A stretch of 64,000 bases of DNA from Pandoraea fibrosis (GTDB lineage Bacteria; Pseudomonadota; Gammaproteobacteria; Burkholderiales; Burkholderiaceae). Both the position numbers and the translations under genes were made by a program. How positions within the stretch are numbered: the first letter of the stretch is position 1; every line of letters begins with the position of its first letter. This document shows positions 1 to 64,000 of the stretch, in pieces. The notes beneath the pieces were generated by a model. The model saw only the letters and a list, made by a program, of their open reading frames with translations, ran no database searches and had not been told where the DNA came from. The stretch covers positions 1 through 64,000 of the forward strand of contig NZ_CP047385.1 of the NCBI RefSeq assembly GCF_000807775.2. The letters are read 5' to 3'.

Positions 1-1530
1 ATGAACGATTTCTGGCAACACTGCGCGACCCGTCTCGAACAAGAGCTGACGCCCCAGCAATTCCGCACCTGGATCAAACCGCTGGCGCCGCTCGACTTCG
101 ATGAACAGGCACGCACGCTCAAGATTGGCGCCCCCAACCGCTTCAAGCTGGATTGGGTGAAGAGCCAGTTCTCCGGGCGAATCCAGAGCATGGCGGCGGA
201 TTACTGGAACGCGCCGATCGAGGTGACGTTCGTGCTCGATCCGAAGGCCGGTACGCGTGTGCCGTCCTCGACCCCTGCCCCGCCCCCGGCACCCGCGCCG
301 GTGCCGGCCAGCGTCGCGCGAGCCAATCCGGCGGCTGCGGCAGCACAGACTGCGGTGGCAGGTGGGCATGGCGGGCACGGTGCCGACACGGCGTCGCTCG
401 ATGGCGAGCGTCCGGACCTGGAGGCCAGCGAAGCCGAGGCGGTGCGCCGCAATTGGCGGGTTACGCCGCAAGAACCGGTGCAGGTGGGAGAAGCCGAGTC
501 GATCTATGAGCGCTCGAAGCTCAACCCCGTGCTGACCTTCGACAATTTCGTGACGGGTAAGTCGAACCAGCTCGCGCGCGCCGCAGCGATTCAGGTCGCG
601 AACAATCCGGGCACGTCGTATAACCCGTTGTTCCTGTATGGCGGCGTCGGTCTGGGTAAGACCCACTTGATCCACGCCATCGGCAACCAGTTGCTGGCGG
701 AAAAGCAGAATCCGCGCATTCGGTACATTCACGCCGAGCAGTACGTGTCCGACGTGGTCAAGGCATACCAGCGCAAGGCTTTCGACGAATTCAAGCGTTA
801 TTACCACTCGCTCGATCTGCTGCTGATCGACGATATTCAGTTCTTCTCGGGCAAGAGCCGCACGCAGGAAGAATTCTTCTATGCGTTCGAGGCACTCATC
901 GCGAACCGTGCGCAGGTGATCATCACGAGCGACACGTATCCGAAGGAGATCACCGGGATCGACGATCGTCTGATTTCGCGTTTCGATTCCGGTCTGACGG
1001 TGGCCATCGAGCCGCCCGAGCTGGAAATGCGGGTGGCGATTCTTATCAAGAAGGCGCAGGCCGAGGGTGTGGGCCTGTCGGAAGATGTGGCGTTTTTCGT
1101 CGGCAAGCATTTGCGCTCGAACGTGCGTGAGCTCGAAGGCGCGTTGCGCAAGATCCTGGCGTACTCGAAGTTCCATGGTCGCGAGATCACCATCGAACTG
1201 ACGAAGGAAGCGCTGAAAGATCTGCTGACGGTTCAGAATCGTCAGATTTCTGTCGAAAACATTCAAAAGACGGTGGCCGATTTTTACAATATCAAGGTCG
1301 CCGACATGTATTCGAAAAAACGGCCTGCCAATATTGCGCGGCCGCGTCAGATTGCGATGTATCTGGCGAAGGAGTTGACGCAGAAGAGTCTGCCGGAAAT
1401 CGGCGAACTGTTCGGCGGACGCGACCATACGACGGTGCTGCACGCGGTACGCAAGATTGCGGAAGAGCGAGGCAAGGACGCGCAGCTCAATCACGAGTTG
1501 CACGTGCTGGAGCAGACGCTCAAGGGGTAA
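1..1530 (+). CDS. dnaA: Chromosomal replication initiator protein DnaA
   Basis: DnaA binds 9-mer DnaA boxes at oriC, oligomerises with ATP, opens the duplex and loads the DnaB helicase. The 509 residues show the four expected domains. Domain I begins MNDFWQHC. It is followed by an unusually long Pro/Ala-rich linker at about residues 85-165. Domain III is AAA+, with Walker [11 protein letters not shown] near residue 215 and Walker [11 protein letters not shown] near 275. Domain IV carries the DnaA signature [11 protein letters not shown] near 472. The window begins on its ATG, so its promoter and any upstream origin sequence are not visible. dnaN and gyrB follow on the same strand in the classical order. 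The identification is secure. Confidence 0.99.
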
Positions 1531-1575
1531 AAACCGGCGGATACGCGGGATGGCGGGCGGGGTTGCCTGCATCCC

Positions 1576-1584
1576 TGTGGATAA
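1576..1584 (-). promoter_or_regulatory. DnaA box in the dnaA-dnaN spacer
   Basis: TGTGGATAA is an exact match to the reverse complement of the consensus DnaA box TTATCCACA. It lies in the 240-bp spacer between dnaA and dnaN. A second, degenerate box-like stretch (TTATCCCTTCCACA) follows around 1679-1692. These could mediate autoregulation of dnaN or belong to an origin region extending past dnaA. One perfect box alone does not define oriC. Confidence 0.6.
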
Positions 1585-1770
1585 GCTGGGTGCGGTTTGG
1601 GGGGAACTGACGTTTTCGGGCACAATAGCGGATCGGCGCACAATGCGTCCCCTGTTCGTCCACAGCGTTTTCCGCCCTGTTATCCCTTCCACAAGCGATT
1701 GATTGATAAGGGAATCTTCGGGTTTTCAGCAGAAACTGATGCCCGTTAACAGTTACTACGAAGGATAAAT

Positions 1771-2877
1771 ATGCAATTGGTCAAAACTCAACGAGACAAT
1801 CTGCTGCGGCCGCTGCAAATTGTGAGTGGCATCGTCGAGCGTCGCCATACGTTGCCGATTCTGGCCAATTTGCTCATTCGCAAGCACGGACAGGACATTT
1901 CCTTCCTGTCGACCGACCTTGAGCTGCAGATCACGACCACCGCCGATTGCGGTGCTGGCGCCGATGATGTGGCGACGACCGTGGCTGCCCGCAAGCTGCT
2001 CGATATTCTGCGCAACATGCCGGACGCTGAAGTGGCGTTGTCGCTGTCGGACAAGCGTCTGACGGTGCAGGCCGGCAAGAGCCGATTCCAACTGCTGACG
2101 CTGGCGGCGGAAGATTTCCCGACGGTTGCCGCAGCGACGGACTATGCCGCGAGCTTCAAACTGCCGCAGCGCGCGCTGCGTCAATTGCTGGGCATGGTGC
2201 ATTTCGCCATGGCGCAGCAGGACATCCGTTATTACCTGAATGGCATGCTGCTCGTGGTCGAAGGCACCAAGATCGAGGCGGTGGCGACGGACGGTCACCG
2301 TCTGGCGTATTGCAACACCACGATCGAGGGTGAGAATTTTGCGCGTCAGGAAGTCATCATTCCGCGCAAGACGATTCTTGAGTTGCAGCGCCTGCTCGAA
2401 GACATCGACGACAAGGTGGAAATCGATGTGGCACCGAGCCAGGTCAAGTTCACCTTCGCGAATGTCGAGCTGGTCTCGAAGCTGGTGGAGGGCAAGTTCC
2501 CCGACTTCAATCGTGTGATCCCGAAGGGTTACAACAAGAGCTTCCTCATCAGCCGCGAAGAGTTGCATCGTTCGTTGCAGCGTGCGGCCATTGTGACGTC
2601 GGACAAGTTCAAGGGCGTGCGTTTCCAGGTGAGCGATAACCTGCTGCGGATCAACTCGACCAACGCAGAGCAGGAAGAAGCACAGGAAGAAATCGAAATC
2701 GATTACACGGGCGAGTCGGTGGATATCGGCTTTAACGTGACGTACCTGCTCGACGTGTTGTCGAACCTCAAGGTCGAACAGGTGAAGGTGAGTCTGGGCG
2801 ATGCGAATTCGAGCGCCCTGATCACCTTGCCGGACAACGACGAGTTCAAGTACGTCGTCATGCCGATGCGCATTTGA
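1771..2877 (+). CDS. dnaN: DNA polymerase III beta sliding clamp
   Basis: DnaN forms the dimeric ring that tethers DNA polymerase III and many other DNA enzymes to the template. The 368 residues match the usual family length and consist of three repeated clamp folds. The N-terminus MQLVKTQRDNLLRPLQ and the C-terminal YVVMPMRI, which forms part of the partner-binding region, are typical. The start is preceded by GAAGGATAAAT, a good ribosome-binding site. The gene lies 240 bp after dnaA and is followed by a hairpin terminator at 2913-2931, so gyrB is probably transcribed mainly from its own promoter. Confidence 0.99.
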   Translation: MQLVKTQRDNLLRPLQIVSGIVERRHTLPILANLLIRKHGQDISFLSTDLELQITTTADCGAGADDVATTVAARKLLDILRNMPDAEVALSLSDKRLTVQAGKSRFQLLTLAAEDFPTVAAATDYAASFKLPQRALRQLLGMVHFAMAQQDIRYYLNGMLLVVEGTKIEAVATDGHRLAYCNTTIEGENFARQEVIIPRKTILELQRLLEDIDDKVEIDVAPSQVKFTFANVELVSKLVEGKFPDFNRVIPKGYNKSFLISREELHRSLQRAAIVTSDKFKGVRFQVSDNLLRINSTNAEQEEAQEEIEIDYTGESVDIGFNVTYLLDVLSNLKVEQVKVSLGDANSSALITLPDNDEFKYVVMPMRI

Positions 2878-2912
2878 GCGGATATTCCGCCATACGCGCC
2901 GTCATATGCGCG

Positions 2913-2931
2913 AAGGGGCCGAGTGCCCCTT
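2913..2931 (+). terminator. Hairpin terminator after dnaN
   Basis: The stem AAGGGGC / GCCCCTT has a 5-nt loop and starts 36 bp after the dnaN stop. The following T-rich run is weak (TGGCGTTTC). Confidence 0.55.
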
Positions 2932-3036
2932 TGGCGTTTCTAGAGAATTATCCTTTTGCGGGATAAGCCTGCCTTTGCAGCGCCAAAAGCGCGCGGAGGT
3001 GGCGGGTCATGAAGCAGTAATTCGTCAGTTAAATGA

Positions 3037-5535
<2,499 letters not shown>

Positions 5536-5540
5536 TTGAT

Positions 5541-5545
5541 GTTGT
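5541..5545 (+). repeat. Left copy of the 5-bp target-site duplication
   Basis: GTTGT immediately precedes the left transposon end TGCAGGGA and is repeated directly after the right end at 33108-33112. Five-base duplications are what Tn7-family transposases leave. Confidence 0.93.
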
Positions 5546-5616
5546 TGCAGGGAAACCGAATTCGTGAGATTTGACGCGAATTCGTGAGACCAAGGTAACG
5601 AAGTTGATGAGACTAT
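5546..5616 (+). repeat. Left transposon end with putative TnsB-binding sites
   Basis: The terminal TGCAGGGA is followed by two near-identical 17-mers: CCGAATTCGTGAGATTT at 5556-5572 and GCGAATTCGTGAGACCA at 5576-5592, spaced 20 bp apart. A weaker third copy lies around 5599-5615. The same 17-mer occurs in inverted orientation at the right end. The arrangement matches the multiple transposase sites in Tn7 ends. That TnsB binds them is inference. Confidence 0.85.
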
Positions 5617-5632
5617 CTGGACTCGATCTGCC

Positions 5633-5722
5633 ACACATTTGCACCGTCTGAGCCAAAATGACGGTGTGTGTTGACCATAGCAAAAATTCGAAGAGGGCCT
5701 TGAAGTTCAAGGCCCTCTTTTT
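5633..5722 (+). terminator. Hairpin pair ending in a strong bidirectional terminator
   Basis: A first hairpin pairs CACCGTC with GACGGTG. A second has a 14-bp stem AAGAGGGCCTTGAA / TTCAAGGCCCTCTT at 5691-5719, followed by TTTTTG, with A residues on the opposite side. It should stop transcription from gyrB into the element and also transcription arriving from the minus-strand cargo. The two-hairpin unit could also be a small RNA, but I see no convincing promoter for that. Confidence 0.75.
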
Positions 5723-5945
5723 GTTTGATATTGGAGTGCAACCCTGCTGTGGCGCACCACAACTCGCGCGGTAGGACGCCAGATACGGCGCCACCGGCCG
5801 CTAATCGAGCCAACTGGTTGCGGCACGACCAAAAATGATGAGCGCGAAGTCTTTCGTCGCGCGGTGTTCTCCCGACCGTCTCTTACCGGCCAGCTGAGAA
5901 TCTGGATGACTACCGTGACAACGCCGCAGTCGATCCGAGGCACGA

Positions 5946-6158
5946 ATGTACATCATCTGTAAGGGGCGTGGGTATTCGAATCCGCTTGATTTGTTGGGTG
6001 CGGAGTTGAATGTGCTCGACGTCGGGCAATTCGTACGGGAGCAAAATCCGATTAAAGATCGGACCATTGTTGTTCGGCTCCTCCGATCAGCGGATCTCGA
6101 TGATTGGAGGCTGATGGGTGGCATTCCCGCGAACTATCCGGACACCACTTCCGGCTGA
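5946..6158 (+). CDS. Possible small hypothetical protein at the left end of the transposon
   Basis: This reading frame encodes 70 residues beginning MYIICKGRGY. GAGG lies 6 nt before the ATG, and the composition is protein-like (PLDLLGAELNVLDVGQFV). It converges on, and overlaps by 25 bp, the end of the minus-strand PLD-fold gene. No family is recognised and no other feature supports it. It could be a remnant or non-coding. The stretch from 5723 to 5945 shows nothing else that I can identify. Confidence 0.3.
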   Translation: MYIICKGRGYSNPLDLLGAELNVLDVGQFVREQNPIKDRTIVVRLLRSADLDDWRLMGGIPANYPDTTSG

Positions 6159-8683
6159 ACAGCCATCACGAAGTCTTGTTTGAAGGAACGGATGGATCCG
6201 AAGTCCCAGAAATCGACAAGTTCACCGTGGATCTTGGCAACCAACCGAGGATAATTACAGTCGCCCACGATGCAACAACCGCCTACTTCGATTTGCGGGG
6301 CGTCGGACAAGTCTCTGCTCCAGAACTGGCCAAATTCATTTGTGAGCCGGATCCATTTGTCTGCCCGCGCTGAGTCCAATGGATTGGATCGAAGCGTCGC
6401 TGCAGTGTAGCGTCTCAGATCGTCGCTGGCGGCGGCATCGGCGGCCACAGGTGGCGCGAGGGCGAGGAATATCGCCTTTGCGCGCAACTTCTCGTTCCGA
6501 CCGTTCGTGTCGAACGCGTCGACGGATGATTCCGGAACCTTCTCGCCGATAATCCATGCCAACCACAACAGCAACACACGGAGCTGAATCGCTTCCTCGG
6601 TTTCCGTGTTGGTATCGTCCGTCAGTGTGTCGATTAGCCGCGTTCTGGAATTGAACAAACACCACATGGATTCGTCCAGCAAGCGACGGCGCTCTGCCTC
6701 GGGAACGAGGAACTCGCGTGCCATTTGCCAACGCGGTAAGCGCTCAATACGCACCAGCTCCTTCACGAGCGAAAGCACGGCGATGAGTTGAACGAGCGCC
6801 CGCGCTTTGGTATCAGTTCTGTCGGCCTTAGTCAGCTTGACGAGCATCCGGTTGATGAGCCTCGTCACTTTTTTGCCAACCCGCCGCGCAATCTCGGCAT
6901 CGCGGAGAACCTGAGCGTCGACATTCTCACCGTCTTCGGTTTGCTCTGGATTGTCGTCCTGATTGACCTGTTCTTCCTCGGTTCGGCCTGCCCTGTCCAT
7001 GGGCATGGTCGGCTGCGTACGTAGCTCCTCGCCGAATTTTCGGGTCAGAAGGTCGATCAGCGTGATGATATCGGCGGATTCGACTAGACGGCGACGTCTC
7101 CTAGTCTGGCAAAGCTCGGTGACGCTGATTTCGAATGTGTCGGGTCTGCCGCCACTCGCTATGTGGGCTTGCGCCGATCCACGCCGTAATCGCACTTCGT
7201 TCTGTATTTCTTCTTCGGCGGCCGGTTCGAAGATCGCAGCTTCGACCGCCTTGAGCATTTCTGAAATGCTCTCACCGGACGGGTCCAATGCACCGAGCGC
7301 GTCGCGAACCTGGCGATGCGACGATCGCGTCTCCGCCGTCAGCAAATGTGGGTGAGCGATCATCGCCCTAGCCACGCGCTCGCTACCCAGGTACAAGTCG
7401 CACGCGCGCACCAGCTTCACGTCGATCGACACGGGAATACTCAGGACATCTCCCTTGCGAGTGACGGCGATATTTGCTTGAATTACGTCTAGATTGTCAC
7501 TTAACAGACAGGCGCTGCCGGGCTCGATGGCCCCGCCTGGCGTTGCGATTTGCAGTTCGTTAGGGTTTGCCGCTACACCTATCCAGAAGCGTTCGGCCGA
7601 TTCATCGATCGAACGTATTTGGGTGACGCTTCGTGTAGCGGTGGCCTCGAGCTCGCGTGCTGAGAGCGGTGGCAGCGCGAACATGCCGTACAACCCCAGC
7701 GCCTCCGCCGTCACCTGTGCGTCTGGACCAATGCGCATCATCACGGCTTCGACATTCGCGCGGCTTCGATCGCCCATCCAAGCGGGGCGGCTGGGATTGG
7801 CGCTTCCCGATATGAGCGCGTTCCCATTGTCATGCGTTTGCTCAATATATAGCGCCTTCGCATGTAGGTACTTGTCGCCGCAATTGCTGGGGTTTGTCCA
7901 GAGAAGCCTCGCGTCCACGAAACGCGCCTGCACCTTATGCATGCTTGGCAAATGCACGGTTTCCGGATCGATTGCGATGACCACGTCGGCCTGCGGCCAG
8001 CGTTCATGCAGATGCGCGACGAAAGCCAGGTCGCTATCGAAGAACGCACCGGTCACCCCGATCCTGCGAACTTCGCCTTTAACGCGCGCGTCAATTTGCT
8101 CAATAAGCGACGCTCCTCCTGGGCGCTGATGTAACGCGACGGTCGTCGTGGTTGCGCCTGGCGACGACAACGGCGCCACGCTTTTGGAAAAGGAAAGCAC
8201 CGCTTCGATCAGGGAGGGTGGCGCCTGCTCCCGTGCAAGTTCGATCCACTCCTGCGCCATCTGCCAAATCGAGTCCAGCAGAGCGGCACCTTCCTGATCC
8301 TTACGGTCCGTCACGTGCACCCAGTTCGTGATCTCCCGGTTGTAGCCGAAGCCTGATAGCGTCAGATTGTGGCTGCCGACGAGAATCGAGGCCTTCTTTT
8401 TGCCGGCCAGAATACAGACTTTGGGATGAAATGCTCCGCGCACGTTGACCGGCAAGAGCGAGTACGCTATGCCTGCAAGCCTCGGGCGGGTCGCTTCGGA
8501 TTGCCAGCTTAAGCTGCATTGTGCGTGATCCATCAAGACGATGTTCTGGTGGCAGCCCGCCGCCACCAAGCGACGCAGCAAGACCTCTTCATAGAAGGGC
8601 AGGCTCGCGTTGAACGTGGTGATTAGTGATGCGTCGAAGCCGCCTTGCTTGATGACATTCAAAAGGGAGATCGAATCAGGCAC
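6134..8683 (-). CDS. PLD-fold (HKD-type) protein, putative defence nuclease
   Basis: The 849-residue protein has two phospholipase-D-type half-sites in its first third. The first is HPK at residues 86-88 with GSHN at 103-106; the second is HAK at 274-276 with GSAN at 293-296. PLD-fold enzymes of this HxK...GSxN kind, lacking the downstream Asp, are often DNA nucleases (NgoFVII-like) rather than lipases. The remaining 550 residues are not recognised. They include an acidic, charged stretch around residues 560-590. The start codon lies inside the end of the upstream minus-strand gene (8-bp overlap), so the two are translationally coupled and probably work together. There is no signal peptide. 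Function in phage defence is inferred from the fold and the cargo position. Confidence 0.8.
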   Translation of the reverse strand: MPDSISLLNVIKQGGFDASLITTFNASLPFYEEVLLRRLVAAGCHQNIVLMDHAQCSLSWQSEATRPRLAGIAYSLLPVNVRGAFHPKVCILAGKKKASILVGSHNLTLSGFGYNREITNWVHVTDRKDQEGAALLDSIWQMAQEWIELAREQAPPSLIEAVLSFSKSVAPLSSPGATTTTVALHQRPGGASLIEQIDARVKGEVRRIGVTGAFFDSDLAFVAHLHERWPQADVVIAIDPETVHLPSMHKVQARFVDARLLWTNPSNCGDKYLHAKALYIEQTHDNGNALISGSANPSRPAWMGDRSRANVEAVMMRIGPDAQVTAEALGLYGMFALPPLSARELEATATRSVTQIRSIDESAERFWIGVAANPNELQIATPGGAIEPGSACLLSDNLDVIQANIAVTRKGDVLSIPVSIDVKLVRACDLYLGSERVARAMIAHPHLLTAETRSSHRQVRDALGALDPSGESISEMLKAVEAAIFEPAAEEEIQNEVRLRRGSAQAHIASGGRPDTFEISVTELCQTRRRRRLVESADIITLIDLLTRKFGEELRTQPTMPMDRAGRTEEEQVNQDDNPEQTEDGENVDAQVLRDAEIARRVGKKVTRLINRMLVKLTKADRTDTKARALVQLIAVLSLVKELVRIERLPRWQMAREFLVPEAERRRLLDESMWCLFNSRTRLIDTLTDDTNTETEEAIQLRVLLLWLAWIIGEKVPESSVDAFDTNGRNEKLRAKAIFLALAPPVAADAAASDDLRRYTAATLRSNPLDSARADKWIRLTNEFGQFWSRDLSDAPQIEVGGCCIVGDCNYPRLVAKIHGELVDFWDFGSIRSFKQDFVMAVQPEVVSG

Positions 8684-10322
8684 TGACGCCCTCCATCAAC
8701 TGCTTGCCTTCCGCGCTCAGCAACGTACGTTTATCGTCATTGCGCACGACCGCGCCTATGTCCATCAGGATCTGTAGTGCTTGACGAAAGCGCGGCGTGG
8801 TATTGGACGGTGCGGGTATGTTTCCATCTGTCAGTTGCAAACCGCGCTCAGACGGGCGGAAACGAAACGTCGCTGAATTCGTGCGATGAAGTTTGCGTAA
8901 CGACACGCGCAAATGCGTATTCATGCACCACGCAACGACGTCAGAGACCACGGCGCTTGGTGACATCTCTCGCCACTCAGCAGCTTTGCGCCGGAACGTA
9001 TCGAGATTGATGGGGTAATCCCGCAGTGCTTGTGGCGTGATCGCGAGCCCTTCATACGGCGCACGACTAAAATCGTCACGAATGACAAGGATCGCGAGCA
9101 CTCGCATGGCTGACGCAAACAACGCGGCTTCGCTTTCGCGCCCCCAAGACGAAACCATGTTTTGAGCCATCGGCATCTCGTGACCCTCAGCGGACCACTC
9201 CTCGAGCGCTGGCAATGTAGATTCGATGTTCGAGAGCCACGCTCCGAACGTCGCACAGTTGGTGTCGGCAACGAAGCCTTCCACGACGGCTGATTCCTCG
9301 AACGCCTTGACGAACGCCTCGACTGTGTCGCACACATAGCGCTCTCCCGCGATCTGCGGGGATAGCTTGTTTAAAACAAGCGAGAAGATCGTCTGAACCG
9401 CAACCGATAGCAGATCGTTGCGAACGTAAATGGCCCAGGTCGCACGCGTGGACGCCAGATCGGCTGGGATGCTCCAGCACGGCCGATCCGGCAGTGCGTT
9501 GCCATACATGACGGCGCGGAATACGTATTCGGAAAACTCGACGTCAGGCGTCAGATTATCTATGAGACGCTGGATTATCGCTAGCGAACGCTTGCGCTGC
9601 GTGCCTTCTTCGCCGTACTCTCGCAACCGGTCGAAGTAGATATCGGTGAGCCGTTCGCGCTCACTCGACTCGGGGCTTCGAAGGTGGCACGGACAGAACG
9701 CATGCAACTGTCTAATGTCGTCGTCAGCGATCTCACCTTCCTCGAGGATGCTCCAGAATAGGTCTGACGGCACCGATGCATTGAAAGCTTCGGCAATTGG
9801 CTTGCCGACTTCCTTTGTGAATTGAAACCACGGCTTTCTGCCGCCGTGCAGCATGCGTAAGTCGGTGAGCGTTCCTGCGTAATACTGCGAAAGCCCTCCC
9901 ATGCGATTCATGAAGTACCGATCTTCGGAGTCGTTGGCGGTGAACCTGACTAGCTTCAGTGTCTCTCCGTCGAGCGCTCGCTGCACTGCGCTGACCAGTT
10001 TCTGTCGACCTACCATCGCTGCGCCGTGGCGCTCGCTGATCTTGTCGGTGCATTGCGAGTGGTGTTCGGCAATCAGTGTGAACAGGCAATCGGCTCGCCG
10101 AAAACGTTCGACGAACGATGTCTCGTCCTCGTCATACGGAAAGCGTTTTGCGAGCGACCATATGAGCCACGGATAGAAGGAGTAATAACGGGCTCGGTCG
10201 GTGACGTTCGTTATTCCCGGCAATAGCTGACCGTAAATAAGAACGCACGGCGCTTGTGCGCCGAGGTGATCCAATCCGCCGATGGAGTGTGGGGGTTCGA
10301 CCCACGCAGTGTCGATTTTCAA
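8676..10322 (-). CDS. Unrecognised 548-residue partner of the PLD-fold protein
   Basis: This soluble 548-residue protein lacks any nucleotide-binding or nuclease motif that I can name. Its N-terminal part contains LLPGITNVTDRARYYSFYP, which resembles the start of DUF6361-type proteins from memory only. The C-terminal 60 residues (RQALQILMDIGAVVRNDD) look like a winged-helix segment. It overlaps the PLD-fold gene by 8 bp on the same strand, so the pair forms a two-gene unit in which this protein is made first. A plausible role is sensor or regulator for the nuclease, but that is inference. The 198 bp upstream (10323-10520) hold no further gene. Confidence 0.7.
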   Translation of the reverse strand: MKIDTAWVEPPHSIGGLDHLGAQAPCVLIYGQLLPGITNVTDRARYYSFYPWLIWSLAKRFPYDEDETSFVERFRRADCLFTLIAEHHSQCTDKISERHGAAMVGRQKLVSAVQRALDGETLKLVRFTANDSEDRYFMNRMGGLSQYYAGTLTDLRMLHGGRKPWFQFTKEVGKPIAEAFNASVPSDLFWSILEEGEIADDDIRQLHAFCPCHLRSPESSERERLTDIYFDRLREYGEEGTQRKRSLAIIQRLIDNLTPDVEFSEYVFRAVMYGNALPDRPCWSIPADLASTRATWAIYVRNDLLSVAVQTIFSLVLNKLSPQIAGERYVCDTVEAFVKAFEESAVVEGFVADTNCATFGAWLSNIESTLPALEEWSAEGHEMPMAQNMVSSWGRESEAALFASAMRVLAILVIRDDFSRAPYEGLAITPQALRDYPINLDTFRRKAAEWREMSPSAVVSDVVAWCMNTHLRVSLRKLHRTNSATFRFRPSERGLQLTDGNIPAPSNTTPRFRQALQILMDIGAVVRNDDKRTLLSAEGKQLMEGVSA

Positions 10323-10520
10323 TTCGCTCTCTCGGGATGGCGGTATTTAATTGGGGCGTGGAGTGGCACGCATGGCGAGGCGGTTCTGTCTGGGCAATTG
10401 TCGGTTCGTCGGATTCATGTTCGCTATCGGCAGACTTCTCCAATTAGTAGGTGCACGAAACAGGTTAGTCAGCCTCACAGTAACGATGCGTGATCCCGTA
10501 GTCGCGCCAACTGCGACATG

Positions 10521-12614
10521 TCAGTCGACGGAGGGCTCAAACTTGGCAAAGAGTTGTACCCATCGCTCAATCAAATCAATATCTATATCCGAGATCCCCT
10601 TGGACAGCGAGACGGTCTTCACACGCTTCGCAACCTCCACCTTCCAACCAAGCGTGAGCTCAATGCCTTCACGCTTGGCCCAAGCTTCCACCTGAGGCAC
10701 GATGGGCTTACCTTTCAAGGCGGCATCCGAGAAGGTTTGCTCCGCAGCACGAAAGACGCGGTCCACACCATCTACAAAGCGCTGGTGAGGAATCAAGTCC
10801 TCCAGCTCCGACCCTTGGAATTCGACGAATTCGTCTGTTGATATGACCTTCGCCTCCTCGCGGTTATAGAGGCTACTACGAAGCTCTGCGGCCAACTTAG
10901 TGCCCATGTGATCACCATCTAGCAAAACGACCGGCAGAGTCTCATCTCGACCAGTCAGGATGCTGGCAGTGATCCGAAGTGTTTTGGTTCCACCTGCGGG
11001 TGGAAACACCAATTCTCTACGAGGTTTAATCTTTCCTGCGCCAATGAGGAGAGCCTTGATCATCGTGAGATAGTGCTGATCAGACGCACCTTCCACGACA
11101 ATCGGCAGGCACCCTAGAAGCAAGCTCTCGGCGACATTCAGATTGAGTGCCGAATACACAGCATACGCAGCGCCAGCTTGCGCTGGGTCGGCCCCCGACT
11201 GACGTAGATTTGGCGAGGACTCAGTCGAGCCATCTGAAGCGACATAAACTTTTCGTACTCGATCTAAGCGGTCGGGATCAACGAGAAATGGCGAATGCGT
11301 CGTATAGATGATTTGATTGGTGTTAGCCAGCCCATCGAAGAAGGCGGATAGATCGCGCTGCGCGAGAGGATGAAGGGATAGGCCCGGCTCATCGAGCAGA
11401 AGGATGGCACCTTCGTGATCACCTTGGCTTTCAACCAAGAACACGAGATAGAAGCTTAGGAACCACTGCAATCCAGTACTGCGATTCTCAAGTTCCACTT
11501 CCTCCGGACGTCGATCGTCCGATACCCAGATGCGAAAATGATCGCCGTCTGCCTCGAAGCGGAAGCGGTAGTCGCCTTGTTTCCACCACGACTTGAACTC
11601 TTTGGTCAAAGTTGTGCCCGCAGACTGTAACAGGATGGATCGCTCTCGCTTGCGCTCGGCGATCTTCGCGATCTCGTCTTGGGTTGGCTGCCGGTTTTGA
11701 TTGCTGGGGTCTTTGAAATCACGACCGAGTTCAAGAATTTCCTTGGGCTGAAGCCGAACGAAGCTGAATAGCACGCGGAGGGTTCGAGCTTTCGCCGCTT
11801 CCTTGGCGCCCAGATCTTTTCTTTCCAGATTCTGGACTACATGGGGGAGATAAATCTCGGAGTCTAGATTTCCATAATTGGAGTAGTAGACAAATTTGGG
11901 GAGCGCGTTCAGGACAAGGTTCAGGACTCCGTCGATGTTCTCTGGAGCGGGTGACCGGATTTGGGACAAGCGGCCGGTTAAGACGTCGATGGTTTGCTGG
12001 ACGCGAGGGACGATTGTCGACGTTTTCGCTGGTTGTTCTGGCAATAACTTATTCAGTAACTCAATGGCGGTATCCAAGTCCTGTGCAGTCCAGTCTTGGC
12101 TAATGGAGTCGATCAGCTCGCGAACAGCGTCGACAAGTGTTAGCTTAAGAGACTCTTCGCTTTTGAGCGCCTCGGTCTGTTTAAGAGCTGTGGATAAGGA
12201 CGTCAACTCGTGCCTCATGTCCAGAGCAGTGACGGTCGTCTCGGGAACATACAGAGGAAACGAGATCTCGTATTGCCCGTCAAAGTACCTGTCGACACGC
12301 ACGATTTTAAGTTGTGAAGCATCCAGATTCGTGCTTTCGACCAATCTGGCGCTGAGAGACGTTGCATCAAAGTCGGCACTGATGAACCGAAACCGCCCCG
12401 GTTTGTCACGCACATCCGCGAACATGGTCTTCGGGTAGTCCGATGTCGGCTGAATCTCGCCTTCACGGGCGGGATTGAGCTTCCAAAGGGGAAGCAGCAA
12501 GTTCGTTTTTCCAGACTCGTTTACACCGATTAGTGCGGCAACGTCACCAGCTTCAATATCGCCGCTGTCCTTCACAGAGCGGAAATTCGTTACCCGGTAT
12601 TTGATCAACTTCAT
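10521..12614 (-). CDS. OLD-family ATP-dependent endonuclease
   Basis: The 697-residue protein joins an SMC/ABC-type ATPase to a C-terminal TOPRIM nuclease. The start MKLIKYRVTNFRSVKDSGDI leads into Walker A GVNESGKTNLL (residues 30-40). An ABC-signature-like segment ENRSTGLQWFLSFY lies near 376, Walker B LLLDEPGLSLHP near 403, and a His switch TTHSPF after it. TOPRIM motifs are VEGASDQHY near 506 and LLDGDHMG near 566. This is the architecture of P2 OLD and of GajA. No GajB-like helicase or RecB/RecN-type partner lies beside it, so it is best regarded as a stand-alone OLD nuclease. The position among defence cargo fits anti-phage use. Confidence 0.88.
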   Translation of the reverse strand: MKLIKYRVTNFRSVKDSGDIEAGDVAALIGVNESGKTNLLLPLWKLNPAREGEIQPTSDYPKTMFADVRDKPGRFRFISADFDATSLSARLVESTNLDASQLKIVRVDRYFDGQYEISFPLYVPETTVTALDMRHELTSLSTALKQTEALKSEESLKLTLVDAVRELIDSISQDWTAQDLDTAIELLNKLLPEQPAKTSTIVPRVQQTIDVLTGRLSQIRSPAPENIDGVLNLVLNALPKFVYYSNYGNLDSEIYLPHVVQNLERKDLGAKEAAKARTLRVLFSFVRLQPKEILELGRDFKDPSNQNRQPTQDEIAKIAERKRERSILLQSAGTTLTKEFKSWWKQGDYRFRFEADGDHFRIWVSDDRRPEEVELENRSTGLQWFLSFYLVFLVESQGDHEGAILLLDEPGLSLHPLAQRDLSAFFDGLANTNQIIYTTHSPFLVDPDRLDRVRKVYVASDGSTESSPNLRQSGADPAQAGAAYAVYSALNLNVAESLLLGCLPIVVEGASDQHYLTMIKALLIGAGKIKPRRELVFPPAGGTKTLRITASILTGRDETLPVVLLDGDHMGTKLAAELRSSLYNREEAKVISTDEFVEFQGSELEDLIPHQRFVDGVDRVFRAAEQTFSDAALKGKPIVPQVEAWAKREGIELTLGWKVEVAKRVKTVSLSKGISDIDIDLIERWVQLFAKFEPSVD

Positions 12615-12831
12615 CCTGCCCCCGTTGAGATTGCTTATTCGTTTGCGAAACTGAAGTCCGTGCGACCAATTGGTTACAGTAATCGGTGTGCCTAGCCGAT
12701 GATGCGGGCTACCCCATCCGGGGAGGAGCCCACCACAGCCGGCTGTAGGAATACGGCATCGTCGTGTCGATGAGCTGTTTCATGTCCGGAAACGGTCGAG
12801 CTCGATCTTCACGCCATACGGGCCAGAGACG

Positions 12832-13869
12832 TTACGTGCCCGGACTATTTTTTCGTTTTGTTTGTCTCCGGATTGGCGGAGACACCTCCTGATCATCTGG
12901 CATGACTGCCGGTCGCCTTGCCCCTACGGAGAGGGACTGCTTCAACCTCTCCAGCATCTTCTCGCCCAACTCCGGGTGCATACGTTTCACCATAGCGGCT
13001 TGTCCCCTAACTCTGCTCACTGGCATTGTGGACTCCTCACCGATGGAGATAGCCAGGTTTGTGCGATGGAGCAGAGAGGAGATGCTTCGACGTTGAGGTT
13101 TCGGCAACGAGACCTTCTTATTCACCACAAGGCCGTTGACGGACGTCCGTGCGTTGCTTCGTTGAACATCATGCTTGGGGCGTTTGACGGAATAGCCATG
13201 CCTGTTGACAAACGCGAACAGCATTCGATTCGTCTCCGTCACTTCGTCGCTATTTACTCGTTGTTGCTTCGATATTGTGATGTCATCAACCAAGCGAGAG
13301 TATCGCCATCCCTGCCTTTCCAATCGAGCGACTAGATCATGCTCGTCTGAAAAAAACACAAGATTTGCGAGATAACTACTGGTCCTCGCGCCTTGAGGAA
13401 GGAACCCGTCTTTGGTTGTGAGCATGGTGAGCAACTTCGCAACCGCAGGAGAAAAACGAAAAAATTTGGACCAAATGTCCATTACTGCCGAATCGGAGGT
13501 GCTTGGAAAAAAGTCAGCGATATCCAGCGTCACGAGGATTGTGGGGTCAACGTGGATTTCGGCATTGCGAACATAGTCGCGAGGATGGAGCCGGTCACGA
13601 ATTCCGCCCTGAAGGAATAGGGGAAACATCGTCCGGTGGAAGATCCTGCTGTTAATGTGTCCGTGAACTTCTTTCAGTTGCTTCTGAGCATCCCATGTGT
13701 ACCGCGTCGAGCCATCCTTTTTAGGTACGGGCACTTTTCTGTACATGCGAGACGCGTTACGGGCGAGTTGAAGCAATTGAGGCTCGGTCAAAAGCAATGT
13801 CCGAGCAAGCGCGCCCACACTCTTTATAGGCGCGTTTCTATAAAAGGGCTTGTTCTGAAGGCTCTTCAT
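12832..13869 (-). CDS. ret: Retron-type reverse transcriptase
   Basis: The 345-residue enzyme has the compact layout of bacterial retron RTs. It shows the retron-specific NAxxH motif (NAEIH, residues 102-106), motif A LDIADFFPS with Asp116, PQG at 158-160, catalytic LVDD with Asp195 and Asp196, and a VTG-like element VNGLVV at 244-249 in the thumb. There is no group II intron maturase domain. Its start codon lies inside the 3' end of the upstream HTH gene (32-bp overlap), showing translational coupling. A candidate msr-msd RNA lies upstream on the same strand at 14640-14872. The 217 bp between this gene and the OLD gene hold no gene. I call it a retron RT with good confidence; the retron type is less sure. 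Confidence 0.9.
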   Translation of the reverse strand: MKSLQNKPFYRNAPIKSVGALARTLLLTEPQLLQLARNASRMYRKVPVPKKDGSTRYTWDAQKQLKEVHGHINSRIFHRTMFPLFLQGGIRDRLHPRDYVRNAEIHVDPTILVTLDIADFFPSTSDSAVMDIWSKFFRFSPAVAKLLTMLTTKDGFLPQGARTSSYLANLVFFSDEHDLVARLERQGWRYSRLVDDITISKQQRVNSDEVTETNRMLFAFVNRHGYSVKRPKHDVQRSNARTSVNGLVVNKKVSLPKPQRRSISSLLHRTNLAISIGEESTMPVSRVRGQAAMVKRMHPELGEKMLERLKQSLSVGARRPAVMPDDQEVSPPIRRQTKRKNSPGT

Positions 13870-14143
13870 TCAACAACTGGAGTGCAGTGAAGGAAAGCTT
13901 CTCTTGAAGGTCAAGTGGCAGCCCAGCGAGTTCTGTTTGATCGGCTGCGAGGAAAAACAGAATACCTGATGGTACAGCCAACGCTTCAGCGATTTTCTGA
14001 ATAACCGATAACGTTGGGTCCTTACGCTTGTTTTGTTCTAGGAGCGAAAGGTACGACACAGAAATCTCGGCCTTCTCCGCAAGCTGCGCTTGGTTCCACC
14101 CACGCTGCTTGCGACAAAGCGTGATTGCGCGGCCCAAATTCAT
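13838..14143 (-). CDS. XRE-type helix-turn-helix protein of the retron unit
   Basis: The 101 residues form a Cro/C1-type HTH domain (NLGRAITLCRKQRGWNQAQL, then SYLSLLEQNKRKDPTLSVIQ) followed by a short tail ending SEQALL. Its 3' end contains the start of the reverse transcriptase gene. Retrons with a small HTH partner are known (type VI in published classifications). There the HTH protein may be an effector or a regulator. The tight overlap argues that it is a retron component and not an unrelated repressor. Confidence 0.8.
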   Translation of the reverse strand: MNLGRAITLCRKQRGWNQAQLAEKAEISVSYLSLLEQNKRKDPTLSVIQKIAEALAVPSGILFFLAADQTELAGLPLDLQEKLSFTALQLLNEEPSEQALL

Positions 14144-14175
14144 TTTCTAACCCTTGGAAAAAATGGTTCGCTGCG

Positions 14176-14433
14176 TCAACTCGGGTTGAAGAATCGATGA
14201 ATGAGAGCTGCCAAGTTACTCACGATACCTGCGGCTTGAACGATAAGTTCCAACGCGCGCATGCGCAGGTGACGCGGCACTTCAACTTCATCTTCCCTAT
14301 CTTGCAGGCAACGTTCCAATTCCTCAACGAGTGCCTTCAACTCTTCATTGACGCTGGTGCTTAACTCTTGGTGCTTGCTCTGACGAAGCGCGTTGAGCGC
14401 ATCGATGCAGTACTTCAAATGGTCTGATTTCAT
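14176..14433 (-). CDS. Small helical protein of the retron unit
   Basis: This 85-residue, charged, helical protein starts MKSDHLKYCIDALNAL and continues with Glu-rich stretches. I chose this ATG because GGAG stands 7 nt before it; a longer frame upstream to 14574 lacks such a site. It is 32 bp upstream of the HTH gene on the same strand. It lies between the candidate msr-msd RNA and the HTH-RT pair, so it is probably co-transcribed. No family is recognised. It could be the retron effector, an accessory protein or an antitoxin. Confidence 0.6.
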   Translation of the reverse strand: MKSDHLKYCIDALNALRQSKHQELSTSVNEELKALVEELERCLQDREDEVEVPRHLRMRALELIVQAAGIVSNLAALIHRFFNPS

Positions 14434-14639
14434 GGAGATTCTCCGTTGCAGGGCACATGCCCAGCTTCCACAAGCAGGTAACCGAACGGAGAGAGTTAGA
14501 GCACCACGAACCACATTCCAATTAGCTTCCACAACACAGCTTTTGAGATACCGAACATTGCCTACAGCTTCCAAGAATCCACCCGGTATCGGAGAGGACA
14601 GGCGCGGAAGCTAAGTTCCGACAGCATGCACTGAGCTCC

Positions 14640-14872
14640 GGAGCCAAGTATTGACGCCCGAATCGCAGACAGCGGCTCGGCCTCGTTTCGTGCGATACGG
14701 CGCGATACGTCTCGGTTCGACAATGAGACGGCGCGTTAGTCCGAAGGCCTCACGAAAATTGCCCGCATAGCGGGTACCCCGTCCAAAGGACGAAGCGGCA
14801 CTACCTCGCTACCACTTGAGGAATTACGAAATCGACCTGTTAAAGAGCACCGGAGCAGTTCTACTCCTCCCA
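14640..14872 (-). ncRNA. Candidate retron msr-msd RNA
   Basis: Read on the minus strand, the region begins about 7 nt after a sigma70-like promoter. It contains TAGCGAG (14805-14811), which recalls the branch-G region of retron Ec86. Two short hairpins follow with 3-nt loops: CGTCC-TTT-GGACG (14780-14792) and CCCGC-TAT-GCGGG (14762-14774). A long imperfect hairpin has outer stem TTTCGTG / CACGAAA (14751-14757 with 14686-14692) and inner stems CGCG and GTCTC / GAGAC, as expected of an msd. A weak a1/a2 pairing is possible between 14813-14819 and 14644-14650 (7 bp, two G-U); another runs between 14850-14859 and about 14630-14643. The exact ends are uncertain. Position upstream of the RT on the same strand supports the call. 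Confidence 0.55.
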
Positions 14873-14878
14873 ACGCAA

Positions 14879-14906
14879 ATAATAGTGGAATGCCCACCAA
14901 AGTCAA
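14879..14906 (-). promoter_or_regulatory. Sigma70-like promoter for the retron unit
   Basis: On the minus strand TTGACT (14901-14906) and TATTAT (14879-14884) are separated by 16 bp, a near-consensus -35/-10 pair. Predicted transcription begins near 14872, just before the candidate msr-msd RNA. The remaining sequence from 14907 to 15258 is AT-richer and I see no gene in it. Confidence 0.6.
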
Positions 14907-15270
14907 TAAAAATTATCTGGCAGTCAATTTTTGAGGGTTTTGGTAAGGCATCACGTCGAAATGCAACGGGTGCGAGCAGTTTTCACATTGGCGCAACCTT
15001 GACGCAAGCTACTTGTCTGGTCTGGCACATAGGTGGACGCCTGAGTTTGCTTGCGCCTCATTGGGGCGCTCTGAGACTGACAGATCCAGCTTGGGTACCA
15101 CGGTGCCCGCTCGCGTATGTATTCGCTGCACGCTTACCGTACTTCCCGCCACCACAGATTTCCAACGTAGGAAATCATTCTTGTGGCAAAGTGAAATAAA
15201 AATACCTATTTTTAATCAATAACTTACGCATTGACTCGGTTTCACCTTTGGTCTAACGTTGGTAACACTT

Positions 15271-15717
15271 ATGACCGCCCGCAAGCATTTCACGATGTCA
15301 ACGCCGATCGGTATCCACCTTAAGACGCTTCGATTGAGAGCTGGCTTTCGACAGCAGGAGCTTGCTGCTCGGCTTGAGTATGACGCGTCGCATGTCTCGA
15401 GCGTAGAGGTCGGTCGCAAAAATCCCTCCCAAGATTTCCTTCATCGCTTTGCTAGCGCGCTTCGGCTTTCGCAAGACGAAGTTGCGCACTTGGAAAGGGA
15501 GATGTCGGATTCTCCTACGAGCATTCAACTGATTCCGGATTTGCCCACCGACGAGTACAGGATGTACGCAGAACTTGCTCGGAAGCTTGGGAGATTGTCG
15601 CCTGGACAAATCGTGGCGATACGGAAGATTGCCGGGCTCGACGAGGAGATACGGATGCAGCCCACTTATCAGCCGTCACGTATCAAACGCCGAGTAAAAG
15701 AGGAGGCGCCAATGTAA
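15271..15717 (+). CDS. XRE-family transcriptional regulator
   Basis: The protein has about 148 residues, with an N-terminal Cro/C1 HTH (IHLKTLRLRAGFRQQELAAR, then SHVSSVEVGRKNPSQDF) and a C-terminal helical region ending in basic residues. The start could also be TTG at 15259 or ATG at 15295, because no candidate has a clear ribosome-binding site. It points towards tnsA on the same strand. A hairpin after its stop and repeated dyads between it and tnsA suggest that it controls the transposition operon. Its divergent arrangement with the retron unit would also allow regulation of the retron promoter. Confidence 0.8.
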   Translation: MTARKHFTMSTPIGIHLKTLRLRAGFRQQELAARLEYDASHVSSVEVGRKNPSQDFLHRFASALRLSQDEVAHLEREMSDSPTSIQLIPDLPTDEYRMYAELARKLGRLSPGQIVAIRKIAGLDEEIRMQPTYQPSRIKRRVKEEAPM

Positions 15718-15719
15718 AA

Positions 15720-15747
15720 ACGGGACAAACCTCGCGGCCTGTCCCGT
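15720..15747 (+). terminator. Hairpin after the XRE regulator
   Basis: The 8-bp stem ACGGGACA / TGTCCCGT has a 12-nt loop and starts a few bases after the regulator's stop codon. There is no strong T-run after it. Confidence 0.5.
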
Positions 15748-15752
15748 TGCGA

Positions 15753-15779
15753 GTTAGCGAACGACACTAACCCGGTTAG
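15753..15779. promoter_or_regulatory. Repeated dyads upstream of tnsA, possible operator
   Basis: GTTAG (15753-15757), CTAACC (15767-15772) and GGTTAG (15774-15779) form overlapping inverted repeats, including a 6-1-6 palindrome. They lie between the XRE regulator and tnsA and would suit a dimeric HTH repressor. Assignment to that regulator is inference. Confidence 0.35.
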
Positions 15780-15971
15780 CGCCTTTAGTATCAATCGCAG
15801 CCTCACGACAGTCAAGCCGCTTTTTCGTCGAAACATGGAAAGCGCGCGAACCCTGTGTGTCCGCGTAAGGACACTATGTCGCCTGAATTCCAGCATATCG
15901 GCAGCTGACGTTGTGAACACGACGTGGCCGACATCGGCATTGGCTGGTTCCAAGTTTCGTCTTCAACGAAC

Positions 15972-15997
15972 CCGCGCGTCTTATACGACGCGCGCGG
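15972..15997. repeat. GC-rich hairpin directly upstream of tnsA
   Basis: The stem CGCGCGTC / GACGCGCG has a 6-nt loop TTATAC and sits 24 bp before the chosen tnsA start. It could be a terminator, an attenuating structure or a protein site. Confidence 0.4.
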
Positions 15998-16017
15998 ACT
16001 CTTTCGTAGGTGCGGAC

Positions 16018-16716
16018 ATGGAAATTGAATCTAAAGACGCCGGCACTAGCCGCAGCACCCTTTCCTCCTCGTCACACAACCTCGTTCCGGCGCGCAATCC
16101 TGTTACTCCGTCCGGTCGAGGTTTTCGGGCGAAATTCTTCTCACCCAAAAACCAACGGCTTATCCGGTGCGAAAGCCTTCTCGAGTTTGACTGCTTACAC
16201 CTATTTGAATTTGCGCGCGGCGTGACGAGCTTCGTCGAACAGCCGAAAACGATTCGATATCAGTTACGAGGTCGCTCGCGCACGTACACGCCTGACTTTG
16301 CGGTTGATTGGGCCGATGGACAACGCTGGCTGGTCGAAGTAAAGCCAGCGGACGTACTGCAAGCGCCTGCGAACAGAGAGAAGTTCGAGCGACTCGCAGA
16401 GGTGTTTGGTAACCAGCAAGACAAATTCGTGATTCTGAGTGATAGACAGATACGAAACGCCGTCCGGCTCAAGCAGATCAAGCACCTGCTGCGCATTCGT
16501 TATGAAAAATGGTTGGATGGAACGGCGGATGCGGTAGCACCGTCGAGCCTGGAAAATCGCACGATTGCGCAAGTGCTTAACGCCGGAGCGTCTGGGCGGG
16601 CGATATTACATCGACTTGCTTCACGCGAAATCGTTTGTTCTCTGGACGAAGAAATCACCGGCGCGACACGCTTGCGCGCTTTTGAGGAGCGCGACGATGC
16701 CGTCCTATTCCTTTAA
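16018..16716 (+). CDS. tnsA: TnsA-family transposon endonuclease
   Basis: TnsA nicks the 5' ends of a Tn7-like element so that it is excised as linear double-stranded DNA. The 232 residues show the restriction-endonuclease-like catalytic set in order: Glu in CESLLEFD, Asp in YTPDF and the EVK of WLVEVKP. These are followed by a helical C-terminal region that normally binds TnsC. I chose the ATG at 16018 (MEIESKDAG); an upstream extension to 15835 adds low-complexity residues unlike the family. tnsB begins inside its last codons. The presence of TnsA predicts cut-and-paste transposition. Confidence 0.9.
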   Translation: MEIESKDAGTSRSTLSSSSHNLVPARNPVTPSGRGFRAKFFSPKNQRLIRCESLLEFDCLHLFEFARGVTSFVEQPKTIRYQLRGRSRTYTPDFAVDWADGQRWLVEVKPADVLQAPANREKFERLAEVFGNQQDKFVILSDRQIRNAVRLKQIKHLLRIRYEKWLDGTADAVAPSSLENRTIAQVLNAGASGRAILHRLASREIVCSLDEEITGATRLRAFEERDDAVLFL

Positions 16717-18775
16717 GGTTGGCGAGATGATCGCGCTCGAGGACAAGATCTTCCTGATTGAACACATGATTGGCGAGATGATTCACGTGGTCGGCGCGAC
16801 AGACGCACAACGCACCACCTACCCGGCCGTCACCCTTCTGGAGCACTTTGCACAAGGGCGGCTGAAATTCATCACGCGCGGAGAACTCGAGTCTGGCGTG
16901 AGCGCTATTTCGACCGAGGCAACGCTCGAACGCAGCCTCTCGGATTTTCCGTTGGCGCTCCAGCAAAGCGCGCTACGAAAGTGGCGATACCTAAACGCGA
17001 TTTGCCCCGATGGTCGGCTTGGGGTCTCGCGGCCCGTGCTGGCTCAAATGCTCCGGACTGTGTGGTCGGGGCTTGGTGCTCAGTCGGGCGGTGCCATGCC
17101 GCCGTCGGTACCGAGCTTTTACCGCTGGCGATCGAAGTGGGTCTGGTCGAGGCTCGATGTTCGTTCGCTTATCGACAAGCATGAACTTCGGGGCCGGCGC
17201 CCGACGTCGTTGCCCGACAGATTATCGGAGCTCATCGACGAAGGGATTGAGAAGATTTACCTCACGCCGCAGCGAGAATCGCTACGAGAAACTCGGGACT
17301 GGATTCAGTTGAGGATTGAGCAGGAGAACCGACGACGGACTCCCACGCAGGCGCTTCCTGACGTTACGCATCGGATGTTGCGCCAGGCGCTCTCTCGCAT
17401 TGACCGATATGCGATTCTCAAGGCCCGCTATGGGCAGCGATACGCGCAGGATGCGGTCCGCGTCTACGGAAAAGGCCCGGCATGTACGTATCCGCTGGAG
17501 CGCGTCGAGGTCGATCATACGCCGCTGGACGTCCTGGTCGTCGACGCTGAGACCGGACTGCTTCTGGGGCGACCTTGGATCACGGTTATGATCGATGGGT
17601 ACTCAAGGATGATCGTTGGTATCCATATTTCATTTCGCAATCCGAGCGTTCGTTCGGTGCTTCGATGCCTGAAGCACGCGATCCTGCCCAAAGTCGATGT
17701 GAAGGAGCGCTTCCCCAAGGTCAACGGTGAATGGAAAGCGTACGGACTCATCCATCAACTGGTGTGCGACAACGGGCTTGAGTTTCACGCCCACGATTTG
17801 GAGGCGGCATGCGCTGAGCTTGGCGCGCACGTGGTCTATTGCCCGACGAGATCCCCGCAGATGAAAGGCCGCGTTGAGCGCTTCCTGAAAACGCTGAACT
17901 ATGGTTTCGTTCACTTGCAGCCTGGAACGACATTCGCGACCTACGACAAGCGGCATGTGTACGACTCTGGCGCCACTGCGGCGCTCACGCTCGAATCTCT
18001 GCAGGAAATCGTTCACCGCTGGATCGTCGATGTCTACTCGGTGACTTTCCATCGGGCAATTCAAAGCACACCCAGCCAGAGGTGGGATGAGGGAATACAA
18101 AAGTTTCCCCCGCGCCTGCCCAAATCCGCCGATGTCGTGAATGCTTACCTCGGGAATTGCAGCCGCCGGCACCTGACGAAGAACGGGATCGAGGTCCATT
18201 CCTTACAGTACAACTCGGCAGCGCTGCAAGAGCTCAGGCGACGATGCGGCAACATTGAGGTATCCGTCAGGACCGATCCTGATGACTTGGGCGCCATTTT
18301 TGTTTTTGATGATCAGTCAAAACGATATCTTGAAGCGCGATCCACCATGCCAGGCTATGCGGATGGCGTCAGTGTGGAGCAACACCGATGGATACGGTCC
18401 AAGGCACGTCGGGACTACGCGGCCTCGCCGATGCGACACGCTTTGCTCGCCGCGAAAGCAGACTTGCGCGCCGACACGGAAAAAGCCATGGACGCGGGCC
18501 GGGCTTTGCGGGGCAAGGACCGAAGAAAAACGCTGCCCAAGCATGAGCGGGAGCTCATGGTGCAACAGGCGGAGGCGCGACAGCAAAACCTGCCGCTGGA
18601 GCTCGAATCCGATGAGCCGTTTGCGCCGGATGAACCGACGGAAGACCTCGCGCACGATCACGAGGTCCCGCTTTTCCCAGTTCGTCGCGGCACGAATGGA
18701 GTGCCACCTGCGCGGGGGGGCGGCGAGGACAATCCCGTCGGAGGCCCGGCCCCCCACAGGAGGCACTTGTCATGA
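16697..18775 (+). CDS. tnsB: TnsB-family DDE transposase
   Basis: TnsB binds the repeated sites in the transposon ends and joins the 3' ends to target DNA. The 692-residue protein has an N-terminal DNA-binding region and an RNase H-fold integrase core. The catalytic residues are Asp in VEVDHTPLD near residue 272, Asp in CDNGLEF near 357 and Glu in KGRVERF near 392. A C-terminal region follows and ends in a charged, disordered tail that probably contacts TnsC. The start ATG at 16697 is preceded by GAGG and overlaps tnsA by 20 bp. Its stop overlaps the tnsC start in ATGA. Confidence 0.93.
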   Translation: MPSYSFKVGEMIALEDKIFLIEHMIGEMIHVVGATDAQRTTYPAVTLLEHFAQGRLKFITRGELESGVSAISTEATLERSLSDFPLALQQSALRKWRYLNAICPDGRLGVSRPVLAQMLRTVWSGLGAQSGGAMPPSVPSFYRWRSKWVWSRLDVRSLIDKHELRGRRPTSLPDRLSELIDEGIEKIYLTPQRESLRETRDWIQLRIEQENRRRTPTQALPDVTHRMLRQALSRIDRYAILKARYGQRYAQDAVRVYGKGPACTYPLERVEVDHTPLDVLVVDAETGLLLGRPWITVMIDGYSRMIVGIHISFRNPSVRSVLRCLKHAILPKVDVKERFPKVNGEWKAYGLIHQLVCDNGLEFHAHDLEAACAELGAHVVYCPTRSPQMKGRVERFLKTLNYGFVHLQPGTTFATYDKRHVYDSGATAALTLESLQEIVHRWIVDVYSVTFHRAIQSTPSQRWDEGIQKFPPRLPKSADVVNAYLGNCSRRHLTKNGIEVHSLQYNSAALQELRRRCGNIEVSVRTDPDDLGAIFVFDDQSKRYLEARSTMPGYADGVSVEQHRWIRSKARRDYAASPMRHALLAAKADLRADTEKAMDAGRALRGKDRRKTLPKHERELMVQQAEARQQNLPLELESDEPFAPDEPTEDLAHDHEVPLFPVRRGTNGVPPARGGGEDNPVGGPAPHRRHLS

Positions 18776-19785
18776 GTGACGTCATTAGAGCGGGGGCGCA
18801 GCCGCCGAGCAGGGTAAGTTCGAGCGAAATCGCGTCGATGTCTTCGTCCGCGATTGGAATAACGGAGATCGTGGCCGGAGTTCGGGGCACACTGATCGAA
18901 CACCCGGCATTCGCTGCAGGAATTGCGGCGATTCAACGATGCCACCGCATGGGGCGGTTTGCGCTCGAGGAGCCCGGTTGCTTGTTAATTACCGGTGTTT
19001 CGGGCAGTGGCAAGTCCACGCTTCGTAAGGAGTACGCGAGGCATCATCCTCGCCGGGAGACCCCTGAGGGGACGGAAATTCCGGTATTGCATCTTGAATT
19101 GCCTGCGCAACCGACAATAAAAAATGTTGCTGAACGCGTGCTTTGGGAGCTAGGTGATCCGCTATTTACCCGGGGTTCTGCTGAAGCGATGACCTCGCGC
19201 ATTGTGACGTTATTCAAAAACTGCAAGGTCGAACTGGTGGTTCTCGATGAGTTCCAGCATTTCATCGACCACTCGAGTGAGAAGATTGAAACTCGGGTTG
19301 CTGACTGGTTAAAGCATCTGGTGAACATCACGAAAGTGCCGTTCGTCCTAATGGGACTGGGGCGATGTCGTCGCATTCTTCAGAGTAACGAGCAACTACG
19401 CCGGCGTTTTTCGCGACACATCGCACTCGAACCCTTTGGTAATTCTGAGAAACGTGCCAGACGCATCTTTGATGGCCTAATGCGCTCCATCTGGGCCAAC
19501 GTCCCGGTGATGCCGTCACCGGATTTAGTGGAGGATGGCGATATGCTGGACCGAATTCACTATGCGACGTATGGCCTGATTGGTTACATCATGACGCTTG
19601 TGAGCACGTCGGTGGAGATCGCATTGGACGAGAAGCGTTCGAGCATCGACCGGGAGGTGCTCGCGCACGCATTTGTCGAGTCCGTTTGGCCCGAAGCACG
19701 GGGGAACAATAACCCATTTCATCCTCGCTTCATCATGAGGCCTCTGACGCACATTGGGGAGCCCTTCGGTGGTTATGCCGTCTGA
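18772..19785 (+). CDS. tnsC: TnsC/TniB-family AAA+ regulator
   Basis: TnsC is the ATPase that links a target-selecting TniQ protein to the TnsAB transposase and enforces target immunity. The 337 residues contain Walker A GVSGSGKST near residue 76, Walker B VVLDEFQHF near 156 and the arginine-rich sensor region expected for TniB-type proteins. Translation is coupled to tnsB by a 4-bp ATGA overlap, and tniQ starts within its last codons. The length is nearer TniB than Tn7 TnsC (555 residues), as in many CAST and Tn5053-type systems. Confidence 0.92.
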   Translation: MSDVIRAGAQPPSRVSSSEIASMSSSAIGITEIVAGVRGTLIEHPAFAAGIAAIQRCHRMGRFALEEPGCLLITGVSGSGKSTLRKEYARHHPRRETPEGTEIPVLHLELPAQPTIKNVAERVLWELGDPLFTRGSAEAMTSRIVTLFKNCKVELVVLDEFQHFIDHSSEKIETRVADWLKHLVNITKVPFVLMGLGRCRRILQSNEQLRRRFSRHIALEPFGNSEKRARRIFDGLMRSIWANVPVMPSPDLVEDGDMLDRIHYATYGLIGYIMTLVSTSVEIALDEKRSSIDREVLAHAFVESVWPEARGNNNPFHPRFIMRPLTHIGEPFGGYAV

Positions 19786-21259
19786 AATCGGTGGCCGTCG
19801 CTTTGTCCGCCGGCCGCGTCCGGCGGATGACGAGCACGTACTGAGTTACTTCATGCGCCTTGGCGAGGCGAACGGCTTCACGGGTAGGAAAGCGCTCGGG
19901 AGCTTGGTCCGATATCTCACCGCCGCGCTTGAGCGCCCGAGTGAACGGGCTGCGGTTTCATGCGCGCTGGACGTAGACGAATCCGTCATGAGGGAAATCA
20001 GCCTACGTCATCAACGCGTTCACGGTTTTGCGGGGCACGCTAAGGGCTACGCGCGCCGCAATTTCTTTCGTGACCCGCACGTGGCGTATTGTCCGGCGTG
20101 TGTCCGGGAGCGAGGACTCTTCAGGGCCCTATGGAATTTTCGTGCGCTCGCCGTTTGTGAGTCGCACGGACTCTGGCTTCTGGAGCGTTGCCAACGTTGC
20201 TGTGCGTTGGTGGGATGGGATCGTCCCGGGTCGACGACCTGCGCATGCGGGTTCGAGTTCGGACAAGCCAAGACCACTGCGGCCCCCCATGAGGCTGTAC
20301 TCATCAGCATGCTGATCTCCGCCGCTATTGTGGGTTCAGACGCGGCGAATTTCGTAGATGAGCAGCATTTTTGCTCGGAAGCCCGGCAAATGAGTGCGAT
20401 CGACTGGCTAGCCGTCGCGAGCTTCTTCGCCATTTTTGTTGATGGCGAACCTCGCGTCAGCCCGCGACGAAGGGCGAACCTGGACGCAGAAAAGCGTGCC
20501 ACCTTGCTGGCGGTAAGATGGTTCACTCAATGGCCGCGGGGTGCAGAACAGGAGTTGAACAGCAGCACTCAGGCCCTGTGTGACCCCGGCGGTCCGCTAC
20601 TTTTCGCATCGCGACACTTGCGCTCCAAGATACCGGCGCGATTCCTAATGTATCGCTGTGGAGAGCTCACCCTACCCGACTTCATGATTAACTTAATTGA
20701 GGGTTACGGCCATTCGCTGTTTGTGTATAGCGACGGATGCGGTCTCGTCGTCAATCCGAACCGACTGGTGTCTGGGGAGGATGGGGTGCTCGGCCTCGAA
20801 CTGCCACGTGCTGAGCACGTGCGTTCATCAGCGGGCAAAAAGCGGCGGAATTTTCTGCCACTGGCGCGCTTTATCAGGGGCGTGCGCGCCGCGAACATCG
20901 TGCTTTACGACAATCGAGAAGTGGAAATCCTGATTGGGGCCACGGCGATCCAACGAGCTGTGCTTGTCGATGGTGGTTTCCTCAAAGTTGACGACGAAAG
21001 ACGGAACATGTTGTCGACCGAAGTCGAGCGATTCCGTACTTGGCTGACGAACGCCAGCACCTATATCACGGACCTCGACGATATGCTGCCGCTGAGCCAG
21101 TTGTCGGTGCGAAGGAAGGAGTTACTGTTGCAAATTCTAAGGGCGGCTGCCGCCGCTCGCATATCCCTGTTCAGAGACACCAAAGGTACGGCAAGGCTGG
21201 ATGGGTGTTACGTTCGACGAATTGAGCTCGACGAACTCGCAAGGGGAAGCTGTGTCTAG
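19775..21259 (+). CDS. tniQ: TniQ/TnsD-family target-selection protein 1
   Basis: The protein of about 494 residues has the TniQ N-terminal signature (DEHVLSYFMRLGEANGF) and a Cys/His zinc-binding region near residue 105: CPAC, then C...H, C..C and a CAC pair. The rest resembles the TnsD C-terminal DNA-recognition part in position but not in any motif I can name. In Tn7-like elements such a protein binds a fixed chromosomal site and recruits TnsC. Given the insertion 10 bp after gyrB, this or the second TniQ should read the gyrB 3' end. The start ATG at 19775 is preceded by GGGAG and overlaps tnsC by 11 bp. Confidence 0.9.
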   Translation: MPSEIGGRRFVRRPRPADDEHVLSYFMRLGEANGFTGRKALGSLVRYLTAALERPSERAAVSCALDVDESVMREISLRHQRVHGFAGHAKGYARRNFFRDPHVAYCPACVRERGLFRALWNFRALAVCESHGLWLLERCQRCCALVGWDRPGSTTCACGFEFGQAKTTAAPHEAVLISMLISAAIVGSDAANFVDEQHFCSEARQMSAIDWLAVASFFAIFVDGEPRVSPRRRANLDAEKRATLLAVRWFTQWPRGAEQELNSSTQALCDPGGPLLFASRHLRSKIPARFLMYRCGELTLPDFMINLIEGYGHSLFVYSDGCGLVVNPNRLVSGEDGVLGLELPRAEHVRSSAGKKRRNFLPLARFIRGVRAANIVLYDNREVEILIGATAIQRAVLVDGGFLKVDDERRNMLSTEVERFRTWLTNASTYITDLDDMLPLSQLSVRRKELLLQILRAAAAARISLFRDTKGTARLDGCYVRRIELDELARGSCV

Positions 21260-22643
21260 GCTCCTTGTGCGTCCAGCACCGATGCTCGATGAAAGTATGA
21301 TCGGCTATTTGCTTCGGCTCGCCGAATGCAATGGGTTTGCATCGCTGTGTGATCTGGATTTCTTGGTCTCTCCGCAGAATTGCGGTGGTAGCCGCGTAAA
21401 GGTAGAGAGCCTGCTTGGTGGGCTGTCATTGTCGGCAACACGCGGGCAGGTGACGTACTTTCGGAACCTCCAAATTCCCGACTGTGGGGGCGTTGATTCG
21501 AAGTGCTGGAATGGACGAAGACCGCGTTACTGCCCAATCTGCCTCGCTCAGGCGCCTTATTGGCGCGCAGTATGGGACTTGACATTGATGGCCGCCTGCC
21601 CGGCGCACCGGGTTGCGTTACGCGATTCTTGTCCTGGTTGTCATCGTGCTCTAACGTGGAAGCGTCGCCATGTTTCCGAGTGTGATTGTGGTCATACGTT
21701 GACGAAGGTGGAACCAGAACATGCCTCCGATGAGTCTGTCGCGATAGGGGCCTATCTAGCCTACGCGATGTCTCCGAAAGCAGCTAGCTCTCTGAGGTAC
21801 CGACAGCCGGACGTTCAGGCGCTCTCCCTTGTCGATCTGTTTGACCTCTGCGTTCAGTTCGGTACCTATCTATCCCCAAAGGGAACAAAGCCCACGAAAG
21901 TGGCAAATTTGTACGATGTGTCGGTTGCTCTGGGTGTGGCAAATGGCGCCGGGCAAGTATTGATCGATTGGCCCAATGGGTTTTTTGGATTGCTTCGAGA
22001 AATCGGTAACCGTGCCGCCATCGATGGCAAGTCGAGTCGCCTGTCGGCAAGATTCGGGTACTTTTATACCGCGCTTTATCGTCGGTTCGGTGCCAGCCAG
22101 TTCGATTTTCTGCGCAGAGAGTTCGAGACGTTCGTAGGACGCGAATGGGTGGGGCAATTAGCGGGACGGAACCGTCGCATGTCTCTAGCCACAAGACGCG
22201 AGCACGCGTGGCTTCCCATCACAGTAGCGGCGAAGTTATTAAGAGTTGGACGGGATACTGTTCGAGCGCTAATAGAGGAAGGAAGACTTGAGGGACAAAC
22301 CCACGTATCTCCAGCGGGTAGGACCTGGGGCACAGTAAGCAAGCTAAGCGTTGAACAGCTACGTAATGCAGGGGCGCAGCGGATGACGCTGACCGAAGTG
22401 CGAGGGGTTCTTGGCATCTCGCGGAAGCACGCTTATGCACTCATACGCTCCGGCATGATGAAAGCGATTCGAGGCCCCTCCGTGGATGGCTCAGCGGTAT
22501 GGCAATTTGATAGACAAGAGATCGCGGAGTTAGGGGAGCAGCTCTCCAACCCCATTCCGACGTGTCATACCCATTCGCAGTGGAGGAATAATGAGCGGGA
22601 ACGATCCAGAGGGCGCCACCCCTACGGCATTGAATTCGTGTGA
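21252..22643 (+). CDS. TniQ-family target-selection protein 2 with C-terminal HTH
   Basis: This second TniQ paralogue has about 463 residues. It has the N-terminal TniQ motif (DESMIGYLLRLAECNGF), zinc-finger Cys pairs (CPIC, CPAH, CPGC, CDCG) and a distinct C-terminal part. The C-terminus holds two helix-turn-helix-like units of excisionase/MerR kind (AKLLRVGRDTVRALIEEGRL and VRGVLGISRKHAYALI). I chose the GTG at 21252 because AGGGGA precedes it by 5 nt; it overlaps the tniQ1 stop by 8 bp. An ATG at 21201 is possible. Two TniQ proteins suggest two target pathways, or a heteromeric targeting complex. Confidence 0.87.
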   Translation: MSRLLVRPAPMLDESMIGYLLRLAECNGFASLCDLDFLVSPQNCGGSRVKVESLLGGLSLSATRGQVTYFRNLQIPDCGGVDSKCWNGRRPRYCPICLAQAPYWRAVWDLTLMAACPAHRVALRDSCPGCHRALTWKRRHVSECDCGHTLTKVEPEHASDESVAIGAYLAYAMSPKAASSLRYRQPDVQALSLVDLFDLCVQFGTYLSPKGTKPTKVANLYDVSVALGVANGAGQVLIDWPNGFFGLLREIGNRAAIDGKSSRLSARFGYFYTALYRRFGASQFDFLRREFETFVGREWVGQLAGRNRRMSLATRREHAWLPITVAAKLLRVGRDTVRALIEEGRLEGQTHVSPAGRTWGTVSKLSVEQLRNAGAQRMTLTEVRGVLGISRKHAYALIRSGMMKAIRGPSVDGSAVWQFDRQEIAELGEQLSNPIPTCHTHSQWRNNERERSRGRHPYGIEFV

Positions 22644-23328
22644 ATTGACGAGGTCACTGGACACGCTCTGCGAAGCCGACAGTCGTAACGCGTGTTCTTT
22701 GCGCAAAGATACGAACACCGGGGAAATTCGTCTCGCCACATCTGCAGATCAAATTGCGGACATGGCTGTCTTCAATCTCTCCAGCAGGGTTCCGACGGCG
22801 GTTCATATCCACTTTGAAACGGCCAAGAATCTCTACGTTTACGCGTGGTTTGTTTATCGCTTCTATTCGGTAGCAGAGCAGCAAGCGTTGGCCTCACTTG
22901 AGTTCGCTCTTCGAACAAGACTGGAAGACGATGCTTCGCGCTCAGCGTCAAGAGGTGCAAAGCGACCGCGCGGGTTGAAGGCGTGGCTGAATGAAGCCTT
23001 GAAGCAAGGTGCGATAGCTAATGATCGATTTCAGTGGGCTGAAAAGCGGGCGAAGGCACGTGCGATGCGACGAGTAGATGTTCAAGCGATTCAGCAGATG
23101 AAGGATTTGGGGTTGAAATCCATACAGCTCGATTATTCGCGCGCAGAGCTGCTGCGCGAGGATTTCGCCGAAGATTGGATTGGCACGTTCATCGAGACGC
23201 TTCCTGAAATTCGAAATGAATATGCCCACGGCTCGAGTCATTTGGATAGTTCTTCCGTCTTGAGGACGTTCGAAATCATCACCGAACTTATCAACCAATT
23301 GTTTGACCGAACATCGGGGCCGCGCTGA
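22591..23328 (+). CDS. HEPN-type protein at the end of the tns operon
   Basis: The 245-residue, mostly helical protein contains RNEYAHG near residue 208, matching the HEPN RNase motif Rx4-6H. A hydrophobic/aromatic segment FETAKNLYVYAWFVYRFYSV lies near residue 90. HEPN domains are common in toxins and in RNA-targeting defence. The ATG is preceded by GGAGG and lies 53 bp inside tniQ2, so it belongs to the transposition operon. An exonuclease gene follows after 2 bp. Whether it is a defence toxin, an abortive-infection protein or a transposition accessory cannot be decided from sequence. Confidence 0.65.
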   Translation: MSGNDPEGATPTALNSCELTRSLDTLCEADSRNACSLRKDTNTGEIRLATSADQIADMAVFNLSSRVPTAVHIHFETAKNLYVYAWFVYRFYSVAEQQALASLEFALRTRLEDDASRSASRGAKRPRGLKAWLNEALKQGAIANDRFQWAEKRAKARAMRRVDVQAIQQMKDLGLKSIQLDYSRAELLREDFAEDWIGTFIETLPEIRNEYAHGSSHLDSSSVLRTFEIITELINQLFDRTSGPR

Positions 23329-23330
23329 TC

Positions 23331-23801
23331 ATGGGCACACTTCATCCATGGGAATGTCGAATATACATAGACACCGAATTCACTGACATAGCTGCACCGG
23401 AGCTTGTTAGCCTAGGGATGGTCGCGGAGGATGGCCGGGAGTTTTACGGCGAATTGAACGATATTCCGATAGAGCGCTGTAGCTCATTCGTACTAGCTAA
23501 CGTATTGCCGCAACTGGGAACGGTGCCTGCGCAAATGATGTCGCTTATAGCTTTGGGCGGTGCCGTTCGAACATGGATGCAAAGTTTCGAGGGGCAGAAG
23601 CAGCGCCCCGTAATTTGCTACGACCATCCAGTTGATGTTGAGCTTCTGTGGCGACTAGTCGGCGGACGGCCTGCTGGATGGAAGGAAAAGCTAATTTCCC
23701 AGATGATCGATCACCGGAGCAGAGAGGAGTATTTTAAAAGAAATGGGGGCCGGCATCACGCTTTGCATGATGCGAGAGCGAACAGAACGGCATGTAGGTG
23801 A
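23331..23801 (+). CDS. DEDDh 3'-5' exonuclease (Rv2179c-like)
   Basis: The 156-residue protein carries the DEDDh exonuclease residues: Asp and Glu in YIDTEFTD near residue 14, a central Asp in CYDHPVDVELL near 99, and the final His/Asp in HHALHDARAN near 145. The opening resembles the Rv2179c-type 3'-5' exoribonuclease family, which degrades RNA. It starts 2 bp after the HEPN gene. A HEPN protein and an RNA exonuclease made together could act on the same RNA, or the exonuclease could limit the HEPN activity. Both readings are inference. Confidence 0.75.
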   Translation: MGTLHPWECRIYIDTEFTDIAAPELVSLGMVAEDGREFYGELNDIPIERCSSFVLANVLPQLGTVPAQMMSLIALGGAVRTWMQSFEGQKQRPVICYDHPVDVELLWRLVGGRPAGWKEKLISQMIDHRSREEYFKRNGGRHHALHDARANRTACR

Positions 23802-24001
23802 GGCAAGAGCAGGACGAGTTCTCGAGGACGAGATTTCCGATAGAGTGCGGTTGTTATCCCTTCCGTCCGGTTGTGACCTGATTGGTAGCTCTCGCGAGAG
23901 ACCTCAAATTGCCACAGGTTGATTACCCTACGAAGTCTTTTCTGTCGTGAGACCAATGCAAATCCGCGCGCTTCACCGACAGCCGGAGCATGGTCAGCAA
24001 T

Positions 24002-24030
24002 GCCGCCTATCGCTAAATAGGCGGCGTTCT
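24002..24030. terminator. Convergent-gene hairpin terminator
   Basis: A 9-bp stem GCCGCCTAT / ATAGGCGGC with a 6-nt loop lies between the plus-strand exonuclease gene and the end of the minus-strand phosphoesterase gene. The rest of the 233-bp spacer shows no gene. Confidence 0.55.
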
Positions 24031-24034
24031 CGTC

Positions 24035-25810
24035 CTACTCGATGGAGAGGCGCCCTAGCGCGTCGCCTTTACATGCTAGGTTTCGTCGAACGGGCAGAGT
24101 CAATAATCGGCACGCACCTTTGCTTACGGCCAACTCGACTATCCTCCAACTACCACCAGCTGCGACTCCGTGATGGCCTACTGTAGCGGAGGCGCTCGCG
24201 ACGACTGCTACATTGCTGTCCTGCACGATGCCTAGATATTCCTGGTGTCGATGACCATGAAGGACGACGGAAGGCTCGCCTCGCTTTACAAGCATCTCGA
24301 CCAACTCGATGGCGTTTTCGAACACGAGGAAAGCGGCCTTGAATCGCGTTGCGAGGCTGCTACTTTGCGGAACAGCGAGATGATGGTGCACGGCGACAGC
24401 AAAGCACTTGAACGTGTCTGCGGTAGCGGCCATCAACGTTTCGCAGCGAGAAATTGCATCGGATGGTGCTGCGCCGATTGCATTAGTGGCATTCACGGAA
24501 GCCGGCTTTACGCTATCGAGCAAAATCATGCCAACGCCGTGAGTTCCAGATTTAACCACCAGCGGGAACATGCCACTCCAAATCTCCGACATGGGGGTTT
24601 GGGGGCCCGGAGTACTGCTGATATGCGCATTAATAGACGCAAGGTGACTTCGTGAATAGTCTGCGAGAGTCACGACGCGATTTGTTCGCCGGTCGACTAG
24701 AAGCGCACGGTCTCCCATTAGTTCAGTCATGACGCACATTGCGCGAATTTGACGCAAGCCGCGACCAAAATTACTGAACCGTTCCGCTTTCAATCTTGGC
24801 ACACTGAGAAGCCAATTCAGCTTTCGCCGGAATGGTCTTGTGTCAGCTTTAGCGCCCTGTTGAAGGTTGAGGTCGTGGTTGCCCGGAATCAAGATCAGGT
24901 TGCCATGGAGGCTCGGTGGGCAAAGCGTCAAGAACCGCTCCCAGGCAGCCGCAGAACCGTCGTCGGTGATATCACCGGTCATGAGAACTGCATCGCAATC
25001 CGAGGCATCTCGCTCTATCGACGTCAATACTTTACGAACGACATCGTCCGATATCGGTTGTCCGGTTTCAATAAGGCCCGCTTCTTGGCTCGCGGTTACG
25101 TGTAGATCAGAAGCATGAACGACCCTGAATTTTGAATAATTATCATGGTCGAAGGCGGAGAATTTCTTGATTTCATCGCACTTTGGCTTCGCAAAGATCA
25201 TTCTCCATTTGCGAGAGAAGCCGAAGCGGAACAATAAGATAGAAAAGGTTGTGGCGACGAGTAACACAAGGGTAAACAGAAACATCTGCGGACTTGTGAA
25301 ATGCGAAAGTGCAATGCCAGTATCGATGCTGCGCGGAATCTCAGGGGCGAGCGCAACCGAAAATCTAAAAGCTATAACAATGAATATGAGCGCAAAGAAT
25401 GAGGCTAGCCAACCAATAAATTTTCTCGCATACCACAGATGATCAGGGATTATTGCGTGACAGAGCGCATGCCCAACAACGAGTGCGCGTCCAACAAAAT
25501 CCTCAAGACGCTTTCCGAAATATCGGAGCATCTCGGGGATCCTGTTCCAATTAGATGATGTAATAATAAAAAGCAGCGAGGTGATGCCGATGATGAAAAA
25601 ATCCAGCCACCTCATGGGCACATGTGGGCTTGCGGTCGTCGAGCCGAGTGCCGCGACTATGCTGAACACGTATACCGCCGCCGATGTGAGCCACAAGTAG
25701 ATTGCGATGCCGAAAAGAACCACTCCCATCAAGCGCTTGAACGCCGATGTGGTCTCTGGCTTAGTAGGGTTGGAAGTCTTTTGAAGTAGTAATATCCATT
25801 CGGAGTTCAA
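24035..25810 (-). CDS. Membrane-anchored calcineurin-like metallophosphoesterase
   Basis: The 591-residue protein has an N-terminal membrane region with hydrophobic segments around residues 28-50, 62-80, 118-145 and 170-195. A cytosolic two-metal phosphoesterase domain follows. The metal-binding motifs appear in order: SDLHVT near residue 235, MTGDITDDG near 278, PGNHDLN near 308, HHHL near 460 and HGHRHQ near 520. It is divergent from the giant STAND gene, from which it is separated by about 240 bp holding both promoters. Such enzymes hydrolyse phosphodiesters including cyclic nucleotides. A role in defence signalling or membrane toxicity is possible but is inferred only from the neighbour. 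Confidence 0.75.
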   Translation of the reverse strand: MNSEWILLLQKTSNPTKPETTSAFKRLMGVVLFGIAIYLWLTSAAVYVFSIVAALGSTTASPHVPMRWLDFFIIGITSLLFIITSSNWNRIPEMLRYFGKRLEDFVGRALVVGHALCHAIIPDHLWYARKFIGWLASFFALIFIVIAFRFSVALAPEIPRSIDTGIALSHFTSPQMFLFTLVLLVATTFSILLFRFGFSRKWRMIFAKPKCDEIKKFSAFDHDNYSKFRVVHASDLHVTASQEAGLIETGQPISDDVVRKVLTSIERDASDCDAVLMTGDITDDGSAAAWERFLTLCPPSLHGNLILIPGNHDLNLQQGAKADTRPFRRKLNWLLSVPRLKAERFSNFGRGLRQIRAMCVMTELMGDRALLVDRRTNRVVTLADYSRSHLASINAHISSTPGPQTPMSEIWSGMFPLVVKSGTHGVGMILLDSVKPASVNATNAIGAAPSDAISRCETLMAATADTFKCFAVAVHHHLAVPQSSSLATRFKAAFLVFENAIELVEMLVKRGEPSVVLHGHRHQEYLGIVQDSNVAVVASASATVGHHGVAAGGSWRIVELAVSKGACRLLTLPVRRNLACKGDALGRLSIE

Positions 25811-26053
25811 AATTACCTCGTTTGGTTGACAGCGGATTCGGCAGATCGTATCAAAGACGGGCGGGTTTGATACTGGCTAACAGCGATCGATGGCTCCTCG
25901 CAGGTAGTGAGCCACGCCATACGTCGAGGGAACCTTCTTAAAGATAAGTTGTGAGCCAGTTGGGAGGATCTGGAGCATGATGCCTCTTCGTTTGCGAGCA
26001 CAGCTGATCCAATTAGGATAGCGTAATCAAAAGATCGAACGTCGTTGGGGAAG

Positions 26054-29000
26054 ATGGAAAAGAAAGCGAAAGCCGTTACCGAAATCGACACAGTCCGCGC
26101 GTCACGTGCCGGTCACACGTTCCACGAGCGATGGACTGCGAGGCGCGCCTTGCAGTTGGTCTTTCCGAATGACGATCTGTTTGCGATCGCCGTGGAGGGG
26201 ATTTCATCAACCGAGACCGTAGACCCGGGGGTGAAGGCCGAGGAGGTCGCCGACCTTGTTCTTTACTATGGCAACGGGGACAATTTTCGGTCCTGCGATC
26301 GGCTCGAAACGATTCAATTCAAGTACAAAATTCGCGAAGAAGCTGTTACAGCTGCTTATCTTAAAAAGACAGTCGAGAAATTTTCTAGCTCGATCTTGGG
26401 GTACGAGGGTAACTCCGCGCCTGATGAGGTCGACAATAAGATCTCATTCATTTTCGTCACGAACGCGGAATTCACTGAAAGTCTTTGGGAAGCGATCAAG
26501 TCACTTGTAGAGGGAACAACGCCTTCCGATCGCGAGGCGGCCAATCAGGCCCGAAATCTCAAAAAGTGGTGTAAAGATAGCGGCTTGTCGGACTCAATGC
26601 GCCTCTTTTCGCGGATAGTATTTCAGGCTGGCGAGAAGCGCGTTGCCGGGCTGGATAATGCGTTGAAGCGGACGCTTACTGACTGGTCCGCTGGCGCTGA
26701 TTCTGAGGCTAGAGTCCGGCTCCATGAGCTCCAAGACCTTGTCTTGAAGAAGGCAAGCCCGAGCGGCCAAGGCAAGAATCTGATTCGGCGAGAAGATGTC
26801 CTGGATGCATTTGATTGTGAGCCGGAGGATCTTTTCCCCGCGGATACACGGTTCATCGACGTCGGTGCGGTCGTCGAGCGGGCTGAACTCTCAGTCGTTT
26901 CGGGTTTGATCAAGACTTCAGAGGTACCCGTTGTTGTCCATGCCGATGGTGGGGTGGGTAAGACGGTGCTCATCCAAAGCCTTGCCGAAAAAATGGCGAG
27001 CGAGTTTGAGGTCGTTGTTTTTGATTGCTTTGGTGGTGGTTCATACCGCTCTGAGAATCACTCCCGTCATCTTCCCAGAATAGGGTTGGTTCAGATCGTC
27101 AACGAACTGGCATCGCGAACGTTATGTGACCCGATGCTACCGGGCGGCGATGATAATCGAAAAATCATGAAGGCGGCACGCAGGCGACTGGAACAAGCTG
27201 CGCTGGCAATTCGAACTCAATCAAAAAAGCAGGCGCTGCTTATTATTATCGATGCGGCCGACAATGCTCAGCTTGAGGCCGACTATCGTCATGAAGCTGC
27301 ATTTCCTAGGCTTCTTCTGTCTACTGTCGACGAAGATCCGATCGAGGGCGTAAAGCTGTTGTTCACAGCGCGCCCCCACCGAAAAGGGGCAGTTATCGGT
27401 TCCGCTAGGGTGAATGAGCTGGCGCTTGGACCATTCACCGATTCAGAGGCGTGCGAATTCCTTAAAGAACGTAAGCCCAGTGCTTCTTACGCGGAGATCA
27501 CCACAGCGTTAGCGCGCTCCGGGCGCAATGCACGCGTCCTCGACTACCTTGTTCAAACGTGGGACACAAATGTTATCGGCACAACTTCGGATCTCCCGAT
27601 CTCTGTTCGGGAGATTATCGCCCAGCGTTGCACCAAGATTGTCTCGGATCTTCATATTGCAGGGTGGCCTGATTCAGAAATAACCGAGTTTTTTGTTGCA
27701 CTGTCACTCCTTCCACCGCCGATCCCGCTGGAAGAGCTAGCGAACGCGCTTGGGTGGTCTGCTGCGCAGGTCAAGTCTGCGGCATCGGATTTGGCCCCAA
27801 TGCTTGAGATCACGTCGCACGGTGCGATTTTCCGAGACGAGCCAACCGAAACATACGTTCGGGAGACTTACTCTGATCGGTCATCAGCTCAAAGAAGCAT
27901 TGCTGACCGCCTTCTGTCATCGCAGGCAACGTCAACCTATGCTGCCGAGGCACTGCCGCACTTTCTAGTCGTGATCAAAGATAGCGACAGGGCATTCGCA
28001 CTCGCTGATTCAAATAGTTTTCCAGCGTCAATACAGTCGGATTTCGGTCGCCGCCGACTAGCGCTTGCGCGTCTTAGAGCAGCTTTTCGGTTAGCGGTGG
28101 CGGAGGATGACTTCGATAGGGCACTTGAACTCAGTATGCGACTGTCTCAGTCTGCTGCTGCAAACATGCGAGGAGATGAGTTTATTCGAAGCTCGCCCGC
28201 TCTTGCGATCGTACTCGGGGACGCCGACTCCTATCGCCGTCTTGCATCGGATCGCTCCGGGTGGCGTGGTGCAAGAAGTGCGCGGCTGACGGTCGCGCAT
28301 CAATTTGCGGGCGATGCCGAAGAGGCGCAGATACAGTGCGAAAGTACCATTCGCTGGATTAACTGGAATGCCTCACAGCGGCGAGACGGATTCCGGCGGG
28401 ACCAATCTGGTCCGGAGATGGACGACTATGTAGCGGTGCTCTTCCAGCAATCGGTTCAAGGGCGGTTTGAAACAGTCAATCGCAATCTGGCGAACCGGAA
28501 TGAACGCTTTTCGCTGTCCGCTTGTCATGAGCTCCTGAGGTTGCTGGAATTGTTTGACCAAGCAAACGAGACAACCGTGCTGAAGGACTTGACCTCGTTC
28601 GCCGTCAGCAATAACTGCAACTCTCGATCGCTGAGACTATGGATGCTCGCGCGTTGTCGATACGTCGATGGAAAGCACGCGAAAGTACTTGCGCAGAAGA
28701 TCGCGAAGTTCCCTCCCGATGAAGACCGGACCAACGAGGGCTTCTCCAATGAGAACGAACAAGAGAGTGCAAATCCCACCGATTTAGCGGCATTGGCTGC
28801 GCTCTTCTACGGTTCGCGAACCTCCGCTGCCGCGATTATCGGTAATGCGTCTCGTGCACGTCCGTCCGCTTACGACTATGGCGAGCGTTATGGTCTGTCC
28901 AGAGCTTGGCCTCCAATCCTCCGAGCCTGCATTCGTGCTTGGTCTGCTAAGAGACCGGTCGCCTATCACGATCTCCTGCCCGACGGCGTTAAGGTCACCA

Positions 29001-32000
29001 AGCTGGCAAAGTCCATCACGACTCCAGCCGAGCTGGCGACGTTTTTGCAGAAACTTCGCAAAACCTCATCTACCGGAAATGCCAAGAAGAGAGGAAAAAA
29101 GCAGTTCGAGGCGAGATTCGACGAGCGAGAACGCAGGGACATCAGCCACGGTATCGACGTGGCGCGAGCATTAACCAAGCCAATCGAAGATGCAGTCCTC
29201 ACTGGACGTTTCGTTTCGGTTTCCGACTTCTTGGACGTCTGGGCAAAACTTTTGCGTCGAGATGTGCACTGGCGAGCAGATAGTGCGGCGGATTCGTTAG
29301 TCCGCACTTTAGGGCTGGGTTGTATGAGTGTTCTGCTGAACCATGCACGCGACGTATCGGTCGCTCAAGCCGAGGTACTTATTGGCCTGATCTCTACAGG
29401 GCACTTCTTCGTCCCGCAGAAGATTGACGTATTGGCGCAGCTGGCCCGGCGACCTGCGCTCCATGAGCTCGCGGGAAAGTTCGCACGTCACGTCGCGGAG
29501 CAGATTCGCGGAGATGACGACGTCGGAGGACGTGGCGCCTCCTACATAAAGTTAGCAGAATCCCTAGTCCACATGAGTATCAATGAAGCCCGAGAGTACT
29601 ATCGGGAGGGGCTGGCCGAGTTAGACCAGATAGGTGGAGAAAGCTACGACCAAATCTACGCACTGCTTCATTTCTCATGTGCCCAGCAAGGTGGTTTTTT
29701 AAAGCCCGCGTTGGCGCAACGGCTAATGAACCTTTGCCAAACGTTGGTGCAATACGATGCCAGGAAGTTTGGATGGACGTTGTTCGCGAGAGCCGCCGCT
29801 ACCTCCATTGGCCTTCCAGCAATAGCCAAGTTGGTGCGCTGGCATGATCAAGACGTCGCAGACCTGTCTTATGGATTGCCGCAGCTTGTATGTTTTCTTG
29901 CCAAGAATGGCAAGCTTGATCCACGCCGCGCTGCATTTGTTCTCACGATTTGTGAGGAACACGGATGGTGGGATTGGCGCACTGCCGACGGGGTTGCCGA
30001 CTTGCTCGGGCTGACCGATGCCGGGAACCAACGGCGGATTTTTCTGGCGATCTTCGAGAAATGGCGTGGTGAGCACCCGTCCGGTGGTTGGCCCGCGCTT
30101 TGGGAGGGGCTCCTAGAAGCGAGCAATAAGTATCCAAGTGTAACCACCACCGAAGTGCGTGAAGAGATTGAACGACTCTGTGCTGTTGCTCGGCGCAATC
30201 AGGAAGAGTCTCATAGTCGAAGTAACTCGTCGTCGGACTTCCTGGCAAGCAAATCCTCAAAGCGAAGTGAGGCCGAAGTTGAGAGCGTCATCGCCGCATT
30301 GGCTTCTGCCTGCGATCCCACTTCGGAAAGTTCGATTGATGAAAACCTAAGAACCATAGCCTCCGACGACAAGCTGAGCTACTCTGCTCGACAACAATTT
30401 ATCAACAAGTTGCGTGTCACTTGCCCGTACTCAAAGCGGCTGCCCTTTTTATCCGCGATCTGTAGTGCGTCCGAGCTGAGTTTCGCTCAGTCATTAGAAA
30501 TCCTCTCGGGTTGCTTCACTGCTTGGATCGATTCATCCAAGCATCTGGTCTCAGAGGCAAAGGTGTTGGTTGTGCGTCTGTTCGAGTGCAAGAGTCCGGA
30601 ACTGTTCGAAGGACAGTTCTCCGACGTGGCGCGCGATATCCGTCGACTGTCGGATCTCTGCAACGATCAGAGGTTTGTGCTGCAGCTCGTTCTCCGCAAG
30701 GTTGCCGCCGACGAGGTCGACCTCGATGGAAATGAGTGGCTCCAACTAGCTACTGCATTATGCGAAGTAGCTGATGCTAAAACGGGACTTTGTGCATTAG
30801 AGTCACTACTTTCCGGCCCGGCGGCTCGCATTGCCGATGAGATCGGAGAGGGCCCATTTCGGCAGCAGCAGGAAATCTCGACGAGCGACTCAGAGTTTAT
30901 CGTGGACGTCATATGGCATCTTCTTGGCGACGATGACGCCTACGTTCGTTGGACCGTTGCTAGGGGCTTGAAGACGCTGGTTGAGTTAGGACTCAACGAA
31001 GACCTATCTCTGTTAGTTGATCGCTTTGACCAAACCGAATCCCCGGCCTTGGCTTCGACCGACAGGAAACTGTCGTTTCAGAATTCCCAGCAATGGTTGC
31101 TGATGGGATTGGCGCGAGTTGCTTTGCACCATGGAGAGACCATGGGCACACTTCGAAACAAGCTACGCGCTCTCGCACGGAGACCTGATCTGCACGTCAT
31201 AAATAAAGTTCACCTTGCGAGGTGCTTGGGCCACATTGGAAGTGAAGAGCCTCACGATGAGGAGTTGGGGACTCTGCTTAGTGAAATCAACCAACCTGCG
31301 TATGGCGTTGCCATCAGCGACGGCTACCCAGGTGAGGTGAAGCGGACATCGGATTTTTACTTCGGCTATGAGTTCACGAAAAACGAGATCGGCGACCTCG
31401 TTCGCTTATTCAACGTTGCCCAAGGAACCGTCGAAGACGCCATCGCGGCAGAGATAAAGCGCAAATGGCCGAGGACTACTTCAATGAACGATTTCCCAGG
31501 CAGCAAGCGCTACTGGCGAGACCGAGGAGACCGATATGAATCCTATCGAGAGCATATTCAGAGACATGCACTGCTTAGCGTTGCTACCAATCTGCTAAGG
31601 ACGATGCCGACGGTTGTTCGAAGCTACGAAGACCAGGATAACTCACCTTGGCTCGAGTGGCGCGATCGCTTTGATGTCACATTCGATGACGGGTCATGGC
31701 TGTCCGATCATAAGGATGCCGTTCCTCAACAGGCGAAGGAGTATCTGCTAGGTAAGAGGGGCACCAAACAGGAAACACTGCAGGATCAGGACGTGATACT
31801 ACGCAAATTAGGTTTTTGCGGGGCCAACGCTGATGCACTGTTTCCGTTGTATGGGACTTGGTCGTCTCCTGACGGAGTAAGCGTACGGTTCACATCTGCG
31901 CTGACAGTGCGAAAGGATGTCGCAGGTCGCTGCAGGGCCTTTGCGAAGCGAAAAGAACATGATTTTTGGTTGCCGGAGTTCTGGGACGATGGGTATTACG

Positions 32001-32482
32001 ATCGCCGCTATCGAAAAGACAATCCTTTTGCTCCATTTGTATGGGCACCTGAAGCACACAGGCTTGGTATAGATGAGGGTGATGAGATGGCCGCCAAGGG
32101 GCCGGCAAGACGACCGCGTCTCGGTATTGACATCACGAAGAGCCTGTCGCTGTTGAATGAGCCGGGAAGTCCTGAATGGCGCGCAAGAGATGGACGCCTA
32201 GCTTTAAGGAGCCAAGTGTGGGGCAATTGGAAGCCTGACTCCAGCGATCACCGTTCCCGCTATCAAGATGATGGTGAAATGTTATGGGCCTCTCCAGGAT
32301 GGCTGGATGCAACGTTGTCCGACCTCGACCGCAATCTCGTTTTTACGGTGAAGCTATGCAAGTACGGATCGTCGCGTGACTATGACCCTTCAGAAGGCGT
32401 CAAATCCGTTTTCCTGGGGTTAAGAGCTGATGACGGCACGCTGGAGTTTTGGCCGGCAACCAATGCCTCAAAGCAAGACTAG
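26054..32482 (+). CDS. Giant STAND NTPase with nuclease-like N-terminus (Avs-like)
   Basis: The protein has about 2142 residues. The N-terminal 220 residues resemble DUF4297/Cap4-type nucleases: HTFHERWTARRAL, then VEGIS, an acidic ADLVLYY and IQFKYK give an E...D...QxK pattern. A NACHT/STAND-type NTPase follows, with Walker A GGVGKTVL near residue 302, Walker B LLIIIDAADNA near 395 and FTARPHRK near 435. The remaining 1500 residues are helical and TPR/HEAT-like, as expected for the ligand-sensing part of Avs antiviral receptors, which recognise phage terminase or portal proteins. I chose the ATG at 26054; TTG at 26045 is possible. It is intact. Assignment to a particular Avs type would need a search. 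Confidence 0.8.
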   Translation: MEKKAKAVTEIDTVRASRAGHTFHERWTARRALQLVFPNDDLFAIAVEGISSTETVDPGVKAEEVADLVLYYGNGDNFRSCDRLETIQFKYKIREEAVTAAYLKKTVEKFSSSILGYEGNSAPDEVDNKISFIFVTNAEFTESLWEAIKSLVEGTTPSDREAANQARNLKKWCKDSGLSDSMRLFSRIVFQAGEKRVAGLDNALKRTLTDWSAGADSEARVRLHELQDLVLKKASPSGQGKNLIRREDVLDAFDCEPEDLFPADTRFIDVGAVVERAELSVVSGLIKTSEVPVVVHADGGVGKTVLIQSLAEKMASEFEVVVFDCFGGGSYRSENHSRHLPRIGLVQIVNELASRTLCDPMLPGGDDNRKIMKAARRRLEQAALAIRTQSKKQALLIIIDAADNAQLEADYRHEAAFPRLLLSTVDEDPIEGVKLLFTARPHRKGAVIGSARVNELALGPFTDSEACEFLKERKPSASYAEITTALARSGRNARVLDYLVQTWDTNVIGTTSDLPISVREIIAQRCTKIVSDLHIAGWPDSEITEFFVALSLLPPPIPLEELANALGWSAAQVKSAASDLAPMLEITSHGAIFRDEPTETYVRETYSDRSSAQRSIADRLLSSQATSTYAAEALPHFLVVIKDSDRAFALADSNSFPASIQSDFGRRRLALARLRAAFRLAVAEDDFDRALELSMRLSQSAAANMRGDEFIRSSPALAIVLGDADSYRRLASDRSGWRGARSARLTVAHQFAGDAEEAQIQCESTIRWINWNASQRRDGFRRDQSGPEMDDYVAVLFQQSVQGRFETVNRNLANRNERFSLSACHELLRLLELFDQANETTVLKDLTSFAVSNNCNSRSLRLWMLARCRYVDGKHAKVLAQKIAKFPPDEDRTNEGFSNENEQESANPTDLAALAALFYGSRTSAAAIIGNASRARPSAYDYGERYGLSRAWPPILRACIRAWSAKRPVAYHDLLPDGVKVTKLAKSITTPAELATFLQKLRKTSSTGNAKKRGKKQFEARFDERERRDISHGIDVARALTKPIEDAVLTGRFVSVSDFLDVWAKLLRRDVHWRADSAADSLVRTLGLGCMSVLLNHARDVSVAQAEVLIGLISTGHFFVPQKIDVLAQLARRPALHELAGKFARHVAEQIRGDDDVGGRGASYIKLAESLVHMSINEAREYYREGLAELDQIGGESYDQIYALLHFSCAQQGGFLKPALAQRLMNLCQTLVQYDARKFGWTLFARAAATSIGLPAIAKLVRWHDQDVADLSYGLPQLVCFLAKNGKLDPRRAAFVLTICEEHGWWDWRTADGVADLLGLTDAGNQRRIFLAIFEKWRGEHPSGGWPALWEGLLEASNKYPSVTTTEVREEIERLCAVARRNQEESHSRSNSSSDFLASKSSKRSEAEVESVIAALASACDPTSESSIDENLRTIASDDKLSYSARQQFINKLRVTCPYSKRLPFLSAICSASELSFAQSLEILSGCFTAWIDSSKHLVSEAKVLVVRLFECKSPELFEGQFSDVARDIRRLSDLCNDQRFVLQLVLRKVAADEVDLDGNEWLQLATALCEVADAKTGLCALESLLSGPAARIADEIGEGPFRQQQEISTSDSEFIVDVIWHLLGDDDAYVRWTVARGLKTLVELGLNEDLSLLVDRFDQTESPALASTDRKLSFQNSQQWLLMGLARVALHHGETMGTLRNKLRALARRPDLHVINKVHLARCLGHIGSEEPHDEELGTLLSEINQPAYGVAISDGYPGEVKRTSDFYFGYEFTKNEIGDLVRLFNVAQGTVEDAIAAEIKRKWPRTTSMNDFPGSKRYWRDRGDRYESYREHIQRHALLSVATNLLRTMPTVVRSYEDQDNSPWLEWRDRFDVTFDDGSWLSDHKDAVPQQAKEYLLGKRGTKQETLQDQDVILRKLGFCGANADALFPLYGTWSSPDGVSVRFTSALTVRKDVAGRCRAFAKRKEHDFWLPEFWDDGYYDRRYRKDNPFAPFVWAPEAHRLGIDEGDEMAAKGPARRPRLGIDITKSLSLLNEPGSPEWRARDGRLALRSQVWGNWKPDSSDHRSRYQDDGEMLWASPGWLDATLSDLDRNLVFTVKLCKYGSSRDYDPSEGVKSVFLGLRADDGTLEFWPATNASKQD

Positions 32483-32559
32483 GCGTGTTGGGCAATTCAT
32501 TGCTGCAAGCGAATTGTCTAAATTTTACGAAAGCGGCGACCACGAAGCTAGCGACAACT

Positions 32560-32928
32560 ATGGAAAACTCGAAGAACCTCGTAGTTACCATCGACCACTT
32601 TCGACGAGCACTCGGTGACGTGAGCGACTTGCACTACGATGATGTGATGGAGATTCGTTACATGGATGTTGCGACCCGGCTATACCTGACCGCGGGGGTA
32701 GCGATAAGGTTTGCGTCAAAGCACGCCCGCTGCGGGTGGCAGGCTTGGACACTTCAGTCGCTCGTCGCTGACGGGGTGATCCAGGACGAGGTCGGGCGAG
32801 ATTTTACTCAGGCCGACCTGCGCCTTATGTCGACCCGTAGTGGGTCGATCAGGATCCGATACGCGAACAGCGCATTGCACGGGGATGCGTATCTTAATGG
32901 CGATCACTTGTTCGGGTGGTCAGATTGA
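32560..32928 (+). CDS. Small protein downstream of the STAND gene
   Basis: The frame encodes 122 residues from MENSKNLVVT; a TTG at 32449 would extend it into the end of the STAND gene. It is followed closely by the right transposon end. The composition is normal and no family is recognised. Its position directly after the STAND gene suggests co-transcription and perhaps an accessory role. Confidence 0.45.
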   Translation: MENSKNLVVTIDHFRRALGDVSDLHYDDVMEIRYMDVATRLYLTAGVAIRFASKHARCGWQAWTLQSLVADGVIQDEVGRDFTQADLRLMSTRSGSIRIRYANSALHGDAYLNGDHLFGWSD

Positions 32929-32972
32929 TCGATCGGGCCGCGAACTTCGGCGGGCCACGGGGGCTGGCGGAG

Positions 32973-33107
32973 CAATCTAACGATTTCGCGACGCAAATCA
33001 GGTAAATCTCACTAATTCGGTCAAGCCGGCGAAAATATGTGACAGAATTCGTGAGTAACTACCTGTTTTATAAGGGGGCGCAGTCTAGCGAATTTGCGAT
33101 CCCTGCA
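32973..33107 (-). repeat. Right transposon end with putative TnsB-binding sites
   Basis: Read inwards from 33107 the end begins TGCAGGGA. It then shows three 17-mers like those of the left end in inverted orientation: GCAAATTCGCTAGACTG (33081-33097), CCGAATTAGTGAGATTT (33004-33020) and GCGAAATCGTTAGATTG (32973-32989). The middle copy differs from a left-end copy at one base in 17. An extra GAATTCGTGAG in the opposite orientation lies at 33045-33055. Confidence 0.85.
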
Positions 33108-33112
33108 GTTGT
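33108..33112 (+). repeat. Right copy of the 5-bp target-site duplication
   Basis: GTTGT follows the right terminus and is identical to 5541-5545. Confidence 0.93.
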
Positions 33113-33120
33113 AGCCGTAG

Positions 33121-33155
33121 GGCGCCAGAGTAAGTGTGACTGGCGCCATACTTTT
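33121..33155 (+). terminator. Displaced native gyrB terminator
   Basis: The stem GGCGCCAG / CTGGCGCC (33121-33128 with 33140-33147) is followed by ATACTTTTG. With the transposon removed it would lie about 30 bp after the gyrB stop, a typical terminator position. No gene precedes it on the plus strand here. Confidence 0.75.
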
Positions 33156-33301
33156 GCGACTGTGTAACTGAGTTTGTGCGATTTACCTATTGAAGTAAGG
33201 AAGTCGTCGCGACGAAGCGCTTGGGCTGGAAGAAAATTTGGGGCCGGAATCGCGGCGGGACGCTGGCAATCCGATGCCTCGTATGCCTCGTATGCCTCGC
33301 G

Positions 33302-33345
33302 TTCGCGATGTGAGGGTCGTGAGTTCGATCCACATCTGCCCCATC
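33302..33345 (+). other. tRNA 3'-end-like relic
   Basis: The segment around GGGTCGTGAGTTCGATCC followed by CTGCCCCATCA looks like a T-arm (GTTCGATCC with a partly mispaired stem) and an acceptor strand ending TCA in place of CCA. No matching 5' half is present. Upstream lies a short tandem repeat of GCCTCGTAT (about 33275-33299). It is probably the scar of an integrase-type element or a decayed tRNA. The 33156-33301 stretch holds nothing else that I recognise. Confidence 0.4.
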
Positions 33346-33349
33346 AAAA

Positions 33350-33387
33350 AAAGGGCTTACCGGCGATTCGTCTGTAAGCCCTTTGTG
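33350..33387 (+). terminator. Hairpin terminator after the tRNA-like relic
   Basis: The 11-bp stem AAAGGGCTTAC / GTAAGCCCTTT has a 13-nt loop and is followed by GTGTTT. Confidence 0.65.
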
Positions 33388-33532
33388 TTTCTGGACGAAG
33401 TGTAACCGCTGTGCAATGCGCGAGCGCTTCCCATTCATCAAGTTCGCCGATGTCGAGTGCCGCCTGATCAAGCGCTGGATATCCAGGTGCTCGCCGCCGC
33501 ATTCATCTGGACCTGCTGATTATCAACAGGCC

Positions 33533-34432
33533 CTAGGTCATCATGCCCGGCAATGCTTCTGCCAACGCGTCGACGGCGATGCGAACCTTGCGCGGCAGAT
33601 GCGGCGTCTGCAGCCATAACGCATAGGCGTCGTAGAGAAATGGTGGCTGCTCGGGAAGCAGGTGAACCAGCGCACCTGCGCGAATGCGATCGCTCACCAG
33701 CCAGTAGGGCAACCAGGCGATGCCCGCGCCCAGCGTCGCAGCGTCGGCGATGGCGTCGAGATCGTCCATGCGCACCCGATTCGCGGGCATGAACGCGTGC
33801 GGCGCTTGTCCATCGCGGGGAAACAACCACGGACGCGCCCGGCCGGAGCGTCGATACAACACCGCCTGATGCATGCCGAGCGCGTCGATGTCGTGCGGCA
33901 GTCCATGCGTCTCGACGTACGCGGGCGACGCGCAGACAATCATCGGCTGACGCGCCACCCGCCGCGCAACAATGCCCGCCTTGTCCTCCAGGTCGCCGGT
34001 GCGAATGGCGATGTCGTAGTCCCCCTCCGCCAGATCGACGAAACGATCGCTGAACGAGAGATCGAGTTCCAGCGCCGGATACCGCTGCGCGAGGCGCAGG
34101 AGCACGGGTGCGACACAACGTCGGCCGAAGTGTACCGGCATGGCCACACGCAGCTTGCCGCGCGGCTCCGCCAATTGATCCGCCGCGAGCGCATCCGCCG
34201 CTTCGGCCTCGGCGAGCACGATCTTGCAGCGCTCGTAGTAGGCGCGTCCGAAGTCGGTCAGGCTCTGGCGCCGCGTCGTGCGATTGAGCAACCGCGTCCC
34301 CAGCCGCGTCTCCAGCCAGTGCACGTGCTTGCCAACCATGGGGCCGGACAGGCCGAGGGTATCCGCCACGGCGGCAAATGATCCCAGATCGACCGCTTTC
34401 ACGAATACCGCCATGCTGGTGAGACGATCCAT
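33533..34432 (-). CDS. LysR-family transcriptional regulator
   Basis: The 299 residues have an N-terminal winged HTH (MDRLTSMAVFVKAVDLGSFA, then LNRTTRRQSLTDFGRAYYE) and a C-terminal periplasmic-binding-type effector domain, the usual LysR size. It is divergent from the quinone-oxidoreductase gene at 34538 with a 105-bp shared spacer, the classical arrangement for a regulator controlling its neighbour. The inducer is unknown. Confidence 0.93.
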   Translation of the reverse strand: MDRLTSMAVFVKAVDLGSFAAVADTLGLSGPMVGKHVHWLETRLGTRLLNRTTRRQSLTDFGRAYYERCKIVLAEAEAADALAADQLAEPRGKLRVAMPVHFGRRCVAPVLLRLAQRYPALELDLSFSDRFVDLAEGDYDIAIRTGDLEDKAGIVARRVARQPMIVCASPAYVETHGLPHDIDALGMHQAVLYRRSGRARPWLFPRDGQAPHAFMPANRVRMDDLDAIADAATLGAGIAWLPYWLVSDRIRAGALVHLLPEQPPFLYDAYALWLQTPHLPRKVRIAVDALAEALPGMMT

Positions 34433-34537
34433 ATTGGAAACCCCTGGTTTCTAGTGTTGATATCGAACCGCCATTTATTGACGGAGAGCGTACCGCTACA
34501 GTGAATTCCTATCAATGAGTTCTTACTGGAGGTCCAA

Positions 34538-35539
34538 ATGGCAACCCAAATGGCACGCGTCGTTCGTTTTCATCGACATGGCGACCCGGAGGTGCTTCGC
34601 ATCGAAACGGTGGAGGTTGCGCCACCGGGGCCGGGGGAAGTGCAGATTCGCGTCAGGGCGCTGGGGCTTAATCGCGCAGAGGCGTTGTTGCGGGCGGGGA
34701 AGTACATCGAGCAACCGACTTTTCCGTCCGGACTGGGACTGGAGGCCGCGGGCGTCGTCGAGGCGGTGGGCGAGGCGGTGACCGGCTTCGTACCGGGCGA
34801 CGCCGTGAGTGTGATCCCGCCGCAATCGATGGTGCGCTGGCCCGCGTACGGCGAATTGGTCACGTTTCCCGAAGCGCTCGTGGTCAAGCACCCGCCGGCG
34901 CTCGGCTGGGTGGCCGCAGCGGCAGTCTGGATGCCGTACCTGACCGCCTATGGCGCGCTGATCGATATCGGCAAGCTGAGCCGGGGAGACTTCGTCGTGG
35001 TGACGGCAGCGTCGAGCAGCGTGGGACTCGCGGCGATACAGATCGCCAATCGGGTGGGTGCGATCCCCATTGCGGTCACGCGGACGTCGGTCAAGGCACA
35101 GGCGTTGCGGGAGGCCGGCGCGGCGCATGTCGTAGCGACCGCCGAGGCCGACCTTGCCACACGGCTGCAGGAAATCACCGGGCGGACCGGGGCGCGAGTG
35201 GTGCTGGACCCGATCGGCGGGCCGATTTTCGAACCGCTCACGGCCTCGATGTCCCGCGGTGGCATCCTCATCGAATATGGCGGTCTAAGCCCGGCGCCAA
35301 CGCCGTTCCCGTTGTTCGCCGTGCTGAGCAAGACGCTGACGCTGCGTGGCTATCTCGTTCACGAAATCACGGGCGATCCGGTGCGGCTGGCGGCGGCCAA
35401 GGCGTTCATCCTTGACGGGCTGGCATCGGGGGCGTTCTCGCCGGTGATCGCGAAGACGTTTGCGTTCGACGACATCGTCGACGCCCATCGTTTCCTCGAA
35501 TCGAATGAACAGTTCGGCAAGATCGTCGTGACGGTTTGA
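34538..35539 (+). CDS. MDR-superfamily zinc-type or quinone oxidoreductase
   Basis: The 333-residue protein is a medium-chain dehydrogenase/reductase. It has a GroES-like N-terminal domain (PGPGEVQIRVRALGLNRAEA, GLEAAGVVEAVGEAV) and a Rossmann domain with an AASSSVGLAAIQIANRVGA nucleotide-binding loop. Structural zinc cysteines are absent, which fits NADPH:quinone oxidoreductases. GGAGG precedes the ATG. The divergent LysR gene probably regulates it. Confidence 0.9.
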   Translation: MATQMARVVRFHRHGDPEVLRIETVEVAPPGPGEVQIRVRALGLNRAEALLRAGKYIEQPTFPSGLGLEAAGVVEAVGEAVTGFVPGDAVSVIPPQSMVRWPAYGELVTFPEALVVKHPPALGWVAAAAVWMPYLTAYGALIDIGKLSRGDFVVVTAASSSVGLAAIQIANRVGAIPIAVTRTSVKAQALREAGAAHVVATAEADLATRLQEITGRTGARVVLDPIGGPIFEPLTASMSRGGILIEYGGLSPAPTPFPLFAVLSKTLTLRGYLVHEITGDPVRLAAAKAFILDGLASGAFSPVIAKTFAFDDIVDAHRFLESNEQFGKIVVTV

Positions 35540-35621
35540 GACGGTGTAGTGGCACATGGGAAACAACACCGCACCTGCGCGTCATTAGAGGCCGTTCAGC
35601 GCAGCGGTCACTCGTAAAAGT

Positions 35622-35717
35622 ATGAGACGTTGGATTCCTGAAGCCATCTGGTCCGTGTATGCGCTTAGCCAATACAAGATGGACAAGAAAATCGAGCAAG
35701 CACTCGGCCGGCGCTAA
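35622..35717 (+). CDS. Possible 31-residue small protein
   Basis: A short frame beginning MRRWIPEAIW encodes 31 residues and is followed after 13 bp by a hairpin. It stands alone in the 444-bp spacer between the oxidoreductase and the 629-residue membrane protein. The start has only a weak upstream AAAAG. It may be real but has no homology support. The remainder of the spacer shows nothing recognisable. Confidence 0.25.
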   Translation: MRRWIPEAIWSVYALSQYKMDKKIEQALGRR

Positions 35718-35730
35718 ATCCATCGCCCCT

Positions 35731-35757
35731 TGAGCGGAGTTGTCTCCGCTCAGGGAG
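35731..35757 (+). terminator. Hairpin in the 35.7-kb spacer
   Basis: The 9-bp stem TGAGCGGAG / CTCCGCTCA has a 4-nt loop, with partial CCC/GGG extension. The following sequence is only moderately T-rich. Confidence 0.45.
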
Positions 35758-35983
35758 CTTAAGTTTCAAAATTTGAGCTTTAGTGGGGCACTGGATTGCT
35801 AATGGGCTGAGAGTCCTTCTCGGGCAGAGGTTCACTATTCCGACAGTTGATGAAGTAGCGTTGTTTGCTAGCGACTCGTGCGTTTGTGAGTCCCGAGACA
35901 CGTGATTGAAGTGCCGCCATGCGATATTGGTTTGTGTCGTTATCCGAACTTATAATGACAAAAAAAATCGCGGGGGCGAATAA

Positions 35984-37873
35984 ATGACGGAGGGGATTTC
36001 GCAACAAGGGGCAGGCCTGCTCACGTATCTCCGGAGACTAATCGCCGGAAACAACGCACGGGAAGTCGATGTATCTGTAATTTCCGAGCGTACGCAAAGT
36101 TACGCTGTCTCTGTCGGCGTCATGTGGCAATTCCGAAGCGACGTAAGTGCGCAATCGGTTGCCGGAATGTCGCCCATCCGCGGTGCGCACTATGGTTATG
36201 ACGCGGACAGCTTCGATACGAATATTTCTCGCCTTTGCCGAGAAGCGGTCCATCGAATGGACATTCGCGAACGATTCATGCGGCGGATCGATGGTGCGGG
36301 TGTTGATGGGTTAGATTTAAGCTGCTCAAGGCAGCCCGTGCATGATTTCGGCTCATATTCGAAGTTTCGAGATTGCAGCACGTGCGAAGGGGGCGGAACG
36401 GTACGCTGCGGCCGTTGCTCTGGAACTGGCCGACACATATGCACTGGATGTGGCGGGGGCGGAACCGTCCTCCAGATGCAGACGAGCACGCGATGGAACG
36501 GACGTTACAACGAAACCTATTCGCATTCGACATACGTGACGTGCTCGTCCTGTTGGGGCGGGGGAACGACGAGGTGCAATGGTTGCGCCGGCTCAGGTGA
36601 CCTAACGTGTAACCCCTGCAAGGGGCACGGATGCTTCACTGACATCTCGAACGTTCAATCGATAGCGAAACCCACGTGGCTCGTCCCGAAATTGACTGGA
36701 TTGGCTGGTGATGCGCTATCTGCCGCACTTCAACGAAGAGGCCCGAGCGGTGCTCACGCCCTGGTTGCACTCACTCCCGCGGGGACGCATTACAACGATG
36801 AGACTGATTGGGTCGTCCGCTACAAAGGGATGGCCGAAGTTGTCGAACTGGACGTCGTCGTAAAGAAATCACAGCACACAGTCGCTGCTGTCGGGAAAAG
36901 CATAATCCCTATTTCACGCCCCCCAATCTTTGATCAGTTATTAGGGAACGAACTGTCGACGATTCGCGGTCTATCGACGTCAAACGGTCAACCTCAACTC
37001 GGGAAGCGTCGGTCGTCTTCGTTATTTCATCATTATCGTTCGCTCCCGGCCATGGATAGGGCTCTCCACAGAGTCGCAAAACTAAAGGGAAGTGATCGCG
37101 CACATCCTGAAGCCGCTGTGTCAATCGCAACGGACGGATTCATATCTCAAGGTGCGGCTAAGGCGATAGGCACTACGATTATCGGCATCATCAACAAAGT
37201 GTCGCCAGCGTACTCCGTCGCCGCATGGTCATTGATTGCGTTGCCAGTAGCAGGCGTCGCATTTTTTCTTACTGCAAATGAGTTTCTGAAGGTTTCGACG
37301 GCAGGTATCTGGAGCACCCTGTTCGTCTTGACTGTTTGTGCGGCGCTCTCGGCATTCGCGATGTTGATTGCATCTCCCCTGGCCTGGGTATCGAGCGCGT
37401 TGACCAGCGCACTACTTCGATTGCGAGTGCCAAAGGATTACCGGCAGCGAGGTCGAAACTGGGAGCCATTGAGGAAAACGTTACTTGGCGTCACTGGTGC
37501 GGCGTTACTCGGTGCCGGATATGGCTCTGCGGCATCGTTTCATCTCACTCCGCCACTCGCTGAGGTGCTTGCACCTGCTGTTACGTACGCGGCGTCTTTG
37601 GTTCCGAACAACGCTTTCGCGACGGCAGTTCTATCGTCTTCACCCAATAGGGCATCTGGCCACACAGCTGTCGTCTCGGGCCCAGAGCTTTACAAGGAAA
37701 TCCAGGCCAGGCTGATTTTGACCGGCTATTTGCACGGAAAGGCGGACGGCGTGATGGGGCCCTCAACGCGAGCGGCGATTGCGCGGTATGAACGCTCGAA
37801 TAACTTGTCGCTCGGCACCTCATTGACAGATTTATTAGCGCATATGAGAAAGATGCGCGAAACGTCAAATTGA
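35984..37873 (+). CDS. DnaJ-type zinc-finger membrane protein with peptidoglycan-binding tail
   Basis: The 629-residue protein has an unusual architecture. Residues about 130-210 carry six CxxCxGxG-type motifs (CSTCEGGG, CGRCSGTG, CTGCGGGG, CSSCWGGG, CNGCAGSG, CNPCKGHG), as in the DnaJ cysteine-rich domain, but there is no J domain. Three hydrophobic segments follow around residues 405-430, 440-470 and 500-545. The C-terminal 60 residues are a PG_binding_1-type domain (GYLHGKADGVMGPSTRAAIA). This predicts a cytoplasmic zinc-binding part, membrane anchoring and a periplasmic wall-binding end. GGGGGCG precedes the ATG. I do not recognise the family. Confidence 0.75.
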   Translation: MTEGISQQGAGLLTYLRRLIAGNNAREVDVSVISERTQSYAVSVGVMWQFRSDVSAQSVAGMSPIRGAHYGYDADSFDTNISRLCREAVHRMDIRERFMRRIDGAGVDGLDLSCSRQPVHDFGSYSKFRDCSTCEGGGTVRCGRCSGTGRHICTGCGGGGTVLQMQTSTRWNGRYNETYSHSTYVTCSSCWGGGTTRCNGCAGSGDLTCNPCKGHGCFTDISNVQSIAKPTWLVPKLTGLAGDALSAALQRRGPSGAHALVALTPAGTHYNDETDWVVRYKGMAEVVELDVVVKKSQHTVAAVGKSIIPISRPPIFDQLLGNELSTIRGLSTSNGQPQLGKRRSSSLFHHYRSLPAMDRALHRVAKLKGSDRAHPEAAVSIATDGFISQGAAKAIGTTIIGIINKVSPAYSVAAWSLIALPVAGVAFFLTANEFLKVSTAGIWSTLFVLTVCAALSAFAMLIASPLAWVSSALTSALLRLRVPKDYRQRGRNWEPLRKTLLGVTGAALLGAGYGSAASFHLTPPLAEVLAPAVTYAASLVPNNAFATAVLSSSPNRASGHTAVVSGPELYKEIQARLILTGYLHGKADGVMGPSTRAAIARYERSNNLSLGTSLTDLLAHMRKMRETSN

Positions 37874-38089
37874 GGCGTATGTATCGGCACGGTTCTCCAT
37901 TGGTCCGGTGACCTCCCCCCCAAAAGTCCGCCATTTCTTGACTTTGCGATTCATTCGTTCGGCAAATTAGTCAATTCGATTTGCGCAAGAAATGGCCGGA
38001 CACCCCACAGCTTAGAATCCAACCAGGACATACCGGTGCAATTAATACATTAAATGGATCTTGCCTGGATCCGCTCTGGAGACACGTCG

Positions 38090-39427
38090 ATGGCAATTCA
38101 GATGGATCACATTTCCTCGCCGCGAGAAGCGACGGCGGACGCGTCCGCTACGCGCGCCCGCGCGGTCGAAGAGGCCACCTATCGTAAGGTTGCGTGGCGG
38201 CTCATACCCTTGTTGATGCTTTGCTACGTCGTGGCGTACCTCGACCGAGTCAACGTGGGTTTCGCCAAGTTGCAGATGGCGAGCGACCTGAATCTGTCAG
38301 ACGCCGTGTACGGTTTCGGCGCCGGAGTCTTCTTTCTCGGCTATTTCTTGTTCGAAATCCCGAGCAATCTGATCCTGAATCGCGTCGGCGCACGCGTCTG
38401 GATCGCTCGGATTATGATCACGTGGGGCCTGATCTCGTGCCTGACGCTCTACGTCACGTCGCCCACCGGCTTCTACGTGATGCGTTTCTTGCTCGGCGTT
38501 GCCGAGGCCGGCTTCTTTCCCGGCATCATCGTCTATCTCACCTGCTGGTTCCCGGCGCATCGACGCGCGCGCATGACCTCGCGCTTCATCGTGGCGGTGC
38601 CACTTTCCGGCATCATCGGCGGCCCGCTCTCCGGCTTCATTCTCAAAACCTTCGACGGTCTGCACGGCTGGCATGGCTGGCAATGGCTCTTCCTGCTCGA
38701 AGGCCTGCCCTCGATCCTGCTTGGCTTTCTGGTGCTCAGGTGCCTCGACGACCGTATCGACAAGGCGAAATGGCTCACGCAAGAAGAGAAGGCCCTGCTC
38801 GTGCGCAATGCCGATATCGATAACGCCAGCAAGACCGACGTGCCGCTCGCTGCGATCCTCGCGGACCCGCGAATCTGGCTGATCTGCGCGATGCATTTCT
38901 GCTTTGTCATGGGGATGTACGGCGTCGGGTTCTGGATGCCGACGATCATCAAGGGTGCGGGCGCTGTCGATCCGTGGACGATCGGGTTGCTGTCCGCGAT
39001 TCCATCGCTCGCCGCCGTGGTCGTCATGCTCGGCGTCGCGCGCAACGCCGATCTGCGCCGTGAACGCCGCTGGCACACCGCAGGCCCGGCGCTTTGCGGC
39101 GCGGTCGGCTTACTGCTGGCCGTGGCATGGACCCACAATACGACGCTGTCGATGCTCGCGCTGTCGATGGCAACGGCAGGCATTCTCACGACACTGCCGC
39201 TCTTCTGGTGTTTCCCGACCGCCATTCTGGCCGGCGCGGGGGCAGCCGCCGGCATCGCGCTCGTCAATGCCATGGGGAATCTCGCCGGCTTCGCGGGGCC
39301 GTATGCAGTGGGTTGGCTACGCGACGTCACCGGCTCGGCTACCGCCAGCATGGTGATGCTGGCCGGGTTCATGGTGCTCGGCGCGATTCTGGCGCTGTGC
39401 GTGCCCGGGAAGCTAGTCAATCGATAA
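38090..39427 (+). CDS. MFS transporter, ACS (anion:cation symporter) family
   Basis: The protein of about 445 residues shows 12 predicted membrane segments and the ACS-type opening (LIPLLMLCYVVAYLDRVNVG, then FFLGYFLFEIPSNLILNRVG), typical of hexuronate, tartrate or phthalate carriers. I chose the ATG at 38090 because GGAG precedes it by 8 nt. The substrate cannot be read from sequence; aromatic or sugar acids are usual. A strong hairpin terminator follows. The 216 bp before the gene hold no gene. Confidence 0.88.
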   Translation: MAIQMDHISSPREATADASATRARAVEEATYRKVAWRLIPLLMLCYVVAYLDRVNVGFAKLQMASDLNLSDAVYGFGAGVFFLGYFLFEIPSNLILNRVGARVWIARIMITWGLISCLTLYVTSPTGFYVMRFLLGVAEAGFFPGIIVYLTCWFPAHRRARMTSRFIVAVPLSGIIGGPLSGFILKTFDGLHGWHGWQWLFLLEGLPSILLGFLVLRCLDDRIDKAKWLTQEEKALLVRNADIDNASKTDVPLAAILADPRIWLICAMHFCFVMGMYGVGFWMPTIIKGAGAVDPWTIGLLSAIPSLAAVVVMLGVARNADLRRERRWHTAGPALCGAVGLLLAVAWTHNTTLSMLALSMATAGILTTLPLFWCFPTAILAGAGAAAGIALVNAMGNLAGFAGPYAVGWLRDVTGSATASMVMLAGFMVLGAILALCVPGKLVNR

Positions 39428-39482
39428 GGGGATGACGAGGGTACGCCGGCCGCCATCCGGTTGGTGTGCCCGCCCCTTTTTT
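39424..39482 (+). terminator. Terminator after the ACS-family transporter
   Basis: A long stem pairs AAGGGG with CCCCTT through inner GGG/CCC and CCGG pairs, and ends in TTTTTT. Confidence 0.65.
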
Positions 39483-39630
39483 GCATTCTTCCGAAAATCC
39501 AATCAATCTATTTAGTCAACGCATAGATGCCTTGCCTGCGCGTGACGAGAATGTCATCAACCGACTCAGAGGCCGCTGCCCTTGCGTGCGTCCACCGGTT
39601 CAAACCAAATAAACGAAGACAGGAGACATC

Positions 39631-41016
39631 ATGGCAGAGCAAACCGCCCAGCCCAGGGTCGATAAGGCAAAGCAGGCTCGACGCGCACTCATCTCAAGCT
39701 GTGTCGGCACGTCGGTGGAGTGGTATGAGTACTTCATCTATGGCACGGCGGCGGCCCTCTACTTCGGGCCGCTATTTTTCCCGAACAAGGACCCTTCGAT
39801 CGCACGGCTGATCGCCTTCGCGTCGTTCGGCGTCGCATTCCTGGCGCGCCCGCTCGGTGCGTTCCTGTTCGGTCACCTCGGTGATCGCATCGGCCGTAAG
39901 TCGACGATGATCTTCACGCTGGTGCTCATGGGGCTGGCCACAGGCGCCATCGGCTTGCTGCCGACCTACGAGCAGATCGGCATGCTCGCGCCGGTGCTGC
40001 TTGTCTCGCTGCGCCTGCTGCAAGGCCTTGCGGTCGGCGGTGAATGGGGCGGCGCCGTGCTGGTCGCCGTCGAAAATGCACCGAAGCACAAGATCCGGCT
40101 TTATGGCGCCGCCCCGCAGATGGGCAGCGGCTTCGGTCTGTTCCTGTCGACCGGCGCGATGGCGCTCGTAGGTATGCTGCCACCCGACGATCGTCTGGCA
40201 TGGGGCTGGCGCGTGCCGTTCATTGCAGGCTTCGCGCTCGTGATCATTGGTTTGATCATTCGTCTCGGTGTCGCAGAATCGGAAGACTTCGAGCGCGTGA
40301 AAGCCGCCGGCAAGCGCGTGAAACTTCCCATCGCCGACCTGCTGCGTCACGCGAAGGTGCCCACGCTGATCTCCACGGCGATGTCGGCCTCGTTCGCCGT
40401 TGTCTTCTACATGGTGGCCACATACTTCGTATCGTATGCCACCTTTCAACTCAAAATGCCGCAGGCGATGACGTTCCGCCTGGTGATGATCGCGTCGCTG
40501 GTGGCACTGGTCGCTTTCCCCATTGTTTGTTCTTATGCGGACCGCATCGGCGCGCATCGCATTTTCTTCTTCGGCACACTCTTCGCCGTCTTCGCCAGCA
40601 TTCCTCTGTTCATGACGCTGAATACGGCTAGCCCGGTGCTCGTCGGCATTGCGCTAGCGCTCGCGATGGTGTGCGGCCAAGTCACGACGTACGGCGTGGT
40701 CGGAAGTATGAGTGCGGAGTTGTTCCCGGCGGAGTACCGGTACACCGGTGTGGCCGTCTCCGGCGCCATCGCCTCGATTCTGTTCAGCGCGCCCACACCG
40801 CTTCTCGCCGAGTGGCTGATGCGTGAGACGGGATCCTGGGTCTACCTCGCCGGCATGGTGTCGGTGTCGGGCCTGGTCGCCACGCTCGGCGGTATCGGCT
40901 ATATGAAGCGGCATCACCGTACCCATTCGGTGGGCTACGCAGGCGGTATGACGTCCACCAGCAACGATTCGATCGCGCCGAGAGCGACGGTCGTCGGCAA
41001 CAGTGCAGCCACCTGA
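39631..41016 (+). CDS. MFS transporter, MHS (metabolite:H+ symporter) family
   Basis: The 461-residue protein has the MHS/ShiA/ProP-type N-terminus (GTSVEWYEYFIYGTAAAL), the GHLGDRIGRK loop and GGEWGGAVLVAVE. These are hallmarks of proton-coupled uptake carriers for shikimate, alpha-ketoglutarate, proline/betaine or aromatic acids. AGGAG lies 5 nt before the ATG. A near-perfect terminator follows at 41054-41089. The catabolic cluster downstream on the other strand suggests that it may import that cluster's substrate. Confidence 0.9.
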   Translation: MAEQTAQPRVDKAKQARRALISSCVGTSVEWYEYFIYGTAAALYFGPLFFPNKDPSIARLIAFASFGVAFLARPLGAFLFGHLGDRIGRKSTMIFTLVLMGLATGAIGLLPTYEQIGMLAPVLLVSLRLLQGLAVGGEWGGAVLVAVENAPKHKIRLYGAAPQMGSGFGLFLSTGAMALVGMLPPDDRLAWGWRVPFIAGFALVIIGLIIRLGVAESEDFERVKAAGKRVKLPIADLLRHAKVPTLISTAMSASFAVVFYMVATYFVSYATFQLKMPQAMTFRLVMIASLVALVAFPIVCSYADRIGAHRIFFFGTLFAVFASIPLFMTLNTASPVLVGIALALAMVCGQVTTYGVVGSMSAELFPAEYRYTGVAVSGAIASILFSAPTPLLAEWLMRETGSWVYLAGMVSVSGLVATLGGIGYMKRHHRTHSVGYAGGMTSTSNDSIAPRATVVGNSAAT

Positions 41017-41053
41017 GCCCACAGTGCGCTGCCGGTAAGGCCGGCATCACCCG

Positions 41054-41089
41054 AACGGTGTCACCGCGTATGCAGTGACACCGTTTTTT
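41054..41089 (+). terminator. Strong terminator after the MHS transporter
   Basis: The 11-bp stem AACGGTGTCAC / GTGACACCGTT has a 10-nt loop, followed by TTTT. Confidence 0.88.
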
Positions 41090-41140
41090 AATGTGTGAGG
41101 GAAGTCGGCCGCAGCACGTTACGCCACCATTGCGGCACCG

Positions 41141-42145
41141 TCATGCCGCCGTGCCGGCACCTTGCATCAGCGTCTCGAACTCCTGATGCAGATGCTCGCG
41201 GAAGCTCTTGATGGCGCTGGTGGGCACCGCCTTGCGGGCGACAATGCTGCCGTAGCAACGCGTGGCGTGAAAGTCGGCGAGCTCCAGCGTGGTGCGATTA
41301 CGGCGTGCGTTCGACTCCGCGAGCGAACGAGGCATGAGCGTTAGGAAGCCCCCGGTGTCGATCATGCCGAGCAATGTCGGCAGCGTGGCGGCCGACGCGG
41401 CATCGAACACGGCACCCCGCTCATCGAATGCCTGAGCGAGACGCTGGCGCAGATTGCCATAACGGGCCAACAGAATCAGACGGAACGGCAACAGCATTTC
41501 GACCGTCACCTTCTGCACTTGCGTAATCGGATGCGACGCGGGCGCGATCAGCACCACGGGTTCTTCGGCAAGCGCGCGGAAGACGAGATTGTCCTGCTCG
41601 CCATCGATGGCGGCCACACCCAGATCCGCCGCACCGTCGGAGACCGACTTGAGCACGCTTTCATACGGCATGTCCCTGAGCTGGACACTGACGTCAGGAA
41701 AACGCTCGCAATACGAGTGAATGATTTGCGGGAGGAATGTCGCGGCAATCATCGGCGTGGCAGCCACGATGACACGATTACGTGCCGCTTCGGAGCGGCC
41801 GCGGAACTGTCTGAGTACATCGTAGAGGCCACTGAGCGCCTCGGTCGCGGCGGCCTGCAGCAGGCGCCCTTCTTCCGTCGGCTCGACGCTGCGCGTGGTG
41901 CGCACCAGCAATTGCACGCGCAATACCGATTCGAGCTTCTTCACCCGGCTCGACGCCGTCGGCTGAGAGATGCAGAGTCGCTCGGCCGCCTTGCTGAACT
42001 GTCCTTCTTCGAGCACCACCAGGAAAGTTTCCAGCTCAGGAAGGTGAAAGCGAAACGCGGGGTTGTCCATGAGATCGGCCGAGGGTGGAAATGCGTCGGA
42101 CGCACGCATGTGCGGCGCAGCCGTCGCTAAAAGATTCGGCGGCAT
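41141..42145 (-). CDS. LysR-family transcriptional regulator
   Basis: The protein has up to 334 residues, with the LysR HTH at FHLPELETFLVVLEEGQFSK (then LCISQPTASSRVKKLESVLR) and the usual effector domain. ATGs at 42109 and 42070 are also possible starts, and none has a clear ribosome-binding site. A perfect palindrome abuts the upstream start. It stands between the MHS transporter and the flavin-reductase end of the catabolic cluster and probably regulates one of them. Confidence 0.9.
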   Translation of the reverse strand: MPPNLLATAAPHMRASDAFPPSADLMDNPAFRFHLPELETFLVVLEEGQFSKAAERLCISQPTASSRVKKLESVLRVQLLVRTTRSVEPTEEGRLLQAAATEALSGLYDVLRQFRGRSEAARNRVIVAATPMIAATFLPQIIHSYCERFPDVSVQLRDMPYESVLKSVSDGAADLGVAAIDGEQDNLVFRALAEEPVVLIAPASHPITQVQKVTVEMLLPFRLILLARYGNLRQRLAQAFDERGAVFDAASAATLPTLLGMIDTGGFLTLMPRSLAESNARRNRTTLELADFHATRCYGSIVARKAVPTSAIKSFREHLHQEFETLMQGAGTAA

Positions 42146-42177
42146 CGTGCTAACGCGTTAGCGGCGATGTTAGCACG
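42146..42177. promoter_or_regulatory. Nested palindromes next to the LysR start
   Basis: GCTAACGCGTTAGC (42149-42162) is a perfect 14-bp palindrome. The flanking CGTGCTAAC and GTTAGCACG (42146-42154 and 42169-42177) form a 9-bp inverted repeat around it. This suits an operator. The remaining sequence to 42295 shows no gene. Confidence 0.5.
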
Positions 42178-42295
42178 CAGCCCGATGGCCGATTGTCCGG
42201 AAATCGTCTCTGCGCGTAGGGAAATACACTGAGGTACAGGTTCAGTTCAGCGCCCGCGTGCGGACGCGAAGTCGGCAACGCGGGGGCAGACGCGC

Positions 42296-42793
42296 TCAAG
42301 CGAATACGTGATCCTGAGCGAGATGCGTCAGATATCGGCCATCGCAGAACGCGAGCGGTGCCCGATCCGCACGGAACAGGTTTTCGACCTGGCCGAGAAA
42401 CACGACGTGATCGCCGCCGGGATACGTCGCCATTTTTCGGCACTCAAGAAAGGCGGCGGCTCCACGTATGATCGGCAGGCCGCCCAGCCCCTCGTCGATG
42501 TCGACGCCTTCGAACTTATCGTCGCTGGATTGCGCGAAGCGATCCGACACGTGACTCTGATCCGCCGCCAGAATATTGACGACGAAGCGTTCCGTGTCGC
42601 GAAACGCCGGATGGCTGCGCGATGCCGTGGACTGGCTCCACAGGATGAGCGGTGGATCCAGAGAGACCGAGCTGAAGGAGTTGGCTGTAACGCCATATCG
42701 CTTGCCATCTTCGCCAAGCGTGGTGATGACCGTCACGCCCGTCGTGAATGCGCCGAGCGTCTTGCGCAGCGCTTTGCTGTCGATGATGTTCAT
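42296..42793 (-). CDS. Flavin reductase (HpaC/NtaB type)
   Basis: The 165-residue protein belongs to the DIM6/NTAB flavin reductase family. It has the N-terminal LRKTLGAFTTGVTVITT, the central VTANSFSSVSLDPPLILW and the C-terminal YLTH. It reduces FMN or FAD with NAD(P)H and passes the free reduced flavin to a monooxygenase. The LLM-type monooxygenase three genes upstream on the same strand is the obvious partner. It is the last gene of the minus-strand cluster. Confidence 0.92.
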   Translation of the reverse strand: MNIIDSKALRKTLGAFTTGVTVITTLGEDGKRYGVTANSFSSVSLDPPLILWSQSTASRSHPAFRDTERFVVNILAADQSHVSDRFAQSSDDKFEGVDIDEGLGGLPIIRGAAAFLECRKMATYPGGDHVVFLGQVENLFRADRAPLAFCDGRYLTHLAQDHVFA

Positions 42794-42811
42794 GTTTCCT
42801 CTCGCTGCCTT

Positions 42812-43576
42812 TCAAGCCATTTCCGTCGCGCCGCAATACGCGACCAGTTGTGCGATCGAGATCAGCGCGATGCCATGCTCGATAGCAAAGCGCATCAAGT
42901 CCGGCTTGCGCGCCATCGTTCCGTCGTCGTTGACTACCTCACACAGCACACCGGCATAGCCGCGGCCCGCCAGTCGCACGAGGTCGTAGGCCGCTTCGGT
43001 GTGTCCCGGGCGCTCCGTCACGCCGCCCTCGCGGGCGCGCAGCGGGAATACGTGGCCTGGGCGCACGAAGTCGTCGGCCGAAGACTTCGTCTGCGCGAGC
43101 GCGGCGATCGTCGCCGCCCGATCGGCGGCCGAGATGCCCGTCGAGATGCCCTGACGCAAGTCAACGCTGACTGAGAAGGCCGTGCGCATCGGATCTTCGT
43201 TGTTCTGCACCATCGGCGGAAGATGCAAACGATCGAGCACACGCCCGGGCATCGCCACGCAAATAAGCCCACTGGTATGCCGCACCATGAAGGCGAGCTT
43301 CTCAGGTGTCACGGCGTCGGCCGCGATAATCAGATCCCCCTCGTTCTCACGGTTCTCGTCGTCCAGTACGAGCACGAACTCGCCGCGCTCGATGGCGTGA
43401 ATCGCCGACGGTACATTGTCGAACGCGCACGTCACATTGGTGCGATGCCGCCCGGCATGAATCGATTGGCGCGCCTCGTTAGAAGGCGCAGGTCTGCCCA
43501 TCAGGGAATGAACGTCGTGCATGGTTCTGGCCTTGCGTGTCTGTCCGGAAGATTCGACATCCTCAGCGTCGCCCAT
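42812..43576 (-). CDS. ribB: 3,4-dihydroxy-2-butanone-4-phosphate synthase
   Basis: The enzyme makes the four-carbon unit for riboflavin from ribulose 5-phosphate. The protein of about 254 residues shows the active-site signature VLDDENRENEGDLI and the substrate-binding RPGHVFPLRA and HTEAAYDL. It lacks the fused GTP cyclohydrolase II domain, so it is RibB rather than RibBA. ATG at 43576 overlaps the DUF4387 stop in TAATG. Its presence inside a flavin-monooxygenase cluster suggests a dedicated copy that boosts flavin supply; the housekeeping copy should lie elsewhere. Confidence 0.93.
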   Translation of the reverse strand: MGDAEDVESSGQTRKARTMHDVHSLMGRPAPSNEARQSIHAGRHRTNVTCAFDNVPSAIHAIERGEFVLVLDDENRENEGDLIIAADAVTPEKLAFMVRHTSGLICVAMPGRVLDRLHLPPMVQNNEDPMRTAFSVSVDLRQGISTGISAADRAATIAALAQTKSSADDFVRPGHVFPLRAREGGVTERPGHTEAAYDLVRLAGRGYAGVLCEVVNDDGTMARKPDLMRFAIEHGIALISIAQLVAYCGATEMA

Positions 43577-43887
43577 TACAGCGGCACCTCGATGTCGAGC
43601 AGAATCGCGTGCTGCTGTGCGCCGTAGATGTCGGTGTCGCCGATGGCGCCCGACGCGATACGGCGCGGCAACGTCGCCTTCCATGCGAGCGCCGGTGGAT
43701 ACTCGGTGAAACGCACCTGTTCGACGTCGACCTGATACAGCGACGCGATGCGCTGGGCGGTAATGACGCCCGTGGCACGCACGCGCTCATACAACGCCGG
43801 GTCGTCGAACATGATGTCGAGCGTGATGTGAAACGGTCCCGCGTTCTTGCTCTTGCACGCCTTCGCGATGTCTTTGAGACGGGTCAT
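43576..43887 (-). CDS. DUF4387 protein (AtuA partner)
   Basis: The 103-residue protein starts MTRLKDIAKACKSKNAGPFH and matches DUF4387, a short family regularly found next to AtuA/DUF1446 proteins or fused to them. Its start lies 2 bp after the AtuA stop, so the two are co-translated. The biochemical role is unknown; a small subunit of a hydratase- or carboxylase-like complex is one possibility. Confidence 0.8.
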   Translation of the reverse strand: MTRLKDIAKACKSKNAGPFHITLDIMFDDPALYERVRATGVITAQRIASLYQVDVEQVRFTEYPPALAWKATLPRRIASGAIGDTDIYGAQQHAILLDIEVPL

Positions 43888-43889
43888 CG

Positions 43890-45272
43890 TCAGACCTCCT
43901 CGTATTCGATTGGGAACATTTCGAGCGGGTTGTCCGGAAGTACGACGTGCTGCAACATGAACTCGTACACTTCGCCGCGCTCGATGTCCGACGGCGAGAA
44001 CGGGAACGCCATATTGCCCTCGCGACACATGCGTCCAGCAAAGTCCGAATGTAGCAACGTGACACGCGCGAGCGAGAGTGCCGCGTTCGCGATCTCCTGC
44101 GTCTTGCCGATCACCTCGGCGATGATCGACATTTCGACCGGCACGACACCGGATGTCGGTTCCCACGCGCCCATCACGCCGTTGCGACCGTAGACACGAA
44201 GCACGAGCTGATAGTCGTCGGGCGAGATGTTCAGTGCAGAGACTTTCGTCCGCGTCGATTCGCGCACGAAATCAAGAAACGTGTCGATCTGCGAAATCAG
44301 TCCCGGGTCGCGTGTCGCTGCGAACGTCACGGCACTGAAACCGACGCTGCGGGCCCCTTCAAGTTTGATCGAGTACGGTTGCGGTACCCAGCCCATGCCG
44401 GACACGCGTACCACGCGGTCGGTGACAGCTTCGATGCGGCAATGCGTCGTGTCGACGAGACCACCGGGTTCGTGCCGAATCACCGGACTCGACGTTTCAT
44501 GCAGCGCCTGAACCGCGACCGACAACGGCGTGCACCGGAGTTCGGGATTGAGCGGCTCGGCTTCGACGTAGTCGTCGCCCACCGTCACGAGCAGGCAGTC
44601 GTGCTTCTTCGGGATCGCCGCGTTGCACGCGCATTCCAGCATCTTGCCCGCGTACCACGACGACGCCTCCGGCATGCCGTGATGCATCGCCAGCGCCACC
44701 CACGGAGACGGGTCGGTGCCGCGACCGCCGAGGATCACCTGCGCTCCGGCCTCCAGTGCCGCCCGATACGGTTCGGGCCCCATCATGCCGACGATGCGAT
44801 GCGCGCTGTCGAGCGTGTCGGCGTCGAGCATCGGTGCATCGTCGAGGGCGCGGACGCGGCCTTCGGCGAGTCGTCGCTTGAGGTAATCCTTTGGCTGTTC
44901 GGCGTGAATCAGCGCCATCTTGAAATGCAGATCGTGCTCGCGGGCGATCTCGCGCACGATATCCGCGCAGACCTGCAGATGCGGTTCGCCGCCGGCGCCG
45001 CCTGCCGTGCCGACCATCATCGGGACCCCCGAGGCAATGGCCGCGCGCAGCAACAACGACAGGTCCCGCTTCATGGCGAGCCGCGAGTTCAGTGTCTTGC
45101 CCGAGCCCAGGTAGTAGGGGCCCGGGTCCGAGCTGCCGCCATCCACACCGAACATGTGCGGTCGGCGTTCCATGGCCGCTCGAATCGAGGCTTCCGGAAA
45201 GCCGTAGCCAAGGATGCCGCTCGCCGACATCATGCGTACTGTCTTGGACGTCATTTGGACGGTATCTCCCAT
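43890..45272 (-). CDS. AtuA-family protein (DUF1446)
   Basis: The protein of about 460 residues belongs to the DUF1446/AtuA family named after acyclic terpene utilisation. Typical segments are GFPEASIRAAMERRP, FGVDGGSSDPGPYYLG and GTAGGAGGEPHL. Its reaction is not established. Members occur in many catabolic clusters for branched, nitrogenous or aromatic acids. I chose the ATG at 45272; a TTG at 45293 immediately follows the monooxygenase stop. Gene order is monooxygenase, AtuA, DUF4387, ribB, flavin reductase, all minus strand and tightly packed. Confidence 0.85.
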   Translation of the reverse strand: MGDTVQMTSKTVRMMSASGILGYGFPEASIRAAMERRPHMFGVDGGSSDPGPYYLGSGKTLNSRLAMKRDLSLLLRAAIASGVPMMVGTAGGAGGEPHLQVCADIVREIAREHDLHFKMALIHAEQPKDYLKRRLAEGRVRALDDAPMLDADTLDSAHRIVGMMGPEPYRAALEAGAQVILGGRGTDPSPWVALAMHHGMPEASSWYAGKMLECACNAAIPKKHDCLLVTVGDDYVEAEPLNPELRCTPLSVAVQALHETSSPVIRHEPGGLVDTTHCRIEAVTDRVVRVSGMGWVPQPYSIKLEGARSVGFSAVTFAATRDPGLISQIDTFLDFVRESTRTKVSALNISPDDYQLVLRVYGRNGVMGAWEPTSGVVPVEMSIIAEVIGKTQEIANAALSLARVTLLHSDFAGRMCREGNMAFPFSPSDIERGEVYEFMLQHVVLPDNPLEMFPIEYEEV

Positions 45273-45293
45273 ATCGTTCAGGTCACCCGCCAA

Positions 45294-46658
45294 TCACTGC
45301 GGCTTGCGCCAATCGCCGGCGCGCGGCTTGCGCAGACCGAGATGACTGCGCAACGTGCCGTCTTCGTATTCCTTACGGAACACGCCGCGCTTTTGCAGCT
45401 CGGGGATCACCAGACGCACGATGTCTTCGTAAGTGCCCGGCACATACGTCGCAGACAGGACGAAGCCGTCGCACGCCTTGTCGAACCACTCGATCATTTG
45501 TTCCGCCACCTGTGCGCCGGTGCCGACGAAGCATGGACCGTCGCGCAACGTACCGCGACCGGAGGCCTCGACGAAATCGCGTACGGACGGATTCTTCTTG
45601 CCGCTGACCTGCACCACTTTGTCGCGCAGGCTCTGCCACGACACGGCGGCTAGTTCTTCGTCGGTGAAAGGTTGATCGTAAGGACGCCCCGCGAAGTCGA
45701 TGTTGAGCGTCTCACCGATCATCGTCAGGCCGTCGATCGGGCGCGAGAGCGACGCGATGAGGTCGTGCTTTTCGCGGGCATCGGCTTCGGTGTCACCCAC
45801 GATGATCTTCACTTCGGCGCAGATCTTGATCGACGCCGGATCGCGGCCGGCCGCTGCCGCTCCCGCTTTCAACGCCTGATACTGCTTGATGCCATTCTCG
45901 AGCGTCGGGTACTTGGCAAAGACGACTTCGGCCCAGCGCGCCGCGAAGGCCAGCCCCCGACCGCTCTGTCCGGCCTGAAGAATCACGGGGTGACCCTGCG
46001 CCGAGCGCGGTACCGTGAGGGGGCCGCGAGATTTGAAGAAGCGGCCCTCATGGTCGAGCCGCGTCACCATCGACGGATCGGCGAAATAGCTTTCCTGCTT
46101 GTCGGCCACGATGGCGCCCTCGCGCCACGTACTCCAGTGACCCATCACGACTTCCATGAACTCGTCGGCGCGGTCGTAGCGGGTGTCGTGTTCCAGGTGT
46201 TCGTCCGCGCCAAAGTTCGCCGCCTCCGAGTCGTTCATCGACGTGACGACGTTCCAGGCGACGCGGCCCTTGGTCATCAGATCGAGCGTCGCGAACAAGC
46301 GCGCCACATGGTACGGCTCGTAGTAAGTCGTCGAGTAGGTGGCTCCCAGCCCGAGGCGTGATGTCACCATACCCATCGCCATGAGTACGGATGTCGGTTC
46401 CAGCTTGATGGCGCGCACGCCGTGGCGAACGGTTTCGTGATGGTTGTTGCCGTAGATGTCGGGCATGGCGAGGCGGTCGTCGAAAAATGCCATGTCGAAC
46501 TTGCCTTCTTCGAGCGTGCGGGCAATGCGCTGGTAGTACTCGGGAGACAGATAGTCCGTCATGCTCGACGGGTGCCGCCACGAGCCCGCGTAGTTGCTGC
46601 AATTCTGCGCCTGGAGGAAGGCGACCAGCGCCATTTGCCGCGGTGTTGCTGAAGTCAT
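45294..46658 (-). CDS. LLM-class flavin-dependent monooxygenase (NtaA/SnaA/DszA type)
   Basis: The 454-residue protein is a bacterial-luciferase-like monooxygenase of the nitrilotriacetate/EDTA/DszA subgroup. It shows EGKFDMAFFDDRLAMPDIYG, VMAMGMVTSRLGLGATYSTT, GRVAWNVVTSMNDSEAANFG and VILQAGQSGRGLAFAARWAE. It uses reduced FMN and oxygen to cleave C-N or C-S bonds or to hydroxylate. The flavin reductase and RibB downstream would supply the cofactor. The first gene of the minus-strand cluster, it shares a 334-bp divergent promoter region (46659-46992) with the amidohydrolase gene. The substrate is not known. Confidence 0.92.
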   Translation of the reverse strand: MTSATPRQMALVAFLQAQNCSNYAGSWRHPSSMTDYLSPEYYQRIARTLEEGKFDMAFFDDRLAMPDIYGNNHHETVRHGVRAIKLEPTSVLMAMGMVTSRLGLGATYSTTYYEPYHVARLFATLDLMTKGRVAWNVVTSMNDSEAANFGADEHLEHDTRYDRADEFMEVVMGHWSTWREGAIVADKQESYFADPSMVTRLDHEGRFFKSRGPLTVPRSAQGHPVILQAGQSGRGLAFAARWAEVVFAKYPTLENGIKQYQALKAGAAAAGRDPASIKICAEVKIIVGDTEADAREKHDLIASLSRPIDGLTMIGETLNIDFAGRPYDQPFTDEELAAVSWQSLRDKVVQVSGKKNPSVRDFVEASGRGTLRDGPCFVGTGAQVAEQMIEWFDKACDGFVLSATYVPGTYEDIVRLVIPELQKRGVFRKEYEDGTLRSHLGLRKPRAGDWRKPQ

Positions 46659-46992
46659 GATGTCGTTGTCCTCGTGTGGAATTGGGTGGTGCGTTTCACG
46701 AGAGCAACGTTATTACCGGCGGACACCGAGCACAATTTAGACAGTCCGATAGATCTATAGGCATATCGAATGAATCGGGGACTCCGAGTGCGTCACGGAT
46801 GCGTTTATGCTTGTTGCCAAGCCAGATTCGCTTCGATTCGCCCCGGCCGGCAGCGTGCCGCGCGACGCCCGCGAATGAATCCGCCACCGGATCGGGCATT
46901 CATTCGCTGCACGGATAGATTCGACATATCGCCCCGGAACGAGGTGCGGCGAATGCGAAATCCACGGCTACCATCTTCGGAGGAGACATTTC
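46659..46992. promoter_or_regulatory. Divergent promoter region
   Basis: The region holds no convincing gene and separates two divergent catabolic operons. GGAGGAG lies 7 nt before the GTG start at 46993. An AT-richer stretch around 46735-46775 (GATAGATCTATAGGCATATCG) is the likely promoter and operator core; GATAGATCTATAGG contains a palindrome ATAGATCTAT. Confidence 0.5.
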
Positions 46993-48060
46993 GTGAACGC
47001 TTCAACCCAAGCTGCCGTCCAGCACGATCCGCCCCTGGTCCAGACACGTCACCCGAGCGCTGAGTGGCTTGCACGCGCGCCCGAGCCGACGCTGGACCCG
47101 ACGCGCCGGATCATCGATCCGCATCATCACTTCTCACATCACTGGGGCGGTTTCGGGCTCGACGACCTTCTGCGCGACACCGGCGCGGGCCACAACGTCG
47201 AAGGCACCGTCTATGTTCAGTGTGGCTGGGAGTACCGGACGTCGGGCGAAGCGCGATGGATGCCGCTCGGCGAGACCGAAGCCGTGGTGGCTTGCGCCGA
47301 AGCGGCGCAGGCGCGCGGCGCGAAGACCGACGTGGCGGCCGGCATCGTCGGCTACGCCGATCTGCTCGAAGGCGATGCCATAGAAGACGTGCTCGTCGCG
47401 CAAATCGAGGCCGGCAAGGGCCGTTTTCGCGGAATTCGCTGCTCGGCCGCGCGCCATGACGCGTTCAAACACGGCGTGTTGCCGCGTCCGCCGGCCGGGC
47501 TTTTCGCCGACGGTGGATTCCGCGCAGGTGTGCGCCGGCTGGCGAAGCTTGGGCTTTCATTCGATGCCTGGGTGTATCACACGCAGCTACAGGAAGTGAT
47601 CGATCTTGCACGTGCCGCACCGGACACGATCATCGTCCTCGACCACATTGGCGGGTTGCTTGGCGTCGGCCCCTACGCCGGCCGGCAGCAGGTGGCCTTC
47701 GACGAGTGGTTGTCGTTGCTGGCGCCGCTTGCTGCATGCCCGAATGTCGTCGTGAAGATCGGTGGGTATGGCACAGCCGTGTACGGCTTCGACTTCATCA
47801 GTCAGCCCGAGCCGCCGTCGTCGCTCACGCTCGCCAACGCGTGGCGTCCATCCGTGGATGCGGTGATCTCGGCGTTCGGCGCGCAGCGCTGCATGTTCGA
47901 GAGCAACTTCCCGGTCGATCGTGCATCGGCCAGTTACGCGACGGTGTGGAACGCGTTCAAGCGTCTCGCCGCCAACGCGAGCGAGAGGGAGAAGCACGAT
48001 CTTTTCTACGGCACGGCCGCCCGGATTTACCAGATCGGCGACGCTGCTCGCGGCATCTGA
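46993..48060 (+). CDS. Amidohydrolase-2 family hydrolase
   Basis: The 355-residue TIM-barrel hydrolase has the metal-binding IIDPHHHF motif near residue 38, a central lysine/histidine region, LDHIGGLLG near 215 and a terminal FESNFPVD. It resembles lactone- or dicarboxylate-hydrolysing relatives of LigI and 4-oxalomesaconate hydratase. The GTG start has a strong GGAGG site. It heads a plus-strand operon with the MmgE/PrpD gene. Confidence 0.88.
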   Translation: MNASTQAAVQHDPPLVQTRHPSAEWLARAPEPTLDPTRRIIDPHHHFSHHWGGFGLDDLLRDTGAGHNVEGTVYVQCGWEYRTSGEARWMPLGETEAVVACAEAAQARGAKTDVAAGIVGYADLLEGDAIEDVLVAQIEAGKGRFRGIRCSAARHDAFKHGVLPRPPAGLFADGGFRAGVRRLAKLGLSFDAWVYHTQLQEVIDLARAAPDTIIVLDHIGGLLGVGPYAGRQQVAFDEWLSLLAPLAACPNVVVKIGGYGTAVYGFDFISQPEPPSSLTLANAWRPSVDAVISAFGAQRCMFESNFPVDRASASYATVWNAFKRLAANASEREKHDLFYGTAARIYQIGDAARGI

Positions 48061-48180
48061 GCGATGCGAAGGCGCGCCGCGCGCAACCACACGAATCGAA
48101 TACGCCTTGAACACAACACCGATTTAGCCCTGACGTCGTGCGTCGTGGCCGAATCGATCTCGCCTGCAAAGAGACACACC

Positions 48181-49584
48181 ATGCACAGCAATTCCTTACT
48201 ACGTCAGCCCTCGGCAAATATCGCCCAATGCCTATCGACGTTCGCCGTCGATCTGAATGTCGGGACGTTGCCCGAGAGCGTCTGGAACAAGTCCGTTCAT
48301 CACATCGTCGATGCCATCGGACTCGCTTTCGCTTCGCACCATTTTCCGTTTGCCGCCCCGGGGCTGCGGGGCATCCGCGCGGCTGCCGGAAGTGGTGAGG
48401 CGACGGTGATCGGAAGCGATGCGCGTCTGGCACCGCGCGATGCCGCGTTGGCTAACGGATACCTCATTCACGGCCTGGACTTCGACGACACACATCCGGC
48501 GAGTATTGTGCATCCGTCGGTGGCCTGTTTGCCCACGGCACTGGCGTTGGCCGAGGCGACCAACGCGACCTGGGGTGAATTGATCGCAGCCTATGTTGCG
48601 GGCATGGAGACGGCGATTCGCCTGGGACGTGCAGTGAAGGGCGGTTTCCATCACGTCGGCTTCCACGCCACCGGTATCGTGTCGCACTTCAGCTCAGCGG
48701 TCGTCGCGGGCAAGCTGCTCGGTCTGACGGCCGATCAGATCACCTGCGCGCAAGGCATCGCCGCCAGCACGGCGTCGGGCGTACAGGTGTTCCTCGAAGA
48801 TGGCGCGTGGACCAAGCGGATGCACCCCGGGTGGGGCGCACTCGCGGGCATCACGGCGGCGTACATGGCGCAGGCGGGATTCGCCGGCCCGAAGCGGCCA
48901 TATGAGGGGCGGTTCGGCCTGATTGACACGCACTTGCAGGAACTGGCCGGTCAAGTCGATGCGGACTCCGCCATCGACGGGCTCGGCACGACGTGGACGA
49001 TGCTCGACACGTCGATTAAGCCGTTCCCGGTGTGCCATTTCATTCACGGCTGTGCCGAAGCTGCGCTGCAACTGCGCCGGGAACTGGGGCCCGACGCGAA
49101 GATCGAGCGCATCGTGTGCGAGTTGCCGGAGGCGACGCTGCCGATCGTGGCGGAGCCAGCCAGCGCCAAGATCGTGCCGAAGAGCGACTACGAGGGAAAA
49201 TTCAGCGCACAGTTCGTCGTCGCAGCTTGCTTTGCGCGCAATCGATTCACGCTGGGCGAACTCGACGACAACAGCCTGCGCGATCCGGAAATTCTGTCGC
49301 TCGCAGCGAAGACTGAATGCGTGAAGGAGGTCGATTCCAGATTCCCGACATACTTCTCCGGCGCGGTGACGGTGACGCTCGCGGACGGCCGGACGCTGCG
49401 TGCACATGTGCCGATGAATCTCGGCAGCGGCGCGCGTGCACTGTCACTCGCTGAAATCCAGGAGAAGTTCCGTGGCAACGCCGGACTGACGCTGTCGGAT
49501 ACCCGCGCGAGCGCTGTGCTCGACGCGTTGCTCTCGGCCGGACCTGACACGCCGGTGCGCGACGTGACGCGTGTGCTCGGCTGA
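48181..49584 (+). CDS. MmgE/PrpD-family protein
   Basis: The protein of about 467 residues belongs to the MmgE/PrpD family, which includes 2-methylcitrate dehydratase and cis-aconitate decarboxylase. Typical segments are LIHGLDFDDTHPASIVHPSV, KGGFHHVGFHATG and FPVCHFIHGCAEAA. It probably dehydrates or decarboxylates an intermediate of the clustered pathway. ATG at 48181 is preceded by AAAGAG. A terminator hairpin follows. It is not accompanied by prpB or prpC, so it is not the propionate operon copy. Confidence 0.88.
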   Translation: MHSNSLLRQPSANIAQCLSTFAVDLNVGTLPESVWNKSVHHIVDAIGLAFASHHFPFAAPGLRGIRAAAGSGEATVIGSDARLAPRDAALANGYLIHGLDFDDTHPASIVHPSVACLPTALALAEATNATWGELIAAYVAGMETAIRLGRAVKGGFHHVGFHATGIVSHFSSAVVAGKLLGLTADQITCAQGIAASTASGVQVFLEDGAWTKRMHPGWGALAGITAAYMAQAGFAGPKRPYEGRFGLIDTHLQELAGQVDADSAIDGLGTTWTMLDTSIKPFPVCHFIHGCAEAALQLRRELGPDAKIERIVCELPEATLPIVAEPASAKIVPKSDYEGKFSAQFVVAACFARNRFTLGELDDNSLRDPEILSLAAKTECVKEVDSRFPTYFSGAVTVTLADGRTLRAHVPMNLGSGARALSLAEIQEKFRGNAGLTLSDTRASAVLDALLSAGPDTPVRDVTRVLG

Positions 49585-49634
49585 CATCGTCACGTAAGAC
49601 GTTGTGTCGTATGGACGCCGCGGCGCAACACCTT

Positions 49635-49672
49635 GAGGCTCGGTCATCCTGCATGCCGAGCCTCTCGTCTTT
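49635..49672 (+). terminator. Terminator after the MmgE/PrpD gene
   Basis: The 9-bp stem GAGGCTCGG / CCGAGCCTC has a 12-nt loop and is followed by TCGTCTTT. Confidence 0.65.
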
Positions 49673-49792
49673 GGCTTGCGGCCGCGTGAAATTCGATGGG
49701 CTGCCGCGCTGCTATAGAATCTTCCGTCATCGTCGGTTTGCATTACCCGTCGAGCACGTTGCACATTCATTGGAGATCACAGGCGAAACGTC

Positions 49793-50695
49793 ATGGACAT
49801 GCGACATCTGCGCTCCTTCGTTGCTGTTGCGGAGGAGCTGAGCTTCAGCCGCGCAGCGGAGCGGCTTCACATTTCGCAGCCGCCGCTTACGCAGCACATC
49901 AAGGCGCTCGAAGCGGAGATGGGCGTGCAGTTGTTCGCGCGCACGAAGCGTGAGGTCAGGCTGACGGACGCCGGCGTGGTGTTCCTGCGCGAGAGCCGGT
50001 TGCTGCTCGATCAGTTGCGCACGGCAGTCAATGCGACGATACGTACTGCGAAGAGCGACGCTGGCACGTTACGTGTGGGTGTCGCGACGGCGGCATTGTT
50101 CGGCGTGATGCCGACGTTTCTCTCGCTGATGCGCGAAGCGTTTCCGCATGTCGTGATCTCGGTCAACGACATGCAGTCCCAGGATCAGGTGGTGGCTGTC
50201 GCGCAGGGGGCACTCGATCTCGGCATCGTTCATGTGCGCCCGGATCGCATGAAGCTCAGTCACGCACCGATCTTCAGCGAGTCGCTCGTGGCCGTCGTGC
50301 CCGAGCATCACTGGCTCGCGAGCAAGCCGGACTTCACGCTTGCCGATATGGCCAGCGAGCCCATGGTAGGGCTCTCGCGCGAGCACGGCCCCGCCATCTT
50401 CGATGCCATCGTGGCGTGCTGTCATCGGGCGGGCTTTAGTCCGGAAATGCAACATAGCGCGCGCAATCCGTTGACTATTTTCCAGATGGTGCGCCTGGGG
50501 TTCGGGGTGTCGCTCGTGCCTCGTGCATATGCACACAGTGCATTCCCGGGCGTGCGATTTCGCGAGATGCCGACGACGGCCGGCAGTGTGCGCATGGAAG
50601 CGATTTGGAGCGAGCGTCATGCGTCTGCGCTCACGCACAAGATTGTCACGACGATACTGCCGCGATTGGCGGGTGTGCCGTTCGAGGAGGCGTGA
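49793..50695 (+). CDS. LysR-family transcriptional regulator
   Basis: The 300-residue protein has a BenM/CatM-like LysR N-terminus (MDMRHLRSFVAVAEELSFSR, then LHISQPPLTQHIKALE) and an effector domain. It follows the MmgE/PrpD gene and converges on the dehydrogenase pair at 50753-53222. It is the likely regulator of the surrounding catabolic genes. BenM-type relatives respond to muconate or similar acids, but that is only suggestive. Confidence 0.93.
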   Translation: MDMRHLRSFVAVAEELSFSRAAERLHISQPPLTQHIKALEAEMGVQLFARTKREVRLTDAGVVFLRESRLLLDQLRTAVNATIRTAKSDAGTLRVGVATAALFGVMPTFLSLMREAFPHVVISVNDMQSQDQVVAVAQGALDLGIVHVRPDRMKLSHAPIFSESLVAVVPEHHWLASKPDFTLADMASEPMVGLSREHGPAIFDAIVACCHRAGFSPEMQHSARNPLTIFQMVRLGFGVSLVPRAYAHSAFPGVRFREMPTTAGSVRMEAIWSERHASALTHKIVTTILPRLAGVPFEEA

Positions 50696-50752
50696 GCGGG
50701 CCGCGCGATCGGTTCGTGCGGCCCGTGTCGGACGATGTGGCGATTCAGGAGA

Positions 50753-51655
50753 TCATGCCGACTTTTCCCCTTTACCGCTGGCCCGACCGTCGACGATCTG
50801 CACGATCGCAGGGTGGTAGTTCTGACCGAAGCCGGCTTCACGCGCTTCGCACATCAGGTCGTAAGTGTATTGCGCGATGTGTGGTTTGAAGTCGCCTTGC
50901 TTGGCCAGATTCAGCGCAAGGCTCGCGTCCTTGATCGCATACACGAGCGGAAACACTTTCTCCGGGAACGTGTCGGCTGCGAGCGACTTCATGCCGTGGT
51001 TGCGCAGCACAAAGCTGTCGGCCGATCCCTTCGACAGCAGATCGAACAGTACCTGACCGTCCAGCCCGGCACGACGCCCGATCGTGATGATTTCCGACAG
51101 CGCATTCACTGTCATGAAGACCATCATGTTGTTGAGGATCTTCACCATCTGGCCGGCGCCGACGTCACCGCAATGCAAAACGTCGCTGCCCATGCATTCA
51201 AGCAGCGGGCGGACGGATTCGAACAGCGCGACGCTGCTGCCTACTGTGATGAGCAGCGTTCCCTTAACGGCGGCCTCGGCGGTCCGTGCGACGGGCGCGT
51301 CAATGTAGGCGATACCGTCGCTGGCGAGCGACTCGGCCAGCGCGCGGGTTCGCGTCACGTCGCTCGTGCTCATGTCGACGATCAAACGAAGCTTGCCGCC
51401 GGCGCTGCGCAGTTCCGCGCACACCGCTTCGACCTGATCGATCGACGGCAGCGAGAGAAACGCGATGTCGGTGGCCTGTGCAAGCGAGGCGATGCTACTG
51501 TGCGCTGTGGCACCTGCTTCGACGAGTTTGCCGAGGGCCTCCTTCGAAGTATCGAACACATGCACCGGGTGGCCGGATTTGCGCGTGAGATTGGCGCACA
51601 TAGGGCCGCCCATCACGCCGAGGCCGATGAAGCCGATTGTTTGCGTAGTAGCCAA
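50753..51655 (-). CDS. 3-hydroxyisobutyrate-dehydrogenase-like NAD(P) oxidoreductase
   Basis: The 300-residue beta-hydroxyacid dehydrogenase has the N-terminal GFIGLGVMGGPM dinucleotide loop and the catalytic-lysine region GAGQMVKILNNMM near residue 165. I chose a TTG start at 51655 because AGGAG lies 7 nt before it and the nucleotide-binding motif follows at once. It lies 88 bp after the aldehyde dehydrogenase on the same strand, the usual pairing for oxidising a hydroxyacid to a semialdehyde and then to an acid. Confidence 0.9.
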   Translation of the reverse strand: MATTQTIGFIGLGVMGGPMCANLTRKSGHPVHVFDTSKEALGKLVEAGATAHSSIASLAQATDIAFLSLPSIDQVEAVCAELRSAGGKLRLIVDMSTSDVTRTRALAESLASDGIAYIDAPVARTAEAAVKGTLLITVGSSVALFESVRPLLECMGSDVLHCGDVGAGQMVKILNNMMVFMTVNALSEIITIGRRAGLDGQVLFDLLSKGSADSFVLRNHGMKSLAADTFPEKVFPLVYAIKDASLALNLAKQGDFKPHIAQYTYDLMCEAREAGFGQNYHPAIVQIVDGRASGKGEKSA

Positions 51656-51743
51656 GGTTGTCTCCTGAATGTCGTTATTGGGGTTCGCGTTGACGACAAG
51701 GTCGCGAGGTGCGCCGTTGGCGAGTCGCGGCCTTTCCGAATCG

Positions 51744-53222
51744 CTACGTGCGGATCGCAAACGGATCTCGAACGGCGTCGGAGTAATCGATCATGACGTT
51801 CTTGGTTGTCATGTATTCGTGCAGACCGGCTTCGCCGCGCTCGCGCCCGATCCCCGATTCCTTGAAGCCGCCGAAGGGGGCTTGCGCCGCGAGTGCGCGA
51901 TATGTGTTGACCCACACGCTACCGGCCTGAATCGCTTTCGAAACGCGCATGACCCGCGAGATGTCGCGCGACCAGATGCCAGCGGCCAAGCCGTAGCGCG
52001 TGTCGTTGGCGATCGCGATGGCCTCGGCTTCCGTGTCGAACGGAATGATGGCCAGCACCGGCCCGAAGATCTCTTCCTGAGCCAGTTCGCTGCGGTTGTC
52101 GACATCGGCGAAGATCGTCGGCTCGATGAAGTACCCTTGATCGAGGCCGGGTCCAGTGGCGCGCCTTCCGCCGCAAATGAGGCGTCCGCCAGCCTCTTTC
52201 GCAGCTTCGATGGCGGCGAGGATGCGTCGGTATTGCGGCTCGTTGGCGACGGCACCCATCTCCGTTGCCGAATCGAGCGGATCGCCCATACGGATGGAAC
52301 TCGCCCGCGTGGCTAGCCGGTCGATCACCTGATCGTAGACATTTCGCTGCACCACGAGGCGCGAGCCGGCCACGCATGTCTGCCCGGTGGCGCCGAAAAT
52401 GCCGGCGAGAGCGCCCACGACGGCCTTATCGAGATCTGCGTCGTCAAAAATGATGTTCGGCGATTTGCCGCCGAGTTCGAGCTTGACCGGGATCAGGCGG
52501 CGACCGGCGGCGGCGGCGATATGCCGGCCGACGTTAGGGCTGCCGGTGAAACTCACGAGCGATACGCCTGGGTCGTCGACCAGGGCGCGGCCGGTTTCCG
52601 CTCCGCCGGTCACGACGTTGAAGACACCGGGTGGGAAGCCGGCTTCTTCGACCAGTGAGGCGAATTCGAGCGTCGATGCGGAGGCGTGCTCGGACGGTTT
52701 CACAACGACGCAGTTGCCGGCCGCGAGCGCTGGAGCCAGTTTGTTGGCGAGCAGCGAGAGCGGGGAGTTCCAGGCGGTGATCACCCCGACGACGCCGTAC
52801 GGTTCGAGCGAGAGGTAGTCGAGAGTGTTCGGTTGATCGAGCGGGAGGTGCTGGCCAAGCAGCTTGTCGGCGTAGCCTGCGAAGTAGCGCAGGTTGCGCG
52901 CTACCCAGAGCATCTGCGGGCGCGTCTCGCGCACGATCTTGCCGTTGTCCGTGCTCTCGATGGTGGAAAGACGGTCAGCGTTCGCTTCGACCAATGCCGC
53001 AAGCTTATGCATCAGACCGGCCCGCAGGACACCGGGGGTGTTGCACCAGCCTTCGTGGAAGGCTCGGTTGGCCGCGGCGACCGCGCGCGACACGTCGGCT
53101 GCACTACCGTCGGGTATTTCAGCCCACACAGCGCCGGTGTAGGGATTGACGCTCGGTAGCGTCCGACCACCCGTCGCCTCGACCGGGCGGCCATCAATAT
53201 AGAGCTGGTATCGCTTGACCAC
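51744..53222 (-). CDS. Aldehyde dehydrogenase
   Basis: The 492-residue NAD(P)-dependent aldehyde dehydrogenase shows LELGGKSPNIIF with the general-base Glu near residue 252 and GQTCVAGSR with the nucleophile Cys near 281. The SFTGSPNVGRHI loop is also present. AGGAG precedes the ATG. It is first in a two-gene operon with the hydroxyacid dehydrogenase. The substrate aldehyde is unknown. Confidence 0.95.
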   Translation of the reverse strand: MVKRYQLYIDGRPVEATGGRTLPSVNPYTGAVWAEIPDGSAADVSRAVAAANRAFHEGWCNTPGVLRAGLMHKLAALVEANADRLSTIESTDNGKIVRETRPQMLWVARNLRYFAGYADKLLGQHLPLDQPNTLDYLSLEPYGVVGVITAWNSPLSLLANKLAPALAAGNCVVVKPSEHASASTLEFASLVEEAGFPPGVFNVVTGGAETGRALVDDPGVSLVSFTGSPNVGRHIAAAAGRRLIPVKLELGGKSPNIIFDDADLDKAVVGALAGIFGATGQTCVAGSRLVVQRNVYDQVIDRLATRASSIRMGDPLDSATEMGAVANEPQYRRILAAIEAAKEAGGRLICGGRRATGPGLDQGYFIEPTIFADVDNRSELAQEEIFGPVLAIIPFDTEAEAIAIANDTRYGLAAGIWSRDISRVMRVSKAIQAGSVWVNTYRALAAQAPFGGFKESGIGRERGEAGLHEYMTTKNVMIDYSDAVRDPFAIRT

Positions 53223-53385
53223 ATCGTCTCCTGTCTTCTTATGAGGATTACCCGCTTACGTGCCGCACTCCGTGCAACACGCCAATGCAGGGCATCTTCA
53301 AACGAAGCCGCGCAAGCGTCCAATATCGATTTCGAAGTTCTGTTATTTGGGGGGCGGGGGTAGGAGAAAATCTGGTGCTTGGTGA

Positions 53386-53408
53386 CGTGTCCCCTTTTCG
53401 GGGACATG
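53386..53408. terminator. Hairpin between the aldehyde dehydrogenase and protease genes
   Basis: The stem GTGTCCCC / GGGGACAT has a 5-nt loop TTTTC and lies 4 bp beyond the protease stop. It is probably that gene's terminator on the minus strand, although no T-run follows. Confidence 0.45.
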
Positions 53409-53412
53409 TCAT

Positions 53413-54741
53413 TTACCGCGAAGACACCGGCCCGGATGTCTCTTGCGTATTGCTTTGCGTCATCGCACGGGGTGCGACGACGCGCTGCCCGCCGGGCATC
53501 GCCGTCAGCTCGATGGTCTCATTGATCTGCGTGAAGGTGCTCATGCTGGAGACACGCATCTTGATCACCCTGTTGAGTTGCGGTGAGTACCAGATCGTCG
53601 CGTCGTAGGGCGTCGATTGCATCGAGCGACCCTGGTTGCGCGTCGCCACTTCGAGCAATGCGCCGTGGTATTCAACGCGTAGCACATCGAATGTTCCTGC
53701 CGGCGTGACGAGCGATTCCTGCGAGGCTACGCGTGCGTTGAGGTTCAGCGAGCGGCCCTGCGTGCCCAACGAGGTATAGCTCATGGTCCAGGCCTGTCCC
53801 GGCTTGGCGCCCTCGCGAACCCAGCCGCCAGCGGGCATCGAATTGTCGATTTCGCCGAGCTGAGGTTGCGACATCTCGATCAACTTGCCGTCCGCCAGCT
53901 CCACACGAGCGCCGTTGTTGTAGAACAGCTTGTCGCCGTCAATACGATCCACGACCATCGCAACGCGACTCTTTACGCCGGTAAATCCATCGGTAATCGT
54001 GTACTCCCACCGTGCCCCGAGGGTACCTGCCGCCGCCTCCCGGGCCTGGGCAACCTGCTTTGCGGCGGCGGCGTGCGAATCGGCGGTCTCGCGCGCCGCA
54101 ATGGCTGCGCGACTGCGCGACGGCAACTCGTCGATGAAGTTCGCCGGAATGGCGTAGTTCAGGTTCTGATTCAGATGGCGGGCGTCTTCAAGCACGGCCG
54201 TGGTCAGGCCGATCAAACGGCCTTCGGTGTCGAACAATCCGCCACCGCTCGATCCCGGCGAGACCGGCGCGGAGGTTTGGATCAATGAAATGCGTTCGTC
54301 CGTATCCAGATGCAACGACGAGATGATGCCGTCGGCCAACGAGAGTTCCTGACCGCTCGGGCTGCCAAGCGTGTAGACCTTCTGCCCGACACGCAGCGTG
54401 TTCATAGGCGCGCGCGCGACGGGGGGCGCGGTCATTTCATCGACCCGCAGTTGGCACAGATCCCGTGCCGGATCTACCAGTTCCAGCGCGGCGCGATGAC
54501 TCGTGTTACGTCGCTGCACGACCACGCGCGACGCTTTACGCAGGACATGACAATTCGTCGCGAGACGCTGCGGCGCGACAACAACGGCACTGCCTTGTGA
54601 CAGACGCTTGCCGTCGCGGTCGTATGTGATGACGACCCACACGCTAGGTGAGGCCTTTTCGTAGAGTTTTTCGGCGTCCAGGGCAAGTGCCGGGACACAG
54701 AAGGTCGCGGCCAGCGCTGTGGCCAGAAGACGTTTGAGCAT
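53413..54741 (-). CDS. Exported trypsin-like serine protease (S1C type)
   Basis: The protein of about 442 residues starts MLKRLLATALAATFCVPALA, a clear signal peptide. The protease domain shows the triad in order: His in ATNCHVLRK, Asp in ARDLCQLRV and Ser in GSSGGGLFD. A second, beta-rich domain of 200 residues replaces the PDZ domains of DegP. An upstream extension to 54963 lacks signal character and was rejected. It is divergent from the lipoprotein genes at 54924, with which it may share a promoter region. It probably acts in the periplasm. Confidence 0.85.
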   Translation of the reverse strand: MLKRLLATALAATFCVPALALDAEKLYEKASPSVWVVITYDRDGKRLSQGSAVVVAPQRLATNCHVLRKASRVVVQRRNTSHRAALELVDPARDLCQLRVDEMTAPPVARAPMNTLRVGQKVYTLGSPSGQELSLADGIISSLHLDTDERISLIQTSAPVSPGSSGGGLFDTEGRLIGLTTAVLEDARHLNQNLNYAIPANFIDELPSRSRAAIAARETADSHAAAAKQVAQAREAAAGTLGARWEYTITDGFTGVKSRVAMVVDRIDGDKLFYNNGARVELADGKLIEMSQPQLGEIDNSMPAGGWVREGAKPGQAWTMSYTSLGTQGRSLNLNARVASQESLVTPAGTFDVLRVEYHGALLEVATRNQGRSMQSTPYDATIWYSPQLNRVIKMRVSSMSTFTQINETIELTAMPGGQRVVAPRAMTQSNTQETSGPVSSR

Positions 54742-54923
54742 GTGCGAAAAGCGCCGTGCGAAGCGCCGGCCCCCATTTTTTGATTTGTATCGCTCCTTCG
54801 CGCCTTCGTCGTCAATCCTGCGGCGATGGCGTCCGATTCGCGAGAGTGTACCCAAAGCTTGGGCACCCTGCAAAAGCTCGGATTCCTGTATGCTATTTCG
54901 CACAAAAACAAGACGTCCGGAAA

Positions 54924-56018
54924 ATGACAAGAAAACACGCAGACCATCGGGGGATGGGGTCACAGGGGACTACACGGCAATGGATGAGCCGCGCAGGTGT
55001 TGCCCTGACGTTGGCGGCAGCGGCCCTGCTTGCCGGCTGCGCTACGCCGACCGATATCACCAGCACACGCGTAAGCGACTACAAAGCGCACATCGACCGC
55101 ATGTTCGTCGTCTATGACGGGGATATGCGTTTCGGCGACGATTTTGCCGCCGGCTTTCGCGACGAACTCAGACAACGACTCGCGTCATGCAACGTCAAGA
55201 GCGATTTCGGTGAAATACGTGCCCTGATGCTCGACACCTCGCCGGTGGAGCGGAAGCTTCGCGCGTTTCAACCGGATGTGACATTGCGTGTAGATCCCAA
55301 CGGTGGTGTTGTCACTGGCAATCTGCCGCTACGTGTCGATTTCCGCGTCAACATGTTCGACATGGATCGCAACGCCACGGTCTGGCGTGGCATTTTCCAG
55401 GTCCACCATGTCGGCACACTCTACGTTTCCAAGACGGAGCGAGGCGCTGTCTTTGCGGTCGACATCGTCAATCAACTGATCATCGACGGGCTCATCCAAA
55501 ACTGTCCGATCACCCGGCTCGATGCGGGCAATCGGCTGCCGAAGCGTCCGACGGTCACTGTCACGCCCGCGGAATCAGGTACCGAGAAGGTGCCCGCAGC
55601 ACCGACCGCTTCGGGCAAGCCAGCGCCATCGCCTTACAAGCTTCCGGGGGGGCCGTCGGTGGCGACAGCGGGTTCTGACGCTCCGGTCGTCCCTGCGACA
55701 ACTGCCATCCCGAGCCAGCCGACACGCGCAGCATCGACACCGGCGCCTGCACGGACAGCCGGGGAGAAGCCGGCACCGCAGCCGCGCGAAACGTCGGTGA
55801 AACCCACATTGCCAGCACTGCCTTCGACATCTCTGGCCGATCTTCCTCCGATCGATGCGCCCGAATCGTCGCCGCCTGCTGCTACGCGGAATTCCAAGGT
55901 GGCGCCGACTGTCACTCGCGTCGAATCGCCCCCTGCCCCGAGCGGTAGCGCCGCGAATTTCCGCACGGATACGCGCGTGAAGCTCGACGATCTGGATGGT
56001 CTGCTGCCCGCCAAATGA
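54924..56018 (+). CDS. Lipoprotein with Pro/Ala-rich C-terminus
   Basis: The protein has about 364 residues. ALTLAAAALLAGCATP forms a lipoprotein signal with lipobox LAGC. A globular part of about 170 residues follows (HIDRMFVVYDGDMRFGDDFA). The tail is a long low-complexity Pro/Ala/Ser stretch likely to span the periplasm, ending TRVKLDDLDGLLPAK. The start is uncertain; ATGs at 54954 and 54984 are also possible, and the last gives the most normal signal peptide. The next gene, 19 bp on, is another lipoprotein. Confidence 0.7.
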   Translation: MTRKHADHRGMGSQGTTRQWMSRAGVALTLAAAALLAGCATPTDITSTRVSDYKAHIDRMFVVYDGDMRFGDDFAAGFRDELRQRLASCNVKSDFGEIRALMLDTSPVERKLRAFQPDVTLRVDPNGGVVTGNLPLRVDFRVNMFDMDRNATVWRGIFQVHHVGTLYVSKTERGAVFAVDIVNQLIIDGLIQNCPITRLDAGNRLPKRPTVTVTPAESGTEKVPAAPTASGKPAPSPYKLPGGPSVATAGSDAPVVPATTAIPSQPTRAASTPAPARTAGEKPAPQPRETSVKPTLPALPSTSLADLPPIDAPESSPPAATRNSKVAPTVTRVESPPAPSGSAANFRTDTRVKLDDLDGLLPAK

Positions 56019-56037
56019 GCGGCGCTCCGGGGGCAAC

Positions 56038-56715
56038 ATGAAGCGACTAATGGTCTTGATGGCACTCGTGCTGCTCTGCACGGCCTGCGTGCCCCGAGGA
56101 GCGCAGCCCTCGCTCGCATACTCTCCGCTCAATTTTCGGATGCCGAAGCCGGAGGACAACCTCATTCGAAAACCCGGCTTTTTGACATGTGAGTCGGAAG
56201 CATTCGTTGCACTGGGGTACGGCCGACAGGTGATCGTATTCAAGAGCACACAGGCATCGCTGCTGGCGGGACCAGATGTTGGCGCTCTTCAGATCGCGTT
56301 GATCGATGAGCTGTTCAAACGCATGCAGAGCGAGGGATTTTCAGACTATCCGCGATTCGCAGCGGAGAAGTTCTACGCATGCACTGAGCGTGAGAAGGTG
56401 CCTGTGGAAGAAAATCTGACCAACGCGTCGATCTGCCTGTTTCGCCAGGACGTTCTCTTCTACCTCAACGAGAGAAAGAAGCAGGGCCGTTCGCTCAACG
56501 AGGCGACGCTGATGGTGTCGAAGATGTACCGCGAGAATACGGAGGAAGTCCTTCCTCAACGCCTCATCGATATGGCAGCGTCGATGGTCTATAAAGCGAA
56601 GACCGATGAGGACATGTATGCGCTTCGACGATTCCATTTCGAATCGTGTCTGTTCCCGGATCAGTGGAAAGCCTGGTGGAATGCGCAACAGACACCGAGG
56701 AATCGACTGGAGTAG
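56038..56715 (+). CDS. Hypothetical lipoprotein
   Basis: The 225-residue protein begins MKRLMVLMALVLLCTACVPR, a lipoprotein signal with Cys17 as the likely lipidated residue. The mature part contains four further cysteines and no motif that I recognise. GGGGGCAAC precedes the ATG. It forms an operon with the preceding lipoprotein gene. The 209 bp after it, up to the LysR gene, hold no gene. Confidence 0.7.
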   Translation: MKRLMVLMALVLLCTACVPRGAQPSLAYSPLNFRMPKPEDNLIRKPGFLTCESEAFVALGYGRQVIVFKSTQASLLAGPDVGALQIALIDELFKRMQSEGFSDYPRFAAEKFYACTEREKVPVEENLTNASICLFRQDVLFYLNERKKQGRSLNEATLMVSKMYRENTEEVLPQRLIDMAASMVYKAKTDEDMYALRRFHFESCLFPDQWKAWWNAQQTPRNRLE

Positions 56716-56924
56716 TCGCCTGAGGTGAAAACAAAAGGCCCCGGAGAGTTGGCGTCCTGCCCAACCATTGGACGTCAATTCAAAGTGAAGAGACTTCTGA
56801 GTTCTCTATTTTCGACCCAACGACAGAGCCCTATTCATCACTCCGATGGGTGGGGGCTGAATACGTGAGCAGTCGGTGCCGCGAACGTGTGTCGAGGTCG
56901 GTATCGAACCACCCGCAGGCGGGA

Positions 56925-57863
56925 TCATTGCGTTGACGCTGCGCAAGTCCTCAGTGCCGCGATGAATGCCGACGCGAGTGGCGAGAGCGGGTAGTCCTTG
57001 CGCCATGCCACGCCCATCGGTGCTGGTAATGGCGGTGAGCGCAGCGACAGGATCGAAACCTCGCCCTTGTCGCGCAGCTCGTAAGCGAGCCGACTCGGCA
57101 GCACCGTCATTGCATCGCATGACTGCAACATGCCCAACGCGAGCGGGATGGAAAACGCCTCTACGATGACCTTCGGACCTTGCGCGCCGTCCGATAGGAA
57201 CTGAGACTGGATCGCGTGGCTAATCGGCGACTCCTTCGGCGGCAGCAACCAGGGATAGTCGGCCACGTCGCGCCATCTCAAATCCGTTGCCTTCGCCAGC
57301 GGATGACCACTACGACAAATCACAAGCAGGTCTTCTTCGAACAGTGGCTCAAGATTGACCGCCGAACGAAAATACTCCGGCACGAGTCGTCCCACGATCA
57401 GATCGAAAGTCCCGTCGTGAAGGCCCGCCGCCAATCCGAACGAACCGCTTTCGCGCACGGTAATGACACAACGAGGATCCGACTTCGCGAGCAGCGCGAT
57501 GGCCTGCGGCAGCAACTGCGGCATCGCGATGAAGAGCGCGCCGACGGCGAGGCTCTCACGGTGCTCGTTCATCAAATCGCGAAGCTCGTCCTCTGCCGAA
57601 CGAAGATTCCCGAGAATCAAGCGAGCATGACGCGCGAGCGTGCGCCCGAACGTCGTCGGCACCATGCCGGATGCCGTGCGCTCGTAGAGCTTCACGCCGA
57701 GCAAATCTTCCAGCCCCGCAAGCGTCTTCGAAAGCGCCGCGCGCGTGAGATTCAGACGATCGGCTGCCTTCGCCAGACTATGCGTTTCGTCGAGCACGGC
57801 CACAGCCTGAAGGTATTTGAGTTTGATGCGCGAAGGCGGTGCCTGACCGGTAATGGCTTTCAT
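56925..57863 (-). CDS. LysR-family transcriptional regulator
   Basis: The protein of about 312 residues has the LysR HTH (IKLKYLQAVAVLDETHSLAK, then RLNLTRAALSKTLAGLEDLL) and a GbpR/PcaQ-like effector domain. GGAG lies 8 nt before the ATG at 57863. It is divergent from the porin and amidohydrolase genes with a 432-bp AT-rich spacer, so it probably controls them. Confidence 0.92.
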   Translation of the reverse strand: MKAITGQAPPSRIKLKYLQAVAVLDETHSLAKAADRLNLTRAALSKTLAGLEDLLGVKLYERTASGMVPTTFGRTLARHARLILGNLRSAEDELRDLMNEHRESLAVGALFIAMPQLLPQAIALLAKSDPRCVITVRESGSFGLAAGLHDGTFDLIVGRLVPEYFRSAVNLEPLFEEDLLVICRSGHPLAKATDLRWRDVADYPWLLPPKESPISHAIQSQFLSDGAQGPKVIVEAFSIPLALGMLQSCDAMTVLPSRLAYELRDKGEVSILSLRSPPLPAPMGVAWRKDYPLSPLASAFIAALRTCAASTQ

Positions 57864-58295
57864 CTTCAATCTCCGACGACACGTTGACGGCAAGCAAGGC
57901 GACGCTCCCTTCCCGCTCATCTTCGCGACGCACAAGCCTGTCCGTCATCCTCTCACCTGTTCAACGACTTCGCGCGCACGGCGTCAACCCATAGTTGATG
58001 ACCCGCTCCAAAAAGTCACCGGACGGGCCTTGCGCTGGACCTAAACTCGTTTTCCAGAGCCTTCACACACTGAGGGACGGATTCAAAAGGCAGGGGCCGC
58101 GTTCGCACAACGCATGCAGGCCTCAACGGGCTAATTATGTTTAAGTATAAATTATTCATACATAAAAGATAGCGCATTCCCGCTTCCTGAACATGATTCG
58201 GGGTTGCGACGGATGCATGGCGGGCAATGCCTATCGGGCGACGTCTCGTGGAAGCTGTCCTTGTTATGCACCTAGAACCATTCAGGGGAGACAAC
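57864..58295. promoter_or_regulatory. Divergent LysR/porin control region
   Basis: The 432-bp spacer holds no gene. Its last part is strikingly AT-rich. TTATGT (58135-58140) and ACATAA (58160-58165) form an inverted repeat around AAGTATAAATTATTCAT, a suitable LysR-binding and promoter core. The porin start has GGGGAG 6 nt upstream. Confidence 0.5.
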
Positions 58296-59396
58296 GTGAA
58301 TCATCACGGCATTTGGGCAGGCTCGCTGCTCGCTGCGGGCGTCATGAGCGGCGGGTTTGCGATGACGGCGTCGGCGCAGAGCAATCTCGAAATCAGCGGC
58401 CTGCTCGGCACAGGCGTGGGCTATACGAGCAACGTAGGCGGCGGCGCCGCTATCACCGCAAATCCTGGTGTGCTGCGCCCGAGCGCAGTGATCTTCAGGG
58501 GAGCGGAGGATCTGGGCGACGGCAATCGCGCCGTGTTTAATCTCGGCACGCTGTTCAGCATTCTTAACGGCGGCGTGTTTGGCGGGCCGGGCACCCTCTT
58601 CTCGCGTGAGTCGTATGTCGGGCTGGCGAATCGCTATGGCACGTTGACGCTCGGCAATCAGCGCGACTTCATGTTCGACAGCCTCACACTGAATCGCTAT
58701 CCGGGCAGCTTTTTTGAAGGCGCTTATGCGGCGCACCAGGGGCCGTTCTCAAAATTCGGCGTCTCATATTCCCCGCAAGGTTCGTTCGATTTCGATCGCG
58801 TGAACGGTGAAGCGATCACCAACACCATCAAGGTCAAGAGTGCCGATTTTTACGGCTTGACGTTCGGCGCCATGTACGGCTTCGGCGGAGTGGCGGGCAG
58901 CTTCGGGCGGTCGAGCGCCACGAGCTTCGGCATCAACTATGAGCGTGGCAACGCGGGCTTCGGTGTTGCGTACACCATGGTCAAGGCACCGCAGACGAAC
59001 AACGGCAACGACGGTATCCGCAACCTGGGCTTCGGGCTTCGCTACGGCTTCGACAGGCTCACGCTCTCCGGCCTCGCCACGGTCTCCCACAACACGGCAA
59101 CCGGTGCGCAGATCAACGTGTTCGATGTCAGCGCGGGCTATGACTTCGTGTCGGCGTGGTACGCGTCGCTGACCTACAGCTACATGCATGGCAACGCGCA
59201 ACTCGACAACCGCCGCGCAAATCAACTGACCTCGCTCGTGGGCTATCGCTTCTCGAAGCGCACGACCGTGTACGTCGACGCCGCTTATCAGCTCGCCTAC
59301 GGCGCAGGTGCCCAGGCGCAGGTGAATGCATCGGCGGGCCCATCGAGCAGTGACCGTCAGTTCATCGGCACGCTCAGCATTCAGCACACTTTCTAA
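58296..59396 (+). CDS. Gram-negative outer-membrane porin
   Basis: The 366-residue protein has a signal peptide ending around ASAQS. It then shows the beta-barrel pattern of betaproteobacterial porins: an N-terminal VNTSL-like strand NLEISGLLGTGVGYTS, the loop-3 region GTLFSRESYVGLANRYGTLTLGNQ, and a C-terminal aromatic residue (SIQHTF). I chose the GTG at 58296. The amidohydrolase gene follows after 28 bp, so uptake of a substrate and its periplasmic processing may be coupled. Confidence 0.92.
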   Translation: MNHHGIWAGSLLAAGVMSGGFAMTASAQSNLEISGLLGTGVGYTSNVGGGAAITANPGVLRPSAVIFRGAEDLGDGNRAVFNLGTLFSILNGGVFGGPGTLFSRESYVGLANRYGTLTLGNQRDFMFDSLTLNRYPGSFFEGAYAAHQGPFSKFGVSYSPQGSFDFDRVNGEAITNTIKVKSADFYGLTFGAMYGFGGVAGSFGRSSATSFGINYERGNAGFGVAYTMVKAPQTNNGNDGIRNLGFGLRYGFDRLTLSGLATVSHNTATGAQINVFDVSAGYDFVSAWYASLTYSYMHGNAQLDNRRANQLTSLVGYRFSKRTTVYVDAAYQLAYGAGAQAQVNASAGPSSSDRQFIGTLSIQHTF

Positions 59397-59424
59397 CGCT
59401 TCGTCGCGCACAAGGAGTCAAGAC

Positions 59425-60855
59425 ATGAGGGACGAAATACACCAGGGCCGGCGCAGCCTGCTCAAGCTTTGCGGTGCGATGGCGGGCGGCACGTTGATGT
59501 CCGCCTCCGGTATCGCGCACGCCGCAGACGCCCGTAAGGTACCGTCCGGCGAATACATTCTGCGCGGCGGCTATGTGCTCACGATGGATTCGTCGCTCGG
59601 CGAATTCCCAGTGGGCGACGTGCACGTGAAGGACGGCAAGATCGTCGCCGTCGCTGCCCGGATCGTCGCGCCGCACGTGCGCATCGTCGATGCGAGTCAC
59701 AGGATCGTCATGCCCGGCTTTGTCGACACGCACCAGCACTTGTGGACGAGTCTGTTGCGCGGTTCGTTGCGCGGCGACGATCCAATGTTTGGTTACTTTC
59801 CAAGCAAGGCGCGCGCCGGTGCCGTCATGACGCCGGAGGACTTCTTTCATTCGGTGCGATTCGGCGTGGCGCAAAACCTTGCCTCGGGCATCACGACCGT
59901 GCACGACTTCTGTCACAACGTGCCCTCGCCAGCGCATGCCGACGCGGATATGCAGGCGTTGGAAGATCTCGGCGTGCGCGCCCGGTTTTCCTACGGCCGC
60001 TTTGGAGAGCCGTCGACGCGGCCGATGGACTGGCAAGACGTCGAGCGCGTTCGGCAGACGCTCGTGCCGAAGCGCTCACGTTTGACGCTCGGTGTGGTCG
60101 TAGCACCGACCACAGAGAAAGACGGCTCGATGCGTCAGAACGTGTTCGACGATCTCAGCGTATCGATGGCGCACGCGCAGGCCATGCAACTGCCGTACAC
60201 GTTGCATTACGGCAATCTGACGCACGGCATCATTGAGGTCATGGATAAGCACGGATGGCTCAATTCCAACCTGTTGCTCGTGCATCCGCAGGGTTTCAAG
60301 GAAACCGAGCGCGAAATGCTCGCTGCGTCGAACGTGAACATCAGCATCGCACCGATCATCGAACTTCAATACTCCACGGTGCGAAGCGGTTATACCCAGT
60401 TCGCGGAAATGGAGGCGCTGCATGCGCAGATGGGGATCTCGATAGACTCGTCGGCGGCGTCTGCAAACGCGAACTTCTTCAACGAAATGCGCGCGTTGCT
60501 GTGGGCGCACAAATCGCGCGGCGCACACGTTCCGCTCACGCCGCGCAGGCTGGTGGAGCTCGCCACCATCGACGGCGCAAGAACGCTCAATCTCGCCGAG
60601 CGCACCGGCTCGCTCACCCCCGGAAAGCAGGCTGACATTCTCCTTGTTCGCATGGACGCTCTCGATATCGCGCCGGTCTTCGATCCGTTCAACGCGCTGG
60701 TATATTCGGCACAGCCAGATCACGTGGATACGGTGATCGTGGACGGCCGGGTGCTGCGACAGGGCGGCAAGTTTGTGTCGATCAACGCGGATGAGATCAT
60801 TCGTGACGCGACGCGATCGGCCGTGCGGTTGAGGAAGGAGGCCGGTCTGGCGTGA
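59425..60855 (+). CDS. Tat-exported amidohydrolase (ATZ/TRZ type)
   Basis: The 476-residue hydrolase starts with a twin-arginine signal (GRRSLLKLCGAMAGGTLMSA) and an Ala-x-Ala site near residue 35. The metal-binding HQH in GFVDTHQHLW lies near residue 100. The later motif ISIDSSAAS holds the usual Asp. A beta-sandwich cap forms from both termini, as in atrazine chlorohydrolase and guanine/cytosine deaminases. AAGGAG precedes the ATG. Export of such an enzyme is uncommon and fits the adjoining porin gene. The substrate is unknown, probably an N-heterocycle or amide. Confidence 0.87.
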   Translation: MRDEIHQGRRSLLKLCGAMAGGTLMSASGIAHAADARKVPSGEYILRGGYVLTMDSSLGEFPVGDVHVKDGKIVAVAARIVAPHVRIVDASHRIVMPGFVDTHQHLWTSLLRGSLRGDDPMFGYFPSKARAGAVMTPEDFFHSVRFGVAQNLASGITTVHDFCHNVPSPAHADADMQALEDLGVRARFSYGRFGEPSTRPMDWQDVERVRQTLVPKRSRLTLGVVVAPTTEKDGSMRQNVFDDLSVSMAHAQAMQLPYTLHYGNLTHGIIEVMDKHGWLNSNLLLVHPQGFKETEREMLAASNVNISIAPIIELQYSTVRSGYTQFAEMEALHAQMGISIDSSAASANANFFNEMRALLWAHKSRGAHVPLTPRRLVELATIDGARTLNLAERTGSLTPGKQADILLVRMDALDIAPVFDPFNALVYSAQPDHVDTVIVDGRVLRQGGKFVSINADEIIRDATRSAVRLRKEAGLA

Positions 60856-61059
60856 GTAAAAAGCCGCAGACTACGTATGTTGTGGTCTGGGCTGCCTTGG
60901 TACGGGGGAACCGTAGCGTGCGGTTGGCATGCGCCGATGCTGTCGCAGCCGCGCGCAACGACTCTGGCGCTGCTATGGGCGAGTCGCAAGAACGGTGGTG
61001 TTACCATATGCGCCTATTGCCGATCAGAGCGGTAACTCGTTGATTTATCGGAGCCTATA

Positions 61060-61184
61060 GTTGTGTAGACTCTGGCGCTCTACGGTTTGACGTCAGGCAA
61101 CAGCCCTGACATCAAATCGAGATCGCACTGACAAGCGGGACGGAAATCGCAAAAGGCCTTAAGCATTAAGGCCTTTTCTTTTTG
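61060..61184 (+). ncRNA. Structured leader with terminator upstream of the permease
   Basis: TTTGACGTCAGG and CCTGACATCAAA (61086-61097 with 61105-61116) pair with one mismatch around a 7-nt loop. After a 34-nt gap a perfect 12-bp terminator stem follows, AAAAGGCCTTAA / TTAAGGCCTTTT (61151-61177), with CTTTTTG. The terminator lies only about 40 bp before the permease start. The arrangement suits an attenuator, riboswitch or a small RNA. I cannot assign a known class. The rest of the 370-bp spacer (60856-61059) shows no gene. Confidence 0.45.
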
Positions 61185-61225
61185 CTTTTCCAGTCCCGCC
61201 TATTTTTCACTTAAGGAACACGAAG

Positions 61226-62770
61226 TTGGCACGACCGGAACACGAACAGCACCGAGACGGTAGCGAAACGGGGGCATCGGCTCCGAGTGAGTTGCGTCGC
61301 ACCCTGTCGGCGCGTCACCTGACAATGATCGCGGTAGGTGGGTCCATCGGGACGGGGTTGTTCGTGGCCTCCGGCGCCACCATTGCGCAGGCGGGGCCCG
61401 GCGGCGCGCTGCTCGGCTATGTGCTGATCGGCGTCATGGTCTACTTCCTGATGACCAGTCTGGGCGAACTGGCGGCAGCCATGCCGGTGTCCGGTTCCTT
61501 CTCGACCTACGGCGCGCGTTACGTCGACGAGGGTTTCGGCTTCGCACTGGGCTGGAACTATTGGTACAACTGGGCCGTGACCGTGGCGGTCGATCTGGTC
61601 GCGGCGCAACTGGTCATGGCGTACTGGTTCCCGAGCGTGCCCGGCGTCTATTGGAGCGCCCTCTTCCTGGCCATTACCTTCGGCCTTAACGCGTTGTCCG
61701 CACGCGGTTTCGGTGAGGCCGAATTCTGGTTCGCCTTGATCAAGGTGTTCGCCGTGCTCGCCTTTGTGGCGATGGGCGTGATGATGCTGTTGGGCATCAT
61801 TCGTGGGGGCGAGAGCGGCGGTGTCGCCAACTGGACGGTCGGCGATGCGCCATTCGCCGGGGGCTTCGCAGCGCTGATCGGCGTGGCGATGGTCGTGGGT
61901 TTTTCGTTTCAGGGCACCGAACTCATCGGCATTGCCGCAGGCGAATCGAAGGACCCCGCACGCAATCTGCCGCGCGCGGTTCGTCAGGTGTTCTGGCGAA
62001 TTCTGCTCTTCTACGTAGCGGCCATTCTGGTGATCGGTCTGCTGATTCCGTACACCGATCCGCATCTGCTGCGCAACGACGTGACCGACATCAGCGTCAG
62101 TCCGTTCGCCCTCATCTTCGAGCGCGCCGGCTTGCTCGGAGCCGCTTCCGTCATGAACGCGGTGGTGCTGACCTCCGTGCTTTCGGCCGGCAACTCCGGC
62201 ATGTACGCGGCCACACGCATGCTCTACAGTCTCGCGCGCGATGGCAAGGCACCCCGTGTCTTCGGCCGCATCTCGCGCAACGGTGTGCCGTTGTGGGCGC
62301 TGCTGGCAACGGCCGCCGTCGCGGCGTTGTGCTTCTTCACCTTCGTGTTCAGTCCCAACGCCGTCTACATCTGGCTGCTGAACACGTCCGGCATGACGGG
62401 CTTCATCGCATGGCTGGGCATCGCGATCAGTCACTACCGGTTCCGTCGCGGATATCTCAGGCACGGCCATCATCTGGCAGATCTGCCTTACGTCTCCCCC
62501 TACTTCCCGTTCGGCCCGATCTTCGCGTTCGTGCTCTGCCTGATCATCACCCTAGGCCAGAACTATCAGGCGTTCCTGCAGGACAGGATCGATTGGGGCG
62601 GCGTGGTCGCGACCTACATCGGCATCCCGCTGTTCCTGCTCATCTGGGCGGGCTACAAGCTCGTGCGCGGCTCGCGCTTCGTGCGCTATCGCGACATGCA
62701 ATTCCCGATAGCACCGAAGCGCACCACGGAAGACCTATCGGCTTCCGGGGTGGCGACCGAGACGGCTTAG
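61226..62770 (+). CDS. LysP-like amino-acid permease
   Basis: The 514-residue APC-family permease has the substrate-binding GGSIGTGLF motif near residue 38, 12 predicted membrane segments and strong LysP-like stretches (SFSTYGARYVDEGFGFALGW, MNAVVLTSVLSAGNSGMYAA). It probably imports lysine or another basic amino acid with protons. The start is TTG, with AAGGA 8 nt upstream. A terminator-bearing leader precedes it. It converges on the cupin gene with a 9-bp gap. Confidence 0.88.
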   Translation: MARPEHEQHRDGSETGASAPSELRRTLSARHLTMIAVGGSIGTGLFVASGATIAQAGPGGALLGYVLIGVMVYFLMTSLGELAAAMPVSGSFSTYGARYVDEGFGFALGWNYWYNWAVTVAVDLVAAQLVMAYWFPSVPGVYWSALFLAITFGLNALSARGFGEAEFWFALIKVFAVLAFVAMGVMMLLGIIRGGESGGVANWTVGDAPFAGGFAALIGVAMVVGFSFQGTELIGIAAGESKDPARNLPRAVRQVFWRILLFYVAAILVIGLLIPYTDPHLLRNDVTDISVSPFALIFERAGLLGAASVMNAVVLTSVLSAGNSGMYAATRMLYSLARDGKAPRVFGRISRNGVPLWALLATAAVAALCFFTFVFSPNAVYIWLLNTSGMTGFIAWLGIAISHYRFRRGYLRHGHHLADLPYVSPYFPFGPIFAFVLCLIITLGQNYQAFLQDRIDWGGVVATYIGIPLFLLIWAGYKLVRGSRFVRYRDMQFPIAPKRTTEDLSASGVATETA

Positions 62771-62779
62771 GGCGCGGCG

Positions 62780-63145
62780 TTAATTCGTCAGCGAGACGAA
62801 CCAGACTTTTTTCACGAAGGCGTCGACCTCCCAGTGCCCTTTGTAGCCCTCAGGCATGACAAAGGGATCACCGGTGCGCAGGGCGTGTACCGTGCCGTCG
62901 GGGTCGACCACACGGCAATCGCCTTCCAGGATGTATCCGAACTCGATATAGCCCGTGGTATCCGCACGGAACTTGCCCGCCGTGCTTTCCCAAATGCCGG
63001 ACGACGCGCGCCCGCCATTGCCCTCGAATCCCGTCATGCTGCGAAATACCGTGTCACCTTCCATCGGACGGCGCGGCTTGCCGATCTCGGGATTCTGCAA
63101 GGGCCCCGCGCTAAAGCGCACCAGACGCGAATGACTTTCGGCCAC
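62780..63145 (-). CDS. Cupin-domain protein (DUF861/EutQ type)
   Basis: The 121-residue single-domain cupin contains GYIEFGYILEGDCRVVDPDG and GDPFVMPEGYKGHWEV. These are the two conserved barrel motifs of the DUF861 group, often found beside amine- or amino-acid-oxidising enzymes. It follows the FAD-dependent oxidoreductase gene on the same strand and probably belongs to its operon. The ligand is unknown. Confidence 0.85.
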   Translation of the reverse strand: MAESHSRLVRFSAGPLQNPEIGKPRRPMEGDTVFRSMTGFEGNGGRASSGIWESTAGKFRADTTGYIEFGYILEGDCRVVDPDGTVHALRTGDPFVMPEGYKGHWEVDAFVKKVWFVSLTN

Positions 63146-63249
63146 AACTCACCTCTCTCTTGATTAAGACGGATTACTAAATGAATGAATAATTCGAGCG
63201 GGACGCGGCACCTTTGAGTTAGCCGTTCCCCGCTCTAAGTACGCCGGAT

Positions 63250-64000
63250 TCAATGTCGGGTGTACTTCGAGAGCCGGAAAGCATGCGGATCGACCTTCGG
63301 GGTGTTGCCCTGCACGAGATCCGCCATCAGCGCCCCCGCTGCCGGACCGATGCCGAAGCCATGACCCGAGAAGCCGGACGCAAGGAAGAATCCCGGCACC
63401 TCGTCCACACCCGAAATCACAGGAATCGCGTCGGGTGTCACGTCGATAAAGCCGGCCCAGGCATGCGCGATCTGTGCCGGCTCAAAGGCCGGGAACGCTT
63501 GCTTGAGCTTATCGAGCGCCACGCCAATCGATTTCATCCCCGGCGCCGGATCGAGCGTGCGATGCGCTTCGAACGGCGTTGGGCTATCAGCGCCAAAGCG
63601 CGTGGGCATCCTCAACTCATCGAGGAAGCGCTTGCCGACGCGCAGCTTCAGATACTTCTTTTCCGATAGCCACGCCGGGAAGAACTGGCGGCACAGGCGA
63701 ATACTGTCAGGGGTGAGATCGGCGACCGATGCCCCCAATTGCGACACCGAATAGCCGCCGTCTGCCCGCTTGCGGCATGTGAAGTCTTTGCCGTTGACGG
63801 CGAGATCCAGTCCGGCGTCCATCGGTGTGGTTCGCAAGACCGATGCATGCACCTTCAACTGCGGGAAGTTCACCCCCGTATTGCCGCAGAACAGACGCGA
63901 CCACGCGCCGCCGGCTAACACGACCGCATCGGCGGCCACACGTCCCCGTTCGGTCACGATGCCGCTCGCCCGTCCCCCCTGCCGATCGAGACAACGCACG
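63250..64000 (-). CDS. FAD-dependent amine/amino-acid oxidoreductase (partial)
   Basis: The C-terminal 249 residues of a DAO-family flavoprotein are present; the gene continues beyond the window edge. ADAVVLAGGAWSRLFC is the usual middle motif, and the C-terminal FAD signature GFFLASGFSGHGFGIGPAAG is intact. The family oxidises D-amino acids, glycine, sarcosine or polyamine derivatives. With a LysP-like permease and a DUF861 cupin it suggests an amino-acid or amine catabolic locus. Confidence 0.88.
   Translation of the reverse strand, partial: VRCLDRQGGRASGIVTERGRVAADAVVLAGGAWSRLFCGNTGVNFPQLKVHASVLRTTPMDAGLDLAVNGKDFTCRKRADGGYSVSQLGASVADLTPDSIRLCRQFFPAWLSEKKYLKLRVGKRFLDELRMPTRFGADSPTPFEAHRTLDPAPGMKSIGVALDKLKQAFPAFEPAQIAHAWAGFIDVTPDAIPVISGVDEVPGFFLASGFSGHGFGIGPAAGALMADLVQGNTPKVDPHAFRLSKYTRH

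Follow-up and report, generated by a model that had tools for sequence, protein, structure and literature searches.

The transposon Tn7 combines TnsABC with a target selector of the TnsD/TniQ type, and inserts in one orientation, with a 5-bp duplication, just past the conserved gene glmS. Other Tn7-like elements have chromosomal sites of their own, such as comM for Tn6022 and yhiN for Tn6230 (accessible text of PMC10293859, PMC10121019 and PMC11406308), and reviews, in their accessible parts, name only a handful of attachment sites that such elements recognise through a protein. In the available portion of PMC11406308, Tn7017 is described as a type I-F3 CRISPR-associated transposon (CAST) with a TniQ-directed site at parE, and its branch is mostly without Cascade according to the available portion of PMC10293859. 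The original prediction for the DNA treated here had mentioned parE as a target, in agreement with the Tn7017 site, and had regarded a gyrB-directed element as not known; likewise, gyrB was not named as an attachment site of any Tn7-like element in the literature that we searched, mostly papers outside subscription, including the accessible text of PMC10293859, PMC8649781, PMC11406308, PMC12452197, PMC10702557, PMC3384475, PMC10121019 and PMC4615327.

In the window, i.e., the whole stretch of 64,000 nucleotides that was analysed, we find what is, with a probability of about 90% for the joint reading, a Tn7-like transposon of the TnsABC type, intact in appearance and directed to the gyrB 3' end, with TniQ2 as the likely selector (Table 1). 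By the general description of Tn7 given above, the two share TnsABC with a TnsD/TniQ selector, the 5-bp duplication and one-orientation insertion past a conserved gene; they differ in that the window element lies at gyrB and not glmS, has the ends TGCAGGGA and possesses two TniQ genes. By its published description, Tn7017 is similar in having two TniQ-family genes and protein-directed homing beside the gene of a type II topoisomerase subunit, although that gene is parE there and gyrB here. Tn6022, unlike the window element, inserts within comM and uses TnsF, and Tn6230 has a different site.

Table 1. Features of the transposon, its cargo and its flanks in the window.
Feature	Position	Strand	Remark
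gyrB	3058..5535	+	Pfam GyrB domains; attachment site at its 3' end
Proposed recognition segment in gyrB	5474..5511	+	putative; about codons -20 to -8
Left target-site duplication GTTGT	5541..5545	.	read directly
Tn7-like transposon	5546..33107	+	27,562 bp (~27.6 kb)
Left terminal repeat TGCAGGGA	5546..5553	+	read directly
Three TnsB-box-like repeats, left end	5559-5569, 5579-5589, 5602-5612	+	AATTCGTGAGA: two exact copies, third with 3 mismatches
Intrinsic-terminator-like hairpin	5691..5725	+	gyrB sense, inside left end
PLD-domain protein and partner	6134..10322	-	weak similarity to PADLOC ZacB/ZacA
AAA ATPase (AAA_15), AriA/OLD-like	10521..12614	-	
Retron-type reverse transcriptase	12832..13869	-	best PADLOC models RT_V, RT_VI
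HTH regulator	15259..15717	+	adjoins tns operon
tnsA	15835..16716	+	PF08722
tnsB	16697..18775	+	rve, Mu-transpos_C; start chosen by us, listed ORF opens at 16565
tnsC	18772..19785	+	TniB PF05621 (TniB/AAA_22)
tniQ1	19754..21259	+	PF06527; putative second target selector
tniQ2	21201..22643	+	TniQ core (PF06527), C-terminal HTH (HTH_17); proposed gyrB selector
Metallophosphoesterase	24035..25810	-	
Avs3a-like NACHT protein	26045..32482	+	PADLOC Avs3a 569 bits; NACHT domain
Four TnsB-box-like repeats, right end	33084-33094, 33046-33056 (inverted), 33007-33017, 32976-32986	- (32976..33094)	AATTCGTGAGA: 1-2 mismatches each, one copy inverted
Right terminal repeat TCCCTGCA	33100..33107	-	read directly
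Right target-site duplication GTTGT	33108..33112	.	read directly
Left end of older family-F Tn7-like element	33110..33195	+	behind window element; inner limit approximate

Direct reading confirmed the predicted 8-bp terminal repeats, TGCAGGGA and TCCCTGCA being an exact match, and the GTTGT duplication on both sides, which has the 5-bp length typical of Tn7-like transposons. Since gyrB ends at position 5535, 10 bp lie between its stop codon and the start of the element, again as predicted. The G+C content is 54.8% within the transposon vs 61.2% across the remaining window. Box arrays, another property of Tn7-like ends, are present by sequence at both termini, with three putative boxes on the left and four on the right, a count that leaves out one additional opposite-strand match with 3 mismatches in each end; the left array is conserved among relatives. 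As a chance control, the search for an inverted end with a 5-bp duplication was repeated at 1,230 decoy positions, of which 14 (1.1%) matched with up to two mismatches, compared with 6 of the 33 positions reading TGYAG directly after gyrB in 31 genomes, a reading that was not demanded of the decoys. The ends and duplication of the window are thus more than is expected by chance. The ends with an exact 5-bp duplication directly past gyrB, at up to two mismatches, were those of G000, G133, G265, G124, G202 and G049. Overall, only 8 of the 31 genomes tested yielded a right end accompanied by an exact duplication, in two cases with three mismatches, a level at which the decoy match rate is 5%. The closest relative, G272, has only four of the five duplicated bases, and no right end was found in G242 and G136 within the stretch examined.

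The Pfam families bear out the predicted gene content: the TnsA endonuclease, the DDE transposase TnsB and the AAA ATPase TnsC are all encoded inside the element, together with two PF06527 genes above the cut-off, i.e., target selectors of the TniQ/TnsD type. No TnsE family was found among the 18 Pfam-scanned proteins, two of which, gyrB and the product of a LysR gene, are encoded beyond the limits of the element; the element, at gyrB, therefore lies outside Tn7 sensu stricto, which is defined by the glmS site and TnsE.

Evidence that gyrB is the site came from other genomes. Relatives of TniQ2 were found in 34 of 299 genomes of the family; ten of these were not callable for linkage, the TniQ2 match and gyrB being on different contigs, and in 21 of the other 24 the match lies 4-41 kb downstream of gyrB on the same strand, the exceptions being G024, G050 and G138. 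Where the identity of TnsB reaches 37% or more, the gene is at gyrB in all seven genomes; below 37%, linkage was seen in 6 of 15. G002 and G141 have an additional TniQ2 match away from gyrB, and G405, of another family of the same order, is gyrB-linked as well. In all 23 linked elements displayed, the tns and TniQ matches are oriented as gyrB, so that insertion is both site- and orientation-specific by genome comparison. Because of this linkage of TniQ2 and TnsB across genomes, gyrB is to be regarded as the site, and a chance neighbourhood is ruled out; the predicted role of the gyrB 3' end as attachment site is thus supported by independent elements.

In the mechanism that we propose, TniQ2, which is TnsD-like in its TniQ core and HTH C-terminus, would most likely bind a conserved coding stretch at about codons -20 to -8 of gyrB and recruit TnsC and TnsAB, and the latter would place the element 10 bp behind the stop codon, always in the same orientation and with a 5-bp duplication; the element may be active. 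TniQ1 would probably serve a second pathway. gyrB is left intact, and the left end of the window element supplies it with a terminator-like hairpin, similar to the one found behind gyrB in G204. It is also conceivable, though we consider it unlikely, that TniQ1, or TniQ1 and TniQ2 jointly, and not TniQ2 alone, recognises gyrB, given that both genes are in the operon and that TniQ1 is 47% identical to its partner in G272, both elements being at gyrB. Against this, the gyrB-linked element of G133 has a single TniQ, which is TniQ2-like (the other TniQ match of that genome is 560 kb away), and A' elements have a much shorter counterpart of TniQ1 (297-307 codons open) and a TniQ2 that is similar over its full length. 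TniQ2 groups with other gyrB-linked TniQs, including the G133 selector (support 85/82).

The solved TnsB structures nearest by sequence are those of CASTs, which would agree with a guide RNA directing the element to gyrB, but we consider this the most improbable of the alternatives. No Cas families were found among the Pfam-scanned proteins, a further difference from Tn7017, and no exact 20-mers are repeated at 50-80 bp spacing in the element, i.e., there is no CRISPR-like repeat array, so that both the Cascade genes and the guide array of a type I-F3 CAST are missing from what was scanned. Moreover, the longest gyrB word in the element is 13 bp vs 11-16 in 40 controls; with no gyrB word above control length, guide-RNA homing is unsupported. 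That this place near the replication origin is simply a permissive hotspot, with no specific recognition of gyrB, is also very improbable. The region behind gyrB is indeed variable within the genus, and ends like those of the window element (types A/A') occur elsewhere too; however, each family keeps to a narrow range of offsets, the orientation does not vary, and a single ectopic insertion is in register with a gyrB-like segment. This A'-type insertion, in G214, adjoins a segment that matches the gyrB stretch corresponding to the proposed recognition segment (best row G155) at 34 of 38 positions in register d=12, compared with 16 of 38 in the best other register within d=8-14; being one case of 19, with segment bounds set after the match was seen, it gives a hint of which gyrB sequence may be read. 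G214 yielded no TnsB relative at E 1e-60.

The A/A' left-end profile matched in 49 of the 299 genomes, 15 of them placeable at gyrB, and 19 A/A'-like ends in the stretches examined are not beside gyrB; no TnsABC or TniQ relatives at E 1e-5 were found in any of 20 such stretches, gyrB-linked or not. The original prediction had named related elements that share the termini but are scattered over unrelated sites as evidence against it; this is partly borne out by the A/A'-like ends away from gyrB, but the closer TnsB relatives are all at gyrB, which indicates that the choice of site goes with the Tns/TniQ2 machinery and not just with the ends. Rfam gave nothing above the gathering score on tRNA-like stretches near left ends. 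On plasmids, TniQ2 matched 18 records and TnsB at least 4,983, all below 60% identity; the best for TniQ2, at 30% identity, comes from a Pseudomonas putida conjugative plasmid that has tnsABC and a single TniQ.

Returning to gyrB-directed homing, no fewer than five Tn7-like lineages, distinguished by their end types (A/A', B/C, D, E and F), use the gyrB 3' end, with typical offsets from the stop codon of 8-14, 6-8 or 2-4 bp by lineage, that of the window element's end family being 8-14 bp. With several lineages at gyrB, each with its own offset, elements stack, the newest adjoining gyrB. Five stacked pairs were found, named by end type: A–F in the window, A–B in G272, E–A in G133, B–A in G269 and D–A-like in G049. 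An empty pre-insertion site had been expected, but the site was already occupied, as the sequence flanking the element on the right, GTTGTAGCCGTAGGGCGCCAGAG, represents a left end from a different Tn7-like family. Genomes of the same genus come close to the predicted gyrB junction (G192 reads gyrB-TTGGTTGTGTAGCC), but that sequence is itself the end of an older element. The joined window flanks match G222 at 80 of 96 positions and G117 at 81 of 99, and those of G124 match G261 at 56 of 71, terminator hairpin included. Three genes beyond the right flank were not found within the 17-20 kb behind gyrB in 11 same-genus genomes; hence, the pre-insertion evidence for the window is ~100 bp of the older end. 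Taking all parts together, we lean slightly towards the view that the gyrB 3' end is used convergently by these lineages in Burkholderiaceae and one neighbouring family, that their selectors all read this one end of gyrB, each with its own offset, that a newcomer would land at or within the first bases of the resident, whose end would be largely rebuilt by the target duplication, and that the left end of the newcomer would often restore the gyrB terminator, so that elements with cargo would pile up in order next to the replication origin.

The cargo of the transposon, namely the PLD-domain pair, the AAA ATPase, the reverse transcriptase, the metallophosphoesterase and the Avs3a-like protein, includes genes of the phage-defence type. 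Rfam found nothing in the retron region. gyrB is essential, near-universal and a paralogue of parE, and the locus therefore offers a direct test of target change in TniQ/TnsD selectors. A protein-guided inserter that homes to gyrB could serve as a safe-site tool, and the stacks show how defence cargo can build up at one locus, the sequence of arrivals being legible from them.

By all the defining features tested, the window element is a Tn7-like transposon. Direct reading of the sequence revealed perfect 8-bp terminal repeats (TGCAGGGA) at both ends, a GTTGT duplication on each side, and an internal set of tnsA, tnsB, tnsC and a pair of tniQ genes, all on one strand; the exact ends, duplication and gene content of the original prediction were thus borne out. 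With up to 3 mismatches permitted, the left end has three TnsB-box-like repeats and the right end four. TniQ2 has a C-terminal HTH. The solved structures closest to the window TnsB are CAST TnsB proteins, including one from Tn6677 (I-F3a). The cargo also includes a PLD-domain pair and a metallophosphoesterase. The PADLOC match of the NACHT protein is strongest across residues 14-782, and no Rfam match was obtained in the retron region at 13800-14900 (E up to 1).

Coordinates of the window element, its target gene, TniQ proteins and main cargo
Feature	Position	Size	Remark
gyrB	3058-5535		+ strand
Tn7-like element	5546-33107	27,562 bp	starts 10 bp past the gyrB stop
AAA/OLD-like ATPase	10521-12614
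Retron-type reverse transcriptase	12832-13869		cargo; adjoins the ATPase
TniQ1	19754-21259
TniQ2	21201-22643
Avs3a-like NACHT protein	26045-32482	2,145 aa	cargo; PADLOC Avs3a match

The proposal that gyrB is the attachment site found good support in the family sample, which comprised 299 genomes (handles G), one per species, evenly drawn from a larger set. TniQ2 as query matched 34 of these, counting the window's own genome, at an E-value of 1e-10 or lower, and gyrB was positioned in the other 33. In 21 genomes including the window the match lies 4-41 kb downstream of gyrB on the same contig and strand; in three (G024, G050, G138) it is on the gyrB contig but distant, and ten with match and gyrB on different contigs were left uncalled (G143, G246, G136, G226, G264, G267, G285, G049, G106, G158). 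Two genomes, G002 and G141, have an additional match away from gyrB. A TnsB query matched 22 of the 299 genomes at E 1e-60, and all seven with at least 37% identity have the match at gyrB. Among the other 15, it is at gyrB in six (G123, G133, G043, G257, G199, G297), distant on the same contig in G050, and on a different contig in seven (G136, G277, G049, G252, G211, G118, G143), of which G049, G252 and G211 are nearly complete genomes, so that their match is truly elsewhere; the position of gyrB in G292 was not determined. A class-level search of 369 genomes yielded five matches besides the window: one linked to gyrB at 18.5 kb in another family of the same order (G405), one distant on the gyrB contig (G522), and three on different contigs.

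The gyrB 3' flank was then compared in a non-random set of 90 genomes (32 with a TniQ2 match, 28 more of the same genus, and 30 with a TniQ match). Recurrent ends directly after the gyrB stop, labeled for this analysis, were A (TGCAGGGA), A' (TGTAGGAA-type), B (TGTAGATAG-type), C (TGTAGCGGGA), D (TGTAGGTT), E (TGTAGGATC and similar) and F (CGTAGGGCGCCAGAG), each with downstream tns genes and TniQ in at least one genome. The offset from stop to end is 2-4 bp for D and E, 6-8 bp for B, C and F, and 8-14 bp for A and A'. Since A is related to A' (TnsB about 50% identical) and B to C (TniQs within one clade), at least five Tn7-like lineages are counted at the gyrB 3' end. Two more recurrent sequences directly behind gyrB, which may or may not be transposon ends, were designated types G (G143, G120) and H (G101, G059). 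In the genus sample, which included G082 and G133 and in which 2 of 32 genomes yielded no locus, an A-F end occurs within 75 bp of the gyrB stop in 18 of 30 genomes by our own motif rules; tns genes were present in the stretch for three of the ten of these fetched further (G000, G082, G133). Of 31 genomes examined, 8 showed a right end with an exact 5-bp duplication, with up to 2 mismatches in 10 in G000, G133, G265, G124, G202 and G049 and with 3 in G032 and G269; the decoy control gave 67 matches at 1,230 positions, 14 of them with up to 2 mismatches. As the fetched stretches span only 12-60 kb, some right ends may lie farther out. The closest described parallel is Tn7017, which homes to parE (PMC11406308, PMC10293859). 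No gyrB attachment site was found in the literature searched, which excluded most subscription papers, so that earlier notice of it is possible.

Elements are also stacked at this site. The right flank of the window element is an F left end, of the kind found directly behind gyrB in the same-genus genomes G192, G222, G210 and G117 and accompanied by tns genes in G257 and G297; in the window, the duplication preserves the resident end TGTAGCC on the far side. Other stacks have A ahead of a B end (G272, with 4 of 5 duplicated bases), E ahead of A (G133), B ahead of A (G269), and D ahead of a degraded A-like end (G049). All five pairs join unlike end types, a pattern compatible with target immunity, though the number of pairs is small. 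Away from gyrB, several A'-like left ends occur in series and in a single orientation in G255:C1 (2018873-2056473) and G208:C43 (990-30384), and several more in G295 (contigs C5 and C7); no TnsB or TniQ relatives were detected in the fetched parts of these loci, which are a possible second stacking site.

On a TniQ tree of 51 rows (7 fragments or near-copies excluded), the gyrB label was clustered, with 7 changes versus a shuffled mean of 17.4; it is to be noted that the tree carried long-branch warnings, and that the 'other' label means linkage not shown, some rows merely being on a different contig. TniQ2 clusters with the TniQs of G272, G242, G002 and G265 (100/98); its grouping with the TniQs of G123, G133, G043 and the uncalled G143 is less certain (85/82). 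TniQ1 clusters with the G272 TniQ (100/100) and, at lower confidence, with the short TniQs of G002 and G265 (93/93). The B/C selector clade contains 12 rows, 11 gyrB-linked and one uncalled. We infer that TniQ2 is the gyrB selector. A conjugative Pseudomonas putida plasmid (NZ_MN310372.1, stretch L257) carries tnsABC and one TniQ with 30% identity to TniQ2, and is a possible vehicle.

That the termini are specific to gyrB was upheld only in part. A left-end profile constructed from nine A/A' ends matched 49 of the 299 family genomes, and 15 of these ends were placed at gyrB (G000, G133, G154, G269, G242, G272, G002, G265, G136, G162, G100, G279, G262, G031, G252; G031 170 bp behind it, G252 by a partial match), the remaining matches being elsewhere or in genomes without gyrB placed. 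The 120 bp upstream of each of 19 ends from fetched stretches, none of them adjacent to gyrB, were compared with 90 gyrB ends. In G214:C10 (about 165085; L333 9812-9886), a 38-bp segment, its limits set after the match was seen, matches gyrB at 34 of 38 positions (best row G155), and the A'-type end sits relative to it at the exact register d=12 (bp from the gyrB stop); other registers (d=8-11, 13, 14) gave at most 16 of 38, and the 36 bp adjoining the insertion are unlike gyrB (9 of 36). This looks like a natural experiment that would place recognition in gyrB codons -20 to -8, counted from the gyrB end. Among the other 18, only two scores equaled or slightly exceeded the top score from 30 shuffles. 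These ends may be targets of different selectors, or remnants; no TnsABC or TniQ relative was found at E 1e-5 in any of 20 fetched stretches with A/A' ends, gyrB-located ones included.

Over the 90 genomes, third-position G/C in the last six gyrB codons was 40% versus 78.5% across the last 300, the lowest six-codon block starting at codon -8 or farther upstream being 58.9%. These AT-rich, conserved synonymous codons occur with or without a recognized element; as the same letters are found where no element end was recognized (e.g., G261, G221), they are probably a host feature. Behind some left ends, tRNA 3'-half-like stretches with a terminator were seen by eye (window 33280-33350, L090 about 1350-1410, L065 about 5330); Rfam scored tRNA at only 20 bits in that of L090 and none in the other two. 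Insertion of an element separates gyrB from its own terminator. By our own hairpin rule, 55 of the 90 genomes have a gyrB-sense terminator in the first 250 bp after the stop (controls 2/90, 0/90, 3/89 and 3/89; opposite strand of the same stretch 21/90). By end type the counts were B 20/21, C 3/6, F 6/9, A 2/5, D 1/5, E 2/3 and all others 21/41, these rules putting some known elements (e.g., G002, G078) among the others. The case for a left-end terminator for gyrB is strong for B and mixed for A, C and D. In the window, the hairpin at 5691-5719 is similar to that behind gyrB in G204 (85% over 54 bp), as if it had been captured.
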